Positions 1 through 64,000 of a stretch of 64,000 nt of DNA are shown here, one piece after another. The notes beneath the pieces were generated by a model. The model saw nothing but the letters and a program-made list of their open reading frames with translations, was not told the DNA's origin and did not search any database. Where the stretch lies: contig NZ_ARWI01000001.1 in the NCBI RefSeq assembly GCF_000478585.1, positions 434,001 to 498,000 on the forward strand, read 5' to 3'. Numbering within the stretch: the first letter of the stretch is position 1; every line of letters begins with the position of its first letter. The stretch comes from Thiomicrorhabdus sp. Kp2. Lineage in GTDB: Bacteria > Pseudomonadota > Gammaproteobacteria > Thiomicrospirales > Thiomicrospiraceae. A program made the position numbers and the translations under genes.

Positions 1-27
1 ACTCAAGACATTTATAATGGTTATAAC

Positions 28-795
28 ATGCAACAGGCGTCCAATACTGTAGACACGAGCTCTCATAGCGTATTTGAAGTAAAAGGCATTACCAAAGTTT
101 ATCAAATGGGTGAGGTTGATGTTCATGCCCTTCGTGGTGTTGACCTAACACTTTACCAAGGCGAGTTAACCGTTTTACTTGGCGCTTCTGGTAGTGGTAA
201 ATCCACTTTGCTCAATATACTTGGTGGCTTAGACACGCCAACCGAAGGTAGTGTTATTTATCATAATATTGATGATTCAAACCACTCAGTTCAAACCGTT
301 GATTTAAGTCATGCCACCGAGCACGAATTAACAGAGTACCGTCGTTATAACGTTGGTTTTGTTTTTCAGTTTTACAACCTCATCCCTAGTTTAACCGCGC
401 GTGAAAACGTCGCCATTGTTACCGAAATTGCAAAATCACCAATGACACCTGAGGAGGCTTTAAATCTTGTGGGGTTAGAAAATCGATTAAATCATTTTCC
501 AGCTCAACTTTCAGGGGGTGAACAGCAACGAGTGGCTATTGCTAGAGCGATTGCCAAAAACCCAGATGTATTGCTGTGCGATGAGCCTACTGGAGCGCTC
601 GATTCACAAACAGGCATTAAAGTATTGGAAGCTTTGCAAAGAGTAAACAGTGAATTAGGCACCACCACCGCGGTGATTACCCATAATGCTGGTATTGCCC
701 AAATGGCCGATAGAGTGATTAGCCTTTCTGATGGCCAAATTGTGAAAAGTTACACCAATCAAACACGTGTCTCACCACACGATTTATCTTGGTAG
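28..795 (+). CDS. ABC transporter ATP-binding protein (MacB/LolD-type)
   Basis: Nucleotide-binding subunit that hydrolyses ATP to drive a MacB/FtsX-type permease at the inner membrane. Seen: Walker A GASGSGKS at residues 52-59, Q-loop region near 114, signature LSGGEQQR at 161-168, Walker B VLLCDE at 181-186 and the H-loop in VITHNAG. The 255 aa are slightly longer than the usual 220-235 because of about 16 N-terminal residues before the domain. The frame is open back to base 1, so the true start could lie upstream of the window; the ATG at 28 is the first available. The permease gene follows after 27 bp and an adaptor gene follows that, which makes this a tripartite exporter or lipoprotein-type mechanotransmission system. 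The substrate cannot be told. Confidence 0.93.
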
Positions 796-822
796 ATAAG
801 CATCGATAAAGAACATAATTAA

Positions 823-3186
823 ATGAACGCAATAGACATCAAACTTTGGCGAGAACTTTGGAATATGCGCATGCAAGCGCTCGCCATTGCTATGGTTATC
901 GTAAGTGGCGTTGCTATCTTCATTATGTCTCTTAGCACTTACGACTCGCTGTACGAATCTCGTGAAAGTTATTATCAAGGCAATCATTTTGCCGATGTAT
1001 TCACTTCCCTTAAACGTGCGCCTTTATCTGTTGCCAAACGAATTGAAGAAATTCCAGGCGTCGATAAGGTTGAAACTCGTGTGGTTAGCTACGTTAATTT
1101 AGAAATTGAGAATTACGATGATCCCGTGAGTGGTCACCTTATCTCACTACCAGAAAATAGTCGTGGCGTACTCAACCAGCTGTATTTACGAGACGGCAGA
1201 GTGGTTGAAGCTGGCCGAGATAATGAAATTATTCTCAGCGAAGAGTTTGCCGATGCACACCATTTGCAAGCAGGCGATAAAATCAAGGCCAACATTAATG
1301 GGCGTAGTAAAAATTTAACGATTGTAGGCACAGGTTTATCACCCGAATATATCTATCAAATCGCGCCTGGCGCGATGTTTCCAGACTATAAAAGTTATGG
1401 CGTCATGTGGATGGCACGCACGCCCTTGGCAAGTGCTTATGATATGCAAGGCGCTTTTAACAACGTTACCCTTACACTGCTAAAAGGAGCCAATGAACAA
1501 GACGTTATTGATCGTTTAGATGAAATACTTAAACCCTATGGTGGTACAGGCGCTTACTCAAGAGAAAACCAACTCTCTAACCGTTTTTTAAGTGAAGAGC
1601 TCAAGCAGCTCAACAATATGGCAACTCTATTTCCAATTATCTTTTTTGGTGTTGCCGCGTTTTTATTAAACGTTGTGATTAGCCGTTTGATTTCGCTTGA
1701 AAGGGAGCAAATTGCGGTACTTAAAGCTTTTGGCTATAGCAACTTTTCTGTTGGATTACATTACAGCAAACTGGTGCTCATGATTGTTTCCATCGGTATT
1801 ATTTTAGGTATTGGGTTTGGCATATGGATGGGAAAAGGCATGAGCCACCTCTATATGGAGGTTTATAGCCTGCCTTACATGAACTACCTGTTAAAACCGA
1901 GCGTGATTGCCTCAGCAGCTTTAGTCAGCTTTGCCGTCGCTATTATAGGGACACTTCACGCGGTCAATAAAGCGGTAAAATTACCGCCCGCCCAAGGTAT
2001 GAGAGCGCAAATTCCTGCGAGTTATCGTCCTACCGTCATTGAACGGTTAGGGTTACAAAATCGATTTTCACAACCCAGCAGGATGATTCTACGGCATATA
2101 GAACGCCGTCCAATTAAGTCTTTGTTTACCAGCCTTGGTATCAGTATGGCCTGTGGCATTATGATGGTTAGTGGTTTCCAAGAAGGTGCCATTAATGAGA
2201 TGGTTGATGTGCAATACAATATGAGCCAGCACGAAGATTTAATGGCACTCTACGCTGAGCCCACCTCAAAGCGCTCTCTATACTCTTTACAAAGCATACA
2301 AGGTGTCGAGTTAGCCGAAGGATTTCGAAATGTCGCTGTGAATCTAAAATTTCAGCACCGCTCATATCGTACTTCAATAAACGGTGTCGAACCTAACAAC
2401 ACTTTAACGAGATTATTAGACAGTCAATTAAAGACCATTAACATTCCTCAAGAAGGCGTCATTATTACCGATTACCTCTCTGAACAATTGCATATCAAAC
2501 CAGGAGAGACGCTCACCATTGAAGTGCTAGAGGGGAATCGTCCCACCATCACGGCACAAGTGATTGGGACTGCAAAACAATATGTAGGGTTAAATGTCTA
2601 TATGCAAAGAAATACATTAAACCGACTCTTAAAAGAAGGTGATGTCATCTCTGGAGCCTATTTAAAGGTGGATGAAAAATATCAAAAAACGGTTTATAAA
2701 GAACTCAAAAACATGCCACGTATTGCTGGAGTTGTAGAGCAAAAATCCGCCATTGAAGGCTTTTACGACACAATGGATGATACCATCTTATTTTTCAGCT
2801 TCATCTCTACGCTTCTGGGTGCGAGTATCGCCTTTGGTGTGATTTACAACAGTATGCGAATTGCTCTATCTGAACGTAACCGAGAGCTTGCTAGTCTTCG
2901 AGTGTTGGGCTTTCATCGCTCCGAAATTGCCTATATTTTATTAGGCGAACAAGCCATTTTGACCTTATTAGCGATTCCACTTGGTTTTGTTATTGGTAAT
3001 GGCCTTTGCGCTTACTTAGCGATGAAATTTAACAGTGACCTGTATCGTATTCCGCTTATTTTAGAAAATGATGTTTACGCTAATGCGGCGTTAGTCGTTT
3101 TGGTGTCATCACTCATTTCTGCCTATATGATATGGCGAAACCTCGCGCACCTTGATATGGTAGCGGTATTAAAAGCAAAAGAATAA
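823..3186 (+). CDS. ABC transporter permease with two FtsX domains
   Basis: Membrane subunit of the exporter encoded with the preceding ATPase. Seen: one N-terminal membrane segment (about residues 17-40), a MacB-like periplasmic core (about 45-240), three membrane segments between about 265 and 390 forming the first FtsX domain, another segment near 430-450, a second periplasmic domain and a final FtsX domain (about 655-780). At 787 aa it is the fused, double-FtsX type, unlike the roughly 650-aa single-FtsX MacB. The second periplasmic domain contains YxxSQHED-like and NGVEP stretches typical of this family in appearance only. It lies 27 bp after the ATPase and 20 bp before the adaptor, so the three are probably one transcript. 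Substrate unknown. Confidence 0.9.
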   Translation: MNAIDIKLWRELWNMRMQALAIAMVIVSGVAIFIMSLSTYDSLYESRESYYQGNHFADVFTSLKRAPLSVAKRIEEIPGVDKVETRVVSYVNLEIENYDDPVSGHLISLPENSRGVLNQLYLRDGRVVEAGRDNEIILSEEFADAHHLQAGDKIKANINGRSKNLTIVGTGLSPEYIYQIAPGAMFPDYKSYGVMWMARTPLASAYDMQGAFNNVTLTLLKGANEQDVIDRLDEILKPYGGTGAYSRENQLSNRFLSEELKQLNNMATLFPIIFFGVAAFLLNVVISRLISLEREQIAVLKAFGYSNFSVGLHYSKLVLMIVSIGIILGIGFGIWMGKGMSHLYMEVYSLPYMNYLLKPSVIASAALVSFAVAIIGTLHAVNKAVKLPPAQGMRAQIPASYRPTVIERLGLQNRFSQPSRMILRHIERRPIKSLFTSLGISMACGIMMVSGFQEGAINEMVDVQYNMSQHEDLMALYAEPTSKRSLYSLQSIQGVELAEGFRNVAVNLKFQHRSYRTSINGVEPNNTLTRLLDSQLKTINIPQEGVIITDYLSEQLHIKPGETLTIEVLEGNRPTITAQVIGTAKQYVGLNVYMQRNTLNRLLKEGDVISGAYLKVDEKYQKTVYKELKNMPRIAGVVEQKSAIEGFYDTMDDTILFFSFISTLLGASIAFGVIYNSMRIALSERNRELASLRVLGFHRSEIAYILLGEQAILTLLAIPLGFVIGNGLCAYLAMKFNSDLYRIPLILENDVYANAALVVLVSSLISAYMIWRNLAHLDMVAVLKAKE

Positions 3187-3206
3187 CCTGAATTGAGAAT
3201 CAAATT

Positions 3207-4430
3207 ATGAACATACCTTTCCAAAATACCCCGTTATTTAAACACCCAGGTATTCTTTTGACCATCATCATTATTGTTGGTTTGCTGACTTGGGGTTTCT
3301 GGCCAAAACCCATTGTAGTTGAAACGGTAACGGTAAATAAAGCTCCCCTTACTGTCAGTATTCAAGAAGACGGCAGAACACGAGTCATTGACCGCTATGT
3401 GATTTCATCACCCGTCAATGGAATGACCTGCCGAATGCACTTAAAAGTCGGGGACCCTGTTACTCAAGGACAAAATTTATTAGGCATTACACCACTTGAA
3501 TCGCAAGTTTTAGATTCAAGAAGCCGAGCCCAAGCCGAAGCGCAAGTTTCTGCTGCCCGCTCTGCTCTAAAATCAGCCAAACAACAAGCCATTTCAGCAC
3601 AAGCTACCGCAACATTGGCAAATGATAAATTAAAACGTTATCAACCCCTTCTGCAAAAAGGCTTAATCTCGCAAGAAACGTTTGATGAAGCTAAAACCGC
3701 CACCGTCACCGCACAATCTCAACAACGTTCTGCTAAGTTCGCTGTCGAAGTCGCCAACTTTGAACTGCAAGCCGCGCTGACCACACTTGAATATTCAGCG
3801 GCCAACCCACAAGAACAAAACCAGGAACGTGTACCTGTTAACTCGCCAATTACTGGCAAAATTTTGAAAGTGGCTCGACAATGTGAAGGCCCTGTTATGA
3901 CAGGAGAATCTTTATTAGAGGTCGGAGACCCAACCGCTTTAGAAGTTGAAGTGGATGTACTCTCCGCCGATGCCGTTAAAATTAAACCTGGTATGAAGGT
4001 GCTCTTTGACCGTTGGGGTGGTTCACAACCATTAGAGGGTATCGTAAAATCAGTTGAACCCGTGGGATTTACCAAAGTTTCCGCTTTAGGAGTAGAAGAG
4101 CAACGGGTTTGGGTGATTTGTGACTTCACCTCACCGACTGAGCAATGGCAAAAATTAGGTGATGCCTACCGTGTAGAGGCACAGTTTATTCTGTGGCAAG
4201 AAGAGAATATATTGCAAATTCCATCAAGCGCACTATTTCGTTATCAAGATGGCTGGGCGGTATTTAAAAGCCTGGATAACAAAGCGGTTAGACAAGTTGT
4301 CACCATCGGGCAACGAAATGGTTTAAGTGTGCAAATCATAACAGGCCTGGTAGAAGGCGATTCAATCATTAACCACCCAAGCGATGCTATTGATGATAAT
4401 GTCAGTATTGAAACTCGTTTAAATAATTAA
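3207..4430 (+). CDS. HlyD/RND-type periplasmic adaptor protein
   Basis: Membrane-anchored periplasmic adaptor that would link the ABC permease to an outer-membrane exit duct. Seen: a single membrane anchor at about residues 15-32, a split biotinyl-lipoyl-like domain (SSPVNGMTCRMHLKVGDPVTQGQ and VNSPITGKILKVA), an alanine/glutamine-rich coiled coil at about 105-190 between its halves, then beta-barrel and membrane-proximal regions. 407 aa is a normal length. It starts 20 bp after the permease gene. An AT-rich inverted repeat follows the stop codon (4428-4458), with no T-run. Confidence 0.9.
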   Translation: MNIPFQNTPLFKHPGILLTIIIIVGLLTWGFWPKPIVVETVTVNKAPLTVSIQEDGRTRVIDRYVISSPVNGMTCRMHLKVGDPVTQGQNLLGITPLESQVLDSRSRAQAEAQVSAARSALKSAKQQAISAQATATLANDKLKRYQPLLQKGLISQETFDEAKTATVTAQSQQRSAKFAVEVANFELQAALTTLEYSAANPQEQNQERVPVNSPITGKILKVARQCEGPVMTGESLLEVGDPTALEVEVDVLSADAVKIKPGMKVLFDRWGGSQPLEGIVKSVEPVGFTKVSALGVEEQRVWVICDFTSPTEQWQKLGDAYRVEAQFILWQEENILQIPSSALFRYQDGWAVFKSLDNKAVRQVVTIGQRNGLSVQIITGLVEGDSIINHPSDAIDDNVSIETRLNN

Positions 4431-4458
4431 CTTAATGATCAACTAAATGATTAAGTTA
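4428..4458. repeat. AT-rich inverted repeat after the adaptor gene
   Basis: TAACTTAAT at 4428-4436 is repeated inverted as ATTAAGTTA at 4450-4458 with a 13-nt loop. The left arm starts with the stop codon of the adaptor gene. No T-run follows, so it is a poor intrinsic terminator; a 3'-end hairpin or a protein site are both possible. Confidence 0.4.
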
Positions 4459-4595
4459 TTAAGCAGCCATTACTTAAAGCCTATGTTGAGTGCTGTTATA
4501 TAGAAACCCAAAGGAAAAACCGACCACGTTCTGTATATCAACCCAATATACTTATAAATTATTTTAATTTCACTTAATAAATAAAACTTATTAAC

Positions 4596-4626
4596 ATAAC
4601 TCTATTGAAACATGGAATAGAGTTAT
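4596..4626. promoter_or_regulatory. Perfect 11-bp inverted repeat overlapping the YeeE start codon
   Basis: ATAACTCTATT (4596-4606) and AATAGAGTTAT (4616-4626) form a perfect 11-9-11 dyad. The right arm runs into the ATG at 4625, and the likely ribosome-binding GGA (4614-4616) sits at the loop edge. It could be a repressor operator (centre-to-centre spacing of the arms is 20 bp, two helical turns) or an mRNA hairpin that hides the start site. Which of the two cannot be decided from sequence alone. Confidence 0.6.
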
Positions 4627-5767
4627 GAATTCTATAAAATTTTATCTGTTCAGCCTCTTACTTATCTCACCTTTACTGATCTATGGTGTATTTAAGTTTA
4701 GTCAAAACAGCATTCTGCTTACAATAGACTTAGTTTTAATTGGTGCCCTATTAGGGGCGAGTTTAAACTATTTTCAATTCGGTTTTAGTAGTAGCTTTCG
4801 CTCTCTTATCCTAGAAAAACGTACCGCTGGCATGCGTTCCATTATTTGGTTGCTGGCCATTGCTGTTGTATTATTTTCGCCATTGCTTGCCATACAATCC
4901 TGGAACGACCAAACCTTTACAGGCTTTATTCGCCCTTTAAGTTTGGCGATTCCTTTAGGCGCATTTATTTTTGGTATTGGTATGCAGATTGGTTGTGGCT
5001 GCACTTCAGGCACACTGAATCGCGTTGGACAGCTACAAGCCCTCTCGTTTTCTACCTTACTATTTATGATTATTGGCGGTACTTTAGCCGCCATTACCTT
5101 TGGTGATTGGCGCAATTTACCCGTTATAGAACCCTTTGCATTTCAGCACAAGTTTGGTTGGTGGCTAGGTTTAGCTATTCAGCTATTTTTACTAGCTACT
5201 TTGTATTTTTTTCTAAAACGTTTTGAACAACGTCACCACCATGACTATCAACCGTTAACCACTAGACAATCCAACCTAATCGCACACCCTTTTTTATTAG
5301 CGGCCGTTGCTATGGCGTTTTTAAATGCCAGTTTACTGTTTATTTCTGGAACCCCTTGGTCAATCAGTTCTGTCTTTCCTTATTGGGGTACTCGATTAAT
5401 CGATTTATTTACCCTACCTGTAGATTGGTATTTTTGGGATTACACCATGGAGAACACCACTAAAATGGGTCAAGGGATTTTTGAAAACACTGTCAGCCTA
5501 ACAACTATTGGGGTGGTTTTGGGGGCTTTAGCGGTTTCACTGATTAAACCGAGGGCCAAAGTTACCATTACAACAAAAGGTTTAATTGGTAGTATCGTGG
5601 GTGGAACCATTATGGGCTTTGGTGCGGTCATGGCCTCGGGCTGTAATATTGGGGCTTTTTTCAGCGGAATTGCTTCAGGAAGCTTACATGGTTGGGTTTG
5701 GCTGGCATTTGCATTAATGGGCAATATTATTGGCTTAATAATTCGTAAGCGCCTTGTCACTCAATAA
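4625..5767 (+). CDS. YeeE/YedE (TsuA-type) sulfur-compound transporter
   Basis: Polytopic inner-membrane protein of the YeeE/YedE family, whose studied members import thiosulfate. Seen: about ten hydrophobic segments over 380 aa and the two family signatures carrying the transport cysteines, IGCGCTSGTL (Cys124, Cys126) and ASGCNIGAFFSG (Cys340), in pseudo-repeated halves. Full-length two-repeat form, not the split half-size form. Family knowledge suggests uptake of thiosulfate or another reduced sulfur species; the exact substrate is inference. It stands alone between the exporter operon and the opposing nnrS gene, with a strong inverted repeat over its start codon. Confidence 0.88.
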   Translation: MNSIKFYLFSLLLISPLLIYGVFKFSQNSILLTIDLVLIGALLGASLNYFQFGFSSSFRSLILEKRTAGMRSIIWLLAIAVVLFSPLLAIQSWNDQTFTGFIRPLSLAIPLGAFIFGIGMQIGCGCTSGTLNRVGQLQALSFSTLLFMIIGGTLAAITFGDWRNLPVIEPFAFQHKFGWWLGLAIQLFLLATLYFFLKRFEQRHHHDYQPLTTRQSNLIAHPFLLAAVAMAFLNASLLFISGTPWSISSVFPYWGTRLIDLFTLPVDWYFWDYTMENTTKMGQGIFENTVSLTTIGVVLGALAVSLIKPRAKVTITTKGLIGSIVGGTIMGFGAVMASGCNIGAFFSGIASGSLHGWVWLAFALMGNIIGLIIRKRLVTQ

Positions 5768-5827
5768 AGAAAGTGACCAGGCCTGTATGCTATCTACCTA
5801 GTTACTCATAACATTTCTGGCGAATGA

Positions 5828-6985
5828 CTATAATAAAATACCCGTGTCTTTAGCTGGACTCGGCTTGGTTAATATAGGCCAATAAACAACGGTTAACACC
5901 ATAAAACTCAATATCCATCCCCATTGACTCAACTGCATCCATAAAGCGTAATGTGTCGAATCAACAATAGGCATCAGCACACGCAAAACAGCGGTAATCG
6001 TTAACAGTATAAAAACAAATATAACCATCTTGGGCGGTGCAAATACATTACGATTGGTATGCCCTAATGAAATTCGAGCCATTATCGAAGAGCATAACAA
6101 GCCAATTCCACCCGCTGCTAAGGCATGAATCGCGATAGATTCATTGAGCATTTTTAAACCCACAAACCCATATAAAACCATGCCAAATATCATAAAAGCG
6201 TATGAGAGATATAAAGGCCAAAGCAAGGTGAGTTGCCATACTTTAGGGTGATGCCACTTTACCCAGCGCACAATGTGAACCACTGCCAACGGAAAGGCAA
6301 TGACACTGATAAACCAATGACCTGGTGCAATAATCACCGCAACCATTAAAGCTAAAAACCCACCTATTGCTAAAAAATCAATCCACTTCTCATTCACTTT
6401 TTCTGGTAAGCCCAGCGCTTTTTCAGTAAAAAAAGGAATCAGTCGGCGCATCATTGTTAAGTTAATGGCCAAGACTAAAAACAGACCAGCTATCATTCCC
6501 CAATATAAGCCTTGGCTAAAAATATTCAGTGCACCTAAATAATACATACCATTGGCAAACACTAATAATAAAAACTTAACCGCTAAGCCGCTCTGTTTCC
6601 ACTGTTTGGTTTTTAAAATAGGAATAAAAAAATGCAAGAAAAGACCTAGAGTAAAGCCGATATCCACAACGGCAATCCACTCAATAGGTAGGTTAAACAA
6701 ATAGCCCAGTCGAGCGCTTAACCATAAACCAAACAGAACCAATAATTTTTTACCCGATGCTGAATTTAGCCCTGTCCAATTCATAACGGCGGTCAGTAAA
6801 AAACCACTCACTGTCGCTAACGCATAACCAAAAATCATTTCATGGCCATGCCAGTACATCGGTAACACACCCGAAAAATTCAGTGAACTTTGAGGAAAGT
6901 TAAACCACCAAACCAACATAGAAACAGTGGCAAAAAAACTGCCACCTAAGAAAAATGAGCGAAACGCTCTATCAAAGAAAAACAT
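5828..6985 (-). CDS. nnrS: NnrS family heme/copper membrane protein
   Basis: Twelve-segment inner-membrane protein of the NnrS family, known as a heme- and copper-containing protein linked to nitric-oxide stress in denitrifiers and relatives. Seen: N-terminal FRSFFLGGSFFATVSML, several histidines in membrane segments (YWHGHEMIFGYA, HHPKVWQ) and the family motif ARISLGHTNRNVF near residue 300. 385 aa is normal. Its stop faces the YeeE gene stop 60 bp away. A 22-bp imperfect palindrome lies 56-77 bp upstream of the start next to a TTGACA box. No nitrate, nitrite or NO reductase gene lies within this window. Confidence 0.88.
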   Translation of the reverse strand: MFFFDRAFRSFFLGGSFFATVSMLVWWFNFPQSSLNFSGVLPMYWHGHEMIFGYALATVSGFLLTAVMNWTGLNSASGKKLLVLFGLWLSARLGYLFNLPIEWIAVVDIGFTLGLFLHFFIPILKTKQWKQSGLAVKFLLLVFANGMYYLGALNIFSQGLYWGMIAGLFLVLAINLTMMRRLIPFFTEKALGLPEKVNEKWIDFLAIGGFLALMVAVIIAPGHWFISVIAFPLAVVHIVRWVKWHHPKVWQLTLLWPLYLSYAFMIFGMVLYGFVGLKMLNESIAIHALAAGGIGLLCSSIMARISLGHTNRNVFAPPKMVIFVFILLTITAVLRVLMPIVDSTHYALWMQLSQWGWILSFMVLTVVYWPILTKPSPAKDTGILL

Positions 6986-7040
6986 ATTGCTCTATTTATC
7001 CTAAAAGAAAGAAGCTTTGTTACGGAATGCCCTTTGCTTT

Positions 7041-7075
7041 ATACGTTCATGCATGAATGTATAAAATTATGTCAA
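7041..7075 (-). promoter_or_regulatory. Candidate nnrS promoter/operator
   Basis: On the minus strand TTGACA (7075-7070) is followed by a 22-bp imperfect palindrome at 7041-7062 whose perfect core is TTCATGCATGAA (7046-7057). The palindrome covers the place where a -10 box would lie, as a repressor operator would. It does not match an FNR/DNR site and only loosely recalls NsrR-type ATGCAT dyads. Confidence 0.4.
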
Positions 7076-7085
7076 CAATATGCCG

Positions 7086-8003
7086 CTAAACCCTGGTATT
7101 CACTTTATCTCTATTCTGCCAATAACTGGCAAAAACAGAACCTGATAGGTTGTGCCAAATACTAAACAATGCGCCTGGTAACGCGCTTGCCGCAGTAAAA
7201 TACTTTAAAGCTAAAGCCACACTCAACCCTGAGTTTTGCATGCCTATTTCAATCGCCACGGTTCGAGCAATAACAGAATCAAAACCTAACTTTCTTGATA
7301 ACCAATAACCTGAGAATAGACCAATTAGGTTGTGTAACATAACCGCAAGCACCAATGTCCAAGCAACGGTGGTTAAATTATTGGCATTCAGAGCAACGAC
7401 AATTGCAATAATGAATAAGATAACAGCCATAGAAAACAACGAAAAAAAGCGCGCTATGGGTTGAAGTTGTTGATGCCAAAAGTGGTTGAGCAACATGCCT
7501 AAGAGTAAGGGAGCAACAATCATTTTAAGTAACATAAACAGCATTGATAATGCCGGTACTTCAACCGTTTGACTTAGGTAAACCCAGCTTAATAACGGTA
7601 GCATAATCACGGCGGCTAAAGTCGAAATCAGAGTCATGCTCACCGAGAGAGCCACGTCTCCTTTGGCTAAATAAGCCATAACATTGGAAGCCGTTCCACC
7701 TGCTGTTGCGCCCACTAACATCATGCCAATTGTTAGCTCTAGAGAGAGTCCAAACAGCATGGAGAGTGTCCATGCTGCAAACGGCATAACTAAAAACTGT
7801 AGCGTAACGCCTGCGGCCACAATGAGCCTGTGTTGCCAAACTTTTAGAAAGTCTTGCCAAGTTAAGGTTAAACCCATTCCAAGCATAACCAGCATCAGTA
7901 ATGGCACAATCCATGATTTTAAACCAATAAACCCATCTGGAAAGAACCAAGCTATTCCACTTACAAGTAACGCCCAAATTGGAAAAGCTAGAATTAACAT
8001 CAT
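7086..8003 (-). CDS. Bile acid:sodium symporter (BASS) family transporter
   Basis: Inner-membrane sodium-coupled symporter of the BASS/SBF fold with about nine or ten membrane segments in 305 aa. Seen: GATAGGTASNVMAYLAKGDVALSVSMTL, which carries the crossover-region motif, and EIGMQNSGLSVALA, the second signature. Bacterial members transport varied organic anions (bile acids, pantoate and others); the substrate here is unknown. An upstream TTG at 8009 would add two residues; the ATG at 8003 with AAAGA about 7 nt upstream is preferred. It is downstream of the DUF445 gene, separated by a 28-bp perfect palindrome. Confidence 0.85.
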   Translation of the reverse strand: MMLILAFPIWALLVSGIAWFFPDGFIGLKSWIVPLLMLVMLGMGLTLTWQDFLKVWQHRLIVAAGVTLQFLVMPFAAWTLSMLFGLSLELTIGMMLVGATAGGTASNVMAYLAKGDVALSVSMTLISTLAAVIMLPLLSWVYLSQTVEVPALSMLFMLLKMIVAPLLLGMLLNHFWHQQLQPIARFFSLFSMAVILFIIAIVVALNANNLTTVAWTLVLAVMLHNLIGLFSGYWLSRKLGFDSVIARTVAIEIGMQNSGLSVALALKYFTAASALPGALFSIWHNLSGSVFASYWQNRDKVNTRV

Positions 8004-8039
8004 ACTCAATCTTTATAGCAAGTGAATTTTAACAACCAA

Positions 8040-8067
8040 ACTAAACTACCAGGCCTGGTAGTTTAGT
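8040..8067. repeat. 28-bp perfect palindrome containing an ACCAGGCCTGGT copy
   Basis: The 12-bp core (8048-8059) is extended on both sides by complementary ACTAAACT/AGTTTAGT to give a 14+14 bp perfect dyad. It sits between the stop of the DUF445 gene and the start of the symporter gene. As RNA it would form a long stem but lacks a strong T-run. Confidence 0.9.
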
Positions 8068-8109
8068 AAAAATAGAACTAGAGAATAGGTTTTAAAGAAA
8101 TCCTAGGGA

Positions 8110-8823
8110 TTAAAGCGGTAACATAAAGAAAAAGGTAGAAACAAACCCAATTAAACCACCAAAGACACCACCCCAAACGACTAACCAGCCAAGGTGTTCT
8201 TTTATCATTTTTTGCACCATCTCTTTAACCAATTGAGGGGTTAACTCTTCTAAACGGCTATCGATGATGTCAGCCACCTTAGATTGAATATCGGCCATCA
8301 CATCAGGCTGATCGAGCTCATCTTGAAGCATCTGATGAAACTCATCGGTTTGTGTCATTTCAATCAATGAACTTTTCATATTCGTTAAAAACGGTTCTTT
8401 TAATGGCGTTAAAGCGTCTGCCCCACCAAACATGCCTAACATAGAGCCAAAAGAGGAGTTCATAATCACTTCAACTAATCGTTCATAAGATGGCGTTAAA
8501 TCGACTTTTTCAATCACAGGTTTGAGTTCAAACTTGGCAGTTTGTACGCTGTTTGCAACAAATTTATCAATATTCTCTTGATTAAAAAATTGCTCCATCA
8601 TTAAGGTTTTAATCGCTGTTTTAAACGCCTCAAAGCGATTAGGAATCACCCCAGAACCTACCAGGCCTGGTACCTTTTCAAATAGCATATATACTGCTAA
8701 CCAGTTGGTTAAAGCACCCGATAAAGCAAATAAACCAATCATGAGCAGATAGGTGTTTTCAACGGCGTAACCTAATATTAAAAAAATGAGTGCCGTTAGG
8801 TTAGTAAGCAGTGACTTATTCAT
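8110..8823 (-). CDS. DUF445 family membrane protein
   Basis: Unknown function. 237 aa with a hydrophobic N-terminal hairpin (about residues 8-45, including LSGALTNWLAVYMLFEKVP, a DUF445-like signature) and a C-terminal membrane segment (about 215-235); the region between is soluble and helical. The start is the ATG at 8823, with GGAG about 8 nt upstream; an in-frame TTG at 8838 is less likely. It is the last gene of the lepA-to-acpS run, 20 bp after acpS, so probably co-transcribed. A perfect ACCAGGCCTGGT copy lies within it and encodes PGLV. Confidence 0.8.
   Translation of the reverse strand: MNKSLLTNLTALIFLILGYAVENTYLLMIGLFALSGALTNWLAVYMLFEKVPGLVGSGVIPNRFEAFKTAIKTLMMEQFFNQENIDKFVANSVQTAKFELKPVIEKVDLTPSYERLVEVIMNSSFGSMLGMFGGADALTPLKEPFLTNMKSSLIEMTQTDEFHQMLQDELDQPDVMADIQSKVADIIDSRLEELTPQLVKEMVQKMIKEHLGWLVVWGGVFGGLIGFVSTFFFMLPL
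8659..8672. repeat. ACCAGGCCTGGT copy inside the DUF445 gene
   Basis: Perfect 12-mer at 8660-8671, with flanking TA extending the dyad to 14 bp. Read as P-G-L-V in the host gene. Confidence 0.95.
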
Positions 8824-8843
8824 GTTAGAAAACTCCAAGATGT

Positions 8844-9230
8844 TTAATCATTATTTTGTTCAGCAACCACAAAGGCAACTGTATGATGCTTTTCATCACT
8901 GATACTAATCGACCAGTGAGTAATGCCAAGTTCATTGGATTTATCAAGGGTAGAACCCGCTAAAAGTAAAATGGGTTGGCCACTCTCTTTGTGAGCTACC
9001 GTCATATCTTTAAAACGCACACCGTGGGCAATCCCTGTACCTAAAGCTTTAGATACCGCTTCTTTTAAAGCCCAACGCTTGGCTAAAAAACGTTCTGGAT
9101 AGAGCTGATTTTTAAACTCTTTTAACTCCATCTCTGACAGCAAACGTTGTGCAAAGGTATCTCCCTGCTTTTTATAAACTTTTTCAATACGTTCAACATC
9201 AACGATATCTGTACCAACACCAATAATCAT
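8844..9230 (-). CDS. acpS: Holo-[acyl-carrier-protein] synthase
   Basis: Transfers the 4'-phosphopantetheine arm from CoA to a serine of apo-ACP, activating it for fatty-acid synthesis in the cytoplasm. Seen: N-terminal IGVGTDIVDVERIE with the magnesium-binding Asp, and RFLAKRWALKEAVSKALGTGI with the conserved Glu/Lys. 128 aa matches the family (about 126). It begins 11 bp after pdxJ, the usual gammaproteobacterial arrangement. Confidence 0.97.
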   Translation of the reverse strand: MIIGVGTDIVDVERIEKVYKKQGDTFAQRLLSEMELKEFKNQLYPERFLAKRWALKEAVSKALGTGIAHGVRFKDMTVAHKESGQPILLLAGSTLDKSNELGITHWSISISDEKHHTVAFVVAEQNND

Positions 9231-9241
9231 AATTAACTCAA

Positions 9242-9991
9242 TTAATCGGCTAAGTAAGCTTGTTGGCGAGCTTCAACCATAATACGTTTCATTTCACGCA
9301 CCGCTTCTGGTAAGCCAGAATAAACCGCTTGCGCAATAATCGCATGACCAATATTCAACTCTTCAATCTCTTTCATAGCTGCAATAGGCTGAACATTATG
9401 ATAGTGTAATCCGTGCCCAGCATTAACCACCAAGCCTAACCGGTACGCATATTCTGCGGCATGTTTAATACGTGCAATTTCAGCTTGGACTTCGGCAGGG
9501 TTTTCTAATTCGGCATAGGTTCCAGTGTGCAATTCAATTACAGGTGCGCCAACCTCTTTAGCGGCTTCAATTTGCGTTTCATCTGGATCAATAAACAGAG
9601 ACACTCTGCAACCAGCTTCAGCTAATCGAGCACAAACATCGGTTAACCACGGCATTTGCCCAGCGACATCCAAACCACCTTCAGTGGTTAACTCTTCACG
9701 TTTTTCTGGCACTAAACAGACATCTTCAGGTTTTTGTTGAATCGCAATTTGCACCATCTCTTCAGTGGCCGCCATCTCTAGATTCACTTTGGTTTGACGC
9801 ATGGCTGAAATACGCATGACATCTTCATCTTGAATATGTCGTCTATCTTCTCGAAGGTGCAAAGTAATACTGTCCGCACCTGCCATCTCTGCATCTAACG
9901 CAGCCTTAATAGGGTCTGGGTAACGTGTACCACGCGCTTGGCGTAAAGTGGCAACATGATCAATATTTAAACCTAGGTAAATTGGATTCAT
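9242..9991 (-). CDS. pdxJ: Pyridoxine 5'-phosphate synthase
   Basis: Condenses 1-deoxyxylulose 5-phosphate with 3-amino-2-oxopropyl phosphate to pyridoxine 5'-phosphate (DXP-dependent vitamin B6 pathway). Seen: [17 protein letters not shown] at the N-terminus, [14 protein letters not shown], and ELHTGTYA, all family hallmarks. Start set at the ATG at 9991, preceded by AAGGAAAAGT, giving 249 aa; an in-frame TTG at 10015 would add eight residues and has no comparable ribosome site. It lies 111 bp after recO and just before acpS. Confidence 0.97.
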
Positions 9992-10102
9992 TACTTTTCC
10001 TTGAAATAGAGTCAATAGACAAAAATAAATTTAAGTGCGTTATTATCGCTGTTTGAGGATGAAATATCATTGAAAAAAACTGTCTTCAACCTAAAAACCA
10101 GT

Positions 10103-10822
10103 TTAATTAAATAGCTCTCGGGTCATAATTGGTTTATCGCCTAGATAATGCGCCAAAACCCACCGATAGAGTTTCTTTAGTGAAGGTAAGCACTCTTCAC
10201 AATAACGCATCTCTTGCATTGCCAATAAACACTCGCCTTGAATAGCCAATCCCTGCTTTTGAGAATCTAAAGAGGCTAATACAGCGCCATATTGTGGGTA
10301 AAAAAAGTAGGCTTGCTCGGGTTGAATTGGCTGTTGGTTAATATCTTCATCACATTGGATACCATGCCCCATTTCGGCAAGAAATAAATGTTCAAACTGA
10401 CGAAGTGACCAGGCCTGGTCATTGCGTTTTTCAGCGGACAAAAGCTGGTAAAGGGTTTGTTGATAAAGATCAAATAAAGCTTCAGTGGCCACTTGGGGAA
10501 ACAATAAACGATAAAGTAATTCATTAACATATAAACCGCAGATATTGCCCTCTGCCTGTAATGGAAAACGTAATGAGCCCATCTCGATTTGTTGAATACT
10601 GAGTAAGTCTGAACGATTATTGGGTTTTTCACGCCACTGAAGAGTAAGCTGTTGAAAAGGCTGGAGCATAGCCGTTTTTTGAGAAGCGGTTTTGCGCCCA
10701 CCTCTTACCCCACGAACGACACCATTAATTTTGCCGTAGTCAGGGGTAAAAAAGGTCACTAAAGCGCTGGTTTCTCTATAAGGTCGAGAGTGCAGAACAA
10801 ACGCGGACTGTTCTATCTCCAT
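10103..10822 (-). CDS. recO: DNA repair protein RecO
   Basis: Recombination mediator that, with RecR, helps load RecA on SSB-coated single-stranded DNA. Seen: N-terminal OB-fold (AFVLHSRPYRETSALVTFFTPDYG, GVVRGVR), the central helical domain with CGLYVNELLYRLL and the conserved C-terminal LGDKPIMTRELF. 239 aa from the ATG at 10822; a TTG at 10831 is an alternative and neither has a strong ribosome site. It follows era by 17 bp, typical of era-recO. A perfect ACCAGGCCTGGT copy (read D-Q-A-W) lies in the central domain. Confidence 0.95.
   Translation of the reverse strand: MEIEQSAFVLHSRPYRETSALVTFFTPDYGKINGVVRGVRGGRKTASQKTAMLQPFQQLTLQWREKPNNRSDLLSIQQIEMGSLRFPLQAEGNICGLYVNELLYRLLFPQVATEALFDLYQQTLYQLLSAEKRNDQAWSLRQFEHLFLAEMGHGIQCDEDINQQPIQPEQAYFFYPQYGAVLASLDSQKQGLAIQGECLLAMQEMRYCEECLPSLKKLYRWVLAHYLGDKPIMTRELFN
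10407..10420. repeat. ACCAGGCCTGGT copy inside recO
   Basis: Perfect 12-mer at 10408-10419, dyad extended to 14 bp by G/C flanks. Read D-Q-A-W in RecO. Confidence 0.95.
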
Positions 10823-10839
10823 AACAATCAACGACCAAA

Positions 10840-11814
10840 TTAACTTGAGTAGTTATCGTCATAACCCAAACTGGCTAAAGCACGCGCGTCGTCAGACCAG
10901 TTCTCTTTTACTTTAACCCATAATTCTAAATGGACACGACCATCCAGCAAAGCAATTAAATCTTTACGAGCCTGGATTCCCATCTGTTTGATAAGCTCAC
11001 CTTTTTTACCAATAACAATCTGCTTTTGGCCTTTACGCTCAACCAAGATTAACGCATTAATTAACCAACGCCCTTCTTCTTCGTCATATTTAAATTGCTC
11101 TATTTCAACCGTAGAACCATAAGGCACTTCTTCACCTAAAGTACGCATGAGTTTTTCACGAATGATTTCTGCAGCTAAGAAACGCTGAGAGCGGTCTGTG
11201 ACATATTCTTCAGGAAAGATTTTTTCTTGATGCGGAAGGTATTTAAGCACCTCTTTTTTAATTAAATCTAAGCCATTTTTCTTGTAGGCAGAGATAGGAA
11301 TTAAGGTGTCCATGTTAACGTTTTCACCCACCGTTTGCATAAACGGAAATAGGTCTTCTTTATTTTTATAATTGTCGATTTTATTCATCAAGACAACAAC
11401 AGGAGTGTCAATTCCTTCTAACTTTTTAGCCACCGCGGCATCTTCTTTAGTCCAACGCCCCGCTTCAACCACAAATAAGATCACATCCACATCGGCAAAC
11501 GCACTATTTGCTGTTCGGTTCATATACTCATTAATCGATTTTTCACCCCCTAAATGCATACCTGGCGTATCTACATAGATAATTTGATGTTCAGGTGTGG
11601 TGTAAATACCGTGAATTCGGTGACGAGTAGTTTGCGGTTTATGTGAAGTAATACTGAGTTTTTGACCTAGCATTTCATTCATAATGGTTGATTTACCCAC
11701 ATTTGGGCGTCCAATCACGGCAGCAAAGCCCGCTTGATAATCTGTTTCAACTTCCGCATCCTGTGAAGCAGGACCCGCTAAGATTTTTTCTAAAGATAAT
11801 TCGTTATCTGACAT
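10840..11814 (-). CDS. era: GTPase Era
   Basis: Essential GTPase that binds 16S rRNA and assists 30S assembly. Seen: G1 GRPNVGKS (35-42), G3 DTPG (82-85), G4 NKID (144-147) and a C-terminal KH domain with the GKKGELIKQMGIQARKDL GXXG element. At 324 aa it carries about 25 extra N-terminal residues (acidic, MSDNELSLEK...) compared with E. coli Era. It is 132 bp downstream of rnc; this gap contains a one-mismatch copy of the window's palindrome at 11886-11897. Confidence 0.97.
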   Translation of the reverse strand: MSDNELSLEKILAGPASQDAEVETDYQAGFAAVIGRPNVGKSTIMNEMLGQKLSITSHKPQTTRHRIHGIYTTPEHQIIYVDTPGMHLGGEKSINEYMNRTANSAFADVDVILFVVEAGRWTKEDAAVAKKLEGIDTPVVVLMNKIDNYKNKEDLFPFMQTVGENVNMDTLIPISAYKKNGLDLIKKEVLKYLPHQEKIFPEEYVTDRSQRFLAAEIIREKLMRTLGEEVPYGSTVEIEQFKYDEEEGRWLINALILVERKGQKQIVIGKKGELIKQMGIQARKDLIALLDGRVHLELWVKVKENWSDDARALASLGYDDNYSS

Positions 11815-11946
11815 GTGTTTCTCAATGTAATCATATTGTTATACGATTAATTATAAATTTAAAAGGGTGCAAACAAAAGAACTTACCAGGCCTGTATGGT
11901 TTTAGCTAAGCCGATAAGTTTTACTAAAGTAAATAGTGATTGCTGT

Positions 11947-12657
11947 TCACACTTCGCCAAGTGCTTCTAGCGCAATTTCTGCGGCTTTTTGTTCGGCTTT
12001 TCTACGGTTAGAAGCGATGGCTTCAAATTTTGAATTTAATTTACCCACATAGCATGAAACCGTAAACTCTTGAGCATGTGCGGCACCATTTACACTAATA
12101 ATGGAGTATTCTGGTAGCTCTTCATTGTGAGATTGAAGATATTCTTGTAAACGAGTTTTAGGATCTTTACCGACTTTTTTAGGGTCTAATTCTTCAAGGC
12201 GTTTTTTATAGAAACGCATCACAAGCTCTCGGCAAACATCCAAACCACCATCTTCATAAACTGAGGCGATAATCGCTTCTACCGCATCGGCAATAATCGA
12301 GTTGCGTCTAAAACCACCGCTTTTAAGCTCTCCTGGCCCTAACACCAGGTACTCACTAAGCTCATACTCTTTACCAATTACCGCGAGTGTGTCTCCTTTT
12401 ACCAAATGAGCACGAACACGGCTCATATCACCTTCTGGTAGTCGATTAAACTGATGGAAGAGTACATCAGCAATCATAAAGTTGACCAGGCTATCACCCA
12501 AGAACTCTAAACGCTCATTGTTAGTCGCCCCCATACTACGATGCGTTAAAGCATGCTGTAAAACAGAGATATCGTTATATTGATAACCTAACTTTTTAGA
12601 TAACTGCTGTAACTTAGCGGTACGTTCAATTGAGAGTTTATTGTTTGACTTGGCCAT
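11947..12657 (-). CDS. rnc: Ribonuclease III
   Basis: Double-strand-specific endoribonuclease for rRNA and mRNA processing. Seen: the signature ERLEFLGDSLVNF with catalytic acidic residues, a second acidic site in DAVEAIIASVYEDGG, and a C-terminal double-stranded RNA-binding domain (DPKTRLQEYLQ...RKAEQKAAEIALEAL). 236 aa from the ATG at 12657, which begins 1 nt after the lepB stop codon; the longer TTG start at 12678 would overlap lepB. Confidence 0.97.
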   Translation of the reverse strand: MAKSNNKLSIERTAKLQQLSKKLGYQYNDISVLQHALTHRSMGATNNERLEFLGDSLVNFMIADVLFHQFNRLPEGDMSRVRAHLVKGDTLAVIGKEYELSEYLVLGPGELKSGGFRRNSIIADAVEAIIASVYEDGGLDVCRELVMRFYKKRLEELDPKKVGKDPKTRLQEYLQSHNEELPEYSIISVNGAAHAQEFTVSCYVGKLNSKFEAIASNRRKAEQKAAEIALEALGEV

Positions 12658-12658
12658 A

Positions 12659-13429
12659 TTATTGAATCCCAGTTCCAAGGCGGTTTAAGTGCAGGCCATC
12701 ATCCCAATTCATCCAGATACCGAATGCCTTACCTTTTAAATTTTTCTCTGGAACAAAGCCCCAAAAACGACTGTCATTACTATGATCACGATTGTCACCC
12801 ATCATAAAATAATGCCCTTCTGGTACAGTAACGGTATTCATGTCTTTAGAGCTTTTATCCATATCAAGCAAAATCTGGTGAATATTCCCATCAGGAAAGC
12901 TCTCTTCAACCACAGAAGCCCCATTCATAATCGCACTGGACTCTGTACCATGATATTTACCAATGAACTTTTGACTCACGGCTTTATCGTTAATAAACAA
13001 CGTTCTACCCACATAGGTGATTTTATCGCCTGGTAAACCAATCACACGTTTAATGTAATCAACATCAGGATCATTAGGGTACTTAAAAACGACCACATCA
13101 CCCCGTTCAGGTTCAGAGATTGGAATAATTTTAGTTTGTAGAACGGGCAATTTCACTCCGTATGCAAACTTGTTAACCGCGATAAAATCACCGATTTGCA
13201 AAGTTGGATACATAGAACCAGAAGGAATTCTAAAGGGTTCAATAATAAATGAGCGTAGAACCAATACCACTAAAAACACTGGAAAAAGTGAACGAGCATA
13301 CTCAACCAACATAGGTTCTTTTTCTGGCATCATCGCCGATAAACGCTTAGGACGCCAAACGACACGATCAACATAGGTAATCACACCCGTAATTGCCGTG
13401 ACAATAACTAAAATTAACTCAAAACTCAT
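12659..13429 (-). CDS. lepB: Signal peptidase I
   Basis: Inner-membrane serine protease that cleaves signal peptides of exported proteins. Seen: two N-terminal membrane segments (about residues 3-20 and 46-65), catalytic Ser72 in PSGSMYPTL, general base Lys127 in DYIKRVIGLPGD, and the box E motif GDNRDHSNDSR. 256 aa is shorter than E. coli LepB (324) but within the family range. It lies 2 bp after lepA and just before rnc, a tightly packed operon. Confidence 0.97.
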   Translation of the reverse strand: MSFELILVIVTAITGVITYVDRVVWRPKRLSAMMPEKEPMLVEYARSLFPVFLVVLVLRSFIIEPFRIPSGSMYPTLQIGDFIAVNKFAYGVKLPVLQTKIIPISEPERGDVVVFKYPNDPDVDYIKRVIGLPGDKITYVGRTLFINDKAVSQKFIGKYHGTESSAIMNGASVVEESFPDGNIHQILLDMDKSSKDMNTVTVPEGHYFMMGDNRDHSNDSRFWGFVPEKNLKGKAFGIWMNWDDGLHLNRLGTGIQ

Positions 13430-13431
13430 AA

Positions 13432-15237
13432 TTAAGACTCTCCTGTGTCTAGAATCGCTAAGAAGGCTTCTTGCGGTAACTCAACGCTACCAATCGACTT
13501 CATTCGTTTTTTACCTTCTTTCTGCTTCTGCAGAAGTTTCTTCTTACGTGATACATCACCACCATAACACTTGGCCGTAACGTTTTTACGTAAAGCCTTA
13601 ACGTTTGAACGACCGATGATTTTTCCACCAATCGCGGCTTGAATCGCTACATCAAACATTTGACGTGGGATGACTTCACGTAGCTTTTCAATAATGACCT
13701 TCCCACGTTGAATTGCAAAACTTCGGTGCACAATAACCGCCAGTGCATCCACTTTCTCACCGTTAATCATAAAATCAACACGAATTAAGTCATCAGCCTG
13801 GAAACGCTTAAACTCATAATCCATAGAAGCATAACCACGACTACACGATTTAAGTCGATCAAAGAAATCAAGCACCACTTCGTTTAATGGCAGTTCATAG
13901 TTAATTGAAACTTGTCCGCCAGAATACTGCATATCTTTTTGCACGCCACGTTTTTCAATACACAACTTCATCACAGAACCAACATATTCATTAGGTACAA
14001 GAATATTGGCCTGAATAATCGGCTCACGAATCTCTTGGATAATACCTGCATCTGGAAGTTCTGAAGGGTTATCAATGGAAATGACATCCCCTGCTTTGGT
14101 TAATACTTCATAAATGACCGTTGGTGCTGTAGTAATAAGGTCAATATCGTACTCTCGCTCAAGACGTTCTTGAATGATTTCCATGTGCAACATACCAAGA
14201 AAACCACAACGAAAACCAAAACCTAACGCTTCAGAGGTTTCTGGTTCAAAATGCAAAGCGGCATCGTTTAAACGCAGTTTTCTTAATGCTTCACGTAAGT
14301 CTTCATACTGTTCCGAAGTCACTGGAAACAGGCCTGCAAAAACGCGTGGTTGCGCGGGTTTAAATCCAGGTAAAGCGTCAACATTTTCACGCGCTGCATC
14401 ACACAAGGTATCCCCTACTGGCGCACCATCAATGTCTTTAATACCCGAAATAACGTAACCCACTTCACCCGCTTTTAAAAATGGCGTTGAAGTTCGTTTT
14501 GGCGTGAAGATACCCACATCATCAACCAAATACTCTTCTTTGGTCGACATGACTTTCATTTTGGTTTTTTTACCGATTTTTCCATCAATCACTCGAACTA
14601 ACGAAACAACACCAAGGTAATTATCAAACCATGAGTCGATAATAAGTGCTTTTAAAGGTGCATCTAAATCACCTTGTGGAGGTGGAATTTTAGCAACAAT
14701 ATCTTCTAAGGTTTCACGAATACCTATACCTGATTTTGCACTGGCATGAACTGCATCTGCCGCTTCAACTCCAATAATTTCTTCAATCTCTTCAATGACT
14801 CGTTCAGGGTCGGCAGCGGGTAAATCAATTTTATTCAGCACAACCAGCACTTCTAGCCCTTGCTCAATAGCCGTATAACAGTTTGCCACCGTTTGCGCCT
14901 CTACACCTTGAGAAGCATCAACCACTAACAGAGCACCTTCACACGCCGCTAAAGAACGTGAGACTTCGTATGAAAAATCAACGTGACCTGGAGTATCGAT
15001 AAAATTCAATTGATAAGTTTCGCCATCGTCCGCTTTGTAATTAAGCGTAACACTCTGTGCCTTAATGGTAATACCACGTTCTTTTTCGATATCCATCGAA
15101 TCTAGAACCTGTGCTTGCATCTCGCGATCAGTTAAACCACCACAAAGATGAATAAAACGATCCGCAATGGTCGATTTACCATGGTCAATGTGCGCGATAA
15201 TCGAAAAATTTCGAATATGTTTTAAACTGTCTGACAT
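13432..15237 (-). CDS. lepA: Elongation factor 4 (LepA)
   Basis: Ribosome-bound GTPase thought to back-translocate or help initiation/assembly under stress. Seen: G1 [10 protein letters not shown]2 [10 protein letters not shown]-type switch, G3 DTPGHVDF, G4 NKIDLP, and the LepA-specific C-terminal domain ending in [27 protein letters not shown]. 601 aa matches the family. It heads the lepA-lepB-rnc-era-recO-pdxJ-acpS run; an intrinsic terminator serving the upstream degQ gene separates it from rseC-degQ. Confidence 0.98.
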
Positions 15238-15311
15238 TTAAGCTCCAACTTAACAATATACATTCATTCGCCAATAATCTTTTCTACTGGAAATGAATAA
15301 AAACAACAAAT

Positions 15312-15335
15312 AAAAAAGGGGCCACTGCCCCTTTA
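15312..15335 (-). terminator. Intrinsic terminator after degQ
   Basis: AAAGGGGC and GCCCCTTT pair across a 4-nt loop; on the minus strand the stem is followed by TTTTTTATTTG. It lies about 200 bp past the degQ stop and 75 bp before lepA. The remainder of the 15238-15528 gap shows no gene; a TAAAAT -10-like box on the minus strand (15407-15412) lies upstream of this terminator. Confidence 0.85.
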
Positions 15336-15528
15336 TAAACTTACGCTGAATGCCTATTTTTTAGAAAATCAAACCGCGCAGTTCTGGTTACCAATGAATG
15401 GCGGGTATTTTACGCTAATTCAAGCGGTTTCGCATTGATAAATCATCTAGATTCATCTGCTTAACTTAAAATTGAGCATTTAATCATTTAGCCATCCGTT
15501 TTTATTTTTTGAAAAAATCGATAATACG

Positions 15529-16968
15529 TTACTTTTCAAGCACTAAAGGTAAAAACAATGAACGTTTATTACGTACGACTCTCACTGGTAAAGAGCGGTT
15601 TTTAGGTAAACTTTTCATCATTTTTTTCAACCCTGAAACCGTTTTTACAGGTTTAAAATCAATTGTGACAATGATATCACCATTTCGTAAACCCGCTTTT
15701 TCAGCTGCGCCACCTAAAACATCGGTAACCATAACGCCAAACGGCAAATTAAGTGCATCTAGTGAATCTCTGTCTAACTCTTTAACAAGAGCGCCCAAAC
15801 GGTTATCACTATAAGCCTTACCATTAGAGTTAGCGGCAATCTGATCCGCCTGATCAAGCGCATTTAATTTCACCGTAAAGTACTTCACCTTACCCTGACG
15901 TAAAACCTTCACCTTGACTGATTTATTGATTGAAGTCATACCAACAATCGGTGGTAGGTCAGTTGATTTCTTAATCAACTTTCCATCAAATTCTAAAATG
16001 ATATCCCCCGCTTCAATACCTGCTTTTTGTGCCGCAGTATCATCATAAGTTTGCCCCACTAAGGCACCCTGTGGTTTTGATAACCCGAATGACTTAGCTA
16101 AATCACTGGTAACCTCTTGAATCTGCACCCCTAAATAACCACGAGAAACCTTACCTTCCGTTTTTAACTGATTTACCACATTCATGGCGATATCAATAGG
16201 AATTGAGAATGACAATCCCATTGAGCCACCCGTTTTGCTGTAAATCTGTGAGTTAATCCCAATCACCTCACCCTCTAAGTTAAATAAAGGGCCACCTGAA
16301 TTACCTGGGTTAATTGCAACATCTGATTGAATAAAGGGCACATAAGTATCGTCTGGCAATGCACGACCTAAGGCACTGATAATTCCGTGTGTAGCGGTAA
16401 AATCAAGACCAAACGGTTCACCAATGGCTAATACCCATTGACCTACTTTTAAATCATTTGACTGGCCAATTTTTGCATATGGCAGGTTATCGGCATCAAT
16501 CTTAATAAGAGCCACGTCGGTTCTTGGGTCAGTACCAATCACTTTAGCTTTGAGCTCTTCACGATTGCGCATTCTGACAATAATTTCATCCGCACCATCA
16601 ATCACATGATTATTGGTCAAGATATAACCATCTTCACTGATAATAAAACCAGAACCTAAAGAGTGTGATTCCTCCTTGGGTGGTTTTTCTGAGTGTGGGT
16701 TTTGGTTACCACGAGGGTCGCCTCTAAATTGTGGCAAACCAAAAAAGTGACGTAACATCTCTTCTGGCATACCTCTAAACTCTGGCATCTCTTGACGTTC
16801 AATTTTTTTGGTTGTACTAATGTTAACAACACTTTGATTTGTTTGAGCCACCAACTCACTAAAGTCAGGCAAACCATAATCACCTGCATTAGCAGCAAAA
16901 CTCGTAACAGGCTGAATCACAATCCAAGCACTGACCAAGATACTTAAAAATATAGATGTTTTTTTCAT
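15529..16968 (-). CDS. degQ: Periplasmic serine endoprotease (DegP/DegQ, Do family)
   Basis: Periplasmic trypsin-like protease and chaperone for misfolded envelope proteins. Seen: signal peptide (residues 1-25, cleavage near SFA-AN), trypsin fold with His121 (NNHVID), Asp151 (RTDVALIKI) and Ser224 (NPGNSGGPL), then two PDZ domains (about 280-370 and 385-475). 479 aa from the ATG at 16968 with GGGAG upstream; a GTG at 16995 would put residues before the signal peptide. Resembles both DegP and DegQ (often called MucD in pseudomonads); the symbol is a family-level choice. Downstream of rseC, as in mucC-mucD. Confidence 0.93.
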   Translation of the reverse strand: MKKTSIFLSILVSAWIVIQPVTSFAANAGDYGLPDFSELVAQTNQSVVNISTTKKIERQEMPEFRGMPEEMLRHFFGLPQFRGDPRGNQNPHSEKPPKEESHSLGSGFIISEDGYILTNNHVIDGADEIIVRMRNREELKAKVIGTDPRTDVALIKIDADNLPYAKIGQSNDLKVGQWVLAIGEPFGLDFTATHGIISALGRALPDDTYVPFIQSDVAINPGNSGGPLFNLEGEVIGINSQIYSKTGGSMGLSFSIPIDIAMNVVNQLKTEGKVSRGYLGVQIQEVTSDLAKSFGLSKPQGALVGQTYDDTAAQKAGIEAGDIILEFDGKLIKKSTDLPPIVGMTSINKSVKVKVLRQGKVKYFTVKLNALDQADQIAANSNGKAYSDNRLGALVKELDRDSLDALNLPFGVMVTDVLGGAAEKAGLRNGDIIVTIDFKPVKTVSGLKKMMKSLPKNRSLPVRVVRNKRSLFLPLVLEK

Positions 16969-17041
16969 GGTTTGATAACTCCCTATATCAATCACTTAAA
17001 GCACATTTAAATGCTGTTAATTTAAACTTAAAACAAAACCA

Positions 17042-17515
17042 CTATTGCTCACAACTTATCACTTTATTGAGTTTAGGCATGACGGGTTTATAGATTTTAC
17101 GCGTTAACCACCAACCACAATAAAGCCCAAATGCACCGCCTAAAATAGCGGCCATATCTGCCAGGCCTGCTGATAAATTTAGCATGTGCAAAGCGAGCTT
17201 TGAAAAGGTAATAGAAAAAATAAAAAGTCCAATTAATGGTAAACCATAAGCCATAAATGAATGTTTAAGCAATCGTGACTCATCCAAAACCAACTCTACT
17301 GAATCTCCCACCTGACAAGGTAAGGTGTTTTTTACTCTAATAGGTTTCTTATGGGTTCCAGTAAAGAGTTTTGATAAAGCAGATGTCCCACAACCAGATT
17401 CTGAAGAACACCCAGAACAGCCTGTCTGTCTCACCGTTTCAATCAAAACATCATCACCTTCAAACCCAATCACTACTCCGCGTTCACGTAATATACGAGC
17501 TAGTTGGTTTTCCAT
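17042..17515 (-). CDS. rseC: RseC/MucC family protein (SoxR-reducing RseC)
   Basis: Inner-membrane protein of the RseC/MucC family; E. coli RseC assists SoxR reduction and is a minor modulator of envelope stress. Seen: N-terminal cysteine cluster CSGCSSESGC (Cys33, 36, 42), then two membrane segments (about 84-104 and 110-130) and a basic C-terminus. 157 aa is standard. It precedes degQ by 73 bp. The usual rpoE-rseA-rseB genes are not upstream; instead nadB diverges from it. Confidence 0.87.
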   Translation of the reverse strand: MENQLARILRERGVVIGFEGDDVLIETVRQTGCSGCSSESGCGTSALSKLFTGTHKKPIRVKNTLPCQVGDSVELVLDESRLLKHSFMAYGLPLIGLFIFSITFSKLALHMLNLSAGLADMAAILGGAFGLYCGWWLTRKIYKPVMPKLNKVISCEQ

Positions 17516-17840
17516 TCATACCTCAATTTTAAAATAATCAAACAATGCATTCCTTGTTTATTAAGCAACTTAATTAGTAGGGGTGTTTTAGCAAAGTTTC
17601 AACATTAAAATTTAACATTCTTACTTTTATTATAATGGAGATGACTTCTCTAAAAACCTCGTCACACTTTTAAGTAATATCTGCAATTTAACCACTAATT
17701 CCTGAATATTGAACCCGCGTGTTAAAATAACTTTTTTGGAAATCATTCGACTCCAATATAATATACCCCAATCTTTCGCAATTGACCTGGAGATGACATT
17801 TGTCATAGGTTTAAATTGTCTGCAATATTAAGGAACTGAT
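17516..17840. other. Intergenic region between rseC and nadB (divergent)
   Basis: Must hold both promoters. On the plus strand TATAAT at 17757-17762 with a weak TTTTGG-like -35 (17734-17739) is the best candidate for nadB. A small hairpin ATGACA-TT-TGTCAT lies at 17793-17806. No sigma-E box or gene was found. Confidence 0.4.
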
Positions 17841-19463
17841 TTGTCTTCTAAAAATAACTCAACACTCACTACAGATATTCTGGTCATTGGTAGTGGTATT
17901 GCAGGTTTGTCAATCGCGCTAAAACTGGCTGAAGAGCATAAAATCACCATCCTGGCCAAAGGCTCACTTTCAGAAGGCAGTACCAATTATGCGCAAGGTG
18001 GAATCGCTGGCGTTTTAGACCCATTTGACAGTATTGAGGCACACATTGAAGATACCCAAAATGCTGGTGCTGGGCTTTGCGACCCAAAAGCAGTCGCTAT
18101 TGTCGCATCTCATGCCGCGGAATCTATTCAAGAATTAATTGAGCTTGGTGTACCTTTTAGCATGGATAGTGAAGACAACCAAGAACATCGTCAATCTAAA
18201 TCCGATTTTCCGTTCCACTTAACGCAAGAAGGTGGCCACAGTCATAGACGCGTTATTCATGCAGCCGACCATACAGGTCAGTCCGTTTTAAACACGTTAA
18301 TTAACAAGGTTACACAACACAAAAACATTACTCTGCTGCCTGACCATATGACGATTGATTTGATAAAGAATCAGAAACGTAATCGATGCATCGGAGCCTA
18401 TGCCTTAAATCAAAATGACAATAGCATTTATGCGATTTCATCTCTGTTTACCGTTTTAGCAACAGGTGGTGCAAGTAAAGCGTATCTTTATACAAGTAAC
18501 CCTGATACATCAACGGGCGATGGCATTGCCATGGCTTGGCGTGCAGGTTGCCAGATTGGTAATATGGAGTTTAATCAATTTCACCCTACCTGTTTGTACC
18601 ACCCAAAAGACCGCTCTTTCTTAATCAGTGAAGCGGTTCGTGGAGAAGGTGGCATCTTGCGCCTGCCGAATGGCGAAGCTTTTATGCAAAAGTATGATGA
18701 GCGAGCAGATCTAGCACCAAGAGATATAGTAGCGCGAGCGATTGACCAAGAGATGAAAATACATGGTATTGATTGTGTATACCTTGATATCACTCACCAA
18801 CCTGAAGAACTGATTAAAAACCACTTTCCAACCATTTTTGAACGCTGTAAAAAAGTGGGCATTGATATTACTAAAGAACAAATACCTGTTGTGCCAGCCG
18901 CGCACTATACTTGTGGCGGAGTGGTAACCGACCTAGAAGGCCGAAGCAGTCTAGACGGGCTTTATGCTATTGGTGAAACCGCCTACACAGGTTTGCATGG
19001 TGCAAATCGTCTGGCTAGTAACTCGCTTGCCGAAGGCTTAGTCTTTGCCAAAATGGCACAAAAAAGCATCAGCAAAGCTTTTGCCACTCAATCACTTACA
19101 AGGGAAGACGTTAGACTCTGGGACAGTAGCGGAACAACGGAACCTAAAGAAAAAGTTTTGGTAAGCCACGACTGGGATGAATTAAGACGTGTCATGTGGG
19201 ATTACGTGGGTATTGTGAGAACAAATAAACGTTTAAAACGAGCTCGTCAGCGTATTAAAAACTTACAAAAAGAGGTCGATGAATACTATCACCAACACAC
19301 GCTTAATCGAGATTTATTAGAATTGAGAAATCTTGTCTTGGTAGCTGAGCTTATGGTCATGAGCGCACAACGACGTAAAGAGAGTCGTGGGCTTCACTAT
19401 AATTTAGATTACCCACATATTCATAAAACACCTAAACCAACTATTTTAAAACCTCGAGTGTAA
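17841..19463 (+). CDS. nadB: L-aspartate oxidase
   Basis: FAD enzyme oxidising L-aspartate to iminoaspartate, the first step of de novo NAD synthesis. Seen: N-terminal dinucleotide-binding GSGIAGLSIALKLAE, the SEGSTNYAQGGIAGV substrate region, HRRVIHAADHTG, and GLYAIGETAYTGLHGANRLASNSL near the end of the flavoprotein domain, followed by the C-terminal helical domain. 540 aa is normal. The start is a TTG at 17841 selected by AAGGA at 17830-17834; no nearby in-frame ATG suits. Confidence 0.97.
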   Translation: MSSKNNSTLTTDILVIGSGIAGLSIALKLAEEHKITILAKGSLSEGSTNYAQGGIAGVLDPFDSIEAHIEDTQNAGAGLCDPKAVAIVASHAAESIQELIELGVPFSMDSEDNQEHRQSKSDFPFHLTQEGGHSHRRVIHAADHTGQSVLNTLINKVTQHKNITLLPDHMTIDLIKNQKRNRCIGAYALNQNDNSIYAISSLFTVLATGGASKAYLYTSNPDTSTGDGIAMAWRAGCQIGNMEFNQFHPTCLYHPKDRSFLISEAVRGEGGILRLPNGEAFMQKYDERADLAPRDIVARAIDQEMKIHGIDCVYLDITHQPEELIKNHFPTIFERCKKVGIDITKEQIPVVPAAHYTCGGVVTDLEGRSSLDGLYAIGETAYTGLHGANRLASNSLAEGLVFAKMAQKSISKAFATQSLTREDVRLWDSSGTTEPKEKVLVSHDWDELRRVMWDYVGIVRTNKRLKRARQRIKNLQKEVDEYYHQHTLNRDLLELRNLVLVAELMVMSAQRRKESRGLHYNLDYPHIHKTPKPTILKPRV

Positions 19464-19502
19464 ATTCAAGCGACAACATAAAACCCCAGCCACATTACAA
19501 AT

Positions 19503-20135
19503 CTAAGTGTACAGTTCGATTGGCGGCTCTTTGGCTAATCGACTGATTAAATCACTTTCAGTGACAATACCTAAAATTTTCTGATATTCACTCATAATAA
19601 CCAATGCATCAATTTGATACTTTGTTAAAGCCTGTGCAATATGCCTAATATCTGTATCCAGAGTCGTTGTTACAACGCCAGCTTGCATGACATCTCTTAC
19701 CAATTCAGGTTTTACACCTTCTAGCTCTCCCGATTTACTAATAATCATCCTTCCAAGTAAATTAGCCTCAGAACACATACCAACCAATTCACCATTATCT
19801 ATCACAGGTAAATGCTTAATATCATGCTTTTCCATTAATCGCCATGCATTTTCAATGGAACTATTGGCATCAACCTGAAAAACGGGGGAAGCCATGATTT
19901 CTGAAACCTTAACAATAATACGTCTTTGGGCATTAGAACGATTTTCATTATAGGCATTAAGTGCGCTATTTTGATGTTTGCCTTGTTCGTCTTTATGGCC
20001 AATATCCACCTTGAGTCCGTCAAGCTCAGCCTCTTCAACTTTGTTAATACGCTGCGCAGGATCAACTTTCAAAGCGGGTAAATTTTGAACCGCTCCGATA
20101 AAGCTTTGACCTTCTGGACTATATACAATAAACAT
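19503..20135 (-). CDS. CBS-domain pair protein
   Basis: 210 aa; function not known. The C-terminal half is a tandem CBS pair (about residues 80-135 and 145-205), a ligand-sensing module that usually binds adenosine nucleotides: VSEIMASPVFQVDANSSIENAWRLMEKHDIKHLPVIDNGELVGM and RDVMQAGVVTTTLDTDIRHIAQALTKYQIDALVIMSEYQKILGIVTESDLI. The first 75 residues are hydrophilic and of no recognised family. Converges with nadB, 39 bp apart; single gene. Confidence 0.82.
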   Translation of the reverse strand: MFIVYSPEGQSFIGAVQNLPALKVDPAQRINKVEEAELDGLKVDIGHKDEQGKHQNSALNAYNENRSNAQRRIIVKVSEIMASPVFQVDANSSIENAWRLMEKHDIKHLPVIDNGELVGMCSEANLLGRMIISKSGELEGVKPELVRDVMQAGVVTTTLDTDIRHIAQALTKYQIDALVIMSEYQKILGIVTESDLISRLAKEPPIELYT

Positions 20136-20476
20136 AGAACATCACCAAACGAATTAACAAAAAACCAACTTTATACACAGAGCTAAAACACTATGTAATT
20201 CAAAATCTATTTCTAAACGGCTTAAATTAATCAAGCTTAATCAATATATTACCACTGAGTAAAACAAACTTATTCATAACACTTAAAATCTTATACTTAA
20301 TTAAAATATCGGCCAGCCAGCCTAAACACTTTAATTTATTTACGGTTTCAAGTACTTAATACAACAACGATATTTAATAATTTTCAAGGTAACTCACTAG
20401 AATAAGACCAGAGAATTGTCTATACTATTTGGATTATTAAATTCAAAATTACAACTTAAATATAAGGATAAAAACT
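20136..20476. other. Intergenic region before the peroxiredoxin gene
   Basis: 341 bp of AT-rich sequence between divergent genes. A TATACT box at 20421-20426 could be the -10 for the peroxiredoxin gene; no clear -35 or OxyR-type dyad was recognised. Confidence 0.3.
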
Positions 20477-21079
20477 ATGTCAGTTCTTGTAACCAAACAG
20501 GCTCCAGATTTTACTTCAGCTGCGGTTTTAGCGGATGGTTCTATTGTTGATGATTTCAACCTAAAAAGCCACATTGCAGGCAAATACGCTGTTGTATTCT
20601 TCTACCCTTTAGATTTTACATTTGTTTGTCCTTCTGAAATTTTAGCATTTGACCACCGTGTTGAACGTTTTAAAGAATTAGGCACTGAAGTCGTTGGTAT
20701 CTCAGTAGACTCACAATTCACTCACAATGCTTGGCGTAACACACCAGTAAACCAAGGTGGTTTAGGCCCTGTTAAGTTCCCACTAGTGGCTGATTTAGGC
20801 GGTTCTATTATGGAAGCTTACGGCATCGTTCACCCTGGTAACGTCGCTCTACGTGGTGCTTTCTTAATCGATACAAACGGCGTAGTTCGTCACCAAGTTG
20901 TAAACGACCTTCCTTTAGGGCGTAACGTTGATGAAATGGTTCGTATGGTTGAAGCACTTCAGTTCCATGAAGAAGTAGGTGAAGTTTGTCCTGCTGGTTG
21001 GAATAAAGGTGACGCAGGAATGAAGGACACGCCAGACGGTGTTGCTGAATACCTAAGTGAACACTCAGACGAGCTATAA
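20477..21079 (+). CDS. Typical 2-Cys peroxiredoxin (AhpC/Prx family)
   Basis: Cytoplasmic thiol peroxidase reducing hydrogen peroxide and organic peroxides. Seen: peroxidatic Cys51 in FYPLDFTFVCPSE, the catalytic Arg region, and resolving Cys171 in EVCPAGW followed by a C-terminal extension typical of robust/sensitive 2-Cys forms. 200 aa is standard. AAGGATAAAAACT precedes the ATG. An intrinsic terminator follows at 21211, so it is monocistronic. No AhpF or thioredoxin reductase adjoins it. Confidence 0.95.
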   Translation: MSVLVTKQAPDFTSAAVLADGSIVDDFNLKSHIAGKYAVVFFYPLDFTFVCPSEILAFDHRVERFKELGTEVVGISVDSQFTHNAWRNTPVNQGGLGPVKFPLVADLGGSIMEAYGIVHPGNVALRGAFLIDTNGVVRHQVVNDLPLGRNVDEMVRMVEALQFHEEVGEVCPAGWNKGDAGMKDTPDGVAEYLSEHSDEL

Positions 21080-21211
21080 TTCGTTTAGATAAAATTGTGT
21101 TAACGATGTTAATGAGTTTATTTCAACGTCATTTACCGTTAAAATAGCCACAATATTTATCGCATTCAAGCTGTGATTGTTTTCTTAAAAGAGCACAATT
21201 ACACGCTAAAA

Positions 21212-21238
21212 AGGAGCCGTCAATAGACGGCTTTTTTT
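21212..21238 (+). terminator. Intrinsic terminator after the peroxiredoxin gene
   Basis: AGCCGTC and GACGGCT pair across AATA, followed by seven T residues. It ends just before the ispA ribosome site. Confidence 0.93.
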
Positions 21239-21251
21239 ATGGAGAGAACTT

Positions 21252-22139
21252 TTGCAAACTCAACTTCTAACATTTCAAAATCGTGTCAACCAAACCTTAA
21301 AACAGTACATTGCTCATTATTGCGAACAACAACTCGGTGAAACACAGCATTTCTTTGAGGCCGTTGAATATGCCACTCTTAACCAAGGCAAACGACTGCG
21401 CCCCGCCCTAACCTATGCGGTTGCAAAAGCTCTCAATACCCCGTTAGAGCAAGTCGATAGTTGTGCTTGTGCCATTGAATTAATTCATAGTTACTCTCTG
21501 GTACACGATGATTTACCCGCTATGGATAATGATGATCTACGCCGTGGCCAACCAACCTGTCATATTCAATATAATGAAGCCACGGCCATTTTGGTGGGTG
21601 ATGCTCAGCAAACGATGGCTTTTCAAATTCTAAGTGACGATTCTCACCTACAACCAATACACGCACTTGAGATGATTTCCTTATTGAGCAAAGCCAGTGG
21701 CCCACTTGGCATGATTGGTGGACAAGTCTTGGACATAGCGTCTGAAGGCAAAGTCATTACTGCCGATCAACTCAAACAGTTACACAACCATAAAACAGGG
21801 GCTCTTATTCAATGTGCATTGCTCCTAGGAGCCGTTCAATCAACAAACTACGCAGAGATTAAACCAGGCCTGGTAAAACTTGGAGAGCTTATTGGTTTAG
21901 CCTTTCAGGTTCAAGATGATATTTTAGATATTGAAGGTAATACCAAAACCCTTGGCAAGCCTCAAGGTAGTGATTTAGCTTTGGATAAATCAACCTATCC
22001 CAAGTTATTGGGGTTAGCTAATGCAAAAACTTATCGTGATCAATTAATTTCAGAGGCACAAAAAGTATTACAAGAGCTGCCAATCAACAGTCTCTTCTTA
22101 AACCAGTTAATTCATTTCATTGCCGAACGCAAACACTAA
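21252..22139 (+). CDS. ispA: (2E,6E)-farnesyl diphosphate synthase
   Basis: Prenyltransferase condensing DMAPP/GPP with IPP to farnesyl diphosphate. Seen: first aspartate-rich motif DDLPAMDNDDLRRG, GKRLRPAL, and second motif QVQDDILDIEG; 295 aa as in E. coli IspA. The start is a TTG at 21252, with GGAGAG at 21241-21246. No xseB or dxs beside it, unlike the E. coli xseB-ispA-dxs cluster. A perfect ACCAGGCCTGGT copy at 21863-21874 encodes P-G-L-V. Confidence 0.95.
   Translation: MQTQLLTFQNRVNQTLKQYIAHYCEQQLGETQHFFEAVEYATLNQGKRLRPALTYAVAKALNTPLEQVDSCACAIELIHSYSLVHDDLPAMDNDDLRRGQPTCHIQYNEATAILVGDAQQTMAFQILSDDSHLQPIHALEMISLLSKASGPLGMIGGQVLDIASEGKVITADQLKQLHNHKTGALIQCALLLGAVQSTNYAEIKPGLVKLGELIGLAFQVQDDILDIEGNTKTLGKPQGSDLALDKSTYPKLLGLANAKTYRDQLISEAQKVLQELPINSLFLNQLIHFIAERKH
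21863..21874. repeat. ACCAGGCCTGGT copy inside ispA
   Basis: Perfect 12-mer, read P-G-L-V. Confidence 0.95.
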
Positions 22140-22218
22140 GAAAATAGAGTTCCAATATCGTTACAATCAAGAGAACAGTGAATATTACATAAAAAATCTT
22201 AGCTTTCAAAAAGTTAGC

Positions 22219-22247
22219 TTTTCATCATAAACAGTTTTAGTTATAAT
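22219..22247 (+). promoter_or_regulatory. Candidate queD promoter
   Basis: TTTTCA (22219-22224), 17-bp spacer, TATAAT (22242-22247). About 120 nt of leader remain before the ATG; no preQ1 riboswitch structure was recognised in it. Confidence 0.45.
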
Positions 22248-22372
22248 CTGTTCCCTTTCAAGCCCAGTAAAACGAGCACCGATTTTTCAGTTACAATAAT
22301 TGCAACCTCAGAAATCAAACTTATATTGAATAACGGCTTAGAACTCAATCAGATAGAAAGAAGTGATTTACC

Positions 22373-22750
22373 ATGGCACAAACGTTTGTATTAAAAACTT
22401 TACTCGATTTCGCCTCTGCGCATAGCTTAAGAGGTTATCCAGGTGATTGCGCCAAATTACATGGCCACAACTGGAAAATTGAAGTGCAAGTTGCGGGTAC
22501 ACAGTTAAATGAAATTGGCATGGTCATAGACTTTAAAGAAATCAAACGTCATGCTAAAGAGGTTGTGAAAGAGCTTGACCACACCTTTTTAAATGATCAC
22601 CCACATTTTAAGACGCTCAACCCAACAGCAGAAAATATTGCGGTTTATATTTACAAAGAGATTGAAAAACGTATCCAAACTCCAGAAGTGAAAATGCATA
22701 GCCTAACGGTTTGGGAAAATGATCGTAACTGCGTTACTTACTCTGAATAA
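22373..22750 (+). CDS. queD: 6-carboxy-5,6,7,8-tetrahydropterin synthase
   Basis: Converts 7,8-dihydroneopterin triphosphate to 6-carboxytetrahydropterin in the queuosine/7-deazaguanine pathway. Seen: zinc-binding His residues in FASAHSL and LHGHNW, the catalytic Cys in GDCAKLHGH, and the DHTFLND motif. 125 aa matches QueD. Single gene; its terminator is shared with the opposing cheW. Confidence 0.93.
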   Translation: MAQTFVLKTLLDFASAHSLRGYPGDCAKLHGHNWKIEVQVAGTQLNEIGMVIDFKEIKRHAKEVVKELDHTFLNDHPHFKTLNPTAENIAVYIYKEIEKRIQTPEVKMHSLTVWENDRNCVTYSE

Positions 22751-22799
22751 TACAAAAAATATAAACAAAGCCCAAAATATTTAAAAGGCTTAAAATGAC

Positions 22800-22829
22800 A
22801 AAGCCAGTTCAATAATGAACTGGCTTTTT
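22800..22829. terminator. Bidirectional terminator between queD and cheW
   Basis: AAGCCAGTTCA and TGAACTGGCTT pair across ATAA (22801-22826), with a T-run on the plus side and a TTTGTC tail on the minus side. Confidence 0.9.
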
Positions 22830-22868
22830 ATTAATGGTTATTCACTCAAACACAATCAAGTACAAAAT

Positions 22869-23426
22869 CTAACCATTACCCGTTGGCATATTCTCTGCAT
22901 TTAAAACAATATTTTCAATAATGCCTTCTGCCGCTAATCGGTCCAGATCCACAACAATCACCATTCTCCCTTTATCAGATGCTTCTTTAACGGCACTCGC
23001 TCCCATTTGAGAAGCACTGCTTTGGCCTTGACCGTCTTTAATCGTTGTTAACCCCAAAATATATTGATTATCAATGGAATCTGAAATATCAGGAGCGGCT
23101 TGTAAAGCATTCATATCAAACTGATGAACATCAGAAACAGCATCAACCACCAAGCCAACAATTCGCTCTCCAGAAGAGGTCAAAATATGCACAACAATAA
23201 CGACCGTCGTACCATCATAAGCCGCTTTTAAATTAAATTTTTCGCGCAAGTCGATAATCGGCACTACCGTTCCACGTAAATCAACGACACCTTTGACATA
23301 ACTCGGTACATTAGGCAGCGGATTTGGCGTTTCCCAACCTCGAATCTCTTGAACACGAAGAATTTCGACGGCAAACTCTTCTCTACCGATAATAAAAGTT
23401 AAAAATTCTTGTTTAGCATCCGACAC
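22869..23426 (-). CDS. cheW: Chemotaxis coupling protein CheW
   Basis: Couples methyl-accepting chemoreceptors to CheA in the cytoplasmic signalling array. Seen: CheW fold with FIIGREEFAVEILRVQEIRGW, VPSYVKGVVDLRGTVVPIIDLREKF and the terminal VVDLDRL strand. At 185 aa it is longer than the usual 155-170 because of a Ser/Ala/Gln-rich insert (about residues 137-158) between two late strands. The start is GTG at 23426 with CGGAG upstream. No cheA or receptor gene adjoins it, so it is an orphan locus. Confidence 0.93.
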   Translation of the reverse strand: MSDAKQEFLTFIIGREEFAVEILRVQEIRGWETPNPLPNVPSYVKGVVDLRGTVVPIIDLREKFNLKAAYDGTTVVIVVHILTSSGERIVGLVVDAVSDVHQFDMNALQAAPDISDSIDNQYILGLTTIKDGQGQSSASQMGASAVKEASDKGRMVIVVDLDRLAAEGIIENIVLNAENMPTGNG

Positions 23427-23805
23427 GAACTGTCTCCGTTTTGCAAAATCACTTTAGGATAGTCCTATAAGGAATGATTTTTACTGTTTATTTTTATTGA
23501 TGAGTAATGTAACACTATACTATGAATATTCTCTAATATTTAGGCTTCAGAGTAAACTTAGCCAATCGATATAATTCAATACAATATCATTCATTAAATC
23601 CGTTAAATTATATTATATTTAAGTCAATTTACTTTGCTCTTTGCATTCAAGTAATAAAGTGCCAATTCAATTCATTAACCCTAATTAAACTCGCATTTAA
23701 CTAACATTTAACTAACATTTAACACGCAAGAAACAAGCCAAGATATTTTGTTATTTCAATTGAGTAAGGTATCATCTGCTGCAATACAAATTTAAGGATA
23801 AAAAA
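23427..23805. other. Intergenic region between cheW and ygfZ
   Basis: 379 bp, strongly AT-rich, between divergent genes. No gene seen. It contains an 11-bp-period direct repeat at 23694-23723 and AAGGATAAAAA as the ygfZ ribosome site. Confidence 0.5.
23694..23723. repeat. 11-bp direct repeat, 2.7 copies
   Basis: CATTTAACTAA occurs at 23694 and 23705, and its first eight bases again at 23716. The period is about one helical turn, 80-110 bp before the ygfZ start. Confidence 0.85.
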
Positions 23806-24891
23806 ATGACAGCCCAAGCAACATTAAGCCCTATTTGGTCCGACTTCCTAGCATCACAAAATGCCCAATTTGATGAAACTGGCAAAATTTGCAGTTTTGG
23901 ACATCCTGAACTTGAACGTTTTTTAATTAAAAATGGCCCTGTTGTTACCAGCCTGACTGATCAAGCATTAATTAAAGTTACAGGTAGTGAAGCGCAGACT
24001 TTTTTGCAAGCGCAACTCACGAGCGACATTAATCAAGTCGCTGATAACAAAGCCCAATTTTCAGCTTACTGTGATCCACAAGGTCAAGTCCTGGCTAACT
24101 TTTTGGTTTTTAAATATAAAGGTGATTATTACCTCAATTTTGATGCCTCATTAAGAGAAACCATTTTAAAACGTTTAACCATGTTTGTTTTACGTTCTGA
24201 TGTGCAACTTACCGAAGTCTCTAATGAACTGATTCAAATTGGTTTTGCTGGTGAATTTGGTGATTTAGACATCCAAAGACGTTTGAGCACCAAAGTAAAA
24301 GAGGTGTTTGAATCAGGCATGGCCGAACTGGAAGGCATTGAAGATGTTTTAGTTATTAAAGTACCTGGCCCTTATCATAAATATGCGCTATTTGGTCCTG
24401 CTGAACAAATGATCCAAGCATGGAAAAAGATTCGTGACAACAGCGATGTTACCAATAACTATGACTGGAAACTTCTGAATATTGCCGCAGGCGTTCCAGA
24501 AGTCACAGCTGCAACCAGCGCCCAATTTATTGCTCAGTTTTTTAACCTTGATAAATTTGATGCGATTAACTTTAAAAAAGGCTGTTTCCCTGGACAAGAG
24601 ATCATTGCACGAGTGCACTACCGAGGTAAAGTCACTAAACGTATGTTGCGTATCCACCTTAATGAAGATTTATCTTTGCAAGCAGGAGAAACATTAACGC
24701 TAAAAGATGAGGCAGACAAATCCTATAAACTAACCGTTGTCAGTGCTAATCCAGATATACTTAATGGAACACTCTGCTTGGCGATTGCTACCTTAAAATC
24801 ACTTGAATCAGCTCAAGGTAACCTACTAACAGAATCAGGTAAAGAGGTCGCAGTAGAACCTTTACCCTATACCATTACCGATGAAGATTAA
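23806..24891 (+). CDS. ygfZ: YgfZ/GcvT-domain Fe-S cluster assembly protein
   Basis: Folate-binding GcvT-like protein that supports assembly or repair of particular iron-sulfur enzymes. Seen: the YgfZ signature KGCFPGQEIIARVHYRGKVTKRM with the conserved Cys, and LTSDINQV / CDPQGQVLANF of the N-terminal domain. 361 aa is somewhat longer than E. coli YgfZ (326). Single gene followed by a shared terminator built on an ACCAGGCCTGGT copy. Confidence 0.93.
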   Translation: MTAQATLSPIWSDFLASQNAQFDETGKICSFGHPELERFLIKNGPVVTSLTDQALIKVTGSEAQTFLQAQLTSDINQVADNKAQFSAYCDPQGQVLANFLVFKYKGDYYLNFDASLRETILKRLTMFVLRSDVQLTEVSNELIQIGFAGEFGDLDIQRRLSTKVKEVFESGMAELEGIEDVLVIKVPGPYHKYALFGPAEQMIQAWKKIRDNSDVTNNYDWKLLNIAAGVPEVTAATSAQFIAQFFNLDKFDAINFKKGCFPGQEIIARVHYRGKVTKRMLRIHLNEDLSLQAGETLTLKDEADKSYKLTVVSANPDILNGTLCLAIATLKSLESAQGNLLTESGKEVAVEPLPYTITDED

Positions 24892-24927
24892 GCGATAAAT
24901 AGCACTTTTTGTATTTCACCTTCACAA

Positions 24928-24966
24928 TAAAAACCCCGTCTACCAGGCCTGGTAGGTGGGGTTTCT
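24928..24966. terminator. Bidirectional terminator formed around an ACCAGGCCTGGT copy
   Basis: The perfect 12-mer (24942-24953) is flanked by AAACCCCGTCT on one side and AGGTGGGGTTT on the other, extending the stem; A- and T-runs on each side allow termination for both ygfZ and lysS. Confidence 0.88.
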
Positions 24967-25002
24967 TTTTATACGATTAAAACTGAATCTAAATTCAGTC
25001 TA

Positions 25003-26514
25003 TTAATTCTGACGCATATGCGGGAACAACAGTACATCACGGATAGATGCTGAATCGGTAAAGAGCATCACTAAACGGTCAATACCAATCCCCTCTCCTG
25101 CCGTTGGTGGCATACCGTGCTCTAAAGCCGTAATATAATCTTCATCATAATGCATCGCTTCATCATCACCTGCATCTTTCGCTTCCACTTGCGCTTTAAA
25201 ACGTTCGGCCTGATCTTCTGCATCATTCAACTCGTTAAAACCATTAGCCAACTCGCGTCCACCAATAAACAGTTCAAAACGGTCTGTGATAAATGGGTTT
25301 TGGTCATTACGACGCGCTAACGGTGAAACTTCAGCAGGATACTCAGTAATAAAGGTTGGATCCATTAGTTTTTCTTCAACCGTTTCCTCAAAGATTTCAG
25401 TAACAATCTTACCTAAACCGTAACCTTCTTTAACATGTATCTTAAGCGATTGAGCTAAAGCAGTAGCGGCTTCAATGGTATCAAGCTGATCGGCTGTGAC
25501 ACCGTCATTGTATTGAAGAATTGCATCTTTCATGCTTAAACGTGCAAATGGTTTACCAAAGTCAAACTCTTGTCCTTGATAAGGCACTTTTGTTGACCCC
25601 ACAGCTAACTCAGCAAGCTCTTTTAAAAGCTCTTCAGTGTAATCCATTAACTGATGATAGTCCGTATAAGCCGCATAGAACTCAACCATTGTGAACTCAG
25701 GGTTGTGACGAGTAGATAAGCCTTCATTACGGAAAGAACGGTTAATTTCAAATACGCGTTCAAAACCACCTACAACCAAACGTTTTAAATAAAGCTCTGG
25801 CGCAATACGCAAATACAAAGGCATATCCAACGCATTATGGTGCGTGTTAAAAGGTTTAGCGGTCGCACCACCTGGAATCACATGCATCATTGGCGTTTCT
25901 ACTTCCATAAATTCTTTACGGATTAAGAAGTTACGCACATGCTGAACAATTTTAGAACGCAACATAAAAGTCTCACGACTTTCTTGATTTACAATCAGAT
26001 CAACATAACGCTGACGGTAACGCATCTCTTGGTCTTGTAAACCGTGAAATTTGTCAGGTAATGGGCGAATAGACTTTGTGACTAATTCAATGTGTTCAAC
26101 ATGAATAGAAAGCTCACCTGTATTGGTTTTAAACAGGTATCCTTGAGCACCAACGATATCCCCTAAATCCCATTTTTTAAACTGGGTATTGTAAAAACCT
26201 TCTGGCAGTTCATCACGAGTAACATAAACCTGAATACGCCCTGTTGGATCTTGTAACGTCGCAAAGCTCGCTTTACCCATAATACGACGTAGCATCATAC
26301 GTCCAGCAATCTTTACACGAACAGGCTCTGCTTCGGCCAACTGTTCTTTGCTCATCTCATCATATTTAGCATGTAATTCGGCCGCGTCATTATCACGACG
26401 AAACGTATTTGGATAAGAATGCCCTTCTTCTCTTAGCGCATTAAGTTTGGCGCGACGCTCAGCAATGATTTTGTTTTCATCAACTTCTGGCGCGTTATTT
26501 TGTGTTTCCGACAT
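25003..26514 (-). CDS. lysS: Lysyl-tRNA synthetase, class II
   Basis: Charges tRNA-Lys with lysine. Seen: N-terminal OB-fold anticodon-binding domain ([22 protein letters not shown]), class II motif 2 ([20 protein letters not shown]) and motif 3 ([10 protein letters not shown]). 503 aa is standard. It follows prfB with a 190-bp gap, as prfB-lysS do in E. coli; two tandem palindrome copies sit in that gap just upstream of the start. Confidence 0.98.
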
Positions 26515-26549
26515 GAACTTTCTCTCTTAAAACTTTAAGCTTTAAAACA

Positions 26550-26585
26550 ACCAGGCCTGGTAATATTAAATTAACCAGGCCTGGT
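26550..26585. repeat. Two tandem ACCAGGCCTGGT copies, 24 bp apart
   Basis: Perfect 12-mers at 26550-26561 and 26574-26585, separated by AATATTAAATTA, 35-70 bp upstream of lysS. Confidence 0.95.
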
Positions 26586-26702
26586 AACTTTAAAACGCAA
26601 TACAATTTGAAATATGCGGGTATTTTAAGCGTTTAACAGACTAAACTCTAGCAAAATCGCTTTTAATTGCGTGAATGTGCGTTGAAGCAAAAATGGATGA
26701 AT

Positions 26703-27798
26703 TTATACACCCGACTTTAAGCTTGCCACAATAAACTGATCCAAGTCGCCATCTAAGACGCCTTGCGTATTTCCTGACTCTACGCCCGTTCTTAAATCTT
26801 TAATTCGACCCGAATCTAATACATAAGAACGGATTTGACTGCCCCAGCCAATATCAGATTTAGACTCTTCTAACTCTTGTTTATCTGCACTACGACTCAA
26901 CATTTCTAGCTCATACAACTTGGCCCGCAACTGCTTCATGGCTTCCGCTTTGTTTTGATGTTGAGAACGACCATTTTGACATTGGGTAACGGTGTTGGTT
27001 GGTAAATGGGTAATTCGTACTGCCGATTCAGTCTTGTTAACGTGCTGCCCACCCGCTCCACTTGCGCGATAAACATCAATACGCAAGTCGGCTGGGTTAA
27101 TATCAACTTCAAAACTATCGTCAATTTCAGGTGAAATAAACACCGATGCAAAAGAGGTATGACGTTTAGAGTTTGAATCAAAAGGAGACTTGCGCACTAA
27201 ACGATGCACCCCCAATTCAGTTCGTAACCAACCATAAGCATAGTCGCCTTGAATATGAACCGTTGCCCCTTTAATACCCGCTACATCACCCGCAGAAATT
27301 TCTGTAATTTCAGCTTTAAAAGCATGACGATCAGACCAACGTAAATACATTCTAAGAATCATATTCGCCCAGTCTTGAGCTTCTGTACCGCCTGAACCAG
27401 ACTGAATTTCTAAATAAGCATTATTAGCATCCAGTTCACCTGAGAACATTCTTTGAAATTCCAGCTTATCTAAACGTTCACCTAAACGATCCAATTCCAA
27501 AATAACTTCATCAACCATCTCTTGGTCAGAATCCATTTCAGCCATCTCTAGCAATTCTTTGGCTGACTCCGTACCTGATGTTAAATCATCAATAGTCGAT
27601 ACAATGTTTTCTAATTGCGATTTTTCTTTACCCAACGCCTGAGCGTCTTGAGGTTTATTCCAGATATCTGGGTCTTCTAGTTCTTTAGAAACTTCTTCTA
27701 AACGTTCCGCCTTAACATCATAGTCAAAGATACCCCCTAAGAACGTCACTGCGTTCTTGGTAGTCTTGAATTCGGTTATAAACAGGATTTAATTCCAT
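26703..27798 (-). CDS. prfB: Peptide chain release factor 2, with programmed +1 frameshift
   Basis: Recognises UGA and UAA and triggers peptide release. The frame-0 part starts at the ATG at 27798 and encodes 24 residues ([11 protein letters not shown]...) ending in CTT, then in-frame TGA at 27726-27724. The internal Shine-Dalgarno AGGGGG (27738-27733) lies 3 nt before CTT-TGA-C, as in E. coli; a +1 shift skips base 27726 and continues with GAC. Total 364 aa. Seen: SPF tripeptide ([10 protein letters not shown]), catalytic GGQ in [16 protein letters not shown]. Synthesis is thus autoregulated by RF2 level. Upstream of lysS. Confidence 0.97.
27723..27738 (-). promoter_or_regulatory. RF2 programmed frameshift site
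   Basis: AGGGGG, TAT, CTT, TGA, C: internal Shine-Dalgarno, 3-nt spacer, slippery CTT and an in-frame stop with the unfavourable C after it. Confidence 0.97.
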
Positions 27799-27930
27799 GC
27801 AAGTTTTATCCATCTCTGTGCTTTTAAAAATTAGCGCAAATGATACCAGGATTCACTCAGTTCTGCTCTATTTATAGACAGGATACGAACCACAAATATC
27901 ACTTATTTTTTATTTTATTCAACTAGATAG

Positions 27931-27957
27931 TTAAGTTTTATCCAATCTAGCCGTTAA
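27931..27957 (+). promoter_or_regulatory. Sigma-28 (FliA)-type promoter
   Basis: TTAAGTTT (27931-27938), 11 bp, GCCGTTAA (27950-27957). Each box differs by one base from the FliA consensus TAAAGTTT-N11-GCCGATAA and the spacer is exact. It points to the DUF5610 gene 147 bp downstream. The remaining 27799-28103 sequence shows no gene. Confidence 0.65.
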
Positions 27958-28103
27958 GTATTATGCAGCGTTTATCAATGGATAGATGACTCTAGAAGCT
28001 TTACAATAAAATATAAAATTCAAAGTGTTTACCTTTCGGTTACTAGAGCATCACACAAAGGGATCCATTTACTCGTTTTCGACCAGAAAAAAGGGATTAC
28101 ATC

Positions 28104-28775
28104 ATGGCTATCGACACCAAAAACTTAGGCTTAATACAAGCGTACCAACAAAACTCAAATATGCCGAACAATGCTGAAAGAGCATTAGAAAAAGCCAATG
28201 AGCATAGCCGAGTTGCACAATCAGAAGAAAAACCAAACCTTAGTGCAACACAAATGACCATTCGTAACGAAAGACAGGCTAGTCTAGTGGCTCACTTATT
28301 TGGCGATGGTACATCTGCTCAAGAAAGCTCTCTTAAAATCACCTTTCAAGCGGCCATTGAAAAACTTAATGAAGTTTTAATGGCTGACATGCCCGCACTA
28401 GCAGATGGCGAGGAGTCAATTAACCCAATAAGTGAAGAAGCCCTAAAAAAACAAGGTGGGATGGAGTATTGGACACCCGAAAATACCGCCAAAAGAATTG
28501 TTGATGGTGCGACGGCCTTTTTAAGCGGTTTCAAAACAGCACACCCAGAATTAGAGGGCGAAGCTTTAATGGAGCGTTTTATGGATGTAGTGGGTGGCGG
28601 CCTTACTCAAGGCTTTGAAGAAGCTCGAAGTATCTTAGGTGATTTAAATGTCCTTGAAGGTGAGATTGCTGGCAATATCGACACAACCTACCAGTTGGTG
28701 CAAGATGGTCTACTGAGCTTTAAAAATCTCTACCTTGGGATAGAACCCGTGACAACAGATGAGAATAAAGCCTAA
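28104..28775 (+). CDS. DUF5610 domain protein
   Basis: Function unknown. 223 aa, no signal peptide or membrane segment. The conserved region spans about residues 60-215: TPENTAKRIVDGATAFLSGFKTAHPELEGEALMERFMDVVGGGLTQGFEEARSILGDLNVLEGEIAGNIDTTYQLVQDGLLSF, which I recognise as the DUF5610 pattern. The first 60 residues are polar and probably flexible. A sigma-28 type promoter upstream suggests expression with late flagellar/chemotaxis genes; this link is inference. Converges with a NarL-type regulator across a shared terminator. Confidence 0.78.
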   Translation: MAIDTKNLGLIQAYQQNSNMPNNAERALEKANEHSRVAQSEEKPNLSATQMTIRNERQASLVAHLFGDGTSAQESSLKITFQAAIEKLNEVLMADMPALADGEESINPISEEALKKQGGMEYWTPENTAKRIVDGATAFLSGFKTAHPELEGEALMERFMDVVGGGLTQGFEEARSILGDLNVLEGEIAGNIDTTYQLVQDGLLSFKNLYLGIEPVTTDENKA

Positions 28776-28828
28776 AGAAACAGCCGTATAATTGACCCAC
28801 CAATCTTTCCAAACTTTTGGTAAAAAAT

Positions 28829-28858
28829 AAAAAAGGGCGTTTAATACGCCCTTTTTCT
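28829..28858. terminator. Bidirectional terminator between DUF5610 gene and response regulator
   Basis: AAAAAGGGCGT and ACGCCCTTTTT pair across TTAAT, with A- and T-runs on both sides. Confidence 0.93.
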
Positions 28859-28880
28859 TATAATCAAATATCAATTAAGT

Positions 28881-29528
28881 TTATTCGATTTCTTCTAAAC
28901 CCACTTTAGTCAAGCCTGATTCGTTAGCGTAGTTTGTTAACTCTGCTGTTGAAGTCATGCCCATCTTAGTCATTAGGTTTTCTCGATGTTTCGAAACCGT
29001 TCTATCACTAATTTCTAATTTTTCTGCAATATCTTTTGTTTTGAAACCTTCAGCTACTAATTTCACAACTTGTTTTTCACGAACCGATAGACGTTTATTA
29101 GATAGTCCACCTTCTGCTTCTAAAATTGGTTGGATTTCAGAGTGAATAAACGTTTCACCATTCATTACTTGACGAATCCCAGCAACTAACTCTTTTGGAG
29201 AAATGGATTTCATCGCTAAACCTTGAATACCCATCTCTAAGACTTCACGCCATACATTTGTTGTTTCTGCTGCCGTTAACACAATGATTTTTGTGTCAGA
29301 GTAACGTTTTTGAATGTGTGTAATGGCATTAACACCACTTAACTTTGGCATTGACAAATCAAGCAAAACAACATTAGGCGTTTTCGCTCTAATCAGCTCT
29401 AAACACTCTAATCCGTCCTCAGCTTCAGCAACCACTTCAAAATCCGCTTCGCCTTCAATAATAGATTTGAAGCCAGCTCTTACCAATGCATGGTCTTCAG
29501 CCAATAAAACACTAATTTTTTCAGACAT
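28881..29528 (-). CDS. NarL/LuxR-family response regulator
   Basis: Two-component transcription factor. Seen: receiver domain with acidic pocket (EDH), phospho-acceptor Asp57 in VVLLDLSMPKLSG and Lys in AMKSISPKEL, then a LuxR-type helix-turn-helix (LSVREKQVVKLVAEGFKTKDIAEKLEISDRTVSKHRENLMTKM). 215 aa. It is 57 bp after the hybrid kinase gene, so they likely form one phosphorelay: kinase, its receiver, its HPt, then this regulator. Target genes unknown. Confidence 0.93.
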   Translation of the reverse strand: MSEKISVLLAEDHALVRAGFKSIIEGEADFEVVAEAEDGLECLELIRAKTPNVVLLDLSMPKLSGVNAITHIQKRYSDTKIIVLTAAETTNVWREVLEMGIQGLAMKSISPKELVAGIRQVMNGETFIHSEIQPILEAEGGLSNKRLSVREKQVVKLVAEGFKTKDIAEKLEISDRTVSKHRENLMTKMGMTSTAELTNYANESGLTKVGLEEIE

Positions 29529-29585
29529 AGTCGTCTCTACCTAACCTGTTAATTTTGCTTACATTATAAGGAAATCTATTTTTCA

Positions 29586-31721
29586 CTAACCATTATTATG
29601 ACTAATCGAGTCCGACTTCTCAAGACTTTTAACAATTAATACAATTTTTTGTAGGGTTTTTTCAGTTTTTTTCAACCTCTGCTGTTTATTTAATTCTTGG
29701 CACAAGGCTTTTTCTTGGATTGTCTCCAGCTCTTTAAACAGAGTTACCAGGCCTGTTAATTGAAAAAGCATGCAGTTGCCTTTTAAATAATGAGCCAGTT
29801 TTTTAATCTCTTCTGCTTCATTTTGTAAATTATACCGACAAAGCTTTTCAAAACCAGAAATTGTCTCTTTCATAAAAGAGTCAAACAAGTGGTGAAATTG
29901 CTCAGGAATATCGTGCAGTGTATGTAAAGTGAGTTCGTCATTCACTTGCTGTGAACGTTGAAGAGAATCATCCTGTTCACTGACGTTTTTCCAAGCGGTT
30001 TCTTTCTCGGAAAAGGGTGTTTTTTCTTGGGTTGATTGACGATAGTTTTTATCAAGTAAACTAATAATTTGGTTTTTTCCAACGGGTTTCACCAACCACT
30101 TATCAAACCCTAATCCCTCGTGATTCTCATTTTCACCCACAAATCCCGAAGAGTCGCCACCTGCCGTAATAGCAAAAACCCCTTTTAAAGTTGGCGTCTG
30201 ACCTTTTTCATACAGTTGCTGTATGTTCTGACTTACTTGTAATCCATCCATAAACGGCATTTGAATATCAAGCAAGACATAATCAAAACTTTCTTGTTGA
30301 AATAACGCCCATGCCTCACGTCCATCTTTAGCTTCAAACACCTCACAATCTAATTCAGCTAAATACCCCGCCAATACCATACGATTAATTTTAGAATCAT
30401 CTGCAATCAATACCTTGTAGTGTTGCTCTAAAGGAGACAACGCCGTCTCTTCATCCTCTTTTTCAAGCAAATTTTCTGAGTAATAAACCGAACTGGTCTT
30501 GATGAGTTCACCTTTTTTTAACTTGGCTGAGGCGATGCTTGGTGAATGACTCTTTAATATGCAGGGAAGTTGCAAGCAAAATTCAAAAGAAGTACCAACC
30601 CCCACAGAAGACTTTACCTGTATAGAGCCCTGCATTAATTCAACCAATTGTTTAACCACAAATAGACCTAAACCTGCGCCTAGGTAGGTCGTATTACTCG
30701 TGTATTCACCATCACTGGCTTCAAGCTGTGCAAAGGGTTCAAAAATTCTTTGTAATCTATTCTCTGGAATACCTTCACCAGAATCGGTAATTTTAAAAAC
30801 AAAAACACCGTCTTCTTTTTCATTTACTTCAATATTTACCCCACCATACTGAGTAAACTTAATGCCATTAACAATGAGGTTAATGAGTATTTGAGTTAAA
30901 CGTACACCATCGGCCAAAACATACTCATGCTTGCCTAAATAGACCAAAGAAATTACTAGGTTTTTATCAGAGCCAATTGACTTAGTTAGCTGCTTAACAT
31001 TCTCTAAAAGTTCGGTTAATGAGACTTCTGTTGGATGAAGAGTTATGCCGTCATACTCTGTTTGCGAATAGGTCAAAATATCATTAACAAGATAAGTAGA
31101 TTGCTCCGCCGTCATATGAATCGTTTTGAGCATATTGAGTGTTTCAGGTGACGCATCCACCTCATTTCTCAAACGCTTAACGAGGCTACTAATACCTAAA
31201 AGAGGTGAACGTAATTCATGGCTTAACATCGCTAAAAAACGCGATTGTTTAATATAAGAATCATGTACAAAACGGTTTTGCTCTTCGATGTGTTGTTCAC
31301 GCTCAACGACTTGTTGAAGAGATAAACGTCCTTGTGCATCAACCATCTCACGCTCTAAAGCGGCCATTTCAGAAACATCAATACAGCTTGCCCAAACCAT
31401 TTTCACACCGTTAAGCTCTAATACCCGCAATTGATGTTGTAAAGTTCTTTTACCTTTAACAGTTTGATAACTTGCCACAAATCGCATATCAAAATCACTT
31501 GATTGCGTTCTTTTCGACGCCAAAGCACCTTCAATTTTCAGCCTCAATAACTGGGTTTCATACTCTCCCATCATCTCTTCAATAGTCACGACTTGACGGC
31601 CTAAATAAGCTTTAAACGCTTCAGAAAGATTCAGAACCTCTTTATCCCCCTCCTTGGCATAGGTCCACCATAGATTTTTATGAAACATTTCATTGGCTAA
31701 TATCGTTTGCGGAATACTCAT
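29586..31721 (-). CDS. Hybrid sensor histidine kinase (HisKA-HATPase-REC-HPt)
   Basis: 711 aa, no membrane segment, so a cytoplasmic sensor. Seen in order: N-terminal PAS-like region (about 10-125) with no identifiable cofactor motif, short coiled coil (125-160), HisKA with phospho-His168 in MLSHELRSPLLG, HATPase with N box NLIVNGIKFT and G boxes DSGEGIP and GAGLGL, receiver with Asp485 (LLDIQMPFMDG), and HPt with His644 (LAHYLKGNC). This layout supports a four-step His-Asp-His-Asp relay ending on the adjacent NarL-type regulator. Signal unknown. Confidence 0.93.
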   Translation of the reverse strand: MSIPQTILANEMFHKNLWWTYAKEGDKEVLNLSEAFKAYLGRQVVTIEEMMGEYETQLLRLKIEGALASKRTQSSDFDMRFVASYQTVKGKRTLQHQLRVLELNGVKMVWASCIDVSEMAALEREMVDAQGRLSLQQVVEREQHIEEQNRFVHDSYIKQSRFLAMLSHELRSPLLGISSLVKRLRNEVDASPETLNMLKTIHMTAEQSTYLVNDILTYSQTEYDGITLHPTEVSLTELLENVKQLTKSIGSDKNLVISLVYLGKHEYVLADGVRLTQILINLIVNGIKFTQYGGVNIEVNEKEDGVFVFKITDSGEGIPENRLQRIFEPFAQLEASDGEYTSNTTYLGAGLGLFVVKQLVELMQGSIQVKSSVGVGTSFEFCLQLPCILKSHSPSIASAKLKKGELIKTSSVYYSENLLEKEDEETALSPLEQHYKVLIADDSKINRMVLAGYLAELDCEVFEAKDGREAWALFQQESFDYVLLDIQMPFMDGLQVSQNIQQLYEKGQTPTLKGVFAITAGGDSSGFVGENENHEGLGFDKWLVKPVGKNQIISLLDKNYRQSTQEKTPFSEKETAWKNVSEQDDSLQRSQQVNDELTLHTLHDIPEQFHHLFDSFMKETISGFEKLCRYNLQNEAEEIKKLAHYLKGNCMLFQLTGLVTLFKELETIQEKALCQELNKQQRLKKTEKTLQKIVLIVKSLEKSDSISHNNG
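29746..29755. repeat. One-mismatch palindrome copy in the hybrid kinase gene
   Basis: ACCAGGCCTGTT with one changed position; read T-G-L-V in the HPt region. Confidence 0.7.
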
Positions 31722-31897
31722 TTCATATCACTTATGGCTACTCTGTATTTTTACTTCAAAAATGCTAAAATAATTGGCATTAATTGGAATGGGTTTATTT
31801 AACCACGAATAACCCCGTTCATCACTCCCAACCCACAAAATTTGTTCGCAAATACCCTGCGGGTTACAAATACAATACTCTACAAGAACCGTTAACT

Positions 31898-33301
31898 ATG
31901 TCACAACCAATCTCATCCACTGAAACCCGTATTGAAAAAGATAGCATGGGCAGTTTAGAAGTCCCTAAAAATGCTCTATATGGCGCACAAACTCAACGTG
32001 CAATCAATAACTTTCCCATTAGTGGTATTCCAATGCCTAAGAGCTTTATTCAAGCTTTATGTTATGTAAAGTTTGCTTGTTCGGACAGTAATCAAGAACT
32101 TGGTTTACTCAGTGAAGAAAAAGCAGACGCAATTCAAACTGCCGCTAAAGAGGTTATTCAAGGAAACTATTACGACCACTTTCCAATTGATATATTTCAA
32201 ACAGGTTCAGGCACCAGTACCAATATGAATGCCAATGAGGTGCTCTCAACCGTTGCTAAACAACTTACTGGGGTAGATGTTCACCCTAACGATGACATTA
32301 ATATGAGTCAAAGCTCTAATGACGTTATCCCAACAACCATTCATGTCGCTGCGGCGATAGCATTAGAAGAGACCTTAATGCCAGCCCTGCTTCACTTAGT
32401 TGAAACCATTGAAGATCGAGAGATTGAATTAAAAGATGTGGTCAAAACGGGTCGCACACACCTCATGGATGCCATGCCAGTTAAACTGAGTCAAGAGCTG
32501 GGTGCTTGGAAAGCGCAGATTAAAGATAATATTGCTCGTTTGCGTGACACCCAAAAACGCATTCAAATGCTACCTCAAGGAGGTACTGCTGTAGGCACTG
32601 GTGTTAATGCTGATCCTGAATTTGGGCGATTAGTTTCCGCCAATTTAGCAACAATTACCGCCATTCATTTTGAGCCAATGGAAAACCTGTTTATCGGTTT
32701 AAGCTCACAAGACACTGCGCTAGAGTTGAGTGGTCAATTAAATGTATTGGCGGCAAGTCTTATGAAAATTGCCAATGATTTACGCTGGATGAATTCGGGG
32801 CCTTTAGCAGGCCTGGGAGAAATTCAACTACCTGCTTTACAGCCTGGTAGCTCAATCATGCCTGGCAAGGTAAACCCTGTCATTCCAGAAGCTATCGCCA
32901 TGGTAGCCGCACAAATTATGGGGAACCACACTGCCATTACCGTTGGTGCTCAATCGGGTAATTTCCAGTTAAATGTTATGCTACCCATGATTGCCCATAA
33001 CCTATTGCAAAGCATTGAAATTGCCGCTTCTAGCTCGATTCAGTTAGCCGATATGGCCATTAAAGGTTTTACCGTCAATACCGCAAATATCCAAAAAGCG
33101 TTAGACGTCAACCCAATTTTAGTGACTGCATTAAATACCGTGGTAGGCTATGAAAAAGGAGCGGCTATTGCGAAAGAAGCTTACGCTTCAGGTCGTCCAG
33201 TTTTAGACGTGGCATTAGAAATGACTGATTTAGACGAAAAAACTTTAAAACAATACTTAAACCCCGCTTTATTAACGGAAGGTGGAAACCCTTCTGTGTA
33301 A
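31898..33301 (+). CDS. fumC: Fumarate hydratase, class II
   Basis: Iron-independent fumarase interconverting fumarate and malate in the TCA cycle. Seen: TGSGTSTNMNANEV, SSNDVIPTTIHVA, GRTHLMDAMPV and the superfamily signature GSSIMPGKVNP. Start set at the ATG at 31898, giving 467 aa as in E. coli FumC; an upstream in-frame TTG (31784) would add 38 non-homologous residues. A thioredoxin gene follows after 50 bp. Confidence 0.96.
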   Translation: MSQPISSTETRIEKDSMGSLEVPKNALYGAQTQRAINNFPISGIPMPKSFIQALCYVKFACSDSNQELGLLSEEKADAIQTAAKEVIQGNYYDHFPIDIFQTGSGTSTNMNANEVLSTVAKQLTGVDVHPNDDINMSQSSNDVIPTTIHVAAAIALEETLMPALLHLVETIEDREIELKDVVKTGRTHLMDAMPVKLSQELGAWKAQIKDNIARLRDTQKRIQMLPQGGTAVGTGVNADPEFGRLVSANLATITAIHFEPMENLFIGLSSQDTALELSGQLNVLAASLMKIANDLRWMNSGPLAGLGEIQLPALQPGSSIMPGKVNPVIPEAIAMVAAQIMGNHTAITVGAQSGNFQLNVMLPMIAHNLLQSIEIAASSSIQLADMAIKGFTVNTANIQKALDVNPILVTALNTVVGYEKGAAIAKEAYASGRPVLDVALEMTDLDEKTLKQYLNPALLTEGGNPSV

Positions 33302-33351
33302 ACTTATACAGAAACTATTTTTCATTCAAAACGATTATAAAAGGAATAAAC

Positions 33352-33726
33352 ATGGCTGTAATTGATTTAAAAACAGAACAATTTGAAGAAACCATTGCCA
33401 ATAATGATATCGTTATTTTCGATTTCTGGGCAGAATGGTGTGGTCCTTGTAAACAGTTTGGACCAGTCTTTGAAGAGATTTCAAACAAATACCCTGATAT
33501 CGCTTTCTGCAAAGTTAACGTTGAAGAAGAAGAACAATTAGCAGGCATGTTCCAAGTACGTTCAATCCCGACTTTGGTCTTTATGCGTGAGAAAATCGTT
33601 GTTTTCTCAAACCCTGGTGCGATTCCTGGAAGTGCTTTAGAAGAAGGGATTGGTCAACTACTTGAACTAGACATGGACAAAGTCCACGCTGATTTAGCTG
33701 AAGCGCAGGCGAAACAAGAAGGTTAA
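33352..33726 (+). CDS. Thioredoxin
   Basis: Cytoplasmic disulfide reductase. Seen: active site WCGPC (Cys30, Cys33) in DFWAEWCGPCKQFG, the cis-proline in RSIPTLVFM, and a C-terminal helical extension (ELDMDKVHADLAEAQAKQEG), which makes it 124 aa, longer than the usual 105-110. AAGGA precedes the ATG. Close behind fumC, possibly co-transcribed. Confidence 0.93.
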   Translation: MAVIDLKTEQFEETIANNDIVIFDFWAEWCGPCKQFGPVFEEISNKYPDIAFCKVNVEEEEQLAGMFQVRSIPTLVFMREKIVVFSNPGAIPGSALEEGIGQLLELDMDKVHADLAEAQAKQEG

Positions 33727-33879
33727 TCCTTTTCTGGTTCAGCATCAATATTGGGCGTAACTTAATTTGCGCCCATCTCTCTCCACAATAAACATAACGC
33801 TCTATAATCGGTTACTTCCAAGCAAATAAATCTCCTATAATCATGTAAACATTCAACGTAATTTGCAGACGGAATTTAC

Positions 33880-34755
33880 ATGTCACAACACACACCAGTT
33901 ACTCAACTCTTACCACCAAGCACGATTTTAATCACAGGTTGCTCAACGGGCATTGGTTACCATACCGCTCACCTTTTAAAAGATTTAGGCTACAACGTCA
34001 TTGCCACTTGCCGTAAACAAGAAGACGTTAACCGCTTAAAAGAAGAAAGATTGACCTGCTTTCAATTAGATTTGGCTTGCAGTGTGTGTATTGATTTTGC
34101 CCTTACCGAGATACTAGCCGAAACCGATGGCAAGATTGATGCCCTATTCAACAATGGTGCTTTTGGTTTACCTGGTGCTGTAGAAGATTTAAGCCGTGAA
34201 GCGATGGAGTATCAATTTAGAACCAATGTCTTTGGTACTCAAGAACTCACCAATAAAATGGTTAAAATCATGCGTAAACAAGGCCATGGCAAAATCATCT
34301 ATAACAGCTCTATTTTAGGATTTGCCGCCATGCAATATCGTGGTGCGTACAATGCCAGCAAATTTGCGATTGAAGGGTTTGCAGATACTTTAAGAATTGA
34401 GGTCAAACAAGATAATATTCAAGTCAGCTTAATTGAACCAGGCCCAATACTCTCTGATTTTAGAAAAAATGCGTTTGAACAATTTAAACGATGGATTAAG
34501 ATTGAAGAGAGTGCCCATCAAGATAAATACAACGCAATGATTGCACGTTTAGAAACCGTTGGCCCAAGCGCCCCATTTACATTAGGGCCTGAGGCGGTAA
34601 GCAAATGTGTTGTACATGCATTACAGCATAAACGGGCTAGAATTCGCTATAGAGTAACCGTTCCAACAATCGTATTTGCCTATTTAAAACGCATTTTGCC
34701 AAATCGTTGGTTAGATGTTCTGTTGATTAAAGCTGGTGGAGATGGAAAACGTTAA
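33880..34755 (+). CDS. Short-chain dehydrogenase/reductase
   Basis: NAD(P)-dependent oxidoreductase of the classical SDR type; substrate unknown. Seen: cofactor motif TGCSTGIGYHTA, NNGAFG, catalytic Ser (NSSILG) and YNASK with the catalytic Tyr and Lys. 291 aa. An Arg at ATCRKQ after the second strand suggests NADPH. Single gene; a tandem repeat array follows it. Confidence 0.9.
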   Translation: MSQHTPVTQLLPPSTILITGCSTGIGYHTAHLLKDLGYNVIATCRKQEDVNRLKEERLTCFQLDLACSVCIDFALTEILAETDGKIDALFNNGAFGLPGAVEDLSREAMEYQFRTNVFGTQELTNKMVKIMRKQGHGKIIYNSSILGFAAMQYRGAYNASKFAIEGFADTLRIEVKQDNIQVSLIEPGPILSDFRKNAFEQFKRWIKIEESAHQDKYNAMIARLETVGPSAPFTLGPEAVSKCVVHALQHKRARIRYRVTVPTIVFAYLKRILPNRWLDVLLIKAGGDGKR

Positions 34756-34767
34756 CTTCAATAATTG

Positions 34768-34794
34768 AACCACGAAGACACGAAGGCGCGAAGT
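34768..34794. repeat. CACGAAG-type short direct repeats
   Basis: Stuttered CACGAAGACACGAAGGCGCG-AAG just after the SDR stop codon. I have the impression of similar CACGAAG strings in other proteobacterial intergenic regions, but cannot verify it here. Confidence 0.5.
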
Positions 34795-34863
34795 TGTAAA
34801 CTTTTTTCAATGTGGCCAGCGTTAATTAAAAACGCTTTATACATCGAATCATATAGTGAGTAG

Positions 34864-35190
34864 GTTTTCAAAAGTAAGTCAGCTCAAGTCAAAGGAACGC
34901 GAAATTTACTAAAAATAAATGAACGTTTCTTTAACGCAGAAATGGCTTGCTTTAGCGCTTCAAATTCATGAGTTGATTAGGCTTTCAAAAGTTGGTCAGT
35001 TCAAGGCAAAGAAACGTGAAGTTTACTATAAGTAAATGAACGTTTCTTTAACGCAGAAATGGCTTGCTTTAGCGCTTCAAATTCATGAGTTGATTAGGCT
35101 TTCAAAAATTGGTTAGTTCAAGGCAAAGAAACGTGAAGTTTACTATAAGTAAATGAACGTTTCTTTAACGCAGAAATGGCCTACTTTAGG
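34864..35190. repeat. 117-bp tandem repeat array, three copies, each with a hairpin
   Basis: The string GAACGTTTCTTTAACGCAGA starts at 34921, 35038 and 35155, a period of 117 bp. Copies 2 and 3 are nearly identical and copy 1 is more diverged. Each unit contains an inner hairpin (for example 35011-35046: GAAACGT ... ACGTTTC outside, TTTAC ... GTAAA inside) and an outer pairing of AAAGTTGGTCA with TGGCTTGCTTT. No open reading frame. It fills most of the 440-bp gap between the SDR and thioredoxin-like genes. Confidence 0.92.
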
Positions 35191-35194
35191 AAGC

Positions 35195-35527
35195 CTAATC
35201 CGAGAAGACCATTGAGTATGGTCTTTGTATGTCTTGCATCACTTTTTGCAGACTAAAGCTTCTAACCTCTTCAATAAAACGTTGTCCAGTAAAAAAGACT
35301 TGTAAAGTCGGTAAGGTAAACACGCCGTTTTGTGAACAGATATCGGTTACCACATGACAATCTACATACACCAATCTCACTTTTGGATAGTTCTCAGCCA
35401 TTAACTCAATCAACTTTGGCTTAATGGCATGACAAACATTACACTCCTTGCCGCCAAATAAAATCAGTAGGGCGTCTTCTGATTGTTTTAACGCATTCAA
35501 CTCATCTAAGGTTTCAATATTTTGCAT
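35195..35527 (-). CDS. Thioredoxin-like protein
   Basis: 110-aa thioredoxin fold with the atypical active site ECNVC (Cys29, Cys32) and cis-Pro in FTLPTLQVF. Such small thioredoxin-like proteins reduce disulfides or bind partner proteins; the specific role is unknown. The ATG at 35527 is preferred over a TTG at 35542. Its 3' end abuts the tandem repeat array. Confidence 0.85.
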   Translation of the reverse strand: MQNIETLDELNALKQSEDALLILFGGKECNVCHAIKPKLIELMAENYPKVRLVYVDCHVVTDICSQNGVFTLPTLQVFFTGQRFIEEVRSFSLQKVMQDIQRPYSMVFSD

Positions 35528-35630
35528 AAATAAATAATCCAAATTCTCTTAATTACTCGCATAATTTTTCACTAAAACTCATTTGAAAGAAAACACCTTT
35601 ACAAACTCAGCACACCTGGTAAGAAAATAT

Positions 35631-35642
35631 ACAGGCCTGGTA
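35631..35642. repeat. One-mismatch palindrome copy before the thioredoxin-like and rhlE genes
   Basis: ACAGGCCTGGT with the first C changed, preceded 20 bp earlier by an isolated ACCTGGTAA half. Confidence 0.7.
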
Positions 35643-35692
35643 ACAGGCAAGTTTGTCATACAAATGAGCGGTAAAACGTTACTTAAATCTTA

Positions 35693-37009
35693 TTATGATT
35701 TATTTGTATTTGTCTGCCCACTATGACGACTGCCAGGTTTATTACCTCGATTACCTTGAGGATTATGACCACTGCGGCTATCACCTGAACGCTGACCATC
35801 TTGATGGTTTACTTTGGGTTTTTTAGGCTTTTTTGGTTTCTTTGGTTTTGGGTTTAATCTTGATTGTTTAAGAGGATGAGTCGGTACATAACCTTCAATG
35901 GTTCTGCGTTCTAACAGCTCACCAATTAATCGTTCAATATCAAACAGTAACTTATCTTCTTCAGAACAGACTAAAGAGATGGCTTCACCACTCGCCCCAG
36001 CTCGCCCTGTTCTGCCTATACGATGCACATAATCTTCAGGCACATTAGGCAGATCATAATTCACCACATGGGGCAGTTGATCAATATCTAAACCTCGAGC
36101 GGCAATATCGGTCGCCACTAACACACGAATCGCACCTGACTTAAAGTCGGCCAAAGCTTTGGTGCGAGCAGACTGGCTTTTATTACCATGTATTGGCGAA
36201 GCCGTAATACCAATAGCATTTAATTGTTTAGTAATACGGTTCGCACCGTGTTTGGTTTTACTAAAAACTAACACCTGCTCCCAATTATTATCCACAATCA
36301 AATCAATCAAGAGTTTGGTTTTATGACCTTTATCTACCGCATAAATCCATTGTTCAATTTTCTTGACGGTACTGTTTGGAGGGGTAACCGAAACTTCCAC
36401 TGCATTACGCACAAAACCTTTAGCCAACTCACGAATTTCAGGTGAAAACGTAGCCGAAAACAATAAAGTTTGGCGGTTTTTGGGCAGTAACTTCATAATG
36501 CGTTTTAAGTCATGAATAAAGCCCATATCCAACATTCTATCGGCTTCGTCTAATACCAAAAACTCTAGCTGATTAAATTTAATCGCATTTTGGCTATGTA
36601 AGTCCAATAAACGCCCTGGGGTAGCAACCAGCACATCTACACCGCGTCTTAAACGTTGCATTTGCGGGTTAATTTTAACGCCACCAAACACCACGTCAGA
36701 ACGCAAAGCGGTATGTTTACTGTATTGATAAACGCTTTCTTGAACCTGTGCGGCAAGCTCTCGTGTTGGCGTAAGAACTAAGGCACGCACTTGATTGCTC
36801 TGCGGACGTTCGCCAGTTAATAAACGCTCTAACATCGGTAAAGTAAAACCAGCGGTTTTACCTGTCCCTGTTTGAGCAGCAGCCATAACGTCTTTACCCT
36901 CTAAAACAGGGGGGATCGCTTTTTCTTGAATGGGTGAAGCTTTACTGTAACCAAGTTCTGTTACCGCTTGTAAGATAGGTTCTGACAAACCTAGAGAGGA
37001 AAAATCCAT
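35693..37009 (-). CDS. rhlE: DEAD-box ATP-dependent RNA helicase (RhlE-type)
   Basis: RNA unwinding in ribosome assembly or mRNA decay. Seen: Q motif ([16 protein letters not shown]), motif [10 protein letters not shown], Ib TPGR, II DEAD, III SAT, and [10 protein letters not shown], then a basic Lys/Pro- and Gly/Ser/Arg-rich tail (about residues 385-438), as in RhlE. 438 aa from the ATG at 37009; the frame runs upstream to a TTG at 37147 but the extra 46 residues look untranslated. Confidence 0.93.
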
Positions 37010-37259
37010 AAAATTACTCTTTGCTGATTGGCAAAGAAAAGTAAAGATTCTTACGATATTTGCCAGAATTGAATTGAGCGGGTAGCTTACCTTATGAGCC
37101 CCGATAAAGCCATACAAAGCCGCTACAATACCTTGTATTATTCCCAAACCTTATTACTTTAAAACAGACTTTACCAGGCCTAGTAAGTCTTAATTTTGAT
37201 TAACCTGTACTCTATAGCAAGGTACGCTATGCTAGAATCTTGATATTATTTAACCAATA
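37010..37259. other. Intergenic region between rhlE and the MITE-like element
   Basis: No gene seen. Contains a one-mismatch palindrome copy (37173-37184, ACCAGGCCTAGT) and then the MITE-like element. Confidence 0.5.
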
Positions 37260-37374
37260 GAGACCTTTGCACGAGTCGATGAACATATAAAAACGGCTAT
37301 AATCCTCTATCTTCAGGCTAAAAAATTCTATCTCGTTTTTCTTACGTACCTGACTCGTGCAAAGGTCTCCAATA
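37255..37374. mobile_element. MITE-like element with 18-bp perfect terminal inverted repeats
   Basis: GAGACCTTTGCACGAGTC at 37260-37277 and its exact inverse at 37352-37369 bound a 110-bp element with no reading frame. Both ends are flanked by CAATA (37255-37259, 37370-37374), a likely 5-bp target duplication. GAGACCTTTGCA-type ends recall IS5-family elements (my recollection), so a transposase-less derivative moved in trans is the best reading. It ends 10 bp before the next gene and carries a TATAAT at 37298-37303. Confidence 0.8.
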
Positions 37375-37384
37375 GAAGAAATTT

Positions 37385-37843
37385 ATGAAAATATGGGTTG
37401 ATGCCGATGCTTGTCCAGCCGTAATAAAAGAGACCATATTCAGAGCCGCAACTCGAACACAAACCTTAACGACCTTAGTTGCCAATCACACTATGCGAAT
37501 ACCCCCCTCTCCCTGGATAAAATTTCAGCAAGTACAATCTGGCTTTGATGTGGCGGATAACAAGATTGTTGAACAACTGAATGCAGGCGATTTAGTCATT
37601 AGTAGCGACATCCCTCTGGCTGCCGAAGCGATTGAAAAAGGCGCTATTGTATTAAGCCCTAGAGGAGAATTATATACAGTGGCCAATATTCGAGCTCGAC
37701 TGAATATGCGAGATTTTATGGAATCTTTACGCAGTACAGGAGTCGATATTGGTGGCCCAAATGCTTTAAATCAAGCCGATCGGCAGGCTTTTGCTAATCA
37801 GCTTGATAAATATTTGACCCAAAACAAACCGCCAAAGACTTAA
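37385..37843 (+). CDS. YaiI/YqxD family protein (DUF188)
   Basis: Function unknown; 152 aa, normal for the family. Seen: the N-terminal [22 protein letters not shown] with conserved Asp residues of a PIN-like fold, [23 protein letters not shown] and the conserved [10 protein letters not shown]. The MITE-like element lies directly upstream and may have altered its promoter. Confidence 0.9.
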
Positions 37844-37885
37844 TCTTAATCGTTAAAAATCGCTAACCAACTATCTGGATATAAC

Positions 37886-38638
37886 ATGAAAAAGAGCCCT
37901 CTAGAAGACCTTGAATTAGAACACTTACCAGAGGTGATTGCGCAACGATTGGATGCACCACAAAAAACCCAAAATATTTCAGACGCCGTTCTCGGAGCGA
38001 TTGATGGTTGTGTGACCACCTTTGCAATTATTGCAGGTGCGATTGGAGCTGGTTTTTCTGCTTCGGTTGCCTTAATTTTAGGTTTTGCCAATCTGTTTGC
38101 CGACGGTTTTAGCATGGCCGTCAGTAATTATGAAGCGAATAAAGCGCAACAAGAATTTATTGAAAGTGTCCGTAAAACGGAAGCGGAACATATTCAAAAA
38201 ATACCTAAAGGTGAACGTGAAGAAATTAGACAAATTTTTCAACGTAAAGGATTTGAAGGCGATGTGTTAGAAAAAATTGTTAACACGATTACTCAAAATA
38301 AAAACCTTTGGATTGACACCATGCTGCTTGAAGAACACGGCCTACAAATCCAGACTCAAAACCCTATCAAAGCCGCATTAACCACCTTTGGTGCCTTTCT
38401 ATTAGTGGGTGCAATTCCATTAATTCCATTTTTTATATCGGCAATCACCATCAATCAGCAATTTATCTTGAGTGCTATATTCGCTGGCATGATGTTTTTT
38501 ATGATTGGCATGCTCAAAAGTATGGTATTTGCAAAACCTATATTTCTTTCTGGAGTACAGACCTTAGTAACGGGCGGTGCGGCTGCCAGTCTGGCTTTTA
38601 TAACAGGCTATCTTCTTAGAACTCAATTTGGAATTTAA
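37886..38638 (+). CDS. VIT1/CCC1 family transporter
   Basis: Membrane protein of the family that moves iron or manganese in plants and yeast. Seen: the first signature GAIDGCVTTFAIIAGAIGAGF and FANLFADGFSMAVSNYEANKAQ, a long amphipathic cytoplasmic region (about 85-150) rich in Glu/Lys, then three C-terminal membrane segments. 250 aa. Divalent metal transport is inference from family. 42 bp after the DUF188 gene. Confidence 0.88.
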   Translation: MKKSPLEDLELEHLPEVIAQRLDAPQKTQNISDAVLGAIDGCVTTFAIIAGAIGAGFSASVALILGFANLFADGFSMAVSNYEANKAQQEFIESVRKTEAEHIQKIPKGEREEIRQIFQRKGFEGDVLEKIVNTITQNKNLWIDTMLLEEHGLQIQTQNPIKAALTTFGAFLLVGAIPLIPFFISAITINQQFILSAIFAGMMFFMIGMLKSMVFAKPIFLSGVQTLVTGGAAASLAFITGYLLRTQFGI

Positions 38639-38668
38639 ATAAACATTTCAGTTTGATTTTGTGAAACT

Positions 38669-39601
38669 TTATAACCAGGCAGCTCCTCTAACACCGCTAG
38701 CGTCGCCATGCATTGGTGGAGCCAGCTTGGTATTCACCTCATCACTAAATACCCATTTATGCCAAATTTGGGGTACATCAACATATAATCTTTGTACATT
38801 AGACATACCACCACCCAAAACAATCACATCTGGGTCTAATACATTGATGACACTCGCCAAACCTTTTGCCAACCAAACGGTGTAATCAGCCAGCATTTGT
38901 TCAGCGTGTAAATCCCCCTGTTGAGCCAATGCCACAATTTCCTGAGCCGTTATTTGTTTATTTGTACGTAAAGCAAAATGTGCTTGCAAACCACTGCCCG
39001 ACAAAAAGGTCTCATTACAGCCTTGTAAACCGCAATAACAATCCATTGCCGTATCATCCGATGCCATCCACGGTAAAGGATTATGCCCCCACTCTCCGCC
39101 AATGGCATTAATACCATTCAGAACGTTTCCGTTAATGACAACACCACCACCGCAGCCTGTACCAATAATAACGCCAAAAACCGAATCTACACCCTGGGCA
39201 GCCCCATCAGAAGCTTCTGATAACGCAAAACAATTAGCATCATTCGCTAACTTAACAGGTCTGGTTAAAGCCCTTTGTAAATCACCCTGCAAGTCTTTAT
39301 CAATCAAGCAAACCGAATTTGCGTTTTTGATTCGACCTGTTTTAGAGGAAATCGCTCCTGGGATGCCTACTCCTACCAGGCCTGGTAAAAATTTTTTGTA
39401 TTCTTTAGCAAGCGCTTGTTCTGCATTAAGCACTAAGTCACTCACCGCTCTAACCGTGGCTAAATAGTCACCTTGAGGTGTAGCGATACGTTTTTGATAA
39501 ATAATTTTAGAAACTTTTGGCATCGAGCTTTTAGAAACAAATAAACCGATTATTTCAATTTTTGTACCGCCTAAATCAATACCAAACCGAATTTCGCCCA
39601 T
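38669..39601 (-). CDS. ROK-family sugar kinase
   Basis: ATP-dependent hexose kinase, fructokinase (Mak)-like. Seen: FGIDLGGTKIE phosphate-binding motif, GVGIPGAIS, GTGCGGGVVING, EWGHNPLPW and the ROK zinc motif CYCGLQGCNE. 310 aa is normal. Substrate is probably fructose, glucose or N-acetylglucosamine; the sequence alone does not settle it. A perfect ACCAGGCCTGGT copy encodes P-G-L-V near residue 74. Confidence 0.88.
   Translation of the reverse strand: MGEIRFGIDLGGTKIEIIGLFVSKSSMPKVSKIIYQKRIATPQGDYLATVRAVSDLVLNAEQALAKEYKKFLPGLVGVGIPGAISSKTGRIKNANSVCLIDKDLQGDLQRALTRPVKLANDANCFALSEASDGAAQGVDSVFGVIIGTGCGGGVVINGNVLNGINAIGGEWGHNPLPWMASDDTAMDCYCGLQGCNETFLSGSGLQAHFALRTNKQITAQEIVALAQQGDLHAEQMLADYTVWLAKGLASVINVLDPDVIVLGGGMSNVQRLYVDVPQIWHKWVFSDEVNTKLAPPMHGDASGVRGAAWL
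39375..39386. repeat. ACCAGGCCTGGT copy inside the ROK kinase gene
   Basis: Perfect 12-mer, read L-P-G-L-V-G. Confidence 0.95.
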
Positions 39602-39621
39602 AACACTATCGCCTTTTACAC

Positions 39622-40305
39622 TTATTCTTCAGTCAGTTTTCTTAAATAGATTGTAAAATCATTTTCTAGATAGCCTTCAATCAAAACGACCTCATCGACA
39701 AAACTCGCACAAAAATGCTCTATCTCATTCGGTAAAAAACTCTGTAAGTCAAAACGACTTTTTACCCACGCATTTTGGCTATTTAATAAATTAAAGGCGA
39801 CCCCTTTCTTACAAATTTTATACATCGCCATAATGACCGATTTAGCGTAGTTTCCTTGAAATTCAGCAGTGCCTTCAATTTCTGTTTCAACAACCTCATT
39901 TAAAGCACCCGATAGAAAAACATAATCAAATTGATTATCCGTAAAGCCTAATTCAGATAATTCACCCTCTAAAATAGTCTTCTGAGGATGCATTGATTGC
40001 GCACCACGCACCATATCAGGCGAAACATCGATTCCTGTATAGTCTGGAAAGTAATTATTACGTTCTAAATAGCCCACTAAATCTGCAAAACCGCAACCCA
40101 CATCTAATAATGACCAGGCCTGGTGTTTGAGTGTTTTGGGAGAAGGTAAGATTTCTATGAGTTTTTGAAAACGAATTTCTTGTATTTCACGACTGCTCCA
40201 ATACAACGCTTGAGGTTGATATCCATACCGTTCTACTGAAACTTTATGACGGGTTTGAATTCGTAAACGTTGTTTTTTTGAAAGACGTAATAATGAATCT
40301 TGCAT
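39622..40305 (-). CDS. SAM-dependent methyltransferase, class I
   Basis: 227 aa. Seen: SAM-binding motif I LLDVGCGFADLVGYL, YTGIDVSPDMV (motif II acidic residue) and FDYVFLSGAL (motif IV). Substrate unknown. Preferred start is the ATG at 40305; a GTG at 40320 is possible. It follows the DUF455 gene by 47 bp, possibly co-transcribed. A perfect palindrome copy encodes H-Q-A-W just before motif I. Confidence 0.82.
   Translation of the reverse strand: MQDSLLRLSKKQRLRIQTRHKVSVERYGYQPQALYWSSREIQEIRFQKLIEILPSPKTLKHQAWSLLDVGCGFADLVGYLERNNYFPDYTGIDVSPDMVRGAQSMHPQKTILEGELSELGFTDNQFDYVFLSGALNEVVETEIEGTAEFQGNYAKSVIMAMYKICKKGVAFNLLNSQNAWVKSRFDLQSFLPNEIEHFCASFVDEVVLIEGYLENDFTIYLRKLTEE
40113..40124. repeat. 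ACCAGGCCTGGT copy inside the methyltransferase gene
   Basis: Perfect 12-mer, read H-Q-A-W. Confidence 0.95.
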
Positions 40306-40352
40306 AAAATGATTGCTCACTGAATAAAGCTAAAATGCATTAGTAAAATGCA

Positions 40353-41153
40353 TTAAGAAATCGATTTGAGCCAACTGATTTCTTCATCAGAAAAGCCCGC
40401 TTGTTGACGTGCTTCAAAATTAAAAGGTCCACGTAAATCGCCATGAAAATAATTTTCAATAATATGCTGAAACTCATTAAATGGATTTAAATTACGCTCT
40501 TTACACAAGTAACGGAACCAACGAGTACCCACTTCTACATGACCAATTTCATCACGTAGTAAAATCTTTAGGATTTCAACACCACGTTTATCGCCAATAG
40601 AACGTAATTTACTAATCATAGGTGGTGTTACATCTAAACCACGAGCTTCTAGCGTTCTTGGCACCAATGCCATTCTAATAAGTGGATCATGATCCGTTTC
40701 GTAAGTAGTCATCCATAAACCATCATGGGCAGGCATATCGCCATATTCATAACCCAAACTATTCAAATGCTCTCTCACCATCTGAAAATGATAAGACTCT
40801 TCACCAGCCACACCTAACCAATCACGATAATATTCATACGGCATATTTTGAAAGCGATAAATTGCATCCAAGGCGAGATTAACCGCATTAAACTCAATAT
40901 GTGCAATAGAATGCATCAGTGAGGCATGTCCCTCATTAGATCCTAAACGGCGTCTTGGTAGTTCTTTTGGAGGCACCAGTTCAGGCTTATCTGGTCTTCC
41001 AGCATCGGGCACTCGTTCTATGGTTTGAGTGGGAGACAGTTCAAATACATCATTAGACCAATCTTCTTGTAATTGAGAAAGCATAGTAACTTTACGGTTT
41101 AAATCTTTCTCCATCAGACAGTTAAAAACAGATTTAAATAGATTTTGTGACAT
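40353..41153 (-). CDS. DUF455 family ferritin-like protein
   Basis: Function unknown; members look like diiron four-helix proteins. Seen: GRPDKPELVPPKELPRRRLGSNEGHASLMHSIAHIEFNAVNLALDAIYRF, then GVAGEESYHFQMVREHL and LLRDEIGHVEVGTRWF, giving E/H metal-ligand pairs (HIE, EESYH, DEIGH) spaced as in ferritin-like folds. 266 aa. Iron binding is inference. No partner beyond the following methyltransferase gene. Confidence 0.88.
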   Translation of the reverse strand: MSQNLFKSVFNCLMEKDLNRKVTMLSQLQEDWSNDVFELSPTQTIERVPDAGRPDKPELVPPKELPRRRLGSNEGHASLMHSIAHIEFNAVNLALDAIYRFQNMPYEYYRDWLGVAGEESYHFQMVREHLNSLGYEYGDMPAHDGLWMTTYETDHDPLIRMALVPRTLEARGLDVTPPMISKLRSIGDKRGVEILKILLRDEIGHVEVGTRWFRYLCKERNLNPFNEFQHIIENYFHGDLRGPFNFEARQQAGFSDEEISWLKSIS

Positions 41154-41257
41154 AGAGACTCTTAGAATAAATAGTTATGTGAAGTTAGAACTGGTTATTA
41201 ATCTTACTCTAACAGAACAAGATAAAAGTGAGACTTGAAAACAGAAGGCATTAAAAC

Positions 41258-41286
41258 AAAAAAACCGGCCAAGAGCCGGTTTTTTA
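41258..41286 (-). terminator. Intrinsic terminator after the small exported protein gene
   Basis: AAAACCGGC and GCCGGTTTT pair across a short loop with A- and T-runs on both sides; on the minus strand it follows the stop at 41306. Confidence 0.92.
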
Positions 41287-41305
41287 TACAAGGTTTACAA
41301 CCAAA

Positions 41306-41662
41306 TTAACGGTAGTAAGAAGCTTGTAAGAATGGAACACCTTTGAACTGTTTTGCATCAACAGCATCAAATAATTTAGCCCATTTTGCACGATCTTCTG
41401 GAGTCATAACTGAAGATGGGTTTACACCAATCGTTTTGTCACCGTATTTAGCTTCGATTTTTGCTAGTTCAGCCATACAAGTCGCTACATCTGTTTTTTG
41501 TTCAAAAGCTCTAGCTGCTGTAGAACCTTCTTTTTTCGCAATTGAAATTATATTTTCAGCATCAGAAATACACTGACCATAAACGTCATCTGCAGCTTGT
41601 GTGTTCATTGACATTGCCGCAATTGCAGAAATGAATAATGCTTTTAGTGTTAACTGTTTCAT
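41306..41662 (-). CDS. Small exported protein, function unknown
   Basis: 118 aa with a clear signal peptide (residues 1-23, cleavage near TQA-AD). The mature part is polar, helical and has two cysteines (about Cys31 and Cys62) that could form a disulfide in the periplasm, with Tyr near both ends. I do not recognise the family. GGAG lies upstream of the ATG and a strong terminator follows, which suggests a well-expressed single gene. Confidence 0.75.
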   Translation of the reverse strand: MKQLTLKALFISAIAAMSMNTQAADDVYGQCISDAENIISIAKKEGSTAARAFEQKTDVATCMAELAKIEAKYGDKTIGVNPSSVMTPEDRAKWAKLFDAVDAKQFKGVPFLQASYYR

Positions 41663-41776
41663 TAATTAAACTCCGAAGTTTTTATTTGTCGCTTTAACTC
41701 TTCAATTTTGACGGTTTTCATACTAAATTGCAACCTTATTTGAATTAGAAAATAATGAAATGCTTATAAACATTTT

Positions 41777-42265
41777 TTATCTCTGTTCTCCCAAGACTTT
41801 CAGACTCTTGGCTGATTTTAAAATCGCAACAATTAACACAATAATTACAAGTAGATAAGCCACCTGGTAAACACCATGTAAAGCAGCAAACTCAGGCCAA
41901 TCAATAGAATCCTTACTTAACCCCATAGGGTAATTTTGTTTAATTGCACTCATCCAAGGAGAGATTACCCACAATAAGATAGCCAATATAGATAGTAAAA
42001 AAATATTTTGCCAATAAAATCTCAAACCCAATTTTAAAACAAACTGCCAGCCTAAAAGTAAAGTGAGAAAGAATAAGGATATATAGCCCGATATAACAAA
42101 TAATACACCAGCAATATCTCCAGCCCCCTTAGAGTCCAAGTTAGCAAATAGAACAGGGGTAACTAGATAACCTACAACAATGAAGAGTGTTGCTAAAAAC
42201 GTAAATACAAACTGACTTAACGCAAAATAAAACGACTCTCTTTTATAAAAAGGCAAAGTTAACAC
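41777..42265 (-). CDS. Small integral membrane protein, function unknown
   Basis: 162 aa with four predicted membrane segments (about 13-38, 50-72, 82-102, 130-152). No family recognised and no conserved polar motif evident. GTG start at 42265 with GTGGAGAAG upstream. 115 bp upstream of the small exported protein gene on the same strand. Confidence 0.65.
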   Translation of the reverse strand: MLTLPFYKRESFYFALSQFVFTFLATLFIVVGYLVTPVLFANLDSKGAGDIAGVLFVISGYISLFFLTLLLGWQFVLKLGLRFYWQNIFLLSILAILLWVISPWMSAIKQNYPMGLSKDSIDWPEFAALHGVYQVAYLLVIIVLIVAILKSAKSLKVLGEQR

Positions 42266-42318
42266 AATTCACTTCTCCACTCTGACATCACTCTACTATA
42301 AAGTAAAAGCAAAAATGA

Positions 42319-42356
42319 TAAAAAAAACCAGGCAAAGTCATTTGACCAGGCCTGGT
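42319..42356. terminator. Hairpin using an ACCAGGCCTGGT copy after greA
   Basis: AACCAGGC near 42327 can pair with GCCTGGTT (42350-42357), which is the right half of a perfect 12-mer at 42345-42356. On the minus strand a TTTTTTT tail follows, fitting termination of greA. Confidence 0.7.
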
Positions 42357-42381
42357 TATTTGTAACAGAAATACTTAAATA

Positions 42382-42858
42382 CTAGATATATTGAATTTCA
42401 ATAATTTCATAATCAATATTGCCACTTGGTGCTTGAACAATCACCTCATCCCCCTCTTCTTTACCAATTAAGGCACGGGCAATGGGCGAATTCACAGAAA
42501 TTTTATTCGCTTTAACATCAGACTCTTCGTTACCCACAATTTTGTAAGTTAACTCTTCGTCTGTATCAATATTTAACACTGTAACGGTTGCGCCAAAAAC
42601 AATTTTTCCACCAGGGTTCAACTTGGTTACATCAATAATTTGGGCATTAGAAAGTTGAGCCTCAATTTGACTAATTCGAGCTTCAGCTAAACCTTGCTGT
42701 TCACGGGCGGCATGATATTCTGCATTTTCCTTTAAATCGCCATGCTCACGCGCATCAGCAATAGCCTGAGTGATACGTGGTCTATCTTCTTTTTTAAGCT
42801 TATTTAATTCTGCTTGAAGTGCATCAGCACCTTCTTTTGTCATAGGATGTTTTTGCAT
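42382..42858 (-). CDS. greA: Transcription elongation factor GreA
   Basis: Stimulates RNA polymerase to cleave backtracked transcripts. Seen: N-terminal coiled coil with [24 protein letters not shown] and the acidic tip [13 protein letters not shown] ([11 protein letters not shown]), then the FKBP-like C-terminal domain ending in [23 protein letters not shown]. 158 aa matches. Downstream of carAB, as in many gammaproteobacteria, but separated by a terminator. Confidence 0.97.
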
Positions 42859-42903
42859 AACACCTTATCCTTTTTTGTCATTTTGATATTTACATAAACG
42901 TAA

Positions 42904-42939
42904 AACGCCAAAGCCTAATTTAAATTAGACTTTGGCGTT
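42904..42939 (-). terminator. Terminator between carB and greA
   Basis: AACGCCAAAG with CTTTGGCGTT, extended by CTAATTT/AAATTAG inside: a long near-perfect stem, followed by TTTTACG on the minus strand. Confidence 0.88.
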
Positions 42940-42958
42940 AGGGCAAACTGCTTAAAAT

Positions 42959-45900
42959 TTAGTGCAAGTCTTGCAAACGAGTTACAGGCTGATCATCTAA
43001 GTGATCCATTGCCGCAACCATAGCAAAAGCACCAGCAATTGTCGTTGTATAACACGTTTTGTGCATCAGTGCTTCACGACGAATTGACGATGAATCCTGA
43101 ATACTTGTAGAACCGTCAGATGTATTCACTATTAACGCAATTTCTTCGTTAACAATCGAATCAACAATATTTGGACGCCCTTCTGTTACTTTGTTTACAG
43201 CTTCACACTCAACGCCAGCTTCTTTTAATGAAGCCGCCGTACCACGTGTTGCAACAACGTCAAACCCTTTAGCAATTAACTGCTGAGCTAAACCAATTAC
43301 ACGTTCGCGGTCTGCTTTACGTACTGATAAAAAGGCTTTACCAGAACGTGGTAGAACCGTTCCAGCGGCTAAAGACGCTTTAGAGTAAGCTTGGGCAAAA
43401 CTTGTACCTACACCCATAACTTCACCCGTCGACTTCATTTCTGGCCCAAGAATCGGGTCAACACCCAAGAATTTAATAAATGGGAATACCGCTTCTTTAA
43501 CAGAGTAATGGTCTGGATTCACTTCTTTAGTAAATCCTTGGTCTTTTAACTTTTGACCCACCATACAACGCGCTGCAATTTTAGCTAAAGGGTGACCAAT
43601 TGCTTTAGATACAAAAGGGACTGTACGTGATGCACGAGGGTTAACCTCAAGCACATAAATATCGTCGCCCTTCACGGCAAACTGTGTATTCATTAGACCA
43701 ACTACACCTAATGCGTGTGCCATCTTTTCAACTTGCACACGAATACGATCTTGCACTTCATCTGAAATACTATACGGAGGCAATGAACAAGCTGAATCAC
43801 CCGAGTGAATACCCGCTTGCTCGATATGTTCCATAATGCCACCAATCACAACCTGCTCACCATCGCAGATTGCATCTACATCTAATTCAACCGCATCATC
43901 TAAGAAACGATCTAGTAATACTGGTGATTCATTAGAGACATCAATAGCCGCTTGCATATAACGCATTAAGTTGGCTTCATCATAAACGATTTCCATACCA
44001 CGACCACCCAATACATAAGATGGACGAACAACCAGTGGATAACCAATCTCCTTGGCTAAGGCCGCTGCTTCACCTGCGTTACTTGCTGTACGGTTAGGTG
44101 GCTGAAGAAGGTCATTATCGTTAAGAATTTTTTGGAAACGTTCACGGTCTTCAGCTAAATCGATTGATTCTGGAGAAGTCCCTACAATAGGAACACCTGC
44201 CGCTTCTAAATCTTCTGCTAATTTAAGTGGCGTTTGACCACCATACTGAACAATCACACCCTTAGGTTTTTCAACTTCAACAATTTCAAGCACGTCTTCT
44301 AGCGTCAATGGCTCAAAATAGAGACGGTCAGAAGTGTCGTAATCAGTAGAAACCGTTTCAGGGTTACAGTTAACCATAATCGTTTCATAACCATCTTCAC
44401 GCATCGCCATTGCAGCATGAACACAACAGTAGTCAAACTCAATACCTTGCCCGATACGGTTTGGCCCACCACCTAAAATCATGATTTTTTCACGATCGGT
44501 AGGATTCGCTTCACACTCTTCATCGTAAGTTGAATACATATAAGCAGTAGAGGTTTCAAACTCTGCCGCACAAGTATCAACACGTTTGAAAACAGGACGA
44601 ACATTTAGAGTATGACGGAACTTACGAACAAACGCCGCATCCGTATCTAACAACTTAGCTAAACGGTTATCAGAGAAACCTTTACGCTTTAAATTACGTA
44701 GGTAAGTTTCATCAAGAGCATCTAAACCACGCTGTTTGATATCATCTTCCATATCAATCAGCTCTTTAATTTGTGCTAAGAACCATGGGTCAATTTTACA
44801 AATATCAAAAACAGTCTCTAAATCCCAACCAGCACGGAAAGCATCAGCCACATACCAAAGACGCTCAGCACCTGGGTTACGCAGTTCTTGACGTAACTTG
44901 TCTTTAATCTCTTTCTCTTCCATGGTTGCCAATGGCATGATTTCATCAAAACCAGACTTATCCGTTTCTAAACCACGTAATGCCTTTTGAACTGACTCTT
45001 GGAAATTGCGCCCCATTGCCATAACTTCACCAACCGACTTCATTTGAGTAGACAGACGGTTTTGTGCTTGTGGGAACTTTTCAAATGTGAAACGAGGAAC
45101 CTTCGTTACCACATAGTCAATGGTTGGTTCAAACGAGGCGGGTGTTGCCCCATTAGTAATATCGTTAGACAACTCATCAAGTGTATAGCCCACTGCCAAT
45201 TTGGCTGCAATTTTTGCAATCGGGAAGCCAGTCGCTTTTGAAGCCAAAGCCGATGAGCGAGAAACACGCGGGTTCATTTCAATGATAATCATACGGCCAG
45301 TATCTGGATGAATAGAGAACTGAACGTTTGAACCACCTGTTTCTACACCAATCTCACGCAATACCGCTAAAGAAGCGTTACGCATGATTTGATACTCTTT
45401 ATCCGTTAGCGTTTGCGCGGGAGCAACGGTAATTGAATCACCAGTATGCACACCCATTGGATCTAAGTTTTCGATTGAACAAACAATGATAGAGTTATCG
45501 TTTTTGTCACGAACCACTTCCATCTCATACTCTTTCCAACCTTCAATCGACTCTTCAATCAAAAGCTCTTTGGTTGGTGAAAGGTCTAGACCAAATTTAC
45601 AGATTTGCTCAAATTCATCTTTATTGTAGGCAATACCACCACCAGAACCACCTAAAGTGAATGATGGGCGAATGACAGTAGGAAAACCAACCTCTGCTTG
45701 AATTGCCCACGCTTCTTCCATATTGTGTGCAACATCCGATTTTGGCATATCTAAGCCAATCTTAGTCATCGCTTGACGGAAACGGTCACGGTTTTCGGCT
45801 TTATCAATTGCATCCGCCTTAGCACCAATAAGCTCAACGCCATATTTAGCCAATACACCTTTTGCATCAAGGTCTAATGCACAGTTAAGCGCTGTTTGGC

Positions 45901-46174
45901 CACCCATTGTTGGCAAAATAGCATCTGGACGCTCTTTGGCAATGATGGCTTCAACCGTTTTCCACTCAATTGGCTCGATGTACGTTGCATCAGCCATATC
46001 AGGGTCGGTCATAATGGTGGCGGGGTTAGAGTTTACTAAGATGACACGGTAGCCTTCTTCTTTAAGCGCTTTACACGCCTGAACTCCAGAGTAATCAAAT
46101 TCACATGCTTGCCCGATAATAATAGGGCCAGCACCAATAATCATAATACTTTGTATATCACTTCTTTTTGGCAT
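42959..46174 (-). CDS. carB: Carbamoyl-phosphate synthase, large subunit
   Basis: Makes carbamoyl phosphate from ammonia (delivered by CarA), bicarbonate and two ATP for arginine and pyrimidine synthesis. Seen: duplicated ATP-grasp halves, each with an N-terminal nucleotide-fold start ([21 protein letters not shown] and [21 protein letters not shown]), oligomerisation domain between them and the C-terminal allosteric MGS domain. 1071 aa is standard. 18 bp after carA. Confidence 0.98.
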
Positions 46175-46192
46175 TCTACTTCCTACTATCGG

Positions 46193-47326
46193 TTACGCGT
46201 TTTTGGCGTTTTTCATGTTATCAATAAACTGGTCAAATAAAGGCGCAACATCATGCGGACCAGGACTTGCTTCAGGGTGACCCTGGAAGCTAAATGCAGA
46301 CTTATCTGTACGTGAGATACCTTGCAAAGAACCATCAAATAACGATTTATGCGTGGCTTTTAGGTTTGCAGGTAAGGTATCACCATCTACTGCAAAACCG
46401 TGGTTCTGAGAAGTAATCATTACTTTCTTAGTATCCATATCTTGCACAGGGTGGTTAGCACCGTGGTGCCCAAATTTCATTTTTACAGTTTTAGCGCCAC
46501 TTGCTAAGGCAAGTAATTGGTGACCTAAACAGATACCAAACACTGGCACTTCCGTTTCTAATACTTTTTGGATAGCTTCAATAGCGTAATCGCATGGCTC
46601 TGGATCACCAGGCCCATTTGATAAAAATACGCCATCTGGATTCATAGCTAAAACGTCTTCGGCGGGTGTTTTTGCTGGTACTACAGTGAGTTTACAACCA
46701 CGGTCTGCAATCATGCGCAGGATGTTACGCTTAACGCCATAGTCATAGGCAACAACATGAAAACCATCATTTGCTGAACAATCAGCATGCCCTTCACCTA
46801 AAGCCCATGAACCTTCTGTCCAAACATAGGTTTCTGGGGTAGTCACTTCTTTGGCTAAATCTAAACCTTTTAGACCACTAAACGCTTTAGCTTTTGCTAC
46901 GGCCTCTTCAGCGTTAATTTTGTCACCCGCAACAATTACACCAGACTGAGCACCCTTATCACGTAAAATACGCGTTAGTTTACGAGTATCAATATCAGCA
47001 ATTGCCACGACATTTTGCTCTTTTAAATATTCAGGCAGTGTTTTTTCAGCACGGAAATTACTCATCACTGGTGGGCAGTCTTTAATAACCAGACCTTGCG
47101 CCATAATGCTAGGAGACTCTTCGTCTTCCGCATTCACACCAACGTTACCAATATGCGGGTAAGTTAATGTAACGATTTGTTTGAAGTAAGAAGGATCGGT
47201 TAAGATCTCTTGGTATCCTGTCAACGAGGTGTTAAAAACTACTTCACCTGTTGTTTCCCCTTCCGCACCGAGTGAGGTTCCCCAAAAAAGGGTACCATCT
47301 TCTAAAGCCAGCAAAGCCTGTGTCAT
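46193..47326 (-). CDS. carA: Carbamoyl-phosphate synthase, small subunit
   Basis: Glutaminase subunit that feeds ammonia to CarB. Seen: N-terminal CarA domain ([44 protein letters not shown]) and class I amidotransferase with Cys nucleophile in [13 protein letters not shown] and the His/Glu pair in QGHPEASPG. 377 aa is standard. Its 5' leader carries a terminator hairpin. Confidence 0.98.
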
Positions 47327-47429
47327 TTATATATCCATCCAAAAGTGTTTTGAAATTATCTCAGTGAGTTCGCTACAGTCTCCTGCAAAACGCTCAGTAA
47401 TTTGCAAAATATTTACGGCACATACAAAA

Positions 47430-47467
47430 AAACGGAGCCAGCCTCCCTGAGAAGACTCACTCCGTTT
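47430..47467 (-). terminator. Intrinsic terminator inside the carAB leader (candidate attenuator)
   Basis: On the minus strand AAACGGAG pairs with CTCCGTTT around a loop that holds a smaller TGAG/CTCA hairpin, followed by seven T residues. It sits about 86-123 nt after the likely start of transcription and 104 nt before carA. A second ACGGAG at 47511-47506, upstream in the leader, could pair with the same CTCCGT strand and disrupt it. Confidence 0.75.
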
Positions 47468-47559
47468 CTTAGTTGCTAAATGAACTGAATCATCCCCGCT
47501 AAATACTCCGTAAATTGCAATTAACTATTTAATTTCAGTCGCAAAAATCAATAACGCGG

Positions 47560-47588
47560 ATTGTACTGTAAAAGCGAACTAATGTCTA
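47560..47588 (-). promoter_or_regulatory. Candidate sigma-70 promoter of carAB
   Basis: TAGACA (47588-47583), 17-bp spacer, TACAAT (47565-47560); each box has one mismatch to consensus. Predicted start about 47553, giving a leader of about 227 nt. Confidence 0.7.
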
Positions 47589-47701
47589 TATGAAAAACCG
47601 CATATCCTCGGGTTTTATTGAGTTTTTTTCAATCCACATCATGGAGTGTATTTTGACCCGTAAATGCAACCCTTCTAATGTATAAACCGCTTAAAAATAG
47701 A

Positions 47702-48277
47702 TTAGATATTTACCCAATCATTTTCATAGGAGTCAACAAAATAACGAGAACACTGTATAGAATCTGACCAACTTAAAATCCCTGCTTTACGCATTAAATA
47801 ATCTACAAAGAGCTGCTTATCCTCAATCTGATTCCAAACCGAGGGTAAAAAAGTCGCTCTTCGCATCCCATCAGTGATAATCAAGCCATCTTTAAAAGGT
47901 TCCAATTGCTCAATCAAACCTGACTTGCTATCACATCCCATTATCACCTCAGGTTGAGATAATATCGAAATTTCCAAATTTAACCCATCTGTTTCTAAAG
48001 CAGATACAGGATTGAAGCGTGGGTCTTGAAAAGCCGCCGCATAGGCATTGTAAATCACATCATCATATAAACTTCGGGTTGCCTCCAAAGTTCCAATACA
48101 ACCGCGCAACTGTTGTTGCAGATGCAATGTAACAAATGTAGCAGCCATATCTTTAAAAGGCTTCTGTTGTTTTAGCTCGGTTTCAGGCAAAACCATACTA
48201 CCTTGTTCAATACCATTTTTTATAGTCGTTTTGGCTAGCATAAAAAGCTGGTAAACGTCAGCATTATTCAATCTCAT
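47702..48277 (-). CDS. amrA: AmmeMemoRadiSam system protein A (AMMECR1 domain)
   Basis: 191 aa AMMECR1-domain protein; biochemical role unknown. Seen: the strongly conserved FVTLHLQQQLRGCIGTLEATRSL (LRGCIG motif) and NAYAAAFQDPRFNPVSALE. It overlaps the preceding MEMO gene by 4 nt (ATGA), so translation is likely coupled. Family knowledge: this domain is repeatedly co-encoded with a MEMO protein and a radical SAM enzyme, as here. Confidence 0.93.
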   Translation of the reverse strand: MRLNNADVYQLFMLAKTTIKNGIEQGSMVLPETELKQQKPFKDMAATFVTLHLQQQLRGCIGTLEATRSLYDDVIYNAYAAAFQDPRFNPVSALETDGLNLEISILSQPEVIMGCDSKSGLIEQLEPFKDGLIITDGMRRATFLPSVWNQIEDKQLFVDYLMRKAGILSWSDSIQCSRYFVDSYENDWVNI

Positions 48278-49107
48278 TTAACACGCCCTTTACCATCTTC
48301 ATAGATTGCCCAAGCCCCATAACCGACAACACGCTCTTTATCCCCAGCTGTGTCACCTGAATTTAATAATGCAACTCTTTCGATATTAACATTCTGACCT
48401 GGTAGATTTTCTGAAATATACTTTAAGACACCCTGAATACCCAAATATCCACAAGCACGTTCTCCGTTGAGAGCTTGCCAGTCGCCAACATCAATCATTT
48501 CAGCTGTTTTCTGATCAATCTTTTTGGCTATCTCATAAGAATGAAAATGACTTAAATCACTACTAATAATAAAATACACACCCTCTCGTTTCCAAAGATA
48601 TGAAACGAGCTGAGCAACCTCTTGAGCAGAAACTCGACCATTTAATAAAGGTAACACTTTAGCGTCAGGAATAATTTTTTGAATAAATGGTAGCTCCACT
48701 TCAAGACTGTGCTCTTGGGCATGAGCAAAATCTGAAACACTTATAAAATCAAATTCATCAATGAGCTCTGTTCGTAAGTCAGAATCCACTTCACAATTAC
48801 CTAAAGGCGTCGCCATTGCCTCGCTTGAAATAGTAGCCACTCCTTCAAAGGCAACACGGTGTGCAGGGCCAATAATTACCACGGTCTTAATTTGTTCATG
48901 ATTCTGCCAAAGCCGCACGCCTTGGTATGCGGCGTAACCAGAATACACATAACCTGCGTGCGGTAAAATCAATGCTCTAGGCACCTCTTTTCTTTCAAGT
49001 TCAACCTGTTCAGCCAAAGCAAGCTGACAAGATTCCATAAAATGTAGAATCTCTGAAGCTGAATTAGGATAAAACAGGCCAGCTACGGCAGGCTGTCTAA
49101 CATTCAT
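48274..49107 (-). CDS. amrB: AmmeMemoRadiSam system protein B (MEMO family)
   Basis: 277 aa member of the MEMO1 family, a fold related to class III extradiol dioxygenases. Seen: VRQPAVAGLFYPNSASE at the N-terminus, LPHAGYVYSGYAA, GPAHRV, and SSDLSHFHSYEIA, with His residues placed as metal ligands. Human MEMO1 binds metal; the bacterial function is not established. Divergent from the radical SAM gene, 75 bp away. Confidence 0.93.
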   Translation of the reverse strand: MNVRQPAVAGLFYPNSASEILHFMESCQLALAEQVELERKEVPRALILPHAGYVYSGYAAYQGVRLWQNHEQIKTVVIIGPAHRVAFEGVATISSEAMATPLGNCEVDSDLRTELIDEFDFISVSDFAHAQEHSLEVELPFIQKIIPDAKVLPLLNGRVSAQEVAQLVSYLWKREGVYFIISSDLSHFHSYEIAKKIDQKTAEMIDVGDWQALNGERACGYLGIQGVLKYISENLPGQNVNIERVALLNSGDTAGDKERVVGYGAWAIYEDGKGRVK

Positions 49108-49129
49108 TACTTTTTCCTTGAATAATAAT

Positions 49130-49178
49130 AAGTTACCTCTATATATAAGAGTATATTCAGAAATTTCAAGAGTAACTT
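49130..49178. promoter_or_regulatory. Inverted repeat in the amrB/amrS divergent gap
   Basis: AAGTTAC (49130-49136) and GTAACTT (49172-49178) bracket an AT-rich stretch with CTCTATATATAAGAG. Both genes' promoters must lie in this 75-bp gap, so a shared control site is plausible. Confidence 0.35.
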
Positions 49179-49182
49179 AACA

Positions 49183-50271
49183 ATGAAAAACATTGACCTT
49201 AATGAGCCGTCAATCATTCCCGTGGAACACTGGCATCCATTAGAAAATGGATTGATTCAATGTGATTTATGCCCACGAGAATGCCAATTACATGAAGACC
49301 AAAGAGGTTTTTGTTTTGTACGCGGACGCAAAAACAATCAAATGTGGTTAACATCTTACGGGCGTTCAAGCGGCTTTTGTATTGACCCTATTGAAAAGAA
49401 ACCCCTTAATCATTTTCTGCCTGGTTCATCGGTACTTTCATTTGGAACAGCGGGTTGTAACCTAGCTTGTAAATTCTGCCAAAACTGGGATATGTCTAAA
49501 GCCAGAGATATGGATAGACTACTCGACCAAGCTTCACCTGAAATGCTGGCGGTAGCGGCTCAAAAACACCACTGTGATTCTGTGGCCTATACCTACAATG
49601 ACCCCGTTATTTTTTATGAATATGCTATAGATACGGCTGAAGCCTGTCATGAAAAAGGGGTTAAAAACATTGCGGTAACCGCTGGCTATATTAGCCAACA
49701 GCCGCGTGAAGCGTTCTTTAAAGCTATGGATGCCGCCAATATTGATTTGAAGGCTTTCAATGAGCGTTTTTATCAAAAACTGACTGGGGCAAAAATTCAA
49801 CCTGTACTTGATACCATTGAGTATGTTGCCCAAGAGACTAATACCTGGCTTGAACTGACTACCTTATTAATACCAGGTGAAAATGACTCGGAAAAAGAGA
49901 TTACCGAAATGTCAGAGTGGATTTTAGAGCACTGCGGTGCAGATGTACCCATTCACTTTACCAAATATCACCCAGATTACCGAATGATGGATAACCCTGC
50001 TACCCCATTCTCAACATTGGAAAAAGCACGAAAAATCGCCATGAATACGGGGTTAAACTATGTTTATACGGGCAATGTAACTGACCCTGATGGTCAAGCG
50101 ACCTACTGCCCTCACTGTGGTCAAAAAGTGATTGAACGCCATTTTTATGAAATTACCAATTGGCAAATAGAAGACGGCTGTTGCAATAAATGCCAGACCC
50201 CCATTGCAGGTGTATTTGATAAAAAACCAGGCACATGGGGAAATCAGCGTTTACCCATTCGATTAAGTTAA
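49183..50271 (+). CDS. amrS: AmmeMemoRadiSam system radical SAM enzyme
   Basis: 362-aa radical SAM protein, substrate unknown. Seen: N-terminal cysteine cluster CDLCPREC (27-34) resembling pyruvate-formate-lyase-activating-type proteins, the cluster-binding CNLACKFC (Cys92, 96, 99), and a C-terminal zinc-ribbon-like CPHC...CCNKC pair around residues 305-335. By family it generates a 5'-deoxyadenosyl radical. Together with the divergent amrB-amrA pair it makes the complete three-gene set. Confidence 0.93.
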   Translation: MKNIDLNEPSIIPVEHWHPLENGLIQCDLCPRECQLHEDQRGFCFVRGRKNNQMWLTSYGRSSGFCIDPIEKKPLNHFLPGSSVLSFGTAGCNLACKFCQNWDMSKARDMDRLLDQASPEMLAVAAQKHHCDSVAYTYNDPVIFYEYAIDTAEACHEKGVKNIAVTAGYISQQPREAFFKAMDAANIDLKAFNERFYQKLTGAKIQPVLDTIEYVAQETNTWLELTTLLIPGENDSEKEITEMSEWILEHCGADVPIHFTKYHPDYRMMDNPATPFSTLEKARKIAMNTGLNYVYTGNVTDPDGQATYCPHCGQKVIERHFYEITNWQIEDGCCNKCQTPIAGVFDKKPGTWGNQRLPIRLS

Positions 50272-50284
50272 TCTAACAACGTTT

Positions 50285-50812
50285 TTAATACATACGCTTT
50301 GAAAGGTAATAATTTTGTTTCCAATAAACATTATCCAAGCTAGAAATGGTTACCCCTTTACTGCTTGAGGCATGTACAAATTGAGATTTACCGATATAAA
50401 TCCCGTTATGTAATGATGTTTTTCCTGTTTTAAAAAACACAATATCACCGACTTTAAGATTGTGTTTAGCCACCTTTACACCTTGTTTAATCTGCGTTCT
50501 TGTCGTTCTTGGTATAGAAAGCCCTAACTTAGAACGATAGGTGTTTTGCACAAAGGCTGAACAATCAACACCGTCTTTAGTTGTTCCGCCATATTGATAT
50601 GGTGTACCTTTCCACTGATTGTATTGCGACAAAATTAAAGACTTTACTCTATGGGTTTGAGACAAATCGACTGGCTTCGCTAATTTGGCTAATGACGTCG
50701 TTCTCACTTGTTTATTTGGTGTTCCAGAACAACCTGTCAAAAAAACAACAATAAAACTGGCCAATAAAAGCCCGCTTAACGATACCGTTTTTTTCATTCT
50801 CACATTCGCCAT
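50285..50812 (-). CDS. NlpC/P60-family lipoprotein peptidase (Spr/MepS-like)
   Basis: Envelope cysteine peptidase likely cutting peptidoglycan cross-link peptides. Seen: lipoprotein signal with lipobox LTGC (Cys about 28 from the ATG at 50812), catalytic Cys in DGVDCSAFVQ, His in LHNGIYIG and the third polar residue in FVHASSSKGV. 175 aa is typical. Alternative starts: ATG 50797 or GTG 50824. Converges with amrS, 13 bp apart. Confidence 0.9.
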   Translation of the reverse strand: MANVRMKKTVSLSGLLLASFIVVFLTGCSGTPNKQVRTTSLAKLAKPVDLSQTHRVKSLILSQYNQWKGTPYQYGGTTKDGVDCSAFVQNTYRSKLGLSIPRTTRTQIKQGVKVAKHNLKVGDIVFFKTGKTSLHNGIYIGKSQFVHASSSKGVTISSLDNVYWKQNYYLSKRMY

Positions 50813-50909
50813 AACAACTCTCACTTTTACTCAATTAAACCAAATTAACCAGTAGAAACAATTAATTACAAACCAAAACCCTATAATTAAACTTTTAACA
50901 ATTCTTTTT

Positions 50910-50921
50910 ACCAGGCCTGGT
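50910..50921. repeat. ACCAGGCCTGGT copy upstream of the NlpC/P60 gene
   Basis: Perfect 12-mer, extended to TTACCAGGCCTGGTAA (16 bp). Confidence 0.95.
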
Positions 50922-51109
50922 AAATTGACATTTTTCACTCAATTACCAGATGAATAGCAAACTAAAGGCCAATATAATTAATGAAAAACAATCAACCTCA
51001 ATCCAAATTATGGATAAAGTATGAATATGAGAAAATTTGAGAAAGAAATTTCGAGATAAGCTATCTATATAAATAACAGCAGTGATAAATAACTTAACAA
51101 GGAATTCCA

Positions 51110-52447
51110 ATGAGAAGACCACAAATTTACAAAATCTCTTTTTCAAAGTGGCTTATTGCCTTTCTACTCCCTTTTACACTGAGTTTACAAAGCTGCGCTA
51201 AGGAGCCAGAAATGACCAATCAAAATGAAACGGTTAACAGTACCATTGAAAGTAAATCGATTGTTTTAGGCATGGGTTGTTTTTGGGGAGCCGAAAAACG
51301 ACTTTCTGAAGTAAACGGTGTTATTGATGTCGAAAGTGGCTACGCAGGTGGCGATGATATAAATGCAGGCTATCAAGATGTACTCGGTTTGGAACAACGG
51401 ATTCAAATGGGACTTTCTACAAAACGCAATCATGCCGAAGTGATTAAAGTTACCTACAATCCATCCATGGTTGAGCTAAAAACCATCTTGATTAAGTTTT
51501 GGGAAAACCATAACCCTACGCAAGGTAATCGCCAAGGTAACGATGTGGGTACCAATTACCGAAGTGCCATTTATTATCAAACTGATGATGAAAAATCGCT
51601 GGCTGAAGAGACCAAAAAAGTGTATCAACAAGCCTTGAGCAAGGCTGGCAAACCTGAAATTACCACTGAAATTGCGCCATTGAAGAACTACATTTCCGCA
51701 GAAGAATACCACCAAGACTATCTACAGAAAAACCCAAACGGCTACTGTGGACTTGGCGGAACAGGCGTTGCTTATCCTGGGTCAGAAACCAAAACACATC
51801 CTAGACTGGAGGCCAGCAGCTTGAATAAAGAAAGACAATTGATTGTCTTTGAAGCGGAAGACTGTCCTTATTGTGAGAAATTTAAAAAAGACATCCTAAA
51901 CACTTGGAAAGCAGAAACACCCATTATTGCTACTCTTAACCCGCAAGCACCAGAGAGCTGGAAACTACAAAAAGCACTGTTTGCCACACCAACGATTGTG
52001 CTCTTTGAAAATGGAAAAGAGGTCTCACGTTACACAGGGTATAACGGTGATAAAAGTCGTTTTTGGAAATGGTTAGGTTTTAGATTGCTAACACCTGAAC
52101 AAAGAAAAATCGCCTTTGAAGAAGGTACTGAAATGCCCTTTACAGGTTCACATCTCGATGAAACCAGGCCTGGTTACTTTGTTGACCCAATTACTGGCGC
52201 CAACCTTTTTAGAAGTGATACCAAATTCAAAAGCGGTACTGGCTGGCCAAGCTTCTTTAATCCAGTAGAAGGAGCAATCACTGAACATACTGATAATAGC
52301 CTTGGCATGTCTAGAGTGGAAGTACGTAGTGCCAGCTCAGGCATCCACTTAGGGCACGTATTCAACGATGGCCCTGCTCCAACTTATAAACGCTATTGCA
52401 TTAATGGTAATGTTTTAAAATTTGTACCTGATGAACCTACCAAATAA
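51110..52447 (+). CDS. MsrA-thioredoxin-MsrB fusion lipoprotein (methionine sulfoxide reductase)
   Basis: Repairs both stereoisomers of methionine sulfoxide in envelope proteins. Seen: lipoprotein-like signal LSLQSC (Cys29); MsrA domain with catalytic Cys57 in GMGCFWGAEK; thioredoxin-like domain (about 240-325) with CPYC at 252-255 and cis-Pro in ATPTIVLF; MsrB domain (about 325-440) with catalytic Cys430 in RYCING and GWPSFF. Two oddities: the MsrA loop normally reading CSGxTGHAE is here LGLEQRIQMGLSTKRNHAE, about eight residues longer, and MsrB lacks the first zinc-type cysteines. The central position of the thioredoxin domain differs from neisserial PilB (thioredoxin first). Confidence 0.92.
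   Translation: MRRPQIYKISFSKWLIAFLLPFTLSLQSCAKEPEMTNQNETVNSTIESKSIVLGMGCFWGAEKRLSEVNGVIDVESGYAGGDDINAGYQDVLGLEQRIQMGLSTKRNHAEVIKVTYNPSMVELKTILIKFWENHNPTQGNRQGNDVGTNYRSAIYYQTDDEKSLAEETKKVYQQALSKAGKPEITTEIAPLKNYISAEEYHQDYLQKNPNGYCGLGGTGVAYPGSETKTHPRLEASSLNKERQLIVFEAEDCPYCEKFKKDILNTWKAETPIIATLNPQAPESWKLQKALFATPTIVLFENGKEVSRYTGYNGDKSRFWKWLGFRLLTPEQRKIAFEEGTEMPFTGSHLDETRPGYFVDPITGANLFRSDTKFKSGTGWPSFFNPVEGAITEHTDNSLGMSRVEVRSASSGIHLGHVFNDGPAPTYKRYCINGNVLKFVPDEPTK
52163..52174. repeat. ACCAGGCCTGGT copy inside the msrA/B fusion gene
   Basis: Perfect 12-mer, read T-R-P-G in the MsrB start region, a third reading frame of the palindrome. Confidence 0.95.
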
Positions 52448-52488
52448 AAACTTTTGAGGCTGAAATGAAGCTGAAATAATATGCACAA

Positions 52489-52521
52489 AAAAGGCCAACC
52501 CATTTAAATGGGCTGGCCTCT
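52489..52521. terminator. Bidirectional terminator between msr fusion and lysine-rich gene
   Basis: AAGGCCAACCCATTT and AAATGGGCTGGCCTT-like arms pair with one A-C mismatch; A- and T-rich tails on both sides. Confidence 0.85.
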
Positions 52522-52547
52522 TGTTTAACTAAACCATACTTAATAAT

Positions 52548-52820
52548 TTATTTTTTCTTAGACTTCTTCGATTTTTTTGCTGATTTTTTTGCTGATTTTT
52601 TCGCTTTTTTGACTTTTTTAGCTACTTGCTTTTTAGCGACTTTTTTCTTTAACGCTTTTTTCTGACTTTTCTTTTTAGCGGTTTTTTTCTTGTCGGCTTT
52701 TTTAGCCTCTTTTTTAGCAGACTTCTTAGCTGCTTTTTTCTTAGCTAATTTTTTCTCTAACTTCTCTTCTGCTTTTTTAGCTGCTTTCTTGTCTGTTTTT
52801 TTCTTAGTGTCTTTAGCCAT
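52548..52820 (-). CDS. Lysine-rich histone H1-like protein
   Basis: 90 aa, almost entirely Lys, Ala, Ser, Thr, Glu and Val in AKK/KKAAKK-type repeats; starts MAKDTKKKTDKKAAKK. It resembles the C-terminal tails of eukaryotic H1 and bacterial AlgP/H1-like proteins and would bind DNA or RNA non-specifically; this is inference. The ATG at 52820 has GAGGCAAGAA just upstream; the TTG 13 codons earlier is unlikely. Low complexity makes homology hard to judge, but the good ribosome site, the precise stop and the shared terminator support a real gene. Confidence 0.75.
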   Translation of the reverse strand: MAKDTKKKTDKKAAKKAEEKLEKKLAKKKAAKKSAKKEAKKADKKKTAKKKSQKKALKKKVAKKQVAKKVKKAKKSAKKSAKKSKKSKKK

Positions 52821-52955
52821 TTCTTGCCTCTTTCTCACATAGTATTTAAGCAAACCCAAACAGTCTACCGTTTAAAGAAAGCAAAGTATAACAAATCATC
52901 TTAAAACAACCAATAGTTATATTTTATTACCTTTTATTCAAAATACTTTAAAGTT

Positions 52956-52967
52956 ACCAGGCCTGGT
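52956..52967. repeat. ACCAGGCCTGGT copy between dapB and the lysine-rich gene
   Basis: Perfect 12-mer, extended to TTACCAGGCCTGGTAA. Confidence 0.95.
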
Positions 52968-52988
52968 AAGTTATAAAATCCACATAAA

Positions 52989-53022
52989 AAAGGCGCTCAA
53001 AAATGACTCTTGAGCGCCCTTT
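52989..53022 (-). terminator. Intrinsic terminator after dapB
   Basis: AAAGGCGCTCAA and TTGAGCGCCCTTT pair across a 9-nt loop; TTTTTATGTG follows on the minus strand. Confidence 0.9.
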
Positions 53023-53057
53023 AATAAAGCTAATTTTTAACAATATTTTGCAATAAC

Positions 53058-53891
<834 letters not shown>

Positions 53892-53895
53892 TTAT

Positions 53896-55065
53896 TTAGT
53901 TCCAAGGCTCATTTTTGTCTTTCTTTGATTTTGAATCATCGTCATCATCTCCCGTAAAGAAAGATTTTACTGAATCAAAGAAACTATGCTCTTGTGGACT
54001 ATGCTGTTTATGGTGTTTGCCTTGCAAACTTTCATCAAACTCTTGCAACAACTCTTTTTGACGAGCCGTCAGTTTAACTGGTGTCTCGATATTAATTTGC
54101 ACAATCATATCACCAATATGCGATGTTCTGACCGATTTAACCCCTTTACCAGCCAGTTTAAAACGCTGACCAGACTGAGTGCCTGCAGGGATTTTAAGAT
54201 TGGCTTTACCACCTAAAGTGGGTACATCAACAGAACCACCTAACGCTGCAGTTGCAAAACCGATAGGTAATTCACAATAAAGCGTATTGCCATCACGTTC
54301 AAAAATTGAGTGCTTTTTAACACGAATGCGAACATATAGATCACCGCGTGGCGCACCTGGCTCACCCGCTTCACCTTCGCCCTGAAGACGAATTCGGTCG
54401 CCCGTATCCACTCCCGCAGGAATTTTTACCGATAACGTTTTATTATCATGCGTGTAACCTTCACCACGACACTTCTTACAAGGTGTTTTGATTAACTTAC
54501 CTGAACCATGACAGCTCGGGCATGTACGATTTACCGCAAAGAAACCTTGCTGCATGCGAACTTGGCCTGCACCATGACATGTTGGACAGGTCTCAACATC
54601 ACTACCTGGCTCTGCCCCTGTTCCATCACAAGCATCACAAATATCTTTGGTTGGAATACGAATGTCGACAGTTGTGCCAGCAACGGCATCTTCTAACGAA
54701 ACCTCTAGCTCATACTGTAAATCTTGACCTGGTTGCGGACCTCTTTGGCCTCCGAAACCACCACCAAAAATATCGCCAAAGATGTCGCCAAACGCATCTC
54801 CAAAACCACCACCGCCAAAGCCGCCACCACCGTGACCACCTTCTAAGCCAGCATGACCAAACTGGTCATAGGTTGCGCGTTTCTGTGCATCAGACAAAAC
54901 TTCATATGCTTCGGCGGCTTCTTTAAATTTATTTTCAGCTTCAGCATCGTCTGGGTTGCGGTCAGGATGATATTTCATCGCCATTTTGCGGTAGGCTTTT
55001 TTAATTTCACCCTCAGAAGCCGTTTTAGAAACGGATAGGATTTCGTAGTAACAGGTTTTACTCAT
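53896..55065 (-). CDS. dnaJ: Chaperone DnaJ
   Basis: Hsp40 co-chaperone that stimulates DnaK ATPase and delivers substrates. Seen: J domain with HPDRNPDD (HPD at about 34-36), Gly/Phe-rich linker, zinc domain with [32 protein letters not shown], and the C-terminal substrate domain. 389 aa from the ATG at 55065; the in-frame TTG at 55080 is less likely. A terminator and a structured repeat lie between dnaK and dnaJ, so their transcription may be partly uncoupled. Confidence 0.97.
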
Positions 55066-55168
55066 CGATTTCTCGTCCAACGCTTTTGCGTTTTTTATGT
55101 TTAATAATTGATATTAAAAGTTAATTTACGTTCTATTTAGAAACAACCTAACCTGTTAATTCACAAAT

Positions 55169-55181
55169 TATCAGGCCTGGT
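55169..55181. repeat. One-mismatch palindrome copy before dnaJ
   Basis: TCAGGCCTGGTAA: one changed base in the left half. Confidence 0.7.
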
Positions 55182-55213
55182 AACTTTTAAATAGAGAGTA
55201 AAATCAAGATATA

Positions 55214-55260
55214 AAAATGCACAAATGCCCTAGAAAACTAGAATATTCGTGCATTTTTTT
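55214..55260 (-). terminator. Terminator-like hairpin between dnaK and dnaJ
   Basis: AAAATGCAC pairs with GTGCATTTT around an inner CTAG-AAAA-CTAG-like hairpin. A long T-run is on the plus side and a TTTTTATAT tail on the minus side. Confidence 0.7.
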
Positions 55261-55296
55261 ATTTTAATAAGCTTTTTATAGCATTACAGATTGCGA

Positions 55297-55381
55297 CCAT
55301 AAGTTGTCAAATCAAGGCGGAGAAATGTGAGCGTACAAATAGTACGTGATCATTTCCCAACGCAGAGTTGGCATCTTATGG
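55297..55381. repeat. 85-bp structured repeat (relative of the 117-bp array)
   Basis: Bounded by CCATAAG (55297-55303) and CTTATGG (55375-55381). The inner hairpin at 55322-55356 has GAAATG/CATTTC outside and CGTAC/GTACG inside. Shared linear landmarks with the array are TCAAGGC before the hairpin and AACGCAGA then TTGGC/ATGGC after it. Lies between dnaK stop and dnaJ. Confidence 0.85.
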
Positions 55382-55402
55382 GTGTGATATGAATGTTATA
55401 AA

Positions 55403-57322
55403 TTATTTCTTATCGTCATTCACTTCTTCAAACTCTGCATCTACGATATCGTCATCTGCATTGTCTGCTGAACCTTGCTCTTGCGCTGCATCGCCACCCG
55501 CTTGCTGTTTAGCTTGTGCCTTTTGAGCAATTGACTGGCTTGCTTCACCAAGCTTAGTGACTGACTCTTCAATCGCTGCTTTATCAGAACCTTTAATGGC
55601 TTCTTCAACCGCTTTGATTGCTGTTTCAACGGCTTCTTTTTCAGCTGCATCTACCGCATCACCTGCGTCTGCTACCATTTTATTGGTTGCGTGAACCATT
55701 GCATCGGCTTGGTTACGTGCTTCAACAAGCTCTTTCATTTTGGCGTCTTCTTCAGCGTGTGCTTCAGCATCTTTAACCATCGCTTCTACTTCTTCGTCAC
55801 TTAGACCAGAAGAGGCTTGGATTGTGATGTGTTGCTCTTTACCTGAGTTCTTATCTTTAGCCGATACATTTAAAATACCGTTGGCATCAATATCAAACGT
55901 TACTTCGATTTGCGGTGTACCACGTGGTGCCGCTGGAATCTCGTCTAGGTTGAATTGACCTAACGACTTGTTACCAGACGCCATTTCACGTTCACCCTGT
56001 ACAACGTGGATTGTTACTGCATTTTGGTTATCTTCTGCTGTAGAGAATACTTGTGACTTACGTGTTGGGATCGTTGTGTTCTTCTCGATTAGTTTAGTCA
56101 TAACACCACCCATAGTCTCAATACCTAGAGATAGAGGAGTCACGTCTAAAAGAAGCACATCGTTTACATCACCAGAAAGTACACCACCTTGAATTGCTGC
56201 ACCCATGGCTACCGCTTCATCAGGGTTTACATCTTTACGAGGCTCTTTACCGAAGAACTCTTTAACCGCTGCTTGAACCATTGGTACACGAGTTGAACCA
56301 CCCACCAAGATAACATCGTCAATTTCAGAAGCTGAAAGACCAGCATCTTTAAGCGCCATTTTACAAGGCTCAATTGAACGTTTAACCAATGCTTCGATTA
56401 GAGATTCAAACTTAGCACGAGTAATTTTCATGTTTAAGTGCTTAGGACCAGTCGCATCCGCTGTTACGTAAGGTAAGTTGATGTCTGTTTGGTCACGTGA
56501 AGAAAGTTCGATTTTCGCTTTTTCAGCTGCTTCACGAACACGTTGTAGAGCCAACTTGTCTAATTTAAGATCTACGTTTTGATCTTTTTTAAACTCTTCA
56601 GCAATGTAGTCAACGATTACGTTATCGAAATCTTCACCACCTAAGAAAGTGTCACCGTTTGTAGAAAGTACTTCTACTTGCTTCTCACCATCTAGATCAG
56701 CCACTTCAATGATAGAGATATCAAATGTACCACCACCTAAATCGTATACCGCAATTTTGCTGTCGCCAGTCGCTTTATCCATACCGTAAGCAAGCGCTGC
56801 CGCAGTCGGTTCGTTGATAATACGTTTCACTTCTAAACCTGCGATTTTACCCGCATCTTTGGTTGCTTGACGCTGAGCGTCATTGAAGTAAGCAGGAACC
56901 GTTACAACCGCTTCAGTTACTTCGTGACCAAGATAATCTTCAGCCGTTTTCTTCATTTTCATTAAAGTACGTGCAGATACTTCTTGTGGAGACAGTTTTT
57001 TACCTGCTACTTCAACCCATGCATCACCGTTATCAGCGGCAACGATTGCATAAGGAACCATGTCTTTATCTTTTTGAACAACCGCATCATCCGCACGACG
57101 ACCGATTAAACGTTTGATTGCGAATAATGTGTTTTCTGGGTTTGTTACCGCTTGACGTTTTGCTGAATCACCCACCAACACTTCACCGTCTGCTGTATAA
57201 CCCACAATCGATGGAGTTGTACGTGCGCCTTCTGCGTTAGGAATAACTTTTACTTCTTTCCCTTCCATTACCGCAACACACGAGTTTGTTGTTCCTAAAT
57301 CGATACCAATAATTTTAGCCAT
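55403..57322 (-). CDS. dnaK: Chaperone DnaK (Hsp70)
   Basis: ATP-driven protein-folding chaperone. Seen: [60 protein letters not shown], the interdomain linker [16 protein letters not shown] and the acidic C-terminus [17 protein letters not shown]. 639 aa from the ATG at 57322, preceded by TTGGAG; the upstream TTG at 57343 is unlikely. Downstream of grpE by 259 bp, with a small CCCC/GGGG hairpin (57367-57382) in that gap. Confidence 0.98.
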
Positions 57323-57354
57323 TTGATTTTCTCCAAATTGCAAACTTAGATTTA

Positions 57355-57364
57355 CCAGGCCTTT
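57355..57364. repeat. Degenerate palindrome half between grpE and dnaK
   Basis: ACCAGGCCTTT: left half intact, right half lost. The rest of the 57323-57581 gap holds a short hairpin ACCCC/GGGGT at 57367-57382 and no gene. Confidence 0.5.
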
Positions 57365-57581
57365 ATACCCCCTTGCGGGGTGTAATAGCTTTAAATTAAA
57401 GCGTTTAGCGGCCTGAAAATATAAGTTAATACTTTAAATTTAATATGTTTGTTTTACTTAGTTGACTTGTATATAAGGCTGTTAAAAAAGCTTTCAAGTC
57501 TAAAAACCACTTTTTTTCTGTTTTTTGCCGTGTTTTCTTTTAACTTCACTAAACACAAACAAATTCACCTCATAAAAAGAT

Positions 57582-58166
57582 TTACTGGGCCACAATTACA
57601 CGTGCCGCACGCACTAAACGTTCATTTAGCGTATAACCTTTTTGAATCGTATCAACCACCGTATTGCTTTCATGGTCTGGTGATGGAATCATGGTTAAGG
57701 CTTCATGCAAGTTAGGGTCAAACTTCTCACCCGTTGGGTTGACACGCTCAACATTAAATTCTTGCAGAACATCAAGCATCTGCTTAAACGTCATCTCAAC
57801 CCCTTCACGAATACTCTCTAAAGTCGCCTCTTCTTTAGAAGCGGCATCAATTCCCATCTCCATAGAATCCATGGCAGGTAATAATGCGTTTACAAATTTT
57901 TCTAATGCATACTTATGTGCGCTTTCCACATCAATACGAGTACGACGGCGTAGGTTTTCCATGTCTGCCTGTACTCGCATTGCCAAATCTTTATGCTTTT
58001 CCGCTTCCGCTTGTGCCTCTGCTAATAAAGCCGCAATATCTTCTTGAACTGCTTCTTGTGCATTTTCTAATGCTTCATCCGCTTGCTGAGCCGCATCTTC
58101 CGCTGTTTGGGCTTCAACGTTTTCTACATTTGCGTCATCATTCATTTTTTGCTCTTTTTCAGACAT
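57582..58166 (-). CDS. grpE: Nucleotide exchange factor GrpE
   Basis: Releases ADP from DnaK. Seen: acidic, coiled-coil N-terminal half (about residues 30-90), AMRVQADMENLRRRTRIDVE and the beta domain with NPTGEKFDPNLHEALTMIP and VVDTIQKGYTLNERLVRAARVIVAQ. 194 aa from the ATG at 58166 with TGGAGATACCC upstream. A sigma-32-like promoter lies just upstream; first gene of the grpE-dnaK-dnaJ group. Confidence 0.97.
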   Translation of the reverse strand: MSEKEQKMNDDANVENVEAQTAEDAAQQADEALENAQEAVQEDIAALLAEAQAEAEKHKDLAMRVQADMENLRRRTRIDVESAHKYALEKFVNALLPAMDSMEMGIDAASKEEATLESIREGVEMTFKQMLDVLQEFNVERVNPTGEKFDPNLHEALTMIPSPDHESNTVVDTIQKGYTLNERLVRAARVIVAQ

Positions 58167-58200
58167 GGGTATCTCCAGTAAATTTCTAGTCGGGGGATTT

Positions 58201-58227
58201 ATAAGGGATAGTTTTGGGTAATTCAAG
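58201..58227 (-). promoter_or_regulatory. Sigma-32 (heat shock)-type promoter of grpE
   Basis: On the minus strand CTTGAA (58227-58222), 13 bp, TCCCTTAT (58208-58201) compared with CTTGAA-N11-16-CCCCATNT. Predicted start about 30 nt before the ATG. Confidence 0.65.
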
Positions 58228-58257
58228 GCAAAGAATAAATTTTTTTAAAAACAATTT

Positions 58258-58269
58258 ACCAGGCCTGGT
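58258..58269. repeat. ACCAGGCCTGGT copy between grpE and the GGDEF gene
   Basis: Perfect 12-mer, extended to TTACCAGGCCTGGTAA, about 30 bp upstream of the heat-shock promoter. Confidence 0.95.
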
Positions 58270-58372
58270 AATAAACCCAAACACTCACCAAAATATCATG
58301 CTTGTTGATAGATGCATTTGGCTTTAAGATAGTACCCCTTTTAGCAAATTAGCAAAGCCACTTCTCATCTTT

Positions 58373-59725
58373 ATGAATATACTTATTGTCGATCCATCCA
58401 ACAGTTATCGTAATGTTATCAAGCTCACTTTAAGTAATGAAGATACACAAATCACCGAGGCCACTAAGGGAAGCGATGCTTTAGCTTATTTAAAAAAACA
58501 CACTCCTTCTGCCATTTGTATAGCACATGAACTTGGAGACATGGACAGTTTTACATTTCTAAAAGAACTAAAGTCCAACAAAATCTTAAGCAACACGCCC
58601 AAATTTTTACTCACCTCAAATCATTCGCCCGATTTTAAACGCCAAGCCTACGACGCTGGCTTTACCGAAGTATTTATTAAATCCGATTTTCCAACGCTAA
58701 AACGTGCGCTGCATAGCTTAATGCTTTATGCCACACTTAACATATCCGCTCGTGTTCTTTATGTAGAAGACACCCAAAGCACCGCAGACTTTACCAGCCA
58801 TATTATGCAATCGGCAGGCTGGAAAGTGACACACGTTAAAAGTGGCGAAGAAGCCGCCGAAATTTTAGATAAAACTAAAGCATCGTTCGATATCGTCGTA
58901 ACAGACTTGGTTTTAGAAGGTGAAGTCAGTGGCATTGGTCTAATCAACCTAATTCGTCAAGGCAATGAACGCATACGCGACATTCCTATTCTGGCCGTAT
59001 CAGGGTGGAACGATTTATTACGCCAAGTGTATGTGCTTAAACACGGTGCGGGCGACTTTATTGCCAAACCCTTTAATGAAACCGACTTTTTAGCACGAGC
59101 CATTAACCTCATTATGAGCAAACGGGCACGCGACGAACTATTAGATCAACAAGCTGCACTCTACCAAAAAGTAAATATCGATTCGCTAACAGGCATTAAT
59201 AACCGCCACTTTTTAGATGAGTATGGCGAAAATCTAGTCAGATCAGCACTCACTAAAAATGAATCGATTGCCTTGATGTTATTAGACATTGATCAATTCA
59301 AAGAGATTAACGACAAAACGGGACACTCTGCTGGCGATACCATACTCAAAACCGTTGCTTCGATTCTAAAAAACAATGGCCATGCAAACGACATCATTGC
59401 CCGCTATGGTGGTGACGAATTTGTTGTCATTATTAAAGACTTAAACAATCAAGAAGTCCTACAACGAGCCGAAACCATTCGCCAACAAGTAGCAGAAGCC
59501 AAGCCATTAGGTATTGCAGTAACCTGCTCTATCGGGCTAGCCTGTCATGATAAAAAAATTGCATTACAACTGGTCGAACTACTAGAAAACCTCAATCAAA
59601 ACCCAGAAAACATAGAACTAAACTACCAAACTCTATTTAAAGCCGCTGACCACTCTCTATACGCCGCTAAAAAAGCTGGACGCAATCAAGTCTGTATAAA
59701 CAACCTGCTTGAAGCAGAGCAATAA
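58373..59725 (+). CDS. Diguanylate cyclase with two receiver domains (REC-REC-GGDEF)
   Basis: Makes cyclic di-GMP, controlled by phosphorylation. Seen: first receiver-like domain (1-120) where the phospho-acceptor position aligns with Ala51, so it is probably unphosphorylated; second receiver (127-245) with Asp178 (VVTDLVLEG) and Lys in FIAKPF; GGDEF domain (270-445) with intact active site RYGGDEF (346-350). The usual inhibitory RxxD five residues upstream reads HAND, so product inhibition may be lost. PleD-like layout in 450 aa. Single gene, no kinase beside it. Confidence 0.92.
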   Translation: MNILIVDPSNSYRNVIKLTLSNEDTQITEATKGSDALAYLKKHTPSAICIAHELGDMDSFTFLKELKSNKILSNTPKFLLTSNHSPDFKRQAYDAGFTEVFIKSDFPTLKRALHSLMLYATLNISARVLYVEDTQSTADFTSHIMQSAGWKVTHVKSGEEAAEILDKTKASFDIVVTDLVLEGEVSGIGLINLIRQGNERIRDIPILAVSGWNDLLRQVYVLKHGAGDFIAKPFNETDFLARAINLIMSKRARDELLDQQAALYQKVNIDSLTGINNRHFLDEYGENLVRSALTKNESIALMLLDIDQFKEINDKTGHSAGDTILKTVASILKNNGHANDIIARYGGDEFVVIIKDLNNQEVLQRAETIRQQVAEAKPLGIAVTCSIGLACHDKKIALQLVELLENLNQNPENIELNYQTLFKAADHSLYAAKKAGRNQVCINNLLEAEQ

Positions 59726-59758
59726 TAGAAAAAATAAAAGATAAAAGATAAACAATCT

Positions 59759-59770
59759 ACCAGGCCTGGT
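59759..59770. repeat. ACCAGGCCTGGT copy after the GGDEF gene
   Basis: Perfect 12-mer in the gap between the convergent GGDEF and hrcA genes. Confidence 0.95.
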
Positions 59771-59838
59771 AAATCGTAAAGCTATTTATTTAAAGACCAT
59801 GAATAAACTAATAGCAGCTATCAAAATAAACTTAAGAA

Positions 59839-59856
59839 ATTGCGATGGCTCGCAAT
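59839..59856. repeat. Short hairpin ATTGCGA-TGGC-TCGCAAT
   Basis: Perfect 7-bp stem and 4-nt loop, followed by AACGAAG. Its wording recalls dispersed ATTGCGAG...CGCAATGACG repeats in proteobacteria (recollection). No T-run, so not an intrinsic terminator. Confidence 0.5.
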
Positions 59857-59953
59857 AACGAAGTGTATTAATTGGGCATACAGTGACTTTTTTGAAATAC
59901 CCTTACTTGCTTCCAATTCGATTAAGTAATGTAAAAGAAAGCAACTTTTTAAG

Positions 59954-60979
59954 TTACTTTTTAAGCAGTGAGCCTAGAATTTTTGCGGTCATATCAACAC
60001 GTGGTACGACTTTTTGGTAGTTCATTCGGCTTGGGCCTACTACGCCTAACACGCCTAGAATTTCGCCTTCTACTTCGTAGGGTGTGGTGATAATACTGCA
60101 GTCTTGGTAGATTTCATTACCGCACTCGTGCCCTACAAACACTTGTACACCTTGGGCTTGCATGCTTTTATCGAGCAGGGTAACCATTTCATTGTGCTGT
60201 TCAAATGCGTTAAAAAGGGCTTTTAACTTTTCTGAACTGGCAAGTTCTTGATAGTTGAGTAAGTTGGTTTTACCAGACACTAAAAACGGCATTTTTTGCG
60301 CTAGCTGACTTTCTAAAACAAAGTCGGTGGCTTGCACAATCGAGCTCATAAAATCATTGGTGGTAGAGCGGATTGTATCCATTCTATTCATTAAAAATGA
60401 TTTGGCTTCGGCTAAATTTTTACCCAAACAGTGTTCATTTAGGTAGTTGGCGGTTTGCTGGAGTTCGTCACCACTAAAGGGTTTTTCTAGCTCAATAATT
60501 CGGTTTTGTACGTCTTGGTCATTAAATACTAATACCACTAATACTCGGTTTGCACCTAACTGAATAAAATCAATATGCTTGAGAATTTCTTGCTGTTTAT
60601 TTGGCATTAATACCAAGCTGGTCATACCCGTAATGCCAGACAATATTTTTGAGGCACTCTCAAACAAGGCATCTTGATTTAAACCAACAGACAATTCATT
60701 ACGAATTGAGGCTTCTTTTTGCTGCGAGAGTGGCTCATAAGTGAGCATGGAATCTAAAAATAAACGGTAACCATTATCGGTAGGCACACGCCCTGCCGAG
60801 GTGTGTGGCGAGTGAATCAAGCCCATTTTTTCAAGGTCTGCCATGACATTGCGAACCGTGGCTGAGCTTAAACCAATATCGGGCAATTTAGCCAGTGTTG
60901 TTGACCCTACCGGCTTACCGTCGTTAAGGTATAATCCCATGAGATTTTTAAATAATAATTGTGAACGGTCGTTTAGCAT
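59954..60979 (-). CDS. hrcA: Heat-inducible transcription repressor HrcA
   Basis: Represses heat-shock operons by binding CIRCE elements. Seen: N-terminal winged helix LNDRSQLLFKNLMGLYLNDGKPVGSTTLAKLPDIGLSSATVRNVMADLEKMGLIHSPHTSAGRVPTDNGYR, and C-terminal GVLGVVGPSRMNYQKVVPRVD. 341 aa is standard. No CIRCE (TTAGCACTC-N9-GAGTGCTAA) was found in front of hrcA, grpE, dnaK or dnaJ here, so its targets should lie elsewhere (groESL is the usual one). Confidence 0.96.
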   Translation of the reverse strand: MLNDRSQLLFKNLMGLYLNDGKPVGSTTLAKLPDIGLSSATVRNVMADLEKMGLIHSPHTSAGRVPTDNGYRLFLDSMLTYEPLSQQKEASIRNELSVGLNQDALFESASKILSGITGMTSLVLMPNKQQEILKHIDFIQLGANRVLVVLVFNDQDVQNRIIELEKPFSGDELQQTANYLNEHCLGKNLAEAKSFLMNRMDTIRSTTNDFMSSIVQATDFVLESQLAQKMPFLVSGKTNLLNYQELASSEKLKALFNAFEQHNEMVTLLDKSMQAQGVQVFVGHECGNEIYQDCSIITTPYEVEGEILGVLGVVGPSRMNYQKVVPRVDMTAKILGSLLKK

Positions 60980-61007
60980 TACAGAGCTCTTTAGGGTAGA
61001 CTGCTAA

Positions 61008-61035
61008 ATTATATGAACAAGACACAGTTATTCAA
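61008..61035 (-). promoter_or_regulatory. Candidate hrcA promoter
   Basis: TTGAAT (61035-61030), 16 bp, TATAAT (61013-61008) on the minus strand. The same place reads CTTGAA-N12-GTTCATAT, a weaker sigma-32-like match, so heat control is possible. Confidence 0.55.
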
Positions 61036-61097
61036 GGTCTTAGAGAATATTTAATTACGTCTTGAGCTTAGCTGAGATTACATACGAGTTAACAAAC

Positions 61098-61973
61098 ATG
61101 TTTCAATCAATCGGAATATTTGGCAAATACACAGGCAATCAATGTTGGGAAAATATTGAAACGCTTATCGACTACCTTCACACTAAGTCTCGCACGGTGT
61201 ATTTGGATAAGCCATCCTGCAAAAAATTTCCAAAACACGGTAGTGTTGAGTTACTAGAGCGTGATGAACTCAAAGGTAAAATTGACTTGGCGATTATGGT
61301 TGGCGGTGACGGTACGTTTTTAGATGTGGCCAGAAGCATTACCGATAATGATGTGCCAATTTTGGGCATCAACTTAGGGCGATTAGGCTTTTTAACCGAT
61401 ATTTCGGCCGATGATATGATTGAAACCATGGAAGAGGTTTTGTCTGGCGTTTATCAAGAAGAACTGCGTAATGTTCTGCAGGTAAGCGTTTATGAAGATG
61501 GCGAACTGGTTTTTCAAGAAAGAGCGATTAACGATGTGGTGATTCATAAAACCGACTCTCCACGAATGATTGAATTTGAAACGTTTGTAGATGGACGTTT
61601 TTTAAACAGCCAACGTTCAGATGGTATGATTATTTCAACACCCACGGGTTCCACCGCTTATGCGTTATCGGCAGGTGGGCCGATTTTAGACCCAAACGTG
61701 GATGCCATCACCCTGGTTTCTATTAACCCACACACCATGAGCACCCGCCCATATGTGATTAATAGCAGTAGCACTGTAGAACTGCGCGCTCATGAGTATT
61801 GCGATAAAACGGCACAAATTATTTGTGATGGACAAATCACCCATGACATCTCACCAAAACACCAAACCTTTGTAAAACGTAATGAACACTACCTGCGTTT
61901 ATTACACCCAAAAAACCACGACCATTTTGAACTATTAAGAGCTAAATTACATTGGGGTGACAAGCTTTCTTAA
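61098..61973 (+). CDS. nadK: NAD kinase
   Basis: Phosphorylates NAD to NADP. Seen: GGDGTFLDVAR, NLGRLGFLTD, NDVVIHK and STPTGSTAYALSAGGPI, all hallmarks. 291 aa from the ATG at 61098; an in-frame TTG at 61062 would add 12 residues. Divergent from hrcA with about 118 bp between starts, and upstream of recN, as in the common grpE/hrcA-nadK-recN neighbourhood. Confidence 0.96.
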   Translation: MFQSIGIFGKYTGNQCWENIETLIDYLHTKSRTVYLDKPSCKKFPKHGSVELLERDELKGKIDLAIMVGGDGTFLDVARSITDNDVPILGINLGRLGFLTDISADDMIETMEEVLSGVYQEELRNVLQVSVYEDGELVFQERAINDVVIHKTDSPRMIEFETFVDGRFLNSQRSDGMIISTPTGSTAYALSAGGPILDPNVDAITLVSINPHTMSTRPYVINSSSTVELRAHEYCDKTAQIICDGQITHDISPKHQTFVKRNEHYLRLLHPKNHDHFELLRAKLHWGDKLS

Positions 61974-62070
61974 GCTGCTCCAATGCCTTCTTTTATAAGC
62001 TTTATTGGCATAACAATTAATGGTTTTTGCATTTGCACTTTTTCCGATATAATCGCAAGCAACCTAAACA

Positions 62071-62107
62071 ACCAGGCCTGGTAAATTATAAAAACACCAG
62101 GCCTGGT
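62071..62107. repeat. Two tandem ACCAGGCCTGGT copies, 25 bp apart
   Basis: Perfect 12-mers at 62071-62082 and 62096-62107 in the nadK-recN gap, 32 bp before recN. Confidence 0.95.
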
Positions 62108-62138
62108 AAAACCCATAATGTGAAATAAAACGCCGACT

Positions 62139-63809
62139 ATGCTGCAAGAACTCTCTATTCAAAACCTCGCCCTAATTGAAAAACTTCAACTGCAATTTAA
62201 TAGCGGTTTTACCACGTTAACGGGTGAAACGGGTGCGGGTAAATCTATTTTATTAGACGCTTTAGGTTTGGCCTTGGGCGAACGTGCCGACAGCTCTTTG
62301 GTTCGCCATAACACACCCAAAGCTGACGTAACCGCCCTATTTGAAATTGAAAAATTACCGCACGTACAAAACTGGATGCAAGAACAAGAGTTAGATGATG
62401 AAACCGCTTGTTATTTACGCCGTACCGTTACCTCTGAAGGGCGATCAAAAGCCTATATTAATGGCTATCCTGTGGCGGCCAATCAGCTTAAAACCTTAGG
62501 TAGTTTTTTAATCGATATTCATGGTCAACATGAACACCAAACCTTATTATCGGGCAATAAACAGCTAGATTTATTGGATGCTTACGCCAACCATCCAAAA
62601 AACTTAGCTCAAACTCAACACGCCTTTAAAGCGTGGCAAGAGGTGAAACGCAAGCTCAAGCAACTTGAAGAAGAACAGGCTGATTACCAAAGTAAGCTTG
62701 AATTGCTAAGTTTTCAAAAAAATGAGTTTGATGAAATTAATCCGCAAGAGGGTGAGTTTGAAACGCTATCTGAAGAACAGAGCCAGCTTTCACACGCCAG
62801 TGAAATCAAACTGGCTTGCGAAAAAGCCTATGTGGTAATTGAAGAAGAACAAGGTGCGGTGGATTCATTAAATCAAGCGATTCACGCTTTAGAAAGCATT
62901 GTTGAATTTAGCCCAAGTTTAGAAAGTTTAATTACCCAGCTGAATAGTAGTGTCATAGAGGTGCAAGAAGCGGCCACTGAAATTCAGCACCACGCAGAAC
63001 ACATTGAGTTAGATCCGCAACAACTACAAAACGTTGAAGAGCGTTTATCTGCCCTATTTGGTATTGCTAAAAAGTACAATATTGAAGCCGAACAACTGGT
63101 TGAAAAACAGCAACAAATACAGAGTGATTTAGAGCGTTTAGAACAGTCAGACGCCTCTTTAGAAACCTTAAAAATCGCACTTAACCAGGCCTGGTTAGAT
63201 TACCAAGAACAAGCCAATTTACTCAAAAAATCACGCCAAAAAGCGGCTAAAAACCTATCAAAAATTGTCACTGAAGGTATGCAAACATTAGGCATGCCCA
63301 ATGGTCTGTTTGAGGTAGCGTTAAGTGATGCTGAACAACCTAATGCCAATGGTACAGATAAAGTCATTTTTAATGTCACTGCCAACAAAGGCCAACCCTT
63401 ACAACCGCTGGCTAAAGTGGCATCGGGTGGCGAGTTATCACGTATTAGTTTGGCGATTCAGGTTGCTACATCAGAAGTCGCTCAACTGCCAACGCTTATT
63501 TTTGATGAGGTCGATGTGGGTATTGGTGGCGGCATTGCCGAAGTGGTTGGGCAAAAAATGCAACAACTGGGTAAAGACAAACAGATATTTTCGATTACTC
63601 ACTTGGCACAAGTGGCCTCTCATGGACACAGTCATTTACATATTGCCAAACAGACACTTAATGATTCCACCACCACAGAGGTTAAAAAACTAAGCTCAGA
63701 ACAAAGGGTGGAAGAGTTAGCGAGAATGCTTGGAGGCCTAACGCTTACCGAGCAAACCTTAAATCACGCTAAAGAGATGTTAGAGGTTGCACAAAGTAAA
63801 ACCGATTAA
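62139..63809 (+). CDS. recN: DNA repair protein RecN
   Basis: SMC-like ATPase in double-strand break repair. Seen: LQELSIQNLALIEKLQLQFNSGFTTLTGETGAGKS with Walker A, DIHGQHEHQTLL, long central coiled coils (about 150-360), signature VASGGELSRISLAIQ, Walker B TLIFDEVDVGIGG and the D-loop region SITHLAQVASHG. 556 aa is normal. No LexA box was identified upstream, though the promoter may precede nadK. A perfect palindrome copy (read L-N-Q-A-W) lies in the coiled coil. Confidence 0.96.
   Translation: MLQELSIQNLALIEKLQLQFNSGFTTLTGETGAGKSILLDALGLALGERADSSLVRHNTPKADVTALFEIEKLPHVQNWMQEQELDDETACYLRRTVTSEGRSKAYINGYPVAANQLKTLGSFLIDIHGQHEHQTLLSGNKQLDLLDAYANHPKNLAQTQHAFKAWQEVKRKLKQLEEEQADYQSKLELLSFQKNEFDEINPQEGEFETLSEEQSQLSHASEIKLACEKAYVVIEEEQGAVDSLNQAIHALESIVEFSPSLESLITQLNSSVIEVQEAATEIQHHAEHIELDPQQLQNVEERLSALFGIAKKYNIEAEQLVEKQQQIQSDLERLEQSDASLETLKIALNQAWLDYQEQANLLKKSRQKAAKNLSKIVTEGMQTLGMPNGLFEVALSDAEQPNANGTDKVIFNVTANKGQPLQPLAKVASGGELSRISLAIQVATSEVAQLPTLIFDEVDVGIGGGIAEVVGQKMQQLGKDKQIFSITHLAQVASHGHSHLHIAKQTLNDSTTTEVKKLSSEQRVEELARMLGGLTLTEQTLNHAKEMLEVAQSKTD
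63184..63195. repeat. ACCAGGCCTGGT copy inside recN
   Basis: Perfect 12-mer, read N-Q-A-W in the coiled coil. Confidence 0.95.
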
Positions 63810-63844
63810 AGAAACAACGGTTTTGCCAATCTCTAGGCAACAAA

Positions 63845-63868
63845 AAAGGGGCTATTTTCCCCTTTAAC
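63845..63868. terminator. Bidirectional terminator between recN and fur
   Basis: AAAGGGG and CCCCTTT pair across a 7-nt loop, with A- and T-runs on either side. Confidence 0.88.
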
Positions 63869-63904
63869 TATTGCCATCCCGCAAAATATAGCTACACCAA
63901 CCTA

Positions 63905-64000
63905 CTACTCTTTGGGTAAGGTTCCATAAATGACTAAGCTGTGGCCCGACAAATCATAACCATTCTCTTTGGCAATTTCTTGAATGCGCTCTTCAATAAC
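63905..64000 (-). CDS. fur: Ferric uptake regulator Fur, C-terminal end (partial)
   Basis: The window's right edge cuts this gene; the last 31 codons and a TAG stop (63905-63907) are present. The translation VIEERIQEIAKENGYDLSGHSLVIYGTL matches the end of Fur, including the helix and the HSLxxYG strand that forms part of the dimerisation domain. Fur is an Fe(II)-dependent repressor of iron-uptake genes. The DNA-binding and metal sites lie outside the window. Opposes recN, a known fur/recN neighbourhood. Confidence 0.85.
   Translation of the reverse strand, partial: VIEERIQEIAKENGYDLSGHSLVIYGTLPKE

Follow-up and report, generated by a model that had tools for sequence, protein, structure and literature searches.

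Three described systems come close to the motif studied here. The DNA-uptake sequences (DUS) of the Neisseriaceae are characterized, in the parts of the literature drawn on here (PMC3630211, PMC2397512), by a constant core with dialects, inverted pairs at terminators, placement in the core genome and conservation, and those of Simonsiella are overlapping and dyad-symmetric. The USS of the Pasteurellaceae, as far as the account in PMC7811141 was used, combines a short inner core, which is crucial, with weaker outer bases and AT-rich flanking segments, and is found genome-wide. The same 2020 paper, in the portion consulted, assigns strong uptake preferences to species of two families, the Pasteurellaceae and the Neisseriaceae. 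HIP1 (GCGATCGC) of cyanobacteria is a palindrome, rich in GC and highly iterated, that varies between lineages; its deviations are mostly terminal according to the relevant sections of PMC4390886. In the part of Elhai's work considered here, every HIP genome has a matching methylase.

The window, i.e. the whole 64,000-nucleotide stretch of the Thiomicrorhabdus sp. Kp2 genome that was analysed, contains 18 perfect copies of the 12-bp palindrome ACCAGGCCTGGT, and each lies where the initial annotation had placed it. Allowing up to one mismatch gives 22 matches, compared to a mean of 0.13 and a largest value of 2 in 100 dinucleotide shuffles, which bears out the claim that the copy number is far above chance expectation. 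The sites are also not confined to the window, since ACCAGGCCTGGT occurs 557 times in the 2.73-Mb genome where a fourth-order Markov model expects 1.4 copies. A reversed control sequence has 0 copies genome-wide. The over-representation of the 12-mer is confirmed as real. The inner core CAGGCCTG has 1133 copies in the genome and 27 in the window.

The annotation had also listed about ten one-mismatch copies. The window has four: AACAGGCCTGGT (4340..4351), ACCAGGCCTGTT (29746..29757), ACCAGGCCTAGT (37173..37184) and a copy at 55170..55181 in the dnaJ-dnaK spacer. The claimed near-copies at 5776, 11885, 17160, 32806 and 35630 keep CAGGCCTG intact with two mismatches each. The apparent sparseness of the first 8 kb and of 27-39 kb is unremarkable; inexact core sites are present in both, and 20 sampled 20-kb stretches with a mean of 4.4 copies per stretch fit a Poisson distribution (dispersion p = 0.31). 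An ori/ter or segregation signal was rejected on this sample, and the even spacing makes any signal restricted to one part of the chromosome unlikely. The A before and T after the core hold for all 18 window copies, but the rule is relaxed in a 464-kb sample of the genome, where 106 of 133 copies of CCAGGCCTGG are full 12-mers. The extension to TTA...TAA is a preference and not a strict rule. Among the 49 one-mismatch copies of the same sample, 44 deviate at the two outer positions of a half-site.

Perfect copies are found both in and between genes. Those in coding DNA are at 8660..8671 (DUF445 ORF 8110-8838, minus strand), 10408..10419 (recO-like ORF 10103-10831, minus strand), 21863..21874 (polyprenyl synthetase ORF 21252-22139, plus strand), 39375..39386 (ROK-family ORF 38669-39601, minus strand), 40113..40124 (Methyltransf_11 ORF 39622-40320, minus strand), 52163..52174 (PMSR-SelR fusion ORF 51110-52447, plus strand) and 63184..63195 (SMC_N/AAA_23 ORF 62139-63809, plus strand). 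The sites at 8048..8059 (between ORFs 7086-8009 and 8110-8838), 50910..50921 and 58258..58269 (between grpE, 57582-58226, and a GGDEF ORF, 58373-59725) are intergenic, and the site at 42345..42356 is 3' of greA. Two lie between convergent ORFs, at 52956..52967 (PMSR-SelR and dapB) and 59759..59770. The copy at 24942..24953 lies at the head of a hairpin that resembles a terminator and has T-rich DNA after it. The remaining copies form two close pairs. The members at 26550..26561 and 26574..26585 are 24 bp apart, flanked by a release-factor ORF (26703-27749, minus strand) and a class II tRNA synthetase ORF (25003-26514, minus strand), and those at 62071..62082 and 62096..62107 are 25 bp apart, ahead of the SMC_N/AAA_23 ORF.

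Four relatives (genomes are coded by G-numbers) could be compared at 4 to 12 of the 18 window sites each. The identical 12-mer is present at 8 of 12 alignable sites in G022, where flank-matched controls predict 0.93, and at 3 of 5 in G015 (0.19 expected), 3 of 4 in G016 (0.28) and 4 of 7 in G009 (0.27). Aligned cores are kept and lost in the ratios 11/5, 7/2, 9/2 and 9/3, respectively. The sites are conserved above their flanks, at permissive places. All four relatives retain both members of the pair at 26550/26574, the site at 39375, which is absent from G008, and the core of the site at 40113, which has different outer bases in G008 and G026. The site at 52163 is retained in G022 and lost in G016 and G009; G022 also keeps the core at 21863 and lacks the site equivalent to 24942. 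At the position of 63184, G008 has AGCAGGCCTGGT. Of the genomes examined at the dnaJ-dnaK spacer, 11 of 16 with the tag and 0 of 4 without it have a site there (11/20 overall); its outer bases vary by lineage, with an asymmetric form among them. The site in this one orthologous spacer is respelt between lineages.

Across 62 genomes of the Thiomicrospiraceae, with presence of the tag called by our own threshold, 35 are tag-bearing and 27 are without clear enrichment. Five dialects were found, ACCAGGCCTGGT, AACAGGCCTGTT, AGCAGGCCTGCT, the 10-mer ACCGGCCGGT and the asymmetric AACAGGCCGGGT, and all share the centre GGCC. There are 1025 copies of ACCGGCCGGT in G024, and 114 and 101 copies of AACAGGCCTGTT in G018 and G005, while AGCAGGCCTGCT is the consensus of 37 sampled core sites of G008. 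The asymmetric AACAGGCCGGGT is seen in two genomes, with 482 copies in G021 and 275 in G004. A strand bias of AACAGGCCGGGT in contig 1 of G021 after 97 kb was considered and rejected, as the sequence has both strands. The dialects track a carB tree of 34 genomes, with 7 changes for 6 states compared to a mean of 16.2 after shuffling. The four outgroup genomes in this tree were all assigned the ACC label; exact genome-wide counts of the 12-mer cover G033 (289) and G036 (400), while G061 has a GCC variant by four sampled sites and G075 is looser. Searches for over-represented words saw no palindromic dialect in 60-120 kb each of the tag-less genomes G014, G025, G003, G013 and G031; none was seen in 40 kb each of G020, G027 and G011 or in 5-20 kb of G012, G017, G032 and G034. 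More dialects may exist, since the word search covered 12 of the 27 tag-less genomes. A phage link was rejected; the 14-mer TACCAGGCCTGGTA occurs at a single place in each of 36 viral stretches (36 contigs).

In the 464-kb sample, 48 of the 106 sites are intergenic even though intergenic DNA makes up 12.5% of the bases, and convergent intergenic DNA has 15 sites in 9.0 kb compared to 5 in 15.3 kb of divergent DNA. This convergent excess would suit an RNA-level element, for instance a terminator or a hairpin for mRNA stability that selection has spread, and so would the folding of six hand-picked pair or single-site stretches, all of which are more stable than their shuffles (z -4.3 to -10.4). 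However, the other 58 of the 106 sites are in coding DNA, sites in co-directional intergenic DNA do not favour gene 3' ends (17 vs 16), and a terminator has no need of one exact 8-mer core. The close pairs are odd in spacing only; all five in the sample are spaced 24-25 bp, but their number (5 of 169 neighbour spacings, with 4.1 expected within 60 bp) is at chance level. An RNA-level role is therefore considered very unlikely. A mobile short repeat of the MITE or REP type, spread by transposition, would explain hundreds of copies, but it is harder still to credit and its probability is close to negligible: no conserved sequence extends past about 22 bp around the sites, in-frame copies lie in conserved genes, and copies are both retained and respelt at orthologous positions. 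As a test for foreign DNA, the longest site-free gap, which begins with Tn7-like genes, gave no signal: 1.7 gaps of that length are expected by chance, and other long gaps contain housekeeping genes. A dispersed site bound by a chromosome-organising dimer, either nucleoid-associated or a global regulator, would fit the palindrome, the helically phased flanks (AAnTT or AT tracts one helical turn off the site centre), the abutting sites at 24-25 bp, the even spread and the strong conservation. It is hard to square an essential chromosome function with lineages that have each respelt hundreds of sites, even asymmetrically, or with the 27 of 62 family members that are without clear enrichment, so this role is unlikely, although it is the most plausible of the alternatives.

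A somewhat smaller chance is given to a HIP1-like signature, in which a DNA methyltransferase makes and keeps the palindromes, together with repair or recombination directed by methylation; this has been proposed for the cyanobacterial GCGATCGC. Both motifs are highly iterated, vary between lineages and deviate mainly at their ends (PMC4390886, as far as its account was used). The annotation had described the motif in terms of CCWGG (Dcm/EcoRII) sites, which is correct for the window dialect, but AACAGGCCTGTT, AGCAGGCCTGCT, ACCGGCCGGT and AACAGGCCGGGT are all without CCWGG; a Dcm/CCWGG signature was rejected since it would apply to one dialect only. The two methylase families tested do not track the tag either. 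Of the 35 tag-bearing genomes, 11 match PF00145 (m5C) and 14 match PF01555 (N4/N6); of the 27 tag-less genomes, 13 and 10 do, respectively. Neither family is found in 15 of the 35 tag-bearing genomes, 13 of which are at least 99% complete, whereas HIP genomes have matching methylases. Since these 15 genomes match neither family, the other dialects have no CCWGG and that of G021 and G004 lacks palindromy, a methylase role is unsupported.

Of the three roles that had been proposed (methylase-linked signature, uptake sequence, and nucleoid or segregation site), the uptake sequence is the best supported, given how the dialects are distributed, how well the sites are conserved, where they lie and the AT tracts that flank them. 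The pairs add to this picture, as the two close pairs in a sample of G021 have opposed sites that fold as hairpins. The sequence comparisons suggest, with rather more weight for than against, that ACCAGGCCTGGT is the dialect of one lineage (Thiomicrorhabdus sensu lato) of a family-wide self-recognition tag, most likely a DNA-uptake sequence. We infer uptake, a receptor and a drive by transformation alike. The competence machinery would include a DNA receptor, probably carried by the type IV pilus, that reads the tag by recognising the GGCC-centred core (CAGGCCTG in most members) together with lineage-variable outer bases, and the AT tracts one helical turn away may ease bending of the DNA. Perhaps a dimeric receptor reads the palindrome symmetrically. 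We propose that tagged DNA would be preferentially imported and recombined, and that tags would therefore accumulate and persist at permissive places; a change in the receptor would then pull the entire set of tags into a new dialect.

The gene comEC is found in 33 of 35 tag-bearing genomes but is not discriminating, because 23 of the 27 tag-less ones have it too. The DUS receptor family PF16732 (ComP_DUS) has no match above the cut-off in the 62 genomes or in 14 control genomes, which leaves the search with no positive case; one match below the cut-off is in the tag-less G020. GspH (PF12019) matches 3 of the 62 genomes, all tag-less, and misses the Kp2 genome itself despite pseudopilin-like ORFs in the locus L088, so profile searches are weak for pilins. 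A pattern search of the 464-kb sample found five prepilin-like ORFs, four of which are clustered in L088 behind a GspD-like secretin; the cluster resembles one for type II secretion. A DNA-binding protein that acts as a homodimer would suit the palindromy no less well than a pilin.

The tag resembles the Neisseriaceae DUS, as reported in the parts of PMC3630211 and PMC2397512 drawn on, in its hundreds to thousands of copies, its dialects that follow phylogeny on a constant core, its close inverted pairs, intergenic sites and conservation, and through Simonsiella in its dyad symmetry. Unlike these DUS, it is in most cases fully palindromic around GGCC and comes with no ComP_DUS match above the cut-off. 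Its perfect copies exceed its one-mismatch copies (106:49), while the reverse is described for DUS, and its density is lower, at 1 per 4.9 kb for the 12-mer and 1 per 2.4 kb for the core (PMC3630211, in the passages used). The organisation of inner core, outer bases, AT-rich flanks and genome-wide spread is shared with the Pasteurellaceae USS, but the USS is non-palindromic (PMC12616744, as far as it was consulted) and unrelated in sequence, and its receptor is given there as predicted. The data lean slightly towards a third, independently evolved uptake-sequence system in the sulphur-oxidising Thiomicrospiraceae, mostly fully palindromic, spelt in at least five dialects of which one has turned asymmetric, and with repeated loss in sister lineages.

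If there is no uptake, the motif may be a HIP1 counterpart that lacks the usual methylases, and equally unexplained. If the uptake reading is true, a third, unrelated family, one of autotrophs, would open the origin of uptake sequences to comparative study. The dialects, the losses and the switch between palindromic and asymmetric forms would all be available in one family, and a new receptor would be indicated. DNA self-recognition would then extend beyond host-associated bacteria.

The initial annotation had located 18 perfect copies of the palindromic 12-mer ACCAGGCCTGGT (the tag, in its ACC dialect) in the window (G000:C1:434001-498000), and each was recovered at exactly its position; the one-mismatch copies, put at about ten, came to four. 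The excess is not limited to the window. The genome, a single contig of 2,725,706 bp, carries 557 copies where scaling by a 4th-order Markov background predicts 1.4 and the reversed control has 0, and the spacing along the chromosome is compatible with Poisson. A 464-kb sample of this genome, made up of the window and 20 other 20-kb stretches, contains 106 copies. The inner 8-mer core CAGGCCTG occurs 190 times in the sample and 1133 times genome-wide. The other 15 NAGGCCTN words occur at most 11 times each in the sample, and the core is nearly all-or-none among the 16. In 44 of the 49 one-mismatch copies sampled, the mismatch is at the two outermost half-site positions.

Stretches with two close copies of the 12-mer in the genome collection came from Thiomicrospira, Thiomicrorhabdus or Hydrogenovibrio records in 37 of 39 cases, and the remaining two were both from one gammaproteobacterial MAG. 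The window is assigned here to Thiomicrorhabdus in the broad sense. When one genome was taken from each of 21 other families in the class, none had more than one copy. Genomes with >200 copies of CAGGCCTG, of the 10-mer of genome G024 or of an asymmetric 12-mer were scored as tag-bearing, giving 35 of 62 Thiomicrospiraceae genomes: 18/32 in the window's genus (Kp2 included), 7/11 in genus g6, 9/9 in genus g5, plus G033. The 27 tag-less genomes have at most 67 core copies each; four from genus g28 (35-67 copies, reversed control 7-31) may be slightly enriched.

The tag has several spellings. ACCAGGCCTGGT is abundant in Kp2 (557), G019 (718), G016 (498), G022 (488), G009 (454), G015 (446), G028 (333) and others. 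AACAGGCCTGTT, with loose outer bases, is found in G018 (114), G005 (101), G002 (42), G007 (32) and G026 (23). The consensus of 37 sampled core sites in G008 is AGCAGGCCTGCT, with outer bases at 65-66%. The G024 10-mer, ACCGGCCGGT, has 1025 copies there and 0 in Kp2. The asymmetric AACAGGCCGGGT, whose extended form AAAAAACTCAACAGGCCGGGT is non-palindromic, has 242 forward and 240 reverse copies in G021, and 137 and 138 in G004. In a tree of carB proteins from 34 genomes, built by a quick method with SH-aLRT support only, the six dialect states require 7 changes against a shuffled mean of 16.2; the spelling is thus inherited. The two genomes with the asymmetric form branch as sister to the three AAC genomes (support 85). 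Tag absence, in 13 genomes of the tree, requires 4 changes, so the tag was either lost repeatedly or regained. Two tag-less relatives of G024, G013 and G025, also have 15 copies each of ACCGGCCGGT, against 3 and 2 of the reversed control, and these copies are possibly remnants in decay; certain other genomes reach 12-14 (controls 8-10). Other words are repeated in 120 kb of G025 (stretches L104, L105, L244 and L249-L251), AGGTCGTCAACA 8 times and GGGTCTACCGAC 6 times, representing a separate repeat family or a single local repeat.

Individual sites are conserved beyond their flanks. Four relatives whose flank identity averages 0.69-0.74 have identical 12-mers at 8/12, 3/5, 3/4 and 4/7 alignable sites, where controls of equal flank identity predict 0.93, 0.19, 0.28 and 0.27; the rest of the 18 window sites were not alignable. 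Five gene boundaries around carB were inspected in 21 genomes, with gene names backed by Pfam, and the dnaJ-dnaK spacer was the most telling. A site lies 49-95 bp from dnaJ in 11 of the 20 genomes where the spacer was found. It is the exact local dialect in G019, G028 and G033 (ACC), G008 (AGCAGGCCTGCT), G018 (AACAGGCCTGTT) and G021 (the asymmetric form in reverse orientation, ACCCGGCCTGTT); it approximates the dialect in Kp2, G009, G005, G026 and G061. The spacer has no site in G022, G015, G016, G024, G075 and all four tag-less genomes examined. A site follows greA in 7/21 genomes, the dnaK-grpE boundary has one in four tag-bearing genomes and a bare core in tag-less G014, and the other two boundaries have none in the 21 genomes. 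These sites, including the respelling at dnaJ-dnaK, link the asymmetric form with the palindromic ones in one system. A near-perfect palindrome between greA and carB (42904-42939) is unrelated to the tag.

Genes in the sample were called by a longest-ORF rule. Intergenic sequence is only 12.5% of the sample and holds 48 of the 106 sites: 15 in 9.0 kb of convergent gaps, 5 in 15.3 kb of divergent gaps and 28 in 30.3 kb of co-directional gaps, where core sites have no preference for gene 3' ends (17/33). Coding sites favour two of three frames (PGLV 33, QAW 19, TRPG 6). The tag is flanked by AAnTT on either side, with the outer pairs some ten bases away from its centre. Five pairs within 60 bp were seen in the sample (4.1 expected), all spaced 24-25 bp; such pairs are adjacent 22-bp extended sites, two abreast. 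Exact 24 spacing occurs in 11/40 pairs at named loci, which were selected for close pairs. Tag pairs fold into strong hairpins, and both close pairs in the G021 sample are opposed in orientation.

One tag (10408) lies within a recO-like ORF, and others (62071-63195) are inside and upstream of an SMC_N/AAA_23 ORF; the Neisseriaceae DNA uptake sequence (DUS) is enriched in DNA-repair genes. The longest site-free gap in the sample opens with Tn7-like transposition genes (TnsA-like, Mu-transposase C-terminal, TniB and TniQ) at L081:681-5653, about 1,000,681-1,005,653 of the Kp2 genome. The window also has a 117-bp unit repeated three times in tandem (34857-35207; the later copies share 91% and 78% identity with the first) and, upstream of a DEAD-box helicase ORF, an inverted repeat (37237-37392) whose 41-nt arms are 73% complementary and lie 74 nt apart.

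A genome signature tied to a methylase, as the initial annotation had suggested, predicts that methylase and tag occur together. The two methylase families examined do not track the tag: PF00145 matches 11/35 tag-bearing and 13/27 tag-less genomes, PF01555 matches 14/35 and 10/27, and 15/35 tag-bearing genomes match neither. On these two families, this reading was not supported. For uptake, comEC is found in 33/35 tag-bearing and 23/27 tag-less genomes, so the channel is present but non-discriminating. The known DUS receptor family PF16732 has no match above cut-off in the 62 genomes; pilins diverge rapidly, and this is weak evidence. PF12019 (GspH) matches only G011, G020 and G027 of the 62, all tag-less.

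The 12-mer itself had no match in the literature searched, which mostly excludes subscription journals, so an earlier report is possible. Nothing there combined Thiomicrospira with 'uptake sequence' or Thiomicrorhabdus with 'natural competence', wider searches gave no title on such a tag among the matches listed, and a term check of part of a Hydrogenovibrio genome paper gave no mention of it (PMC6501319). In the portions of the DUS papers used here, DUS has dialects that share an unvarying core, forms inverted pairs at terminators, lies at permissive places in the core genome and is conserved through selection or drive; Simonsiella has 1294 occurrences in overlapping dyad pairs, for which dimer-based recognition was considered (PMC3630211, PMC2397512). 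The tag differs in that perfect copies outnumber one-mismatch copies (106 vs 49), whereas the reverse is reported for DUS in the part of PMC3630211 used. It resembles DUS, as described in those portions, in its dialects with a constant core, close pairs, placement and conservation (PMC3630211, PMC2397512). The tag is somewhat likely to be a DNA uptake sequence of these bacteria, and is proposed here as a putative one.
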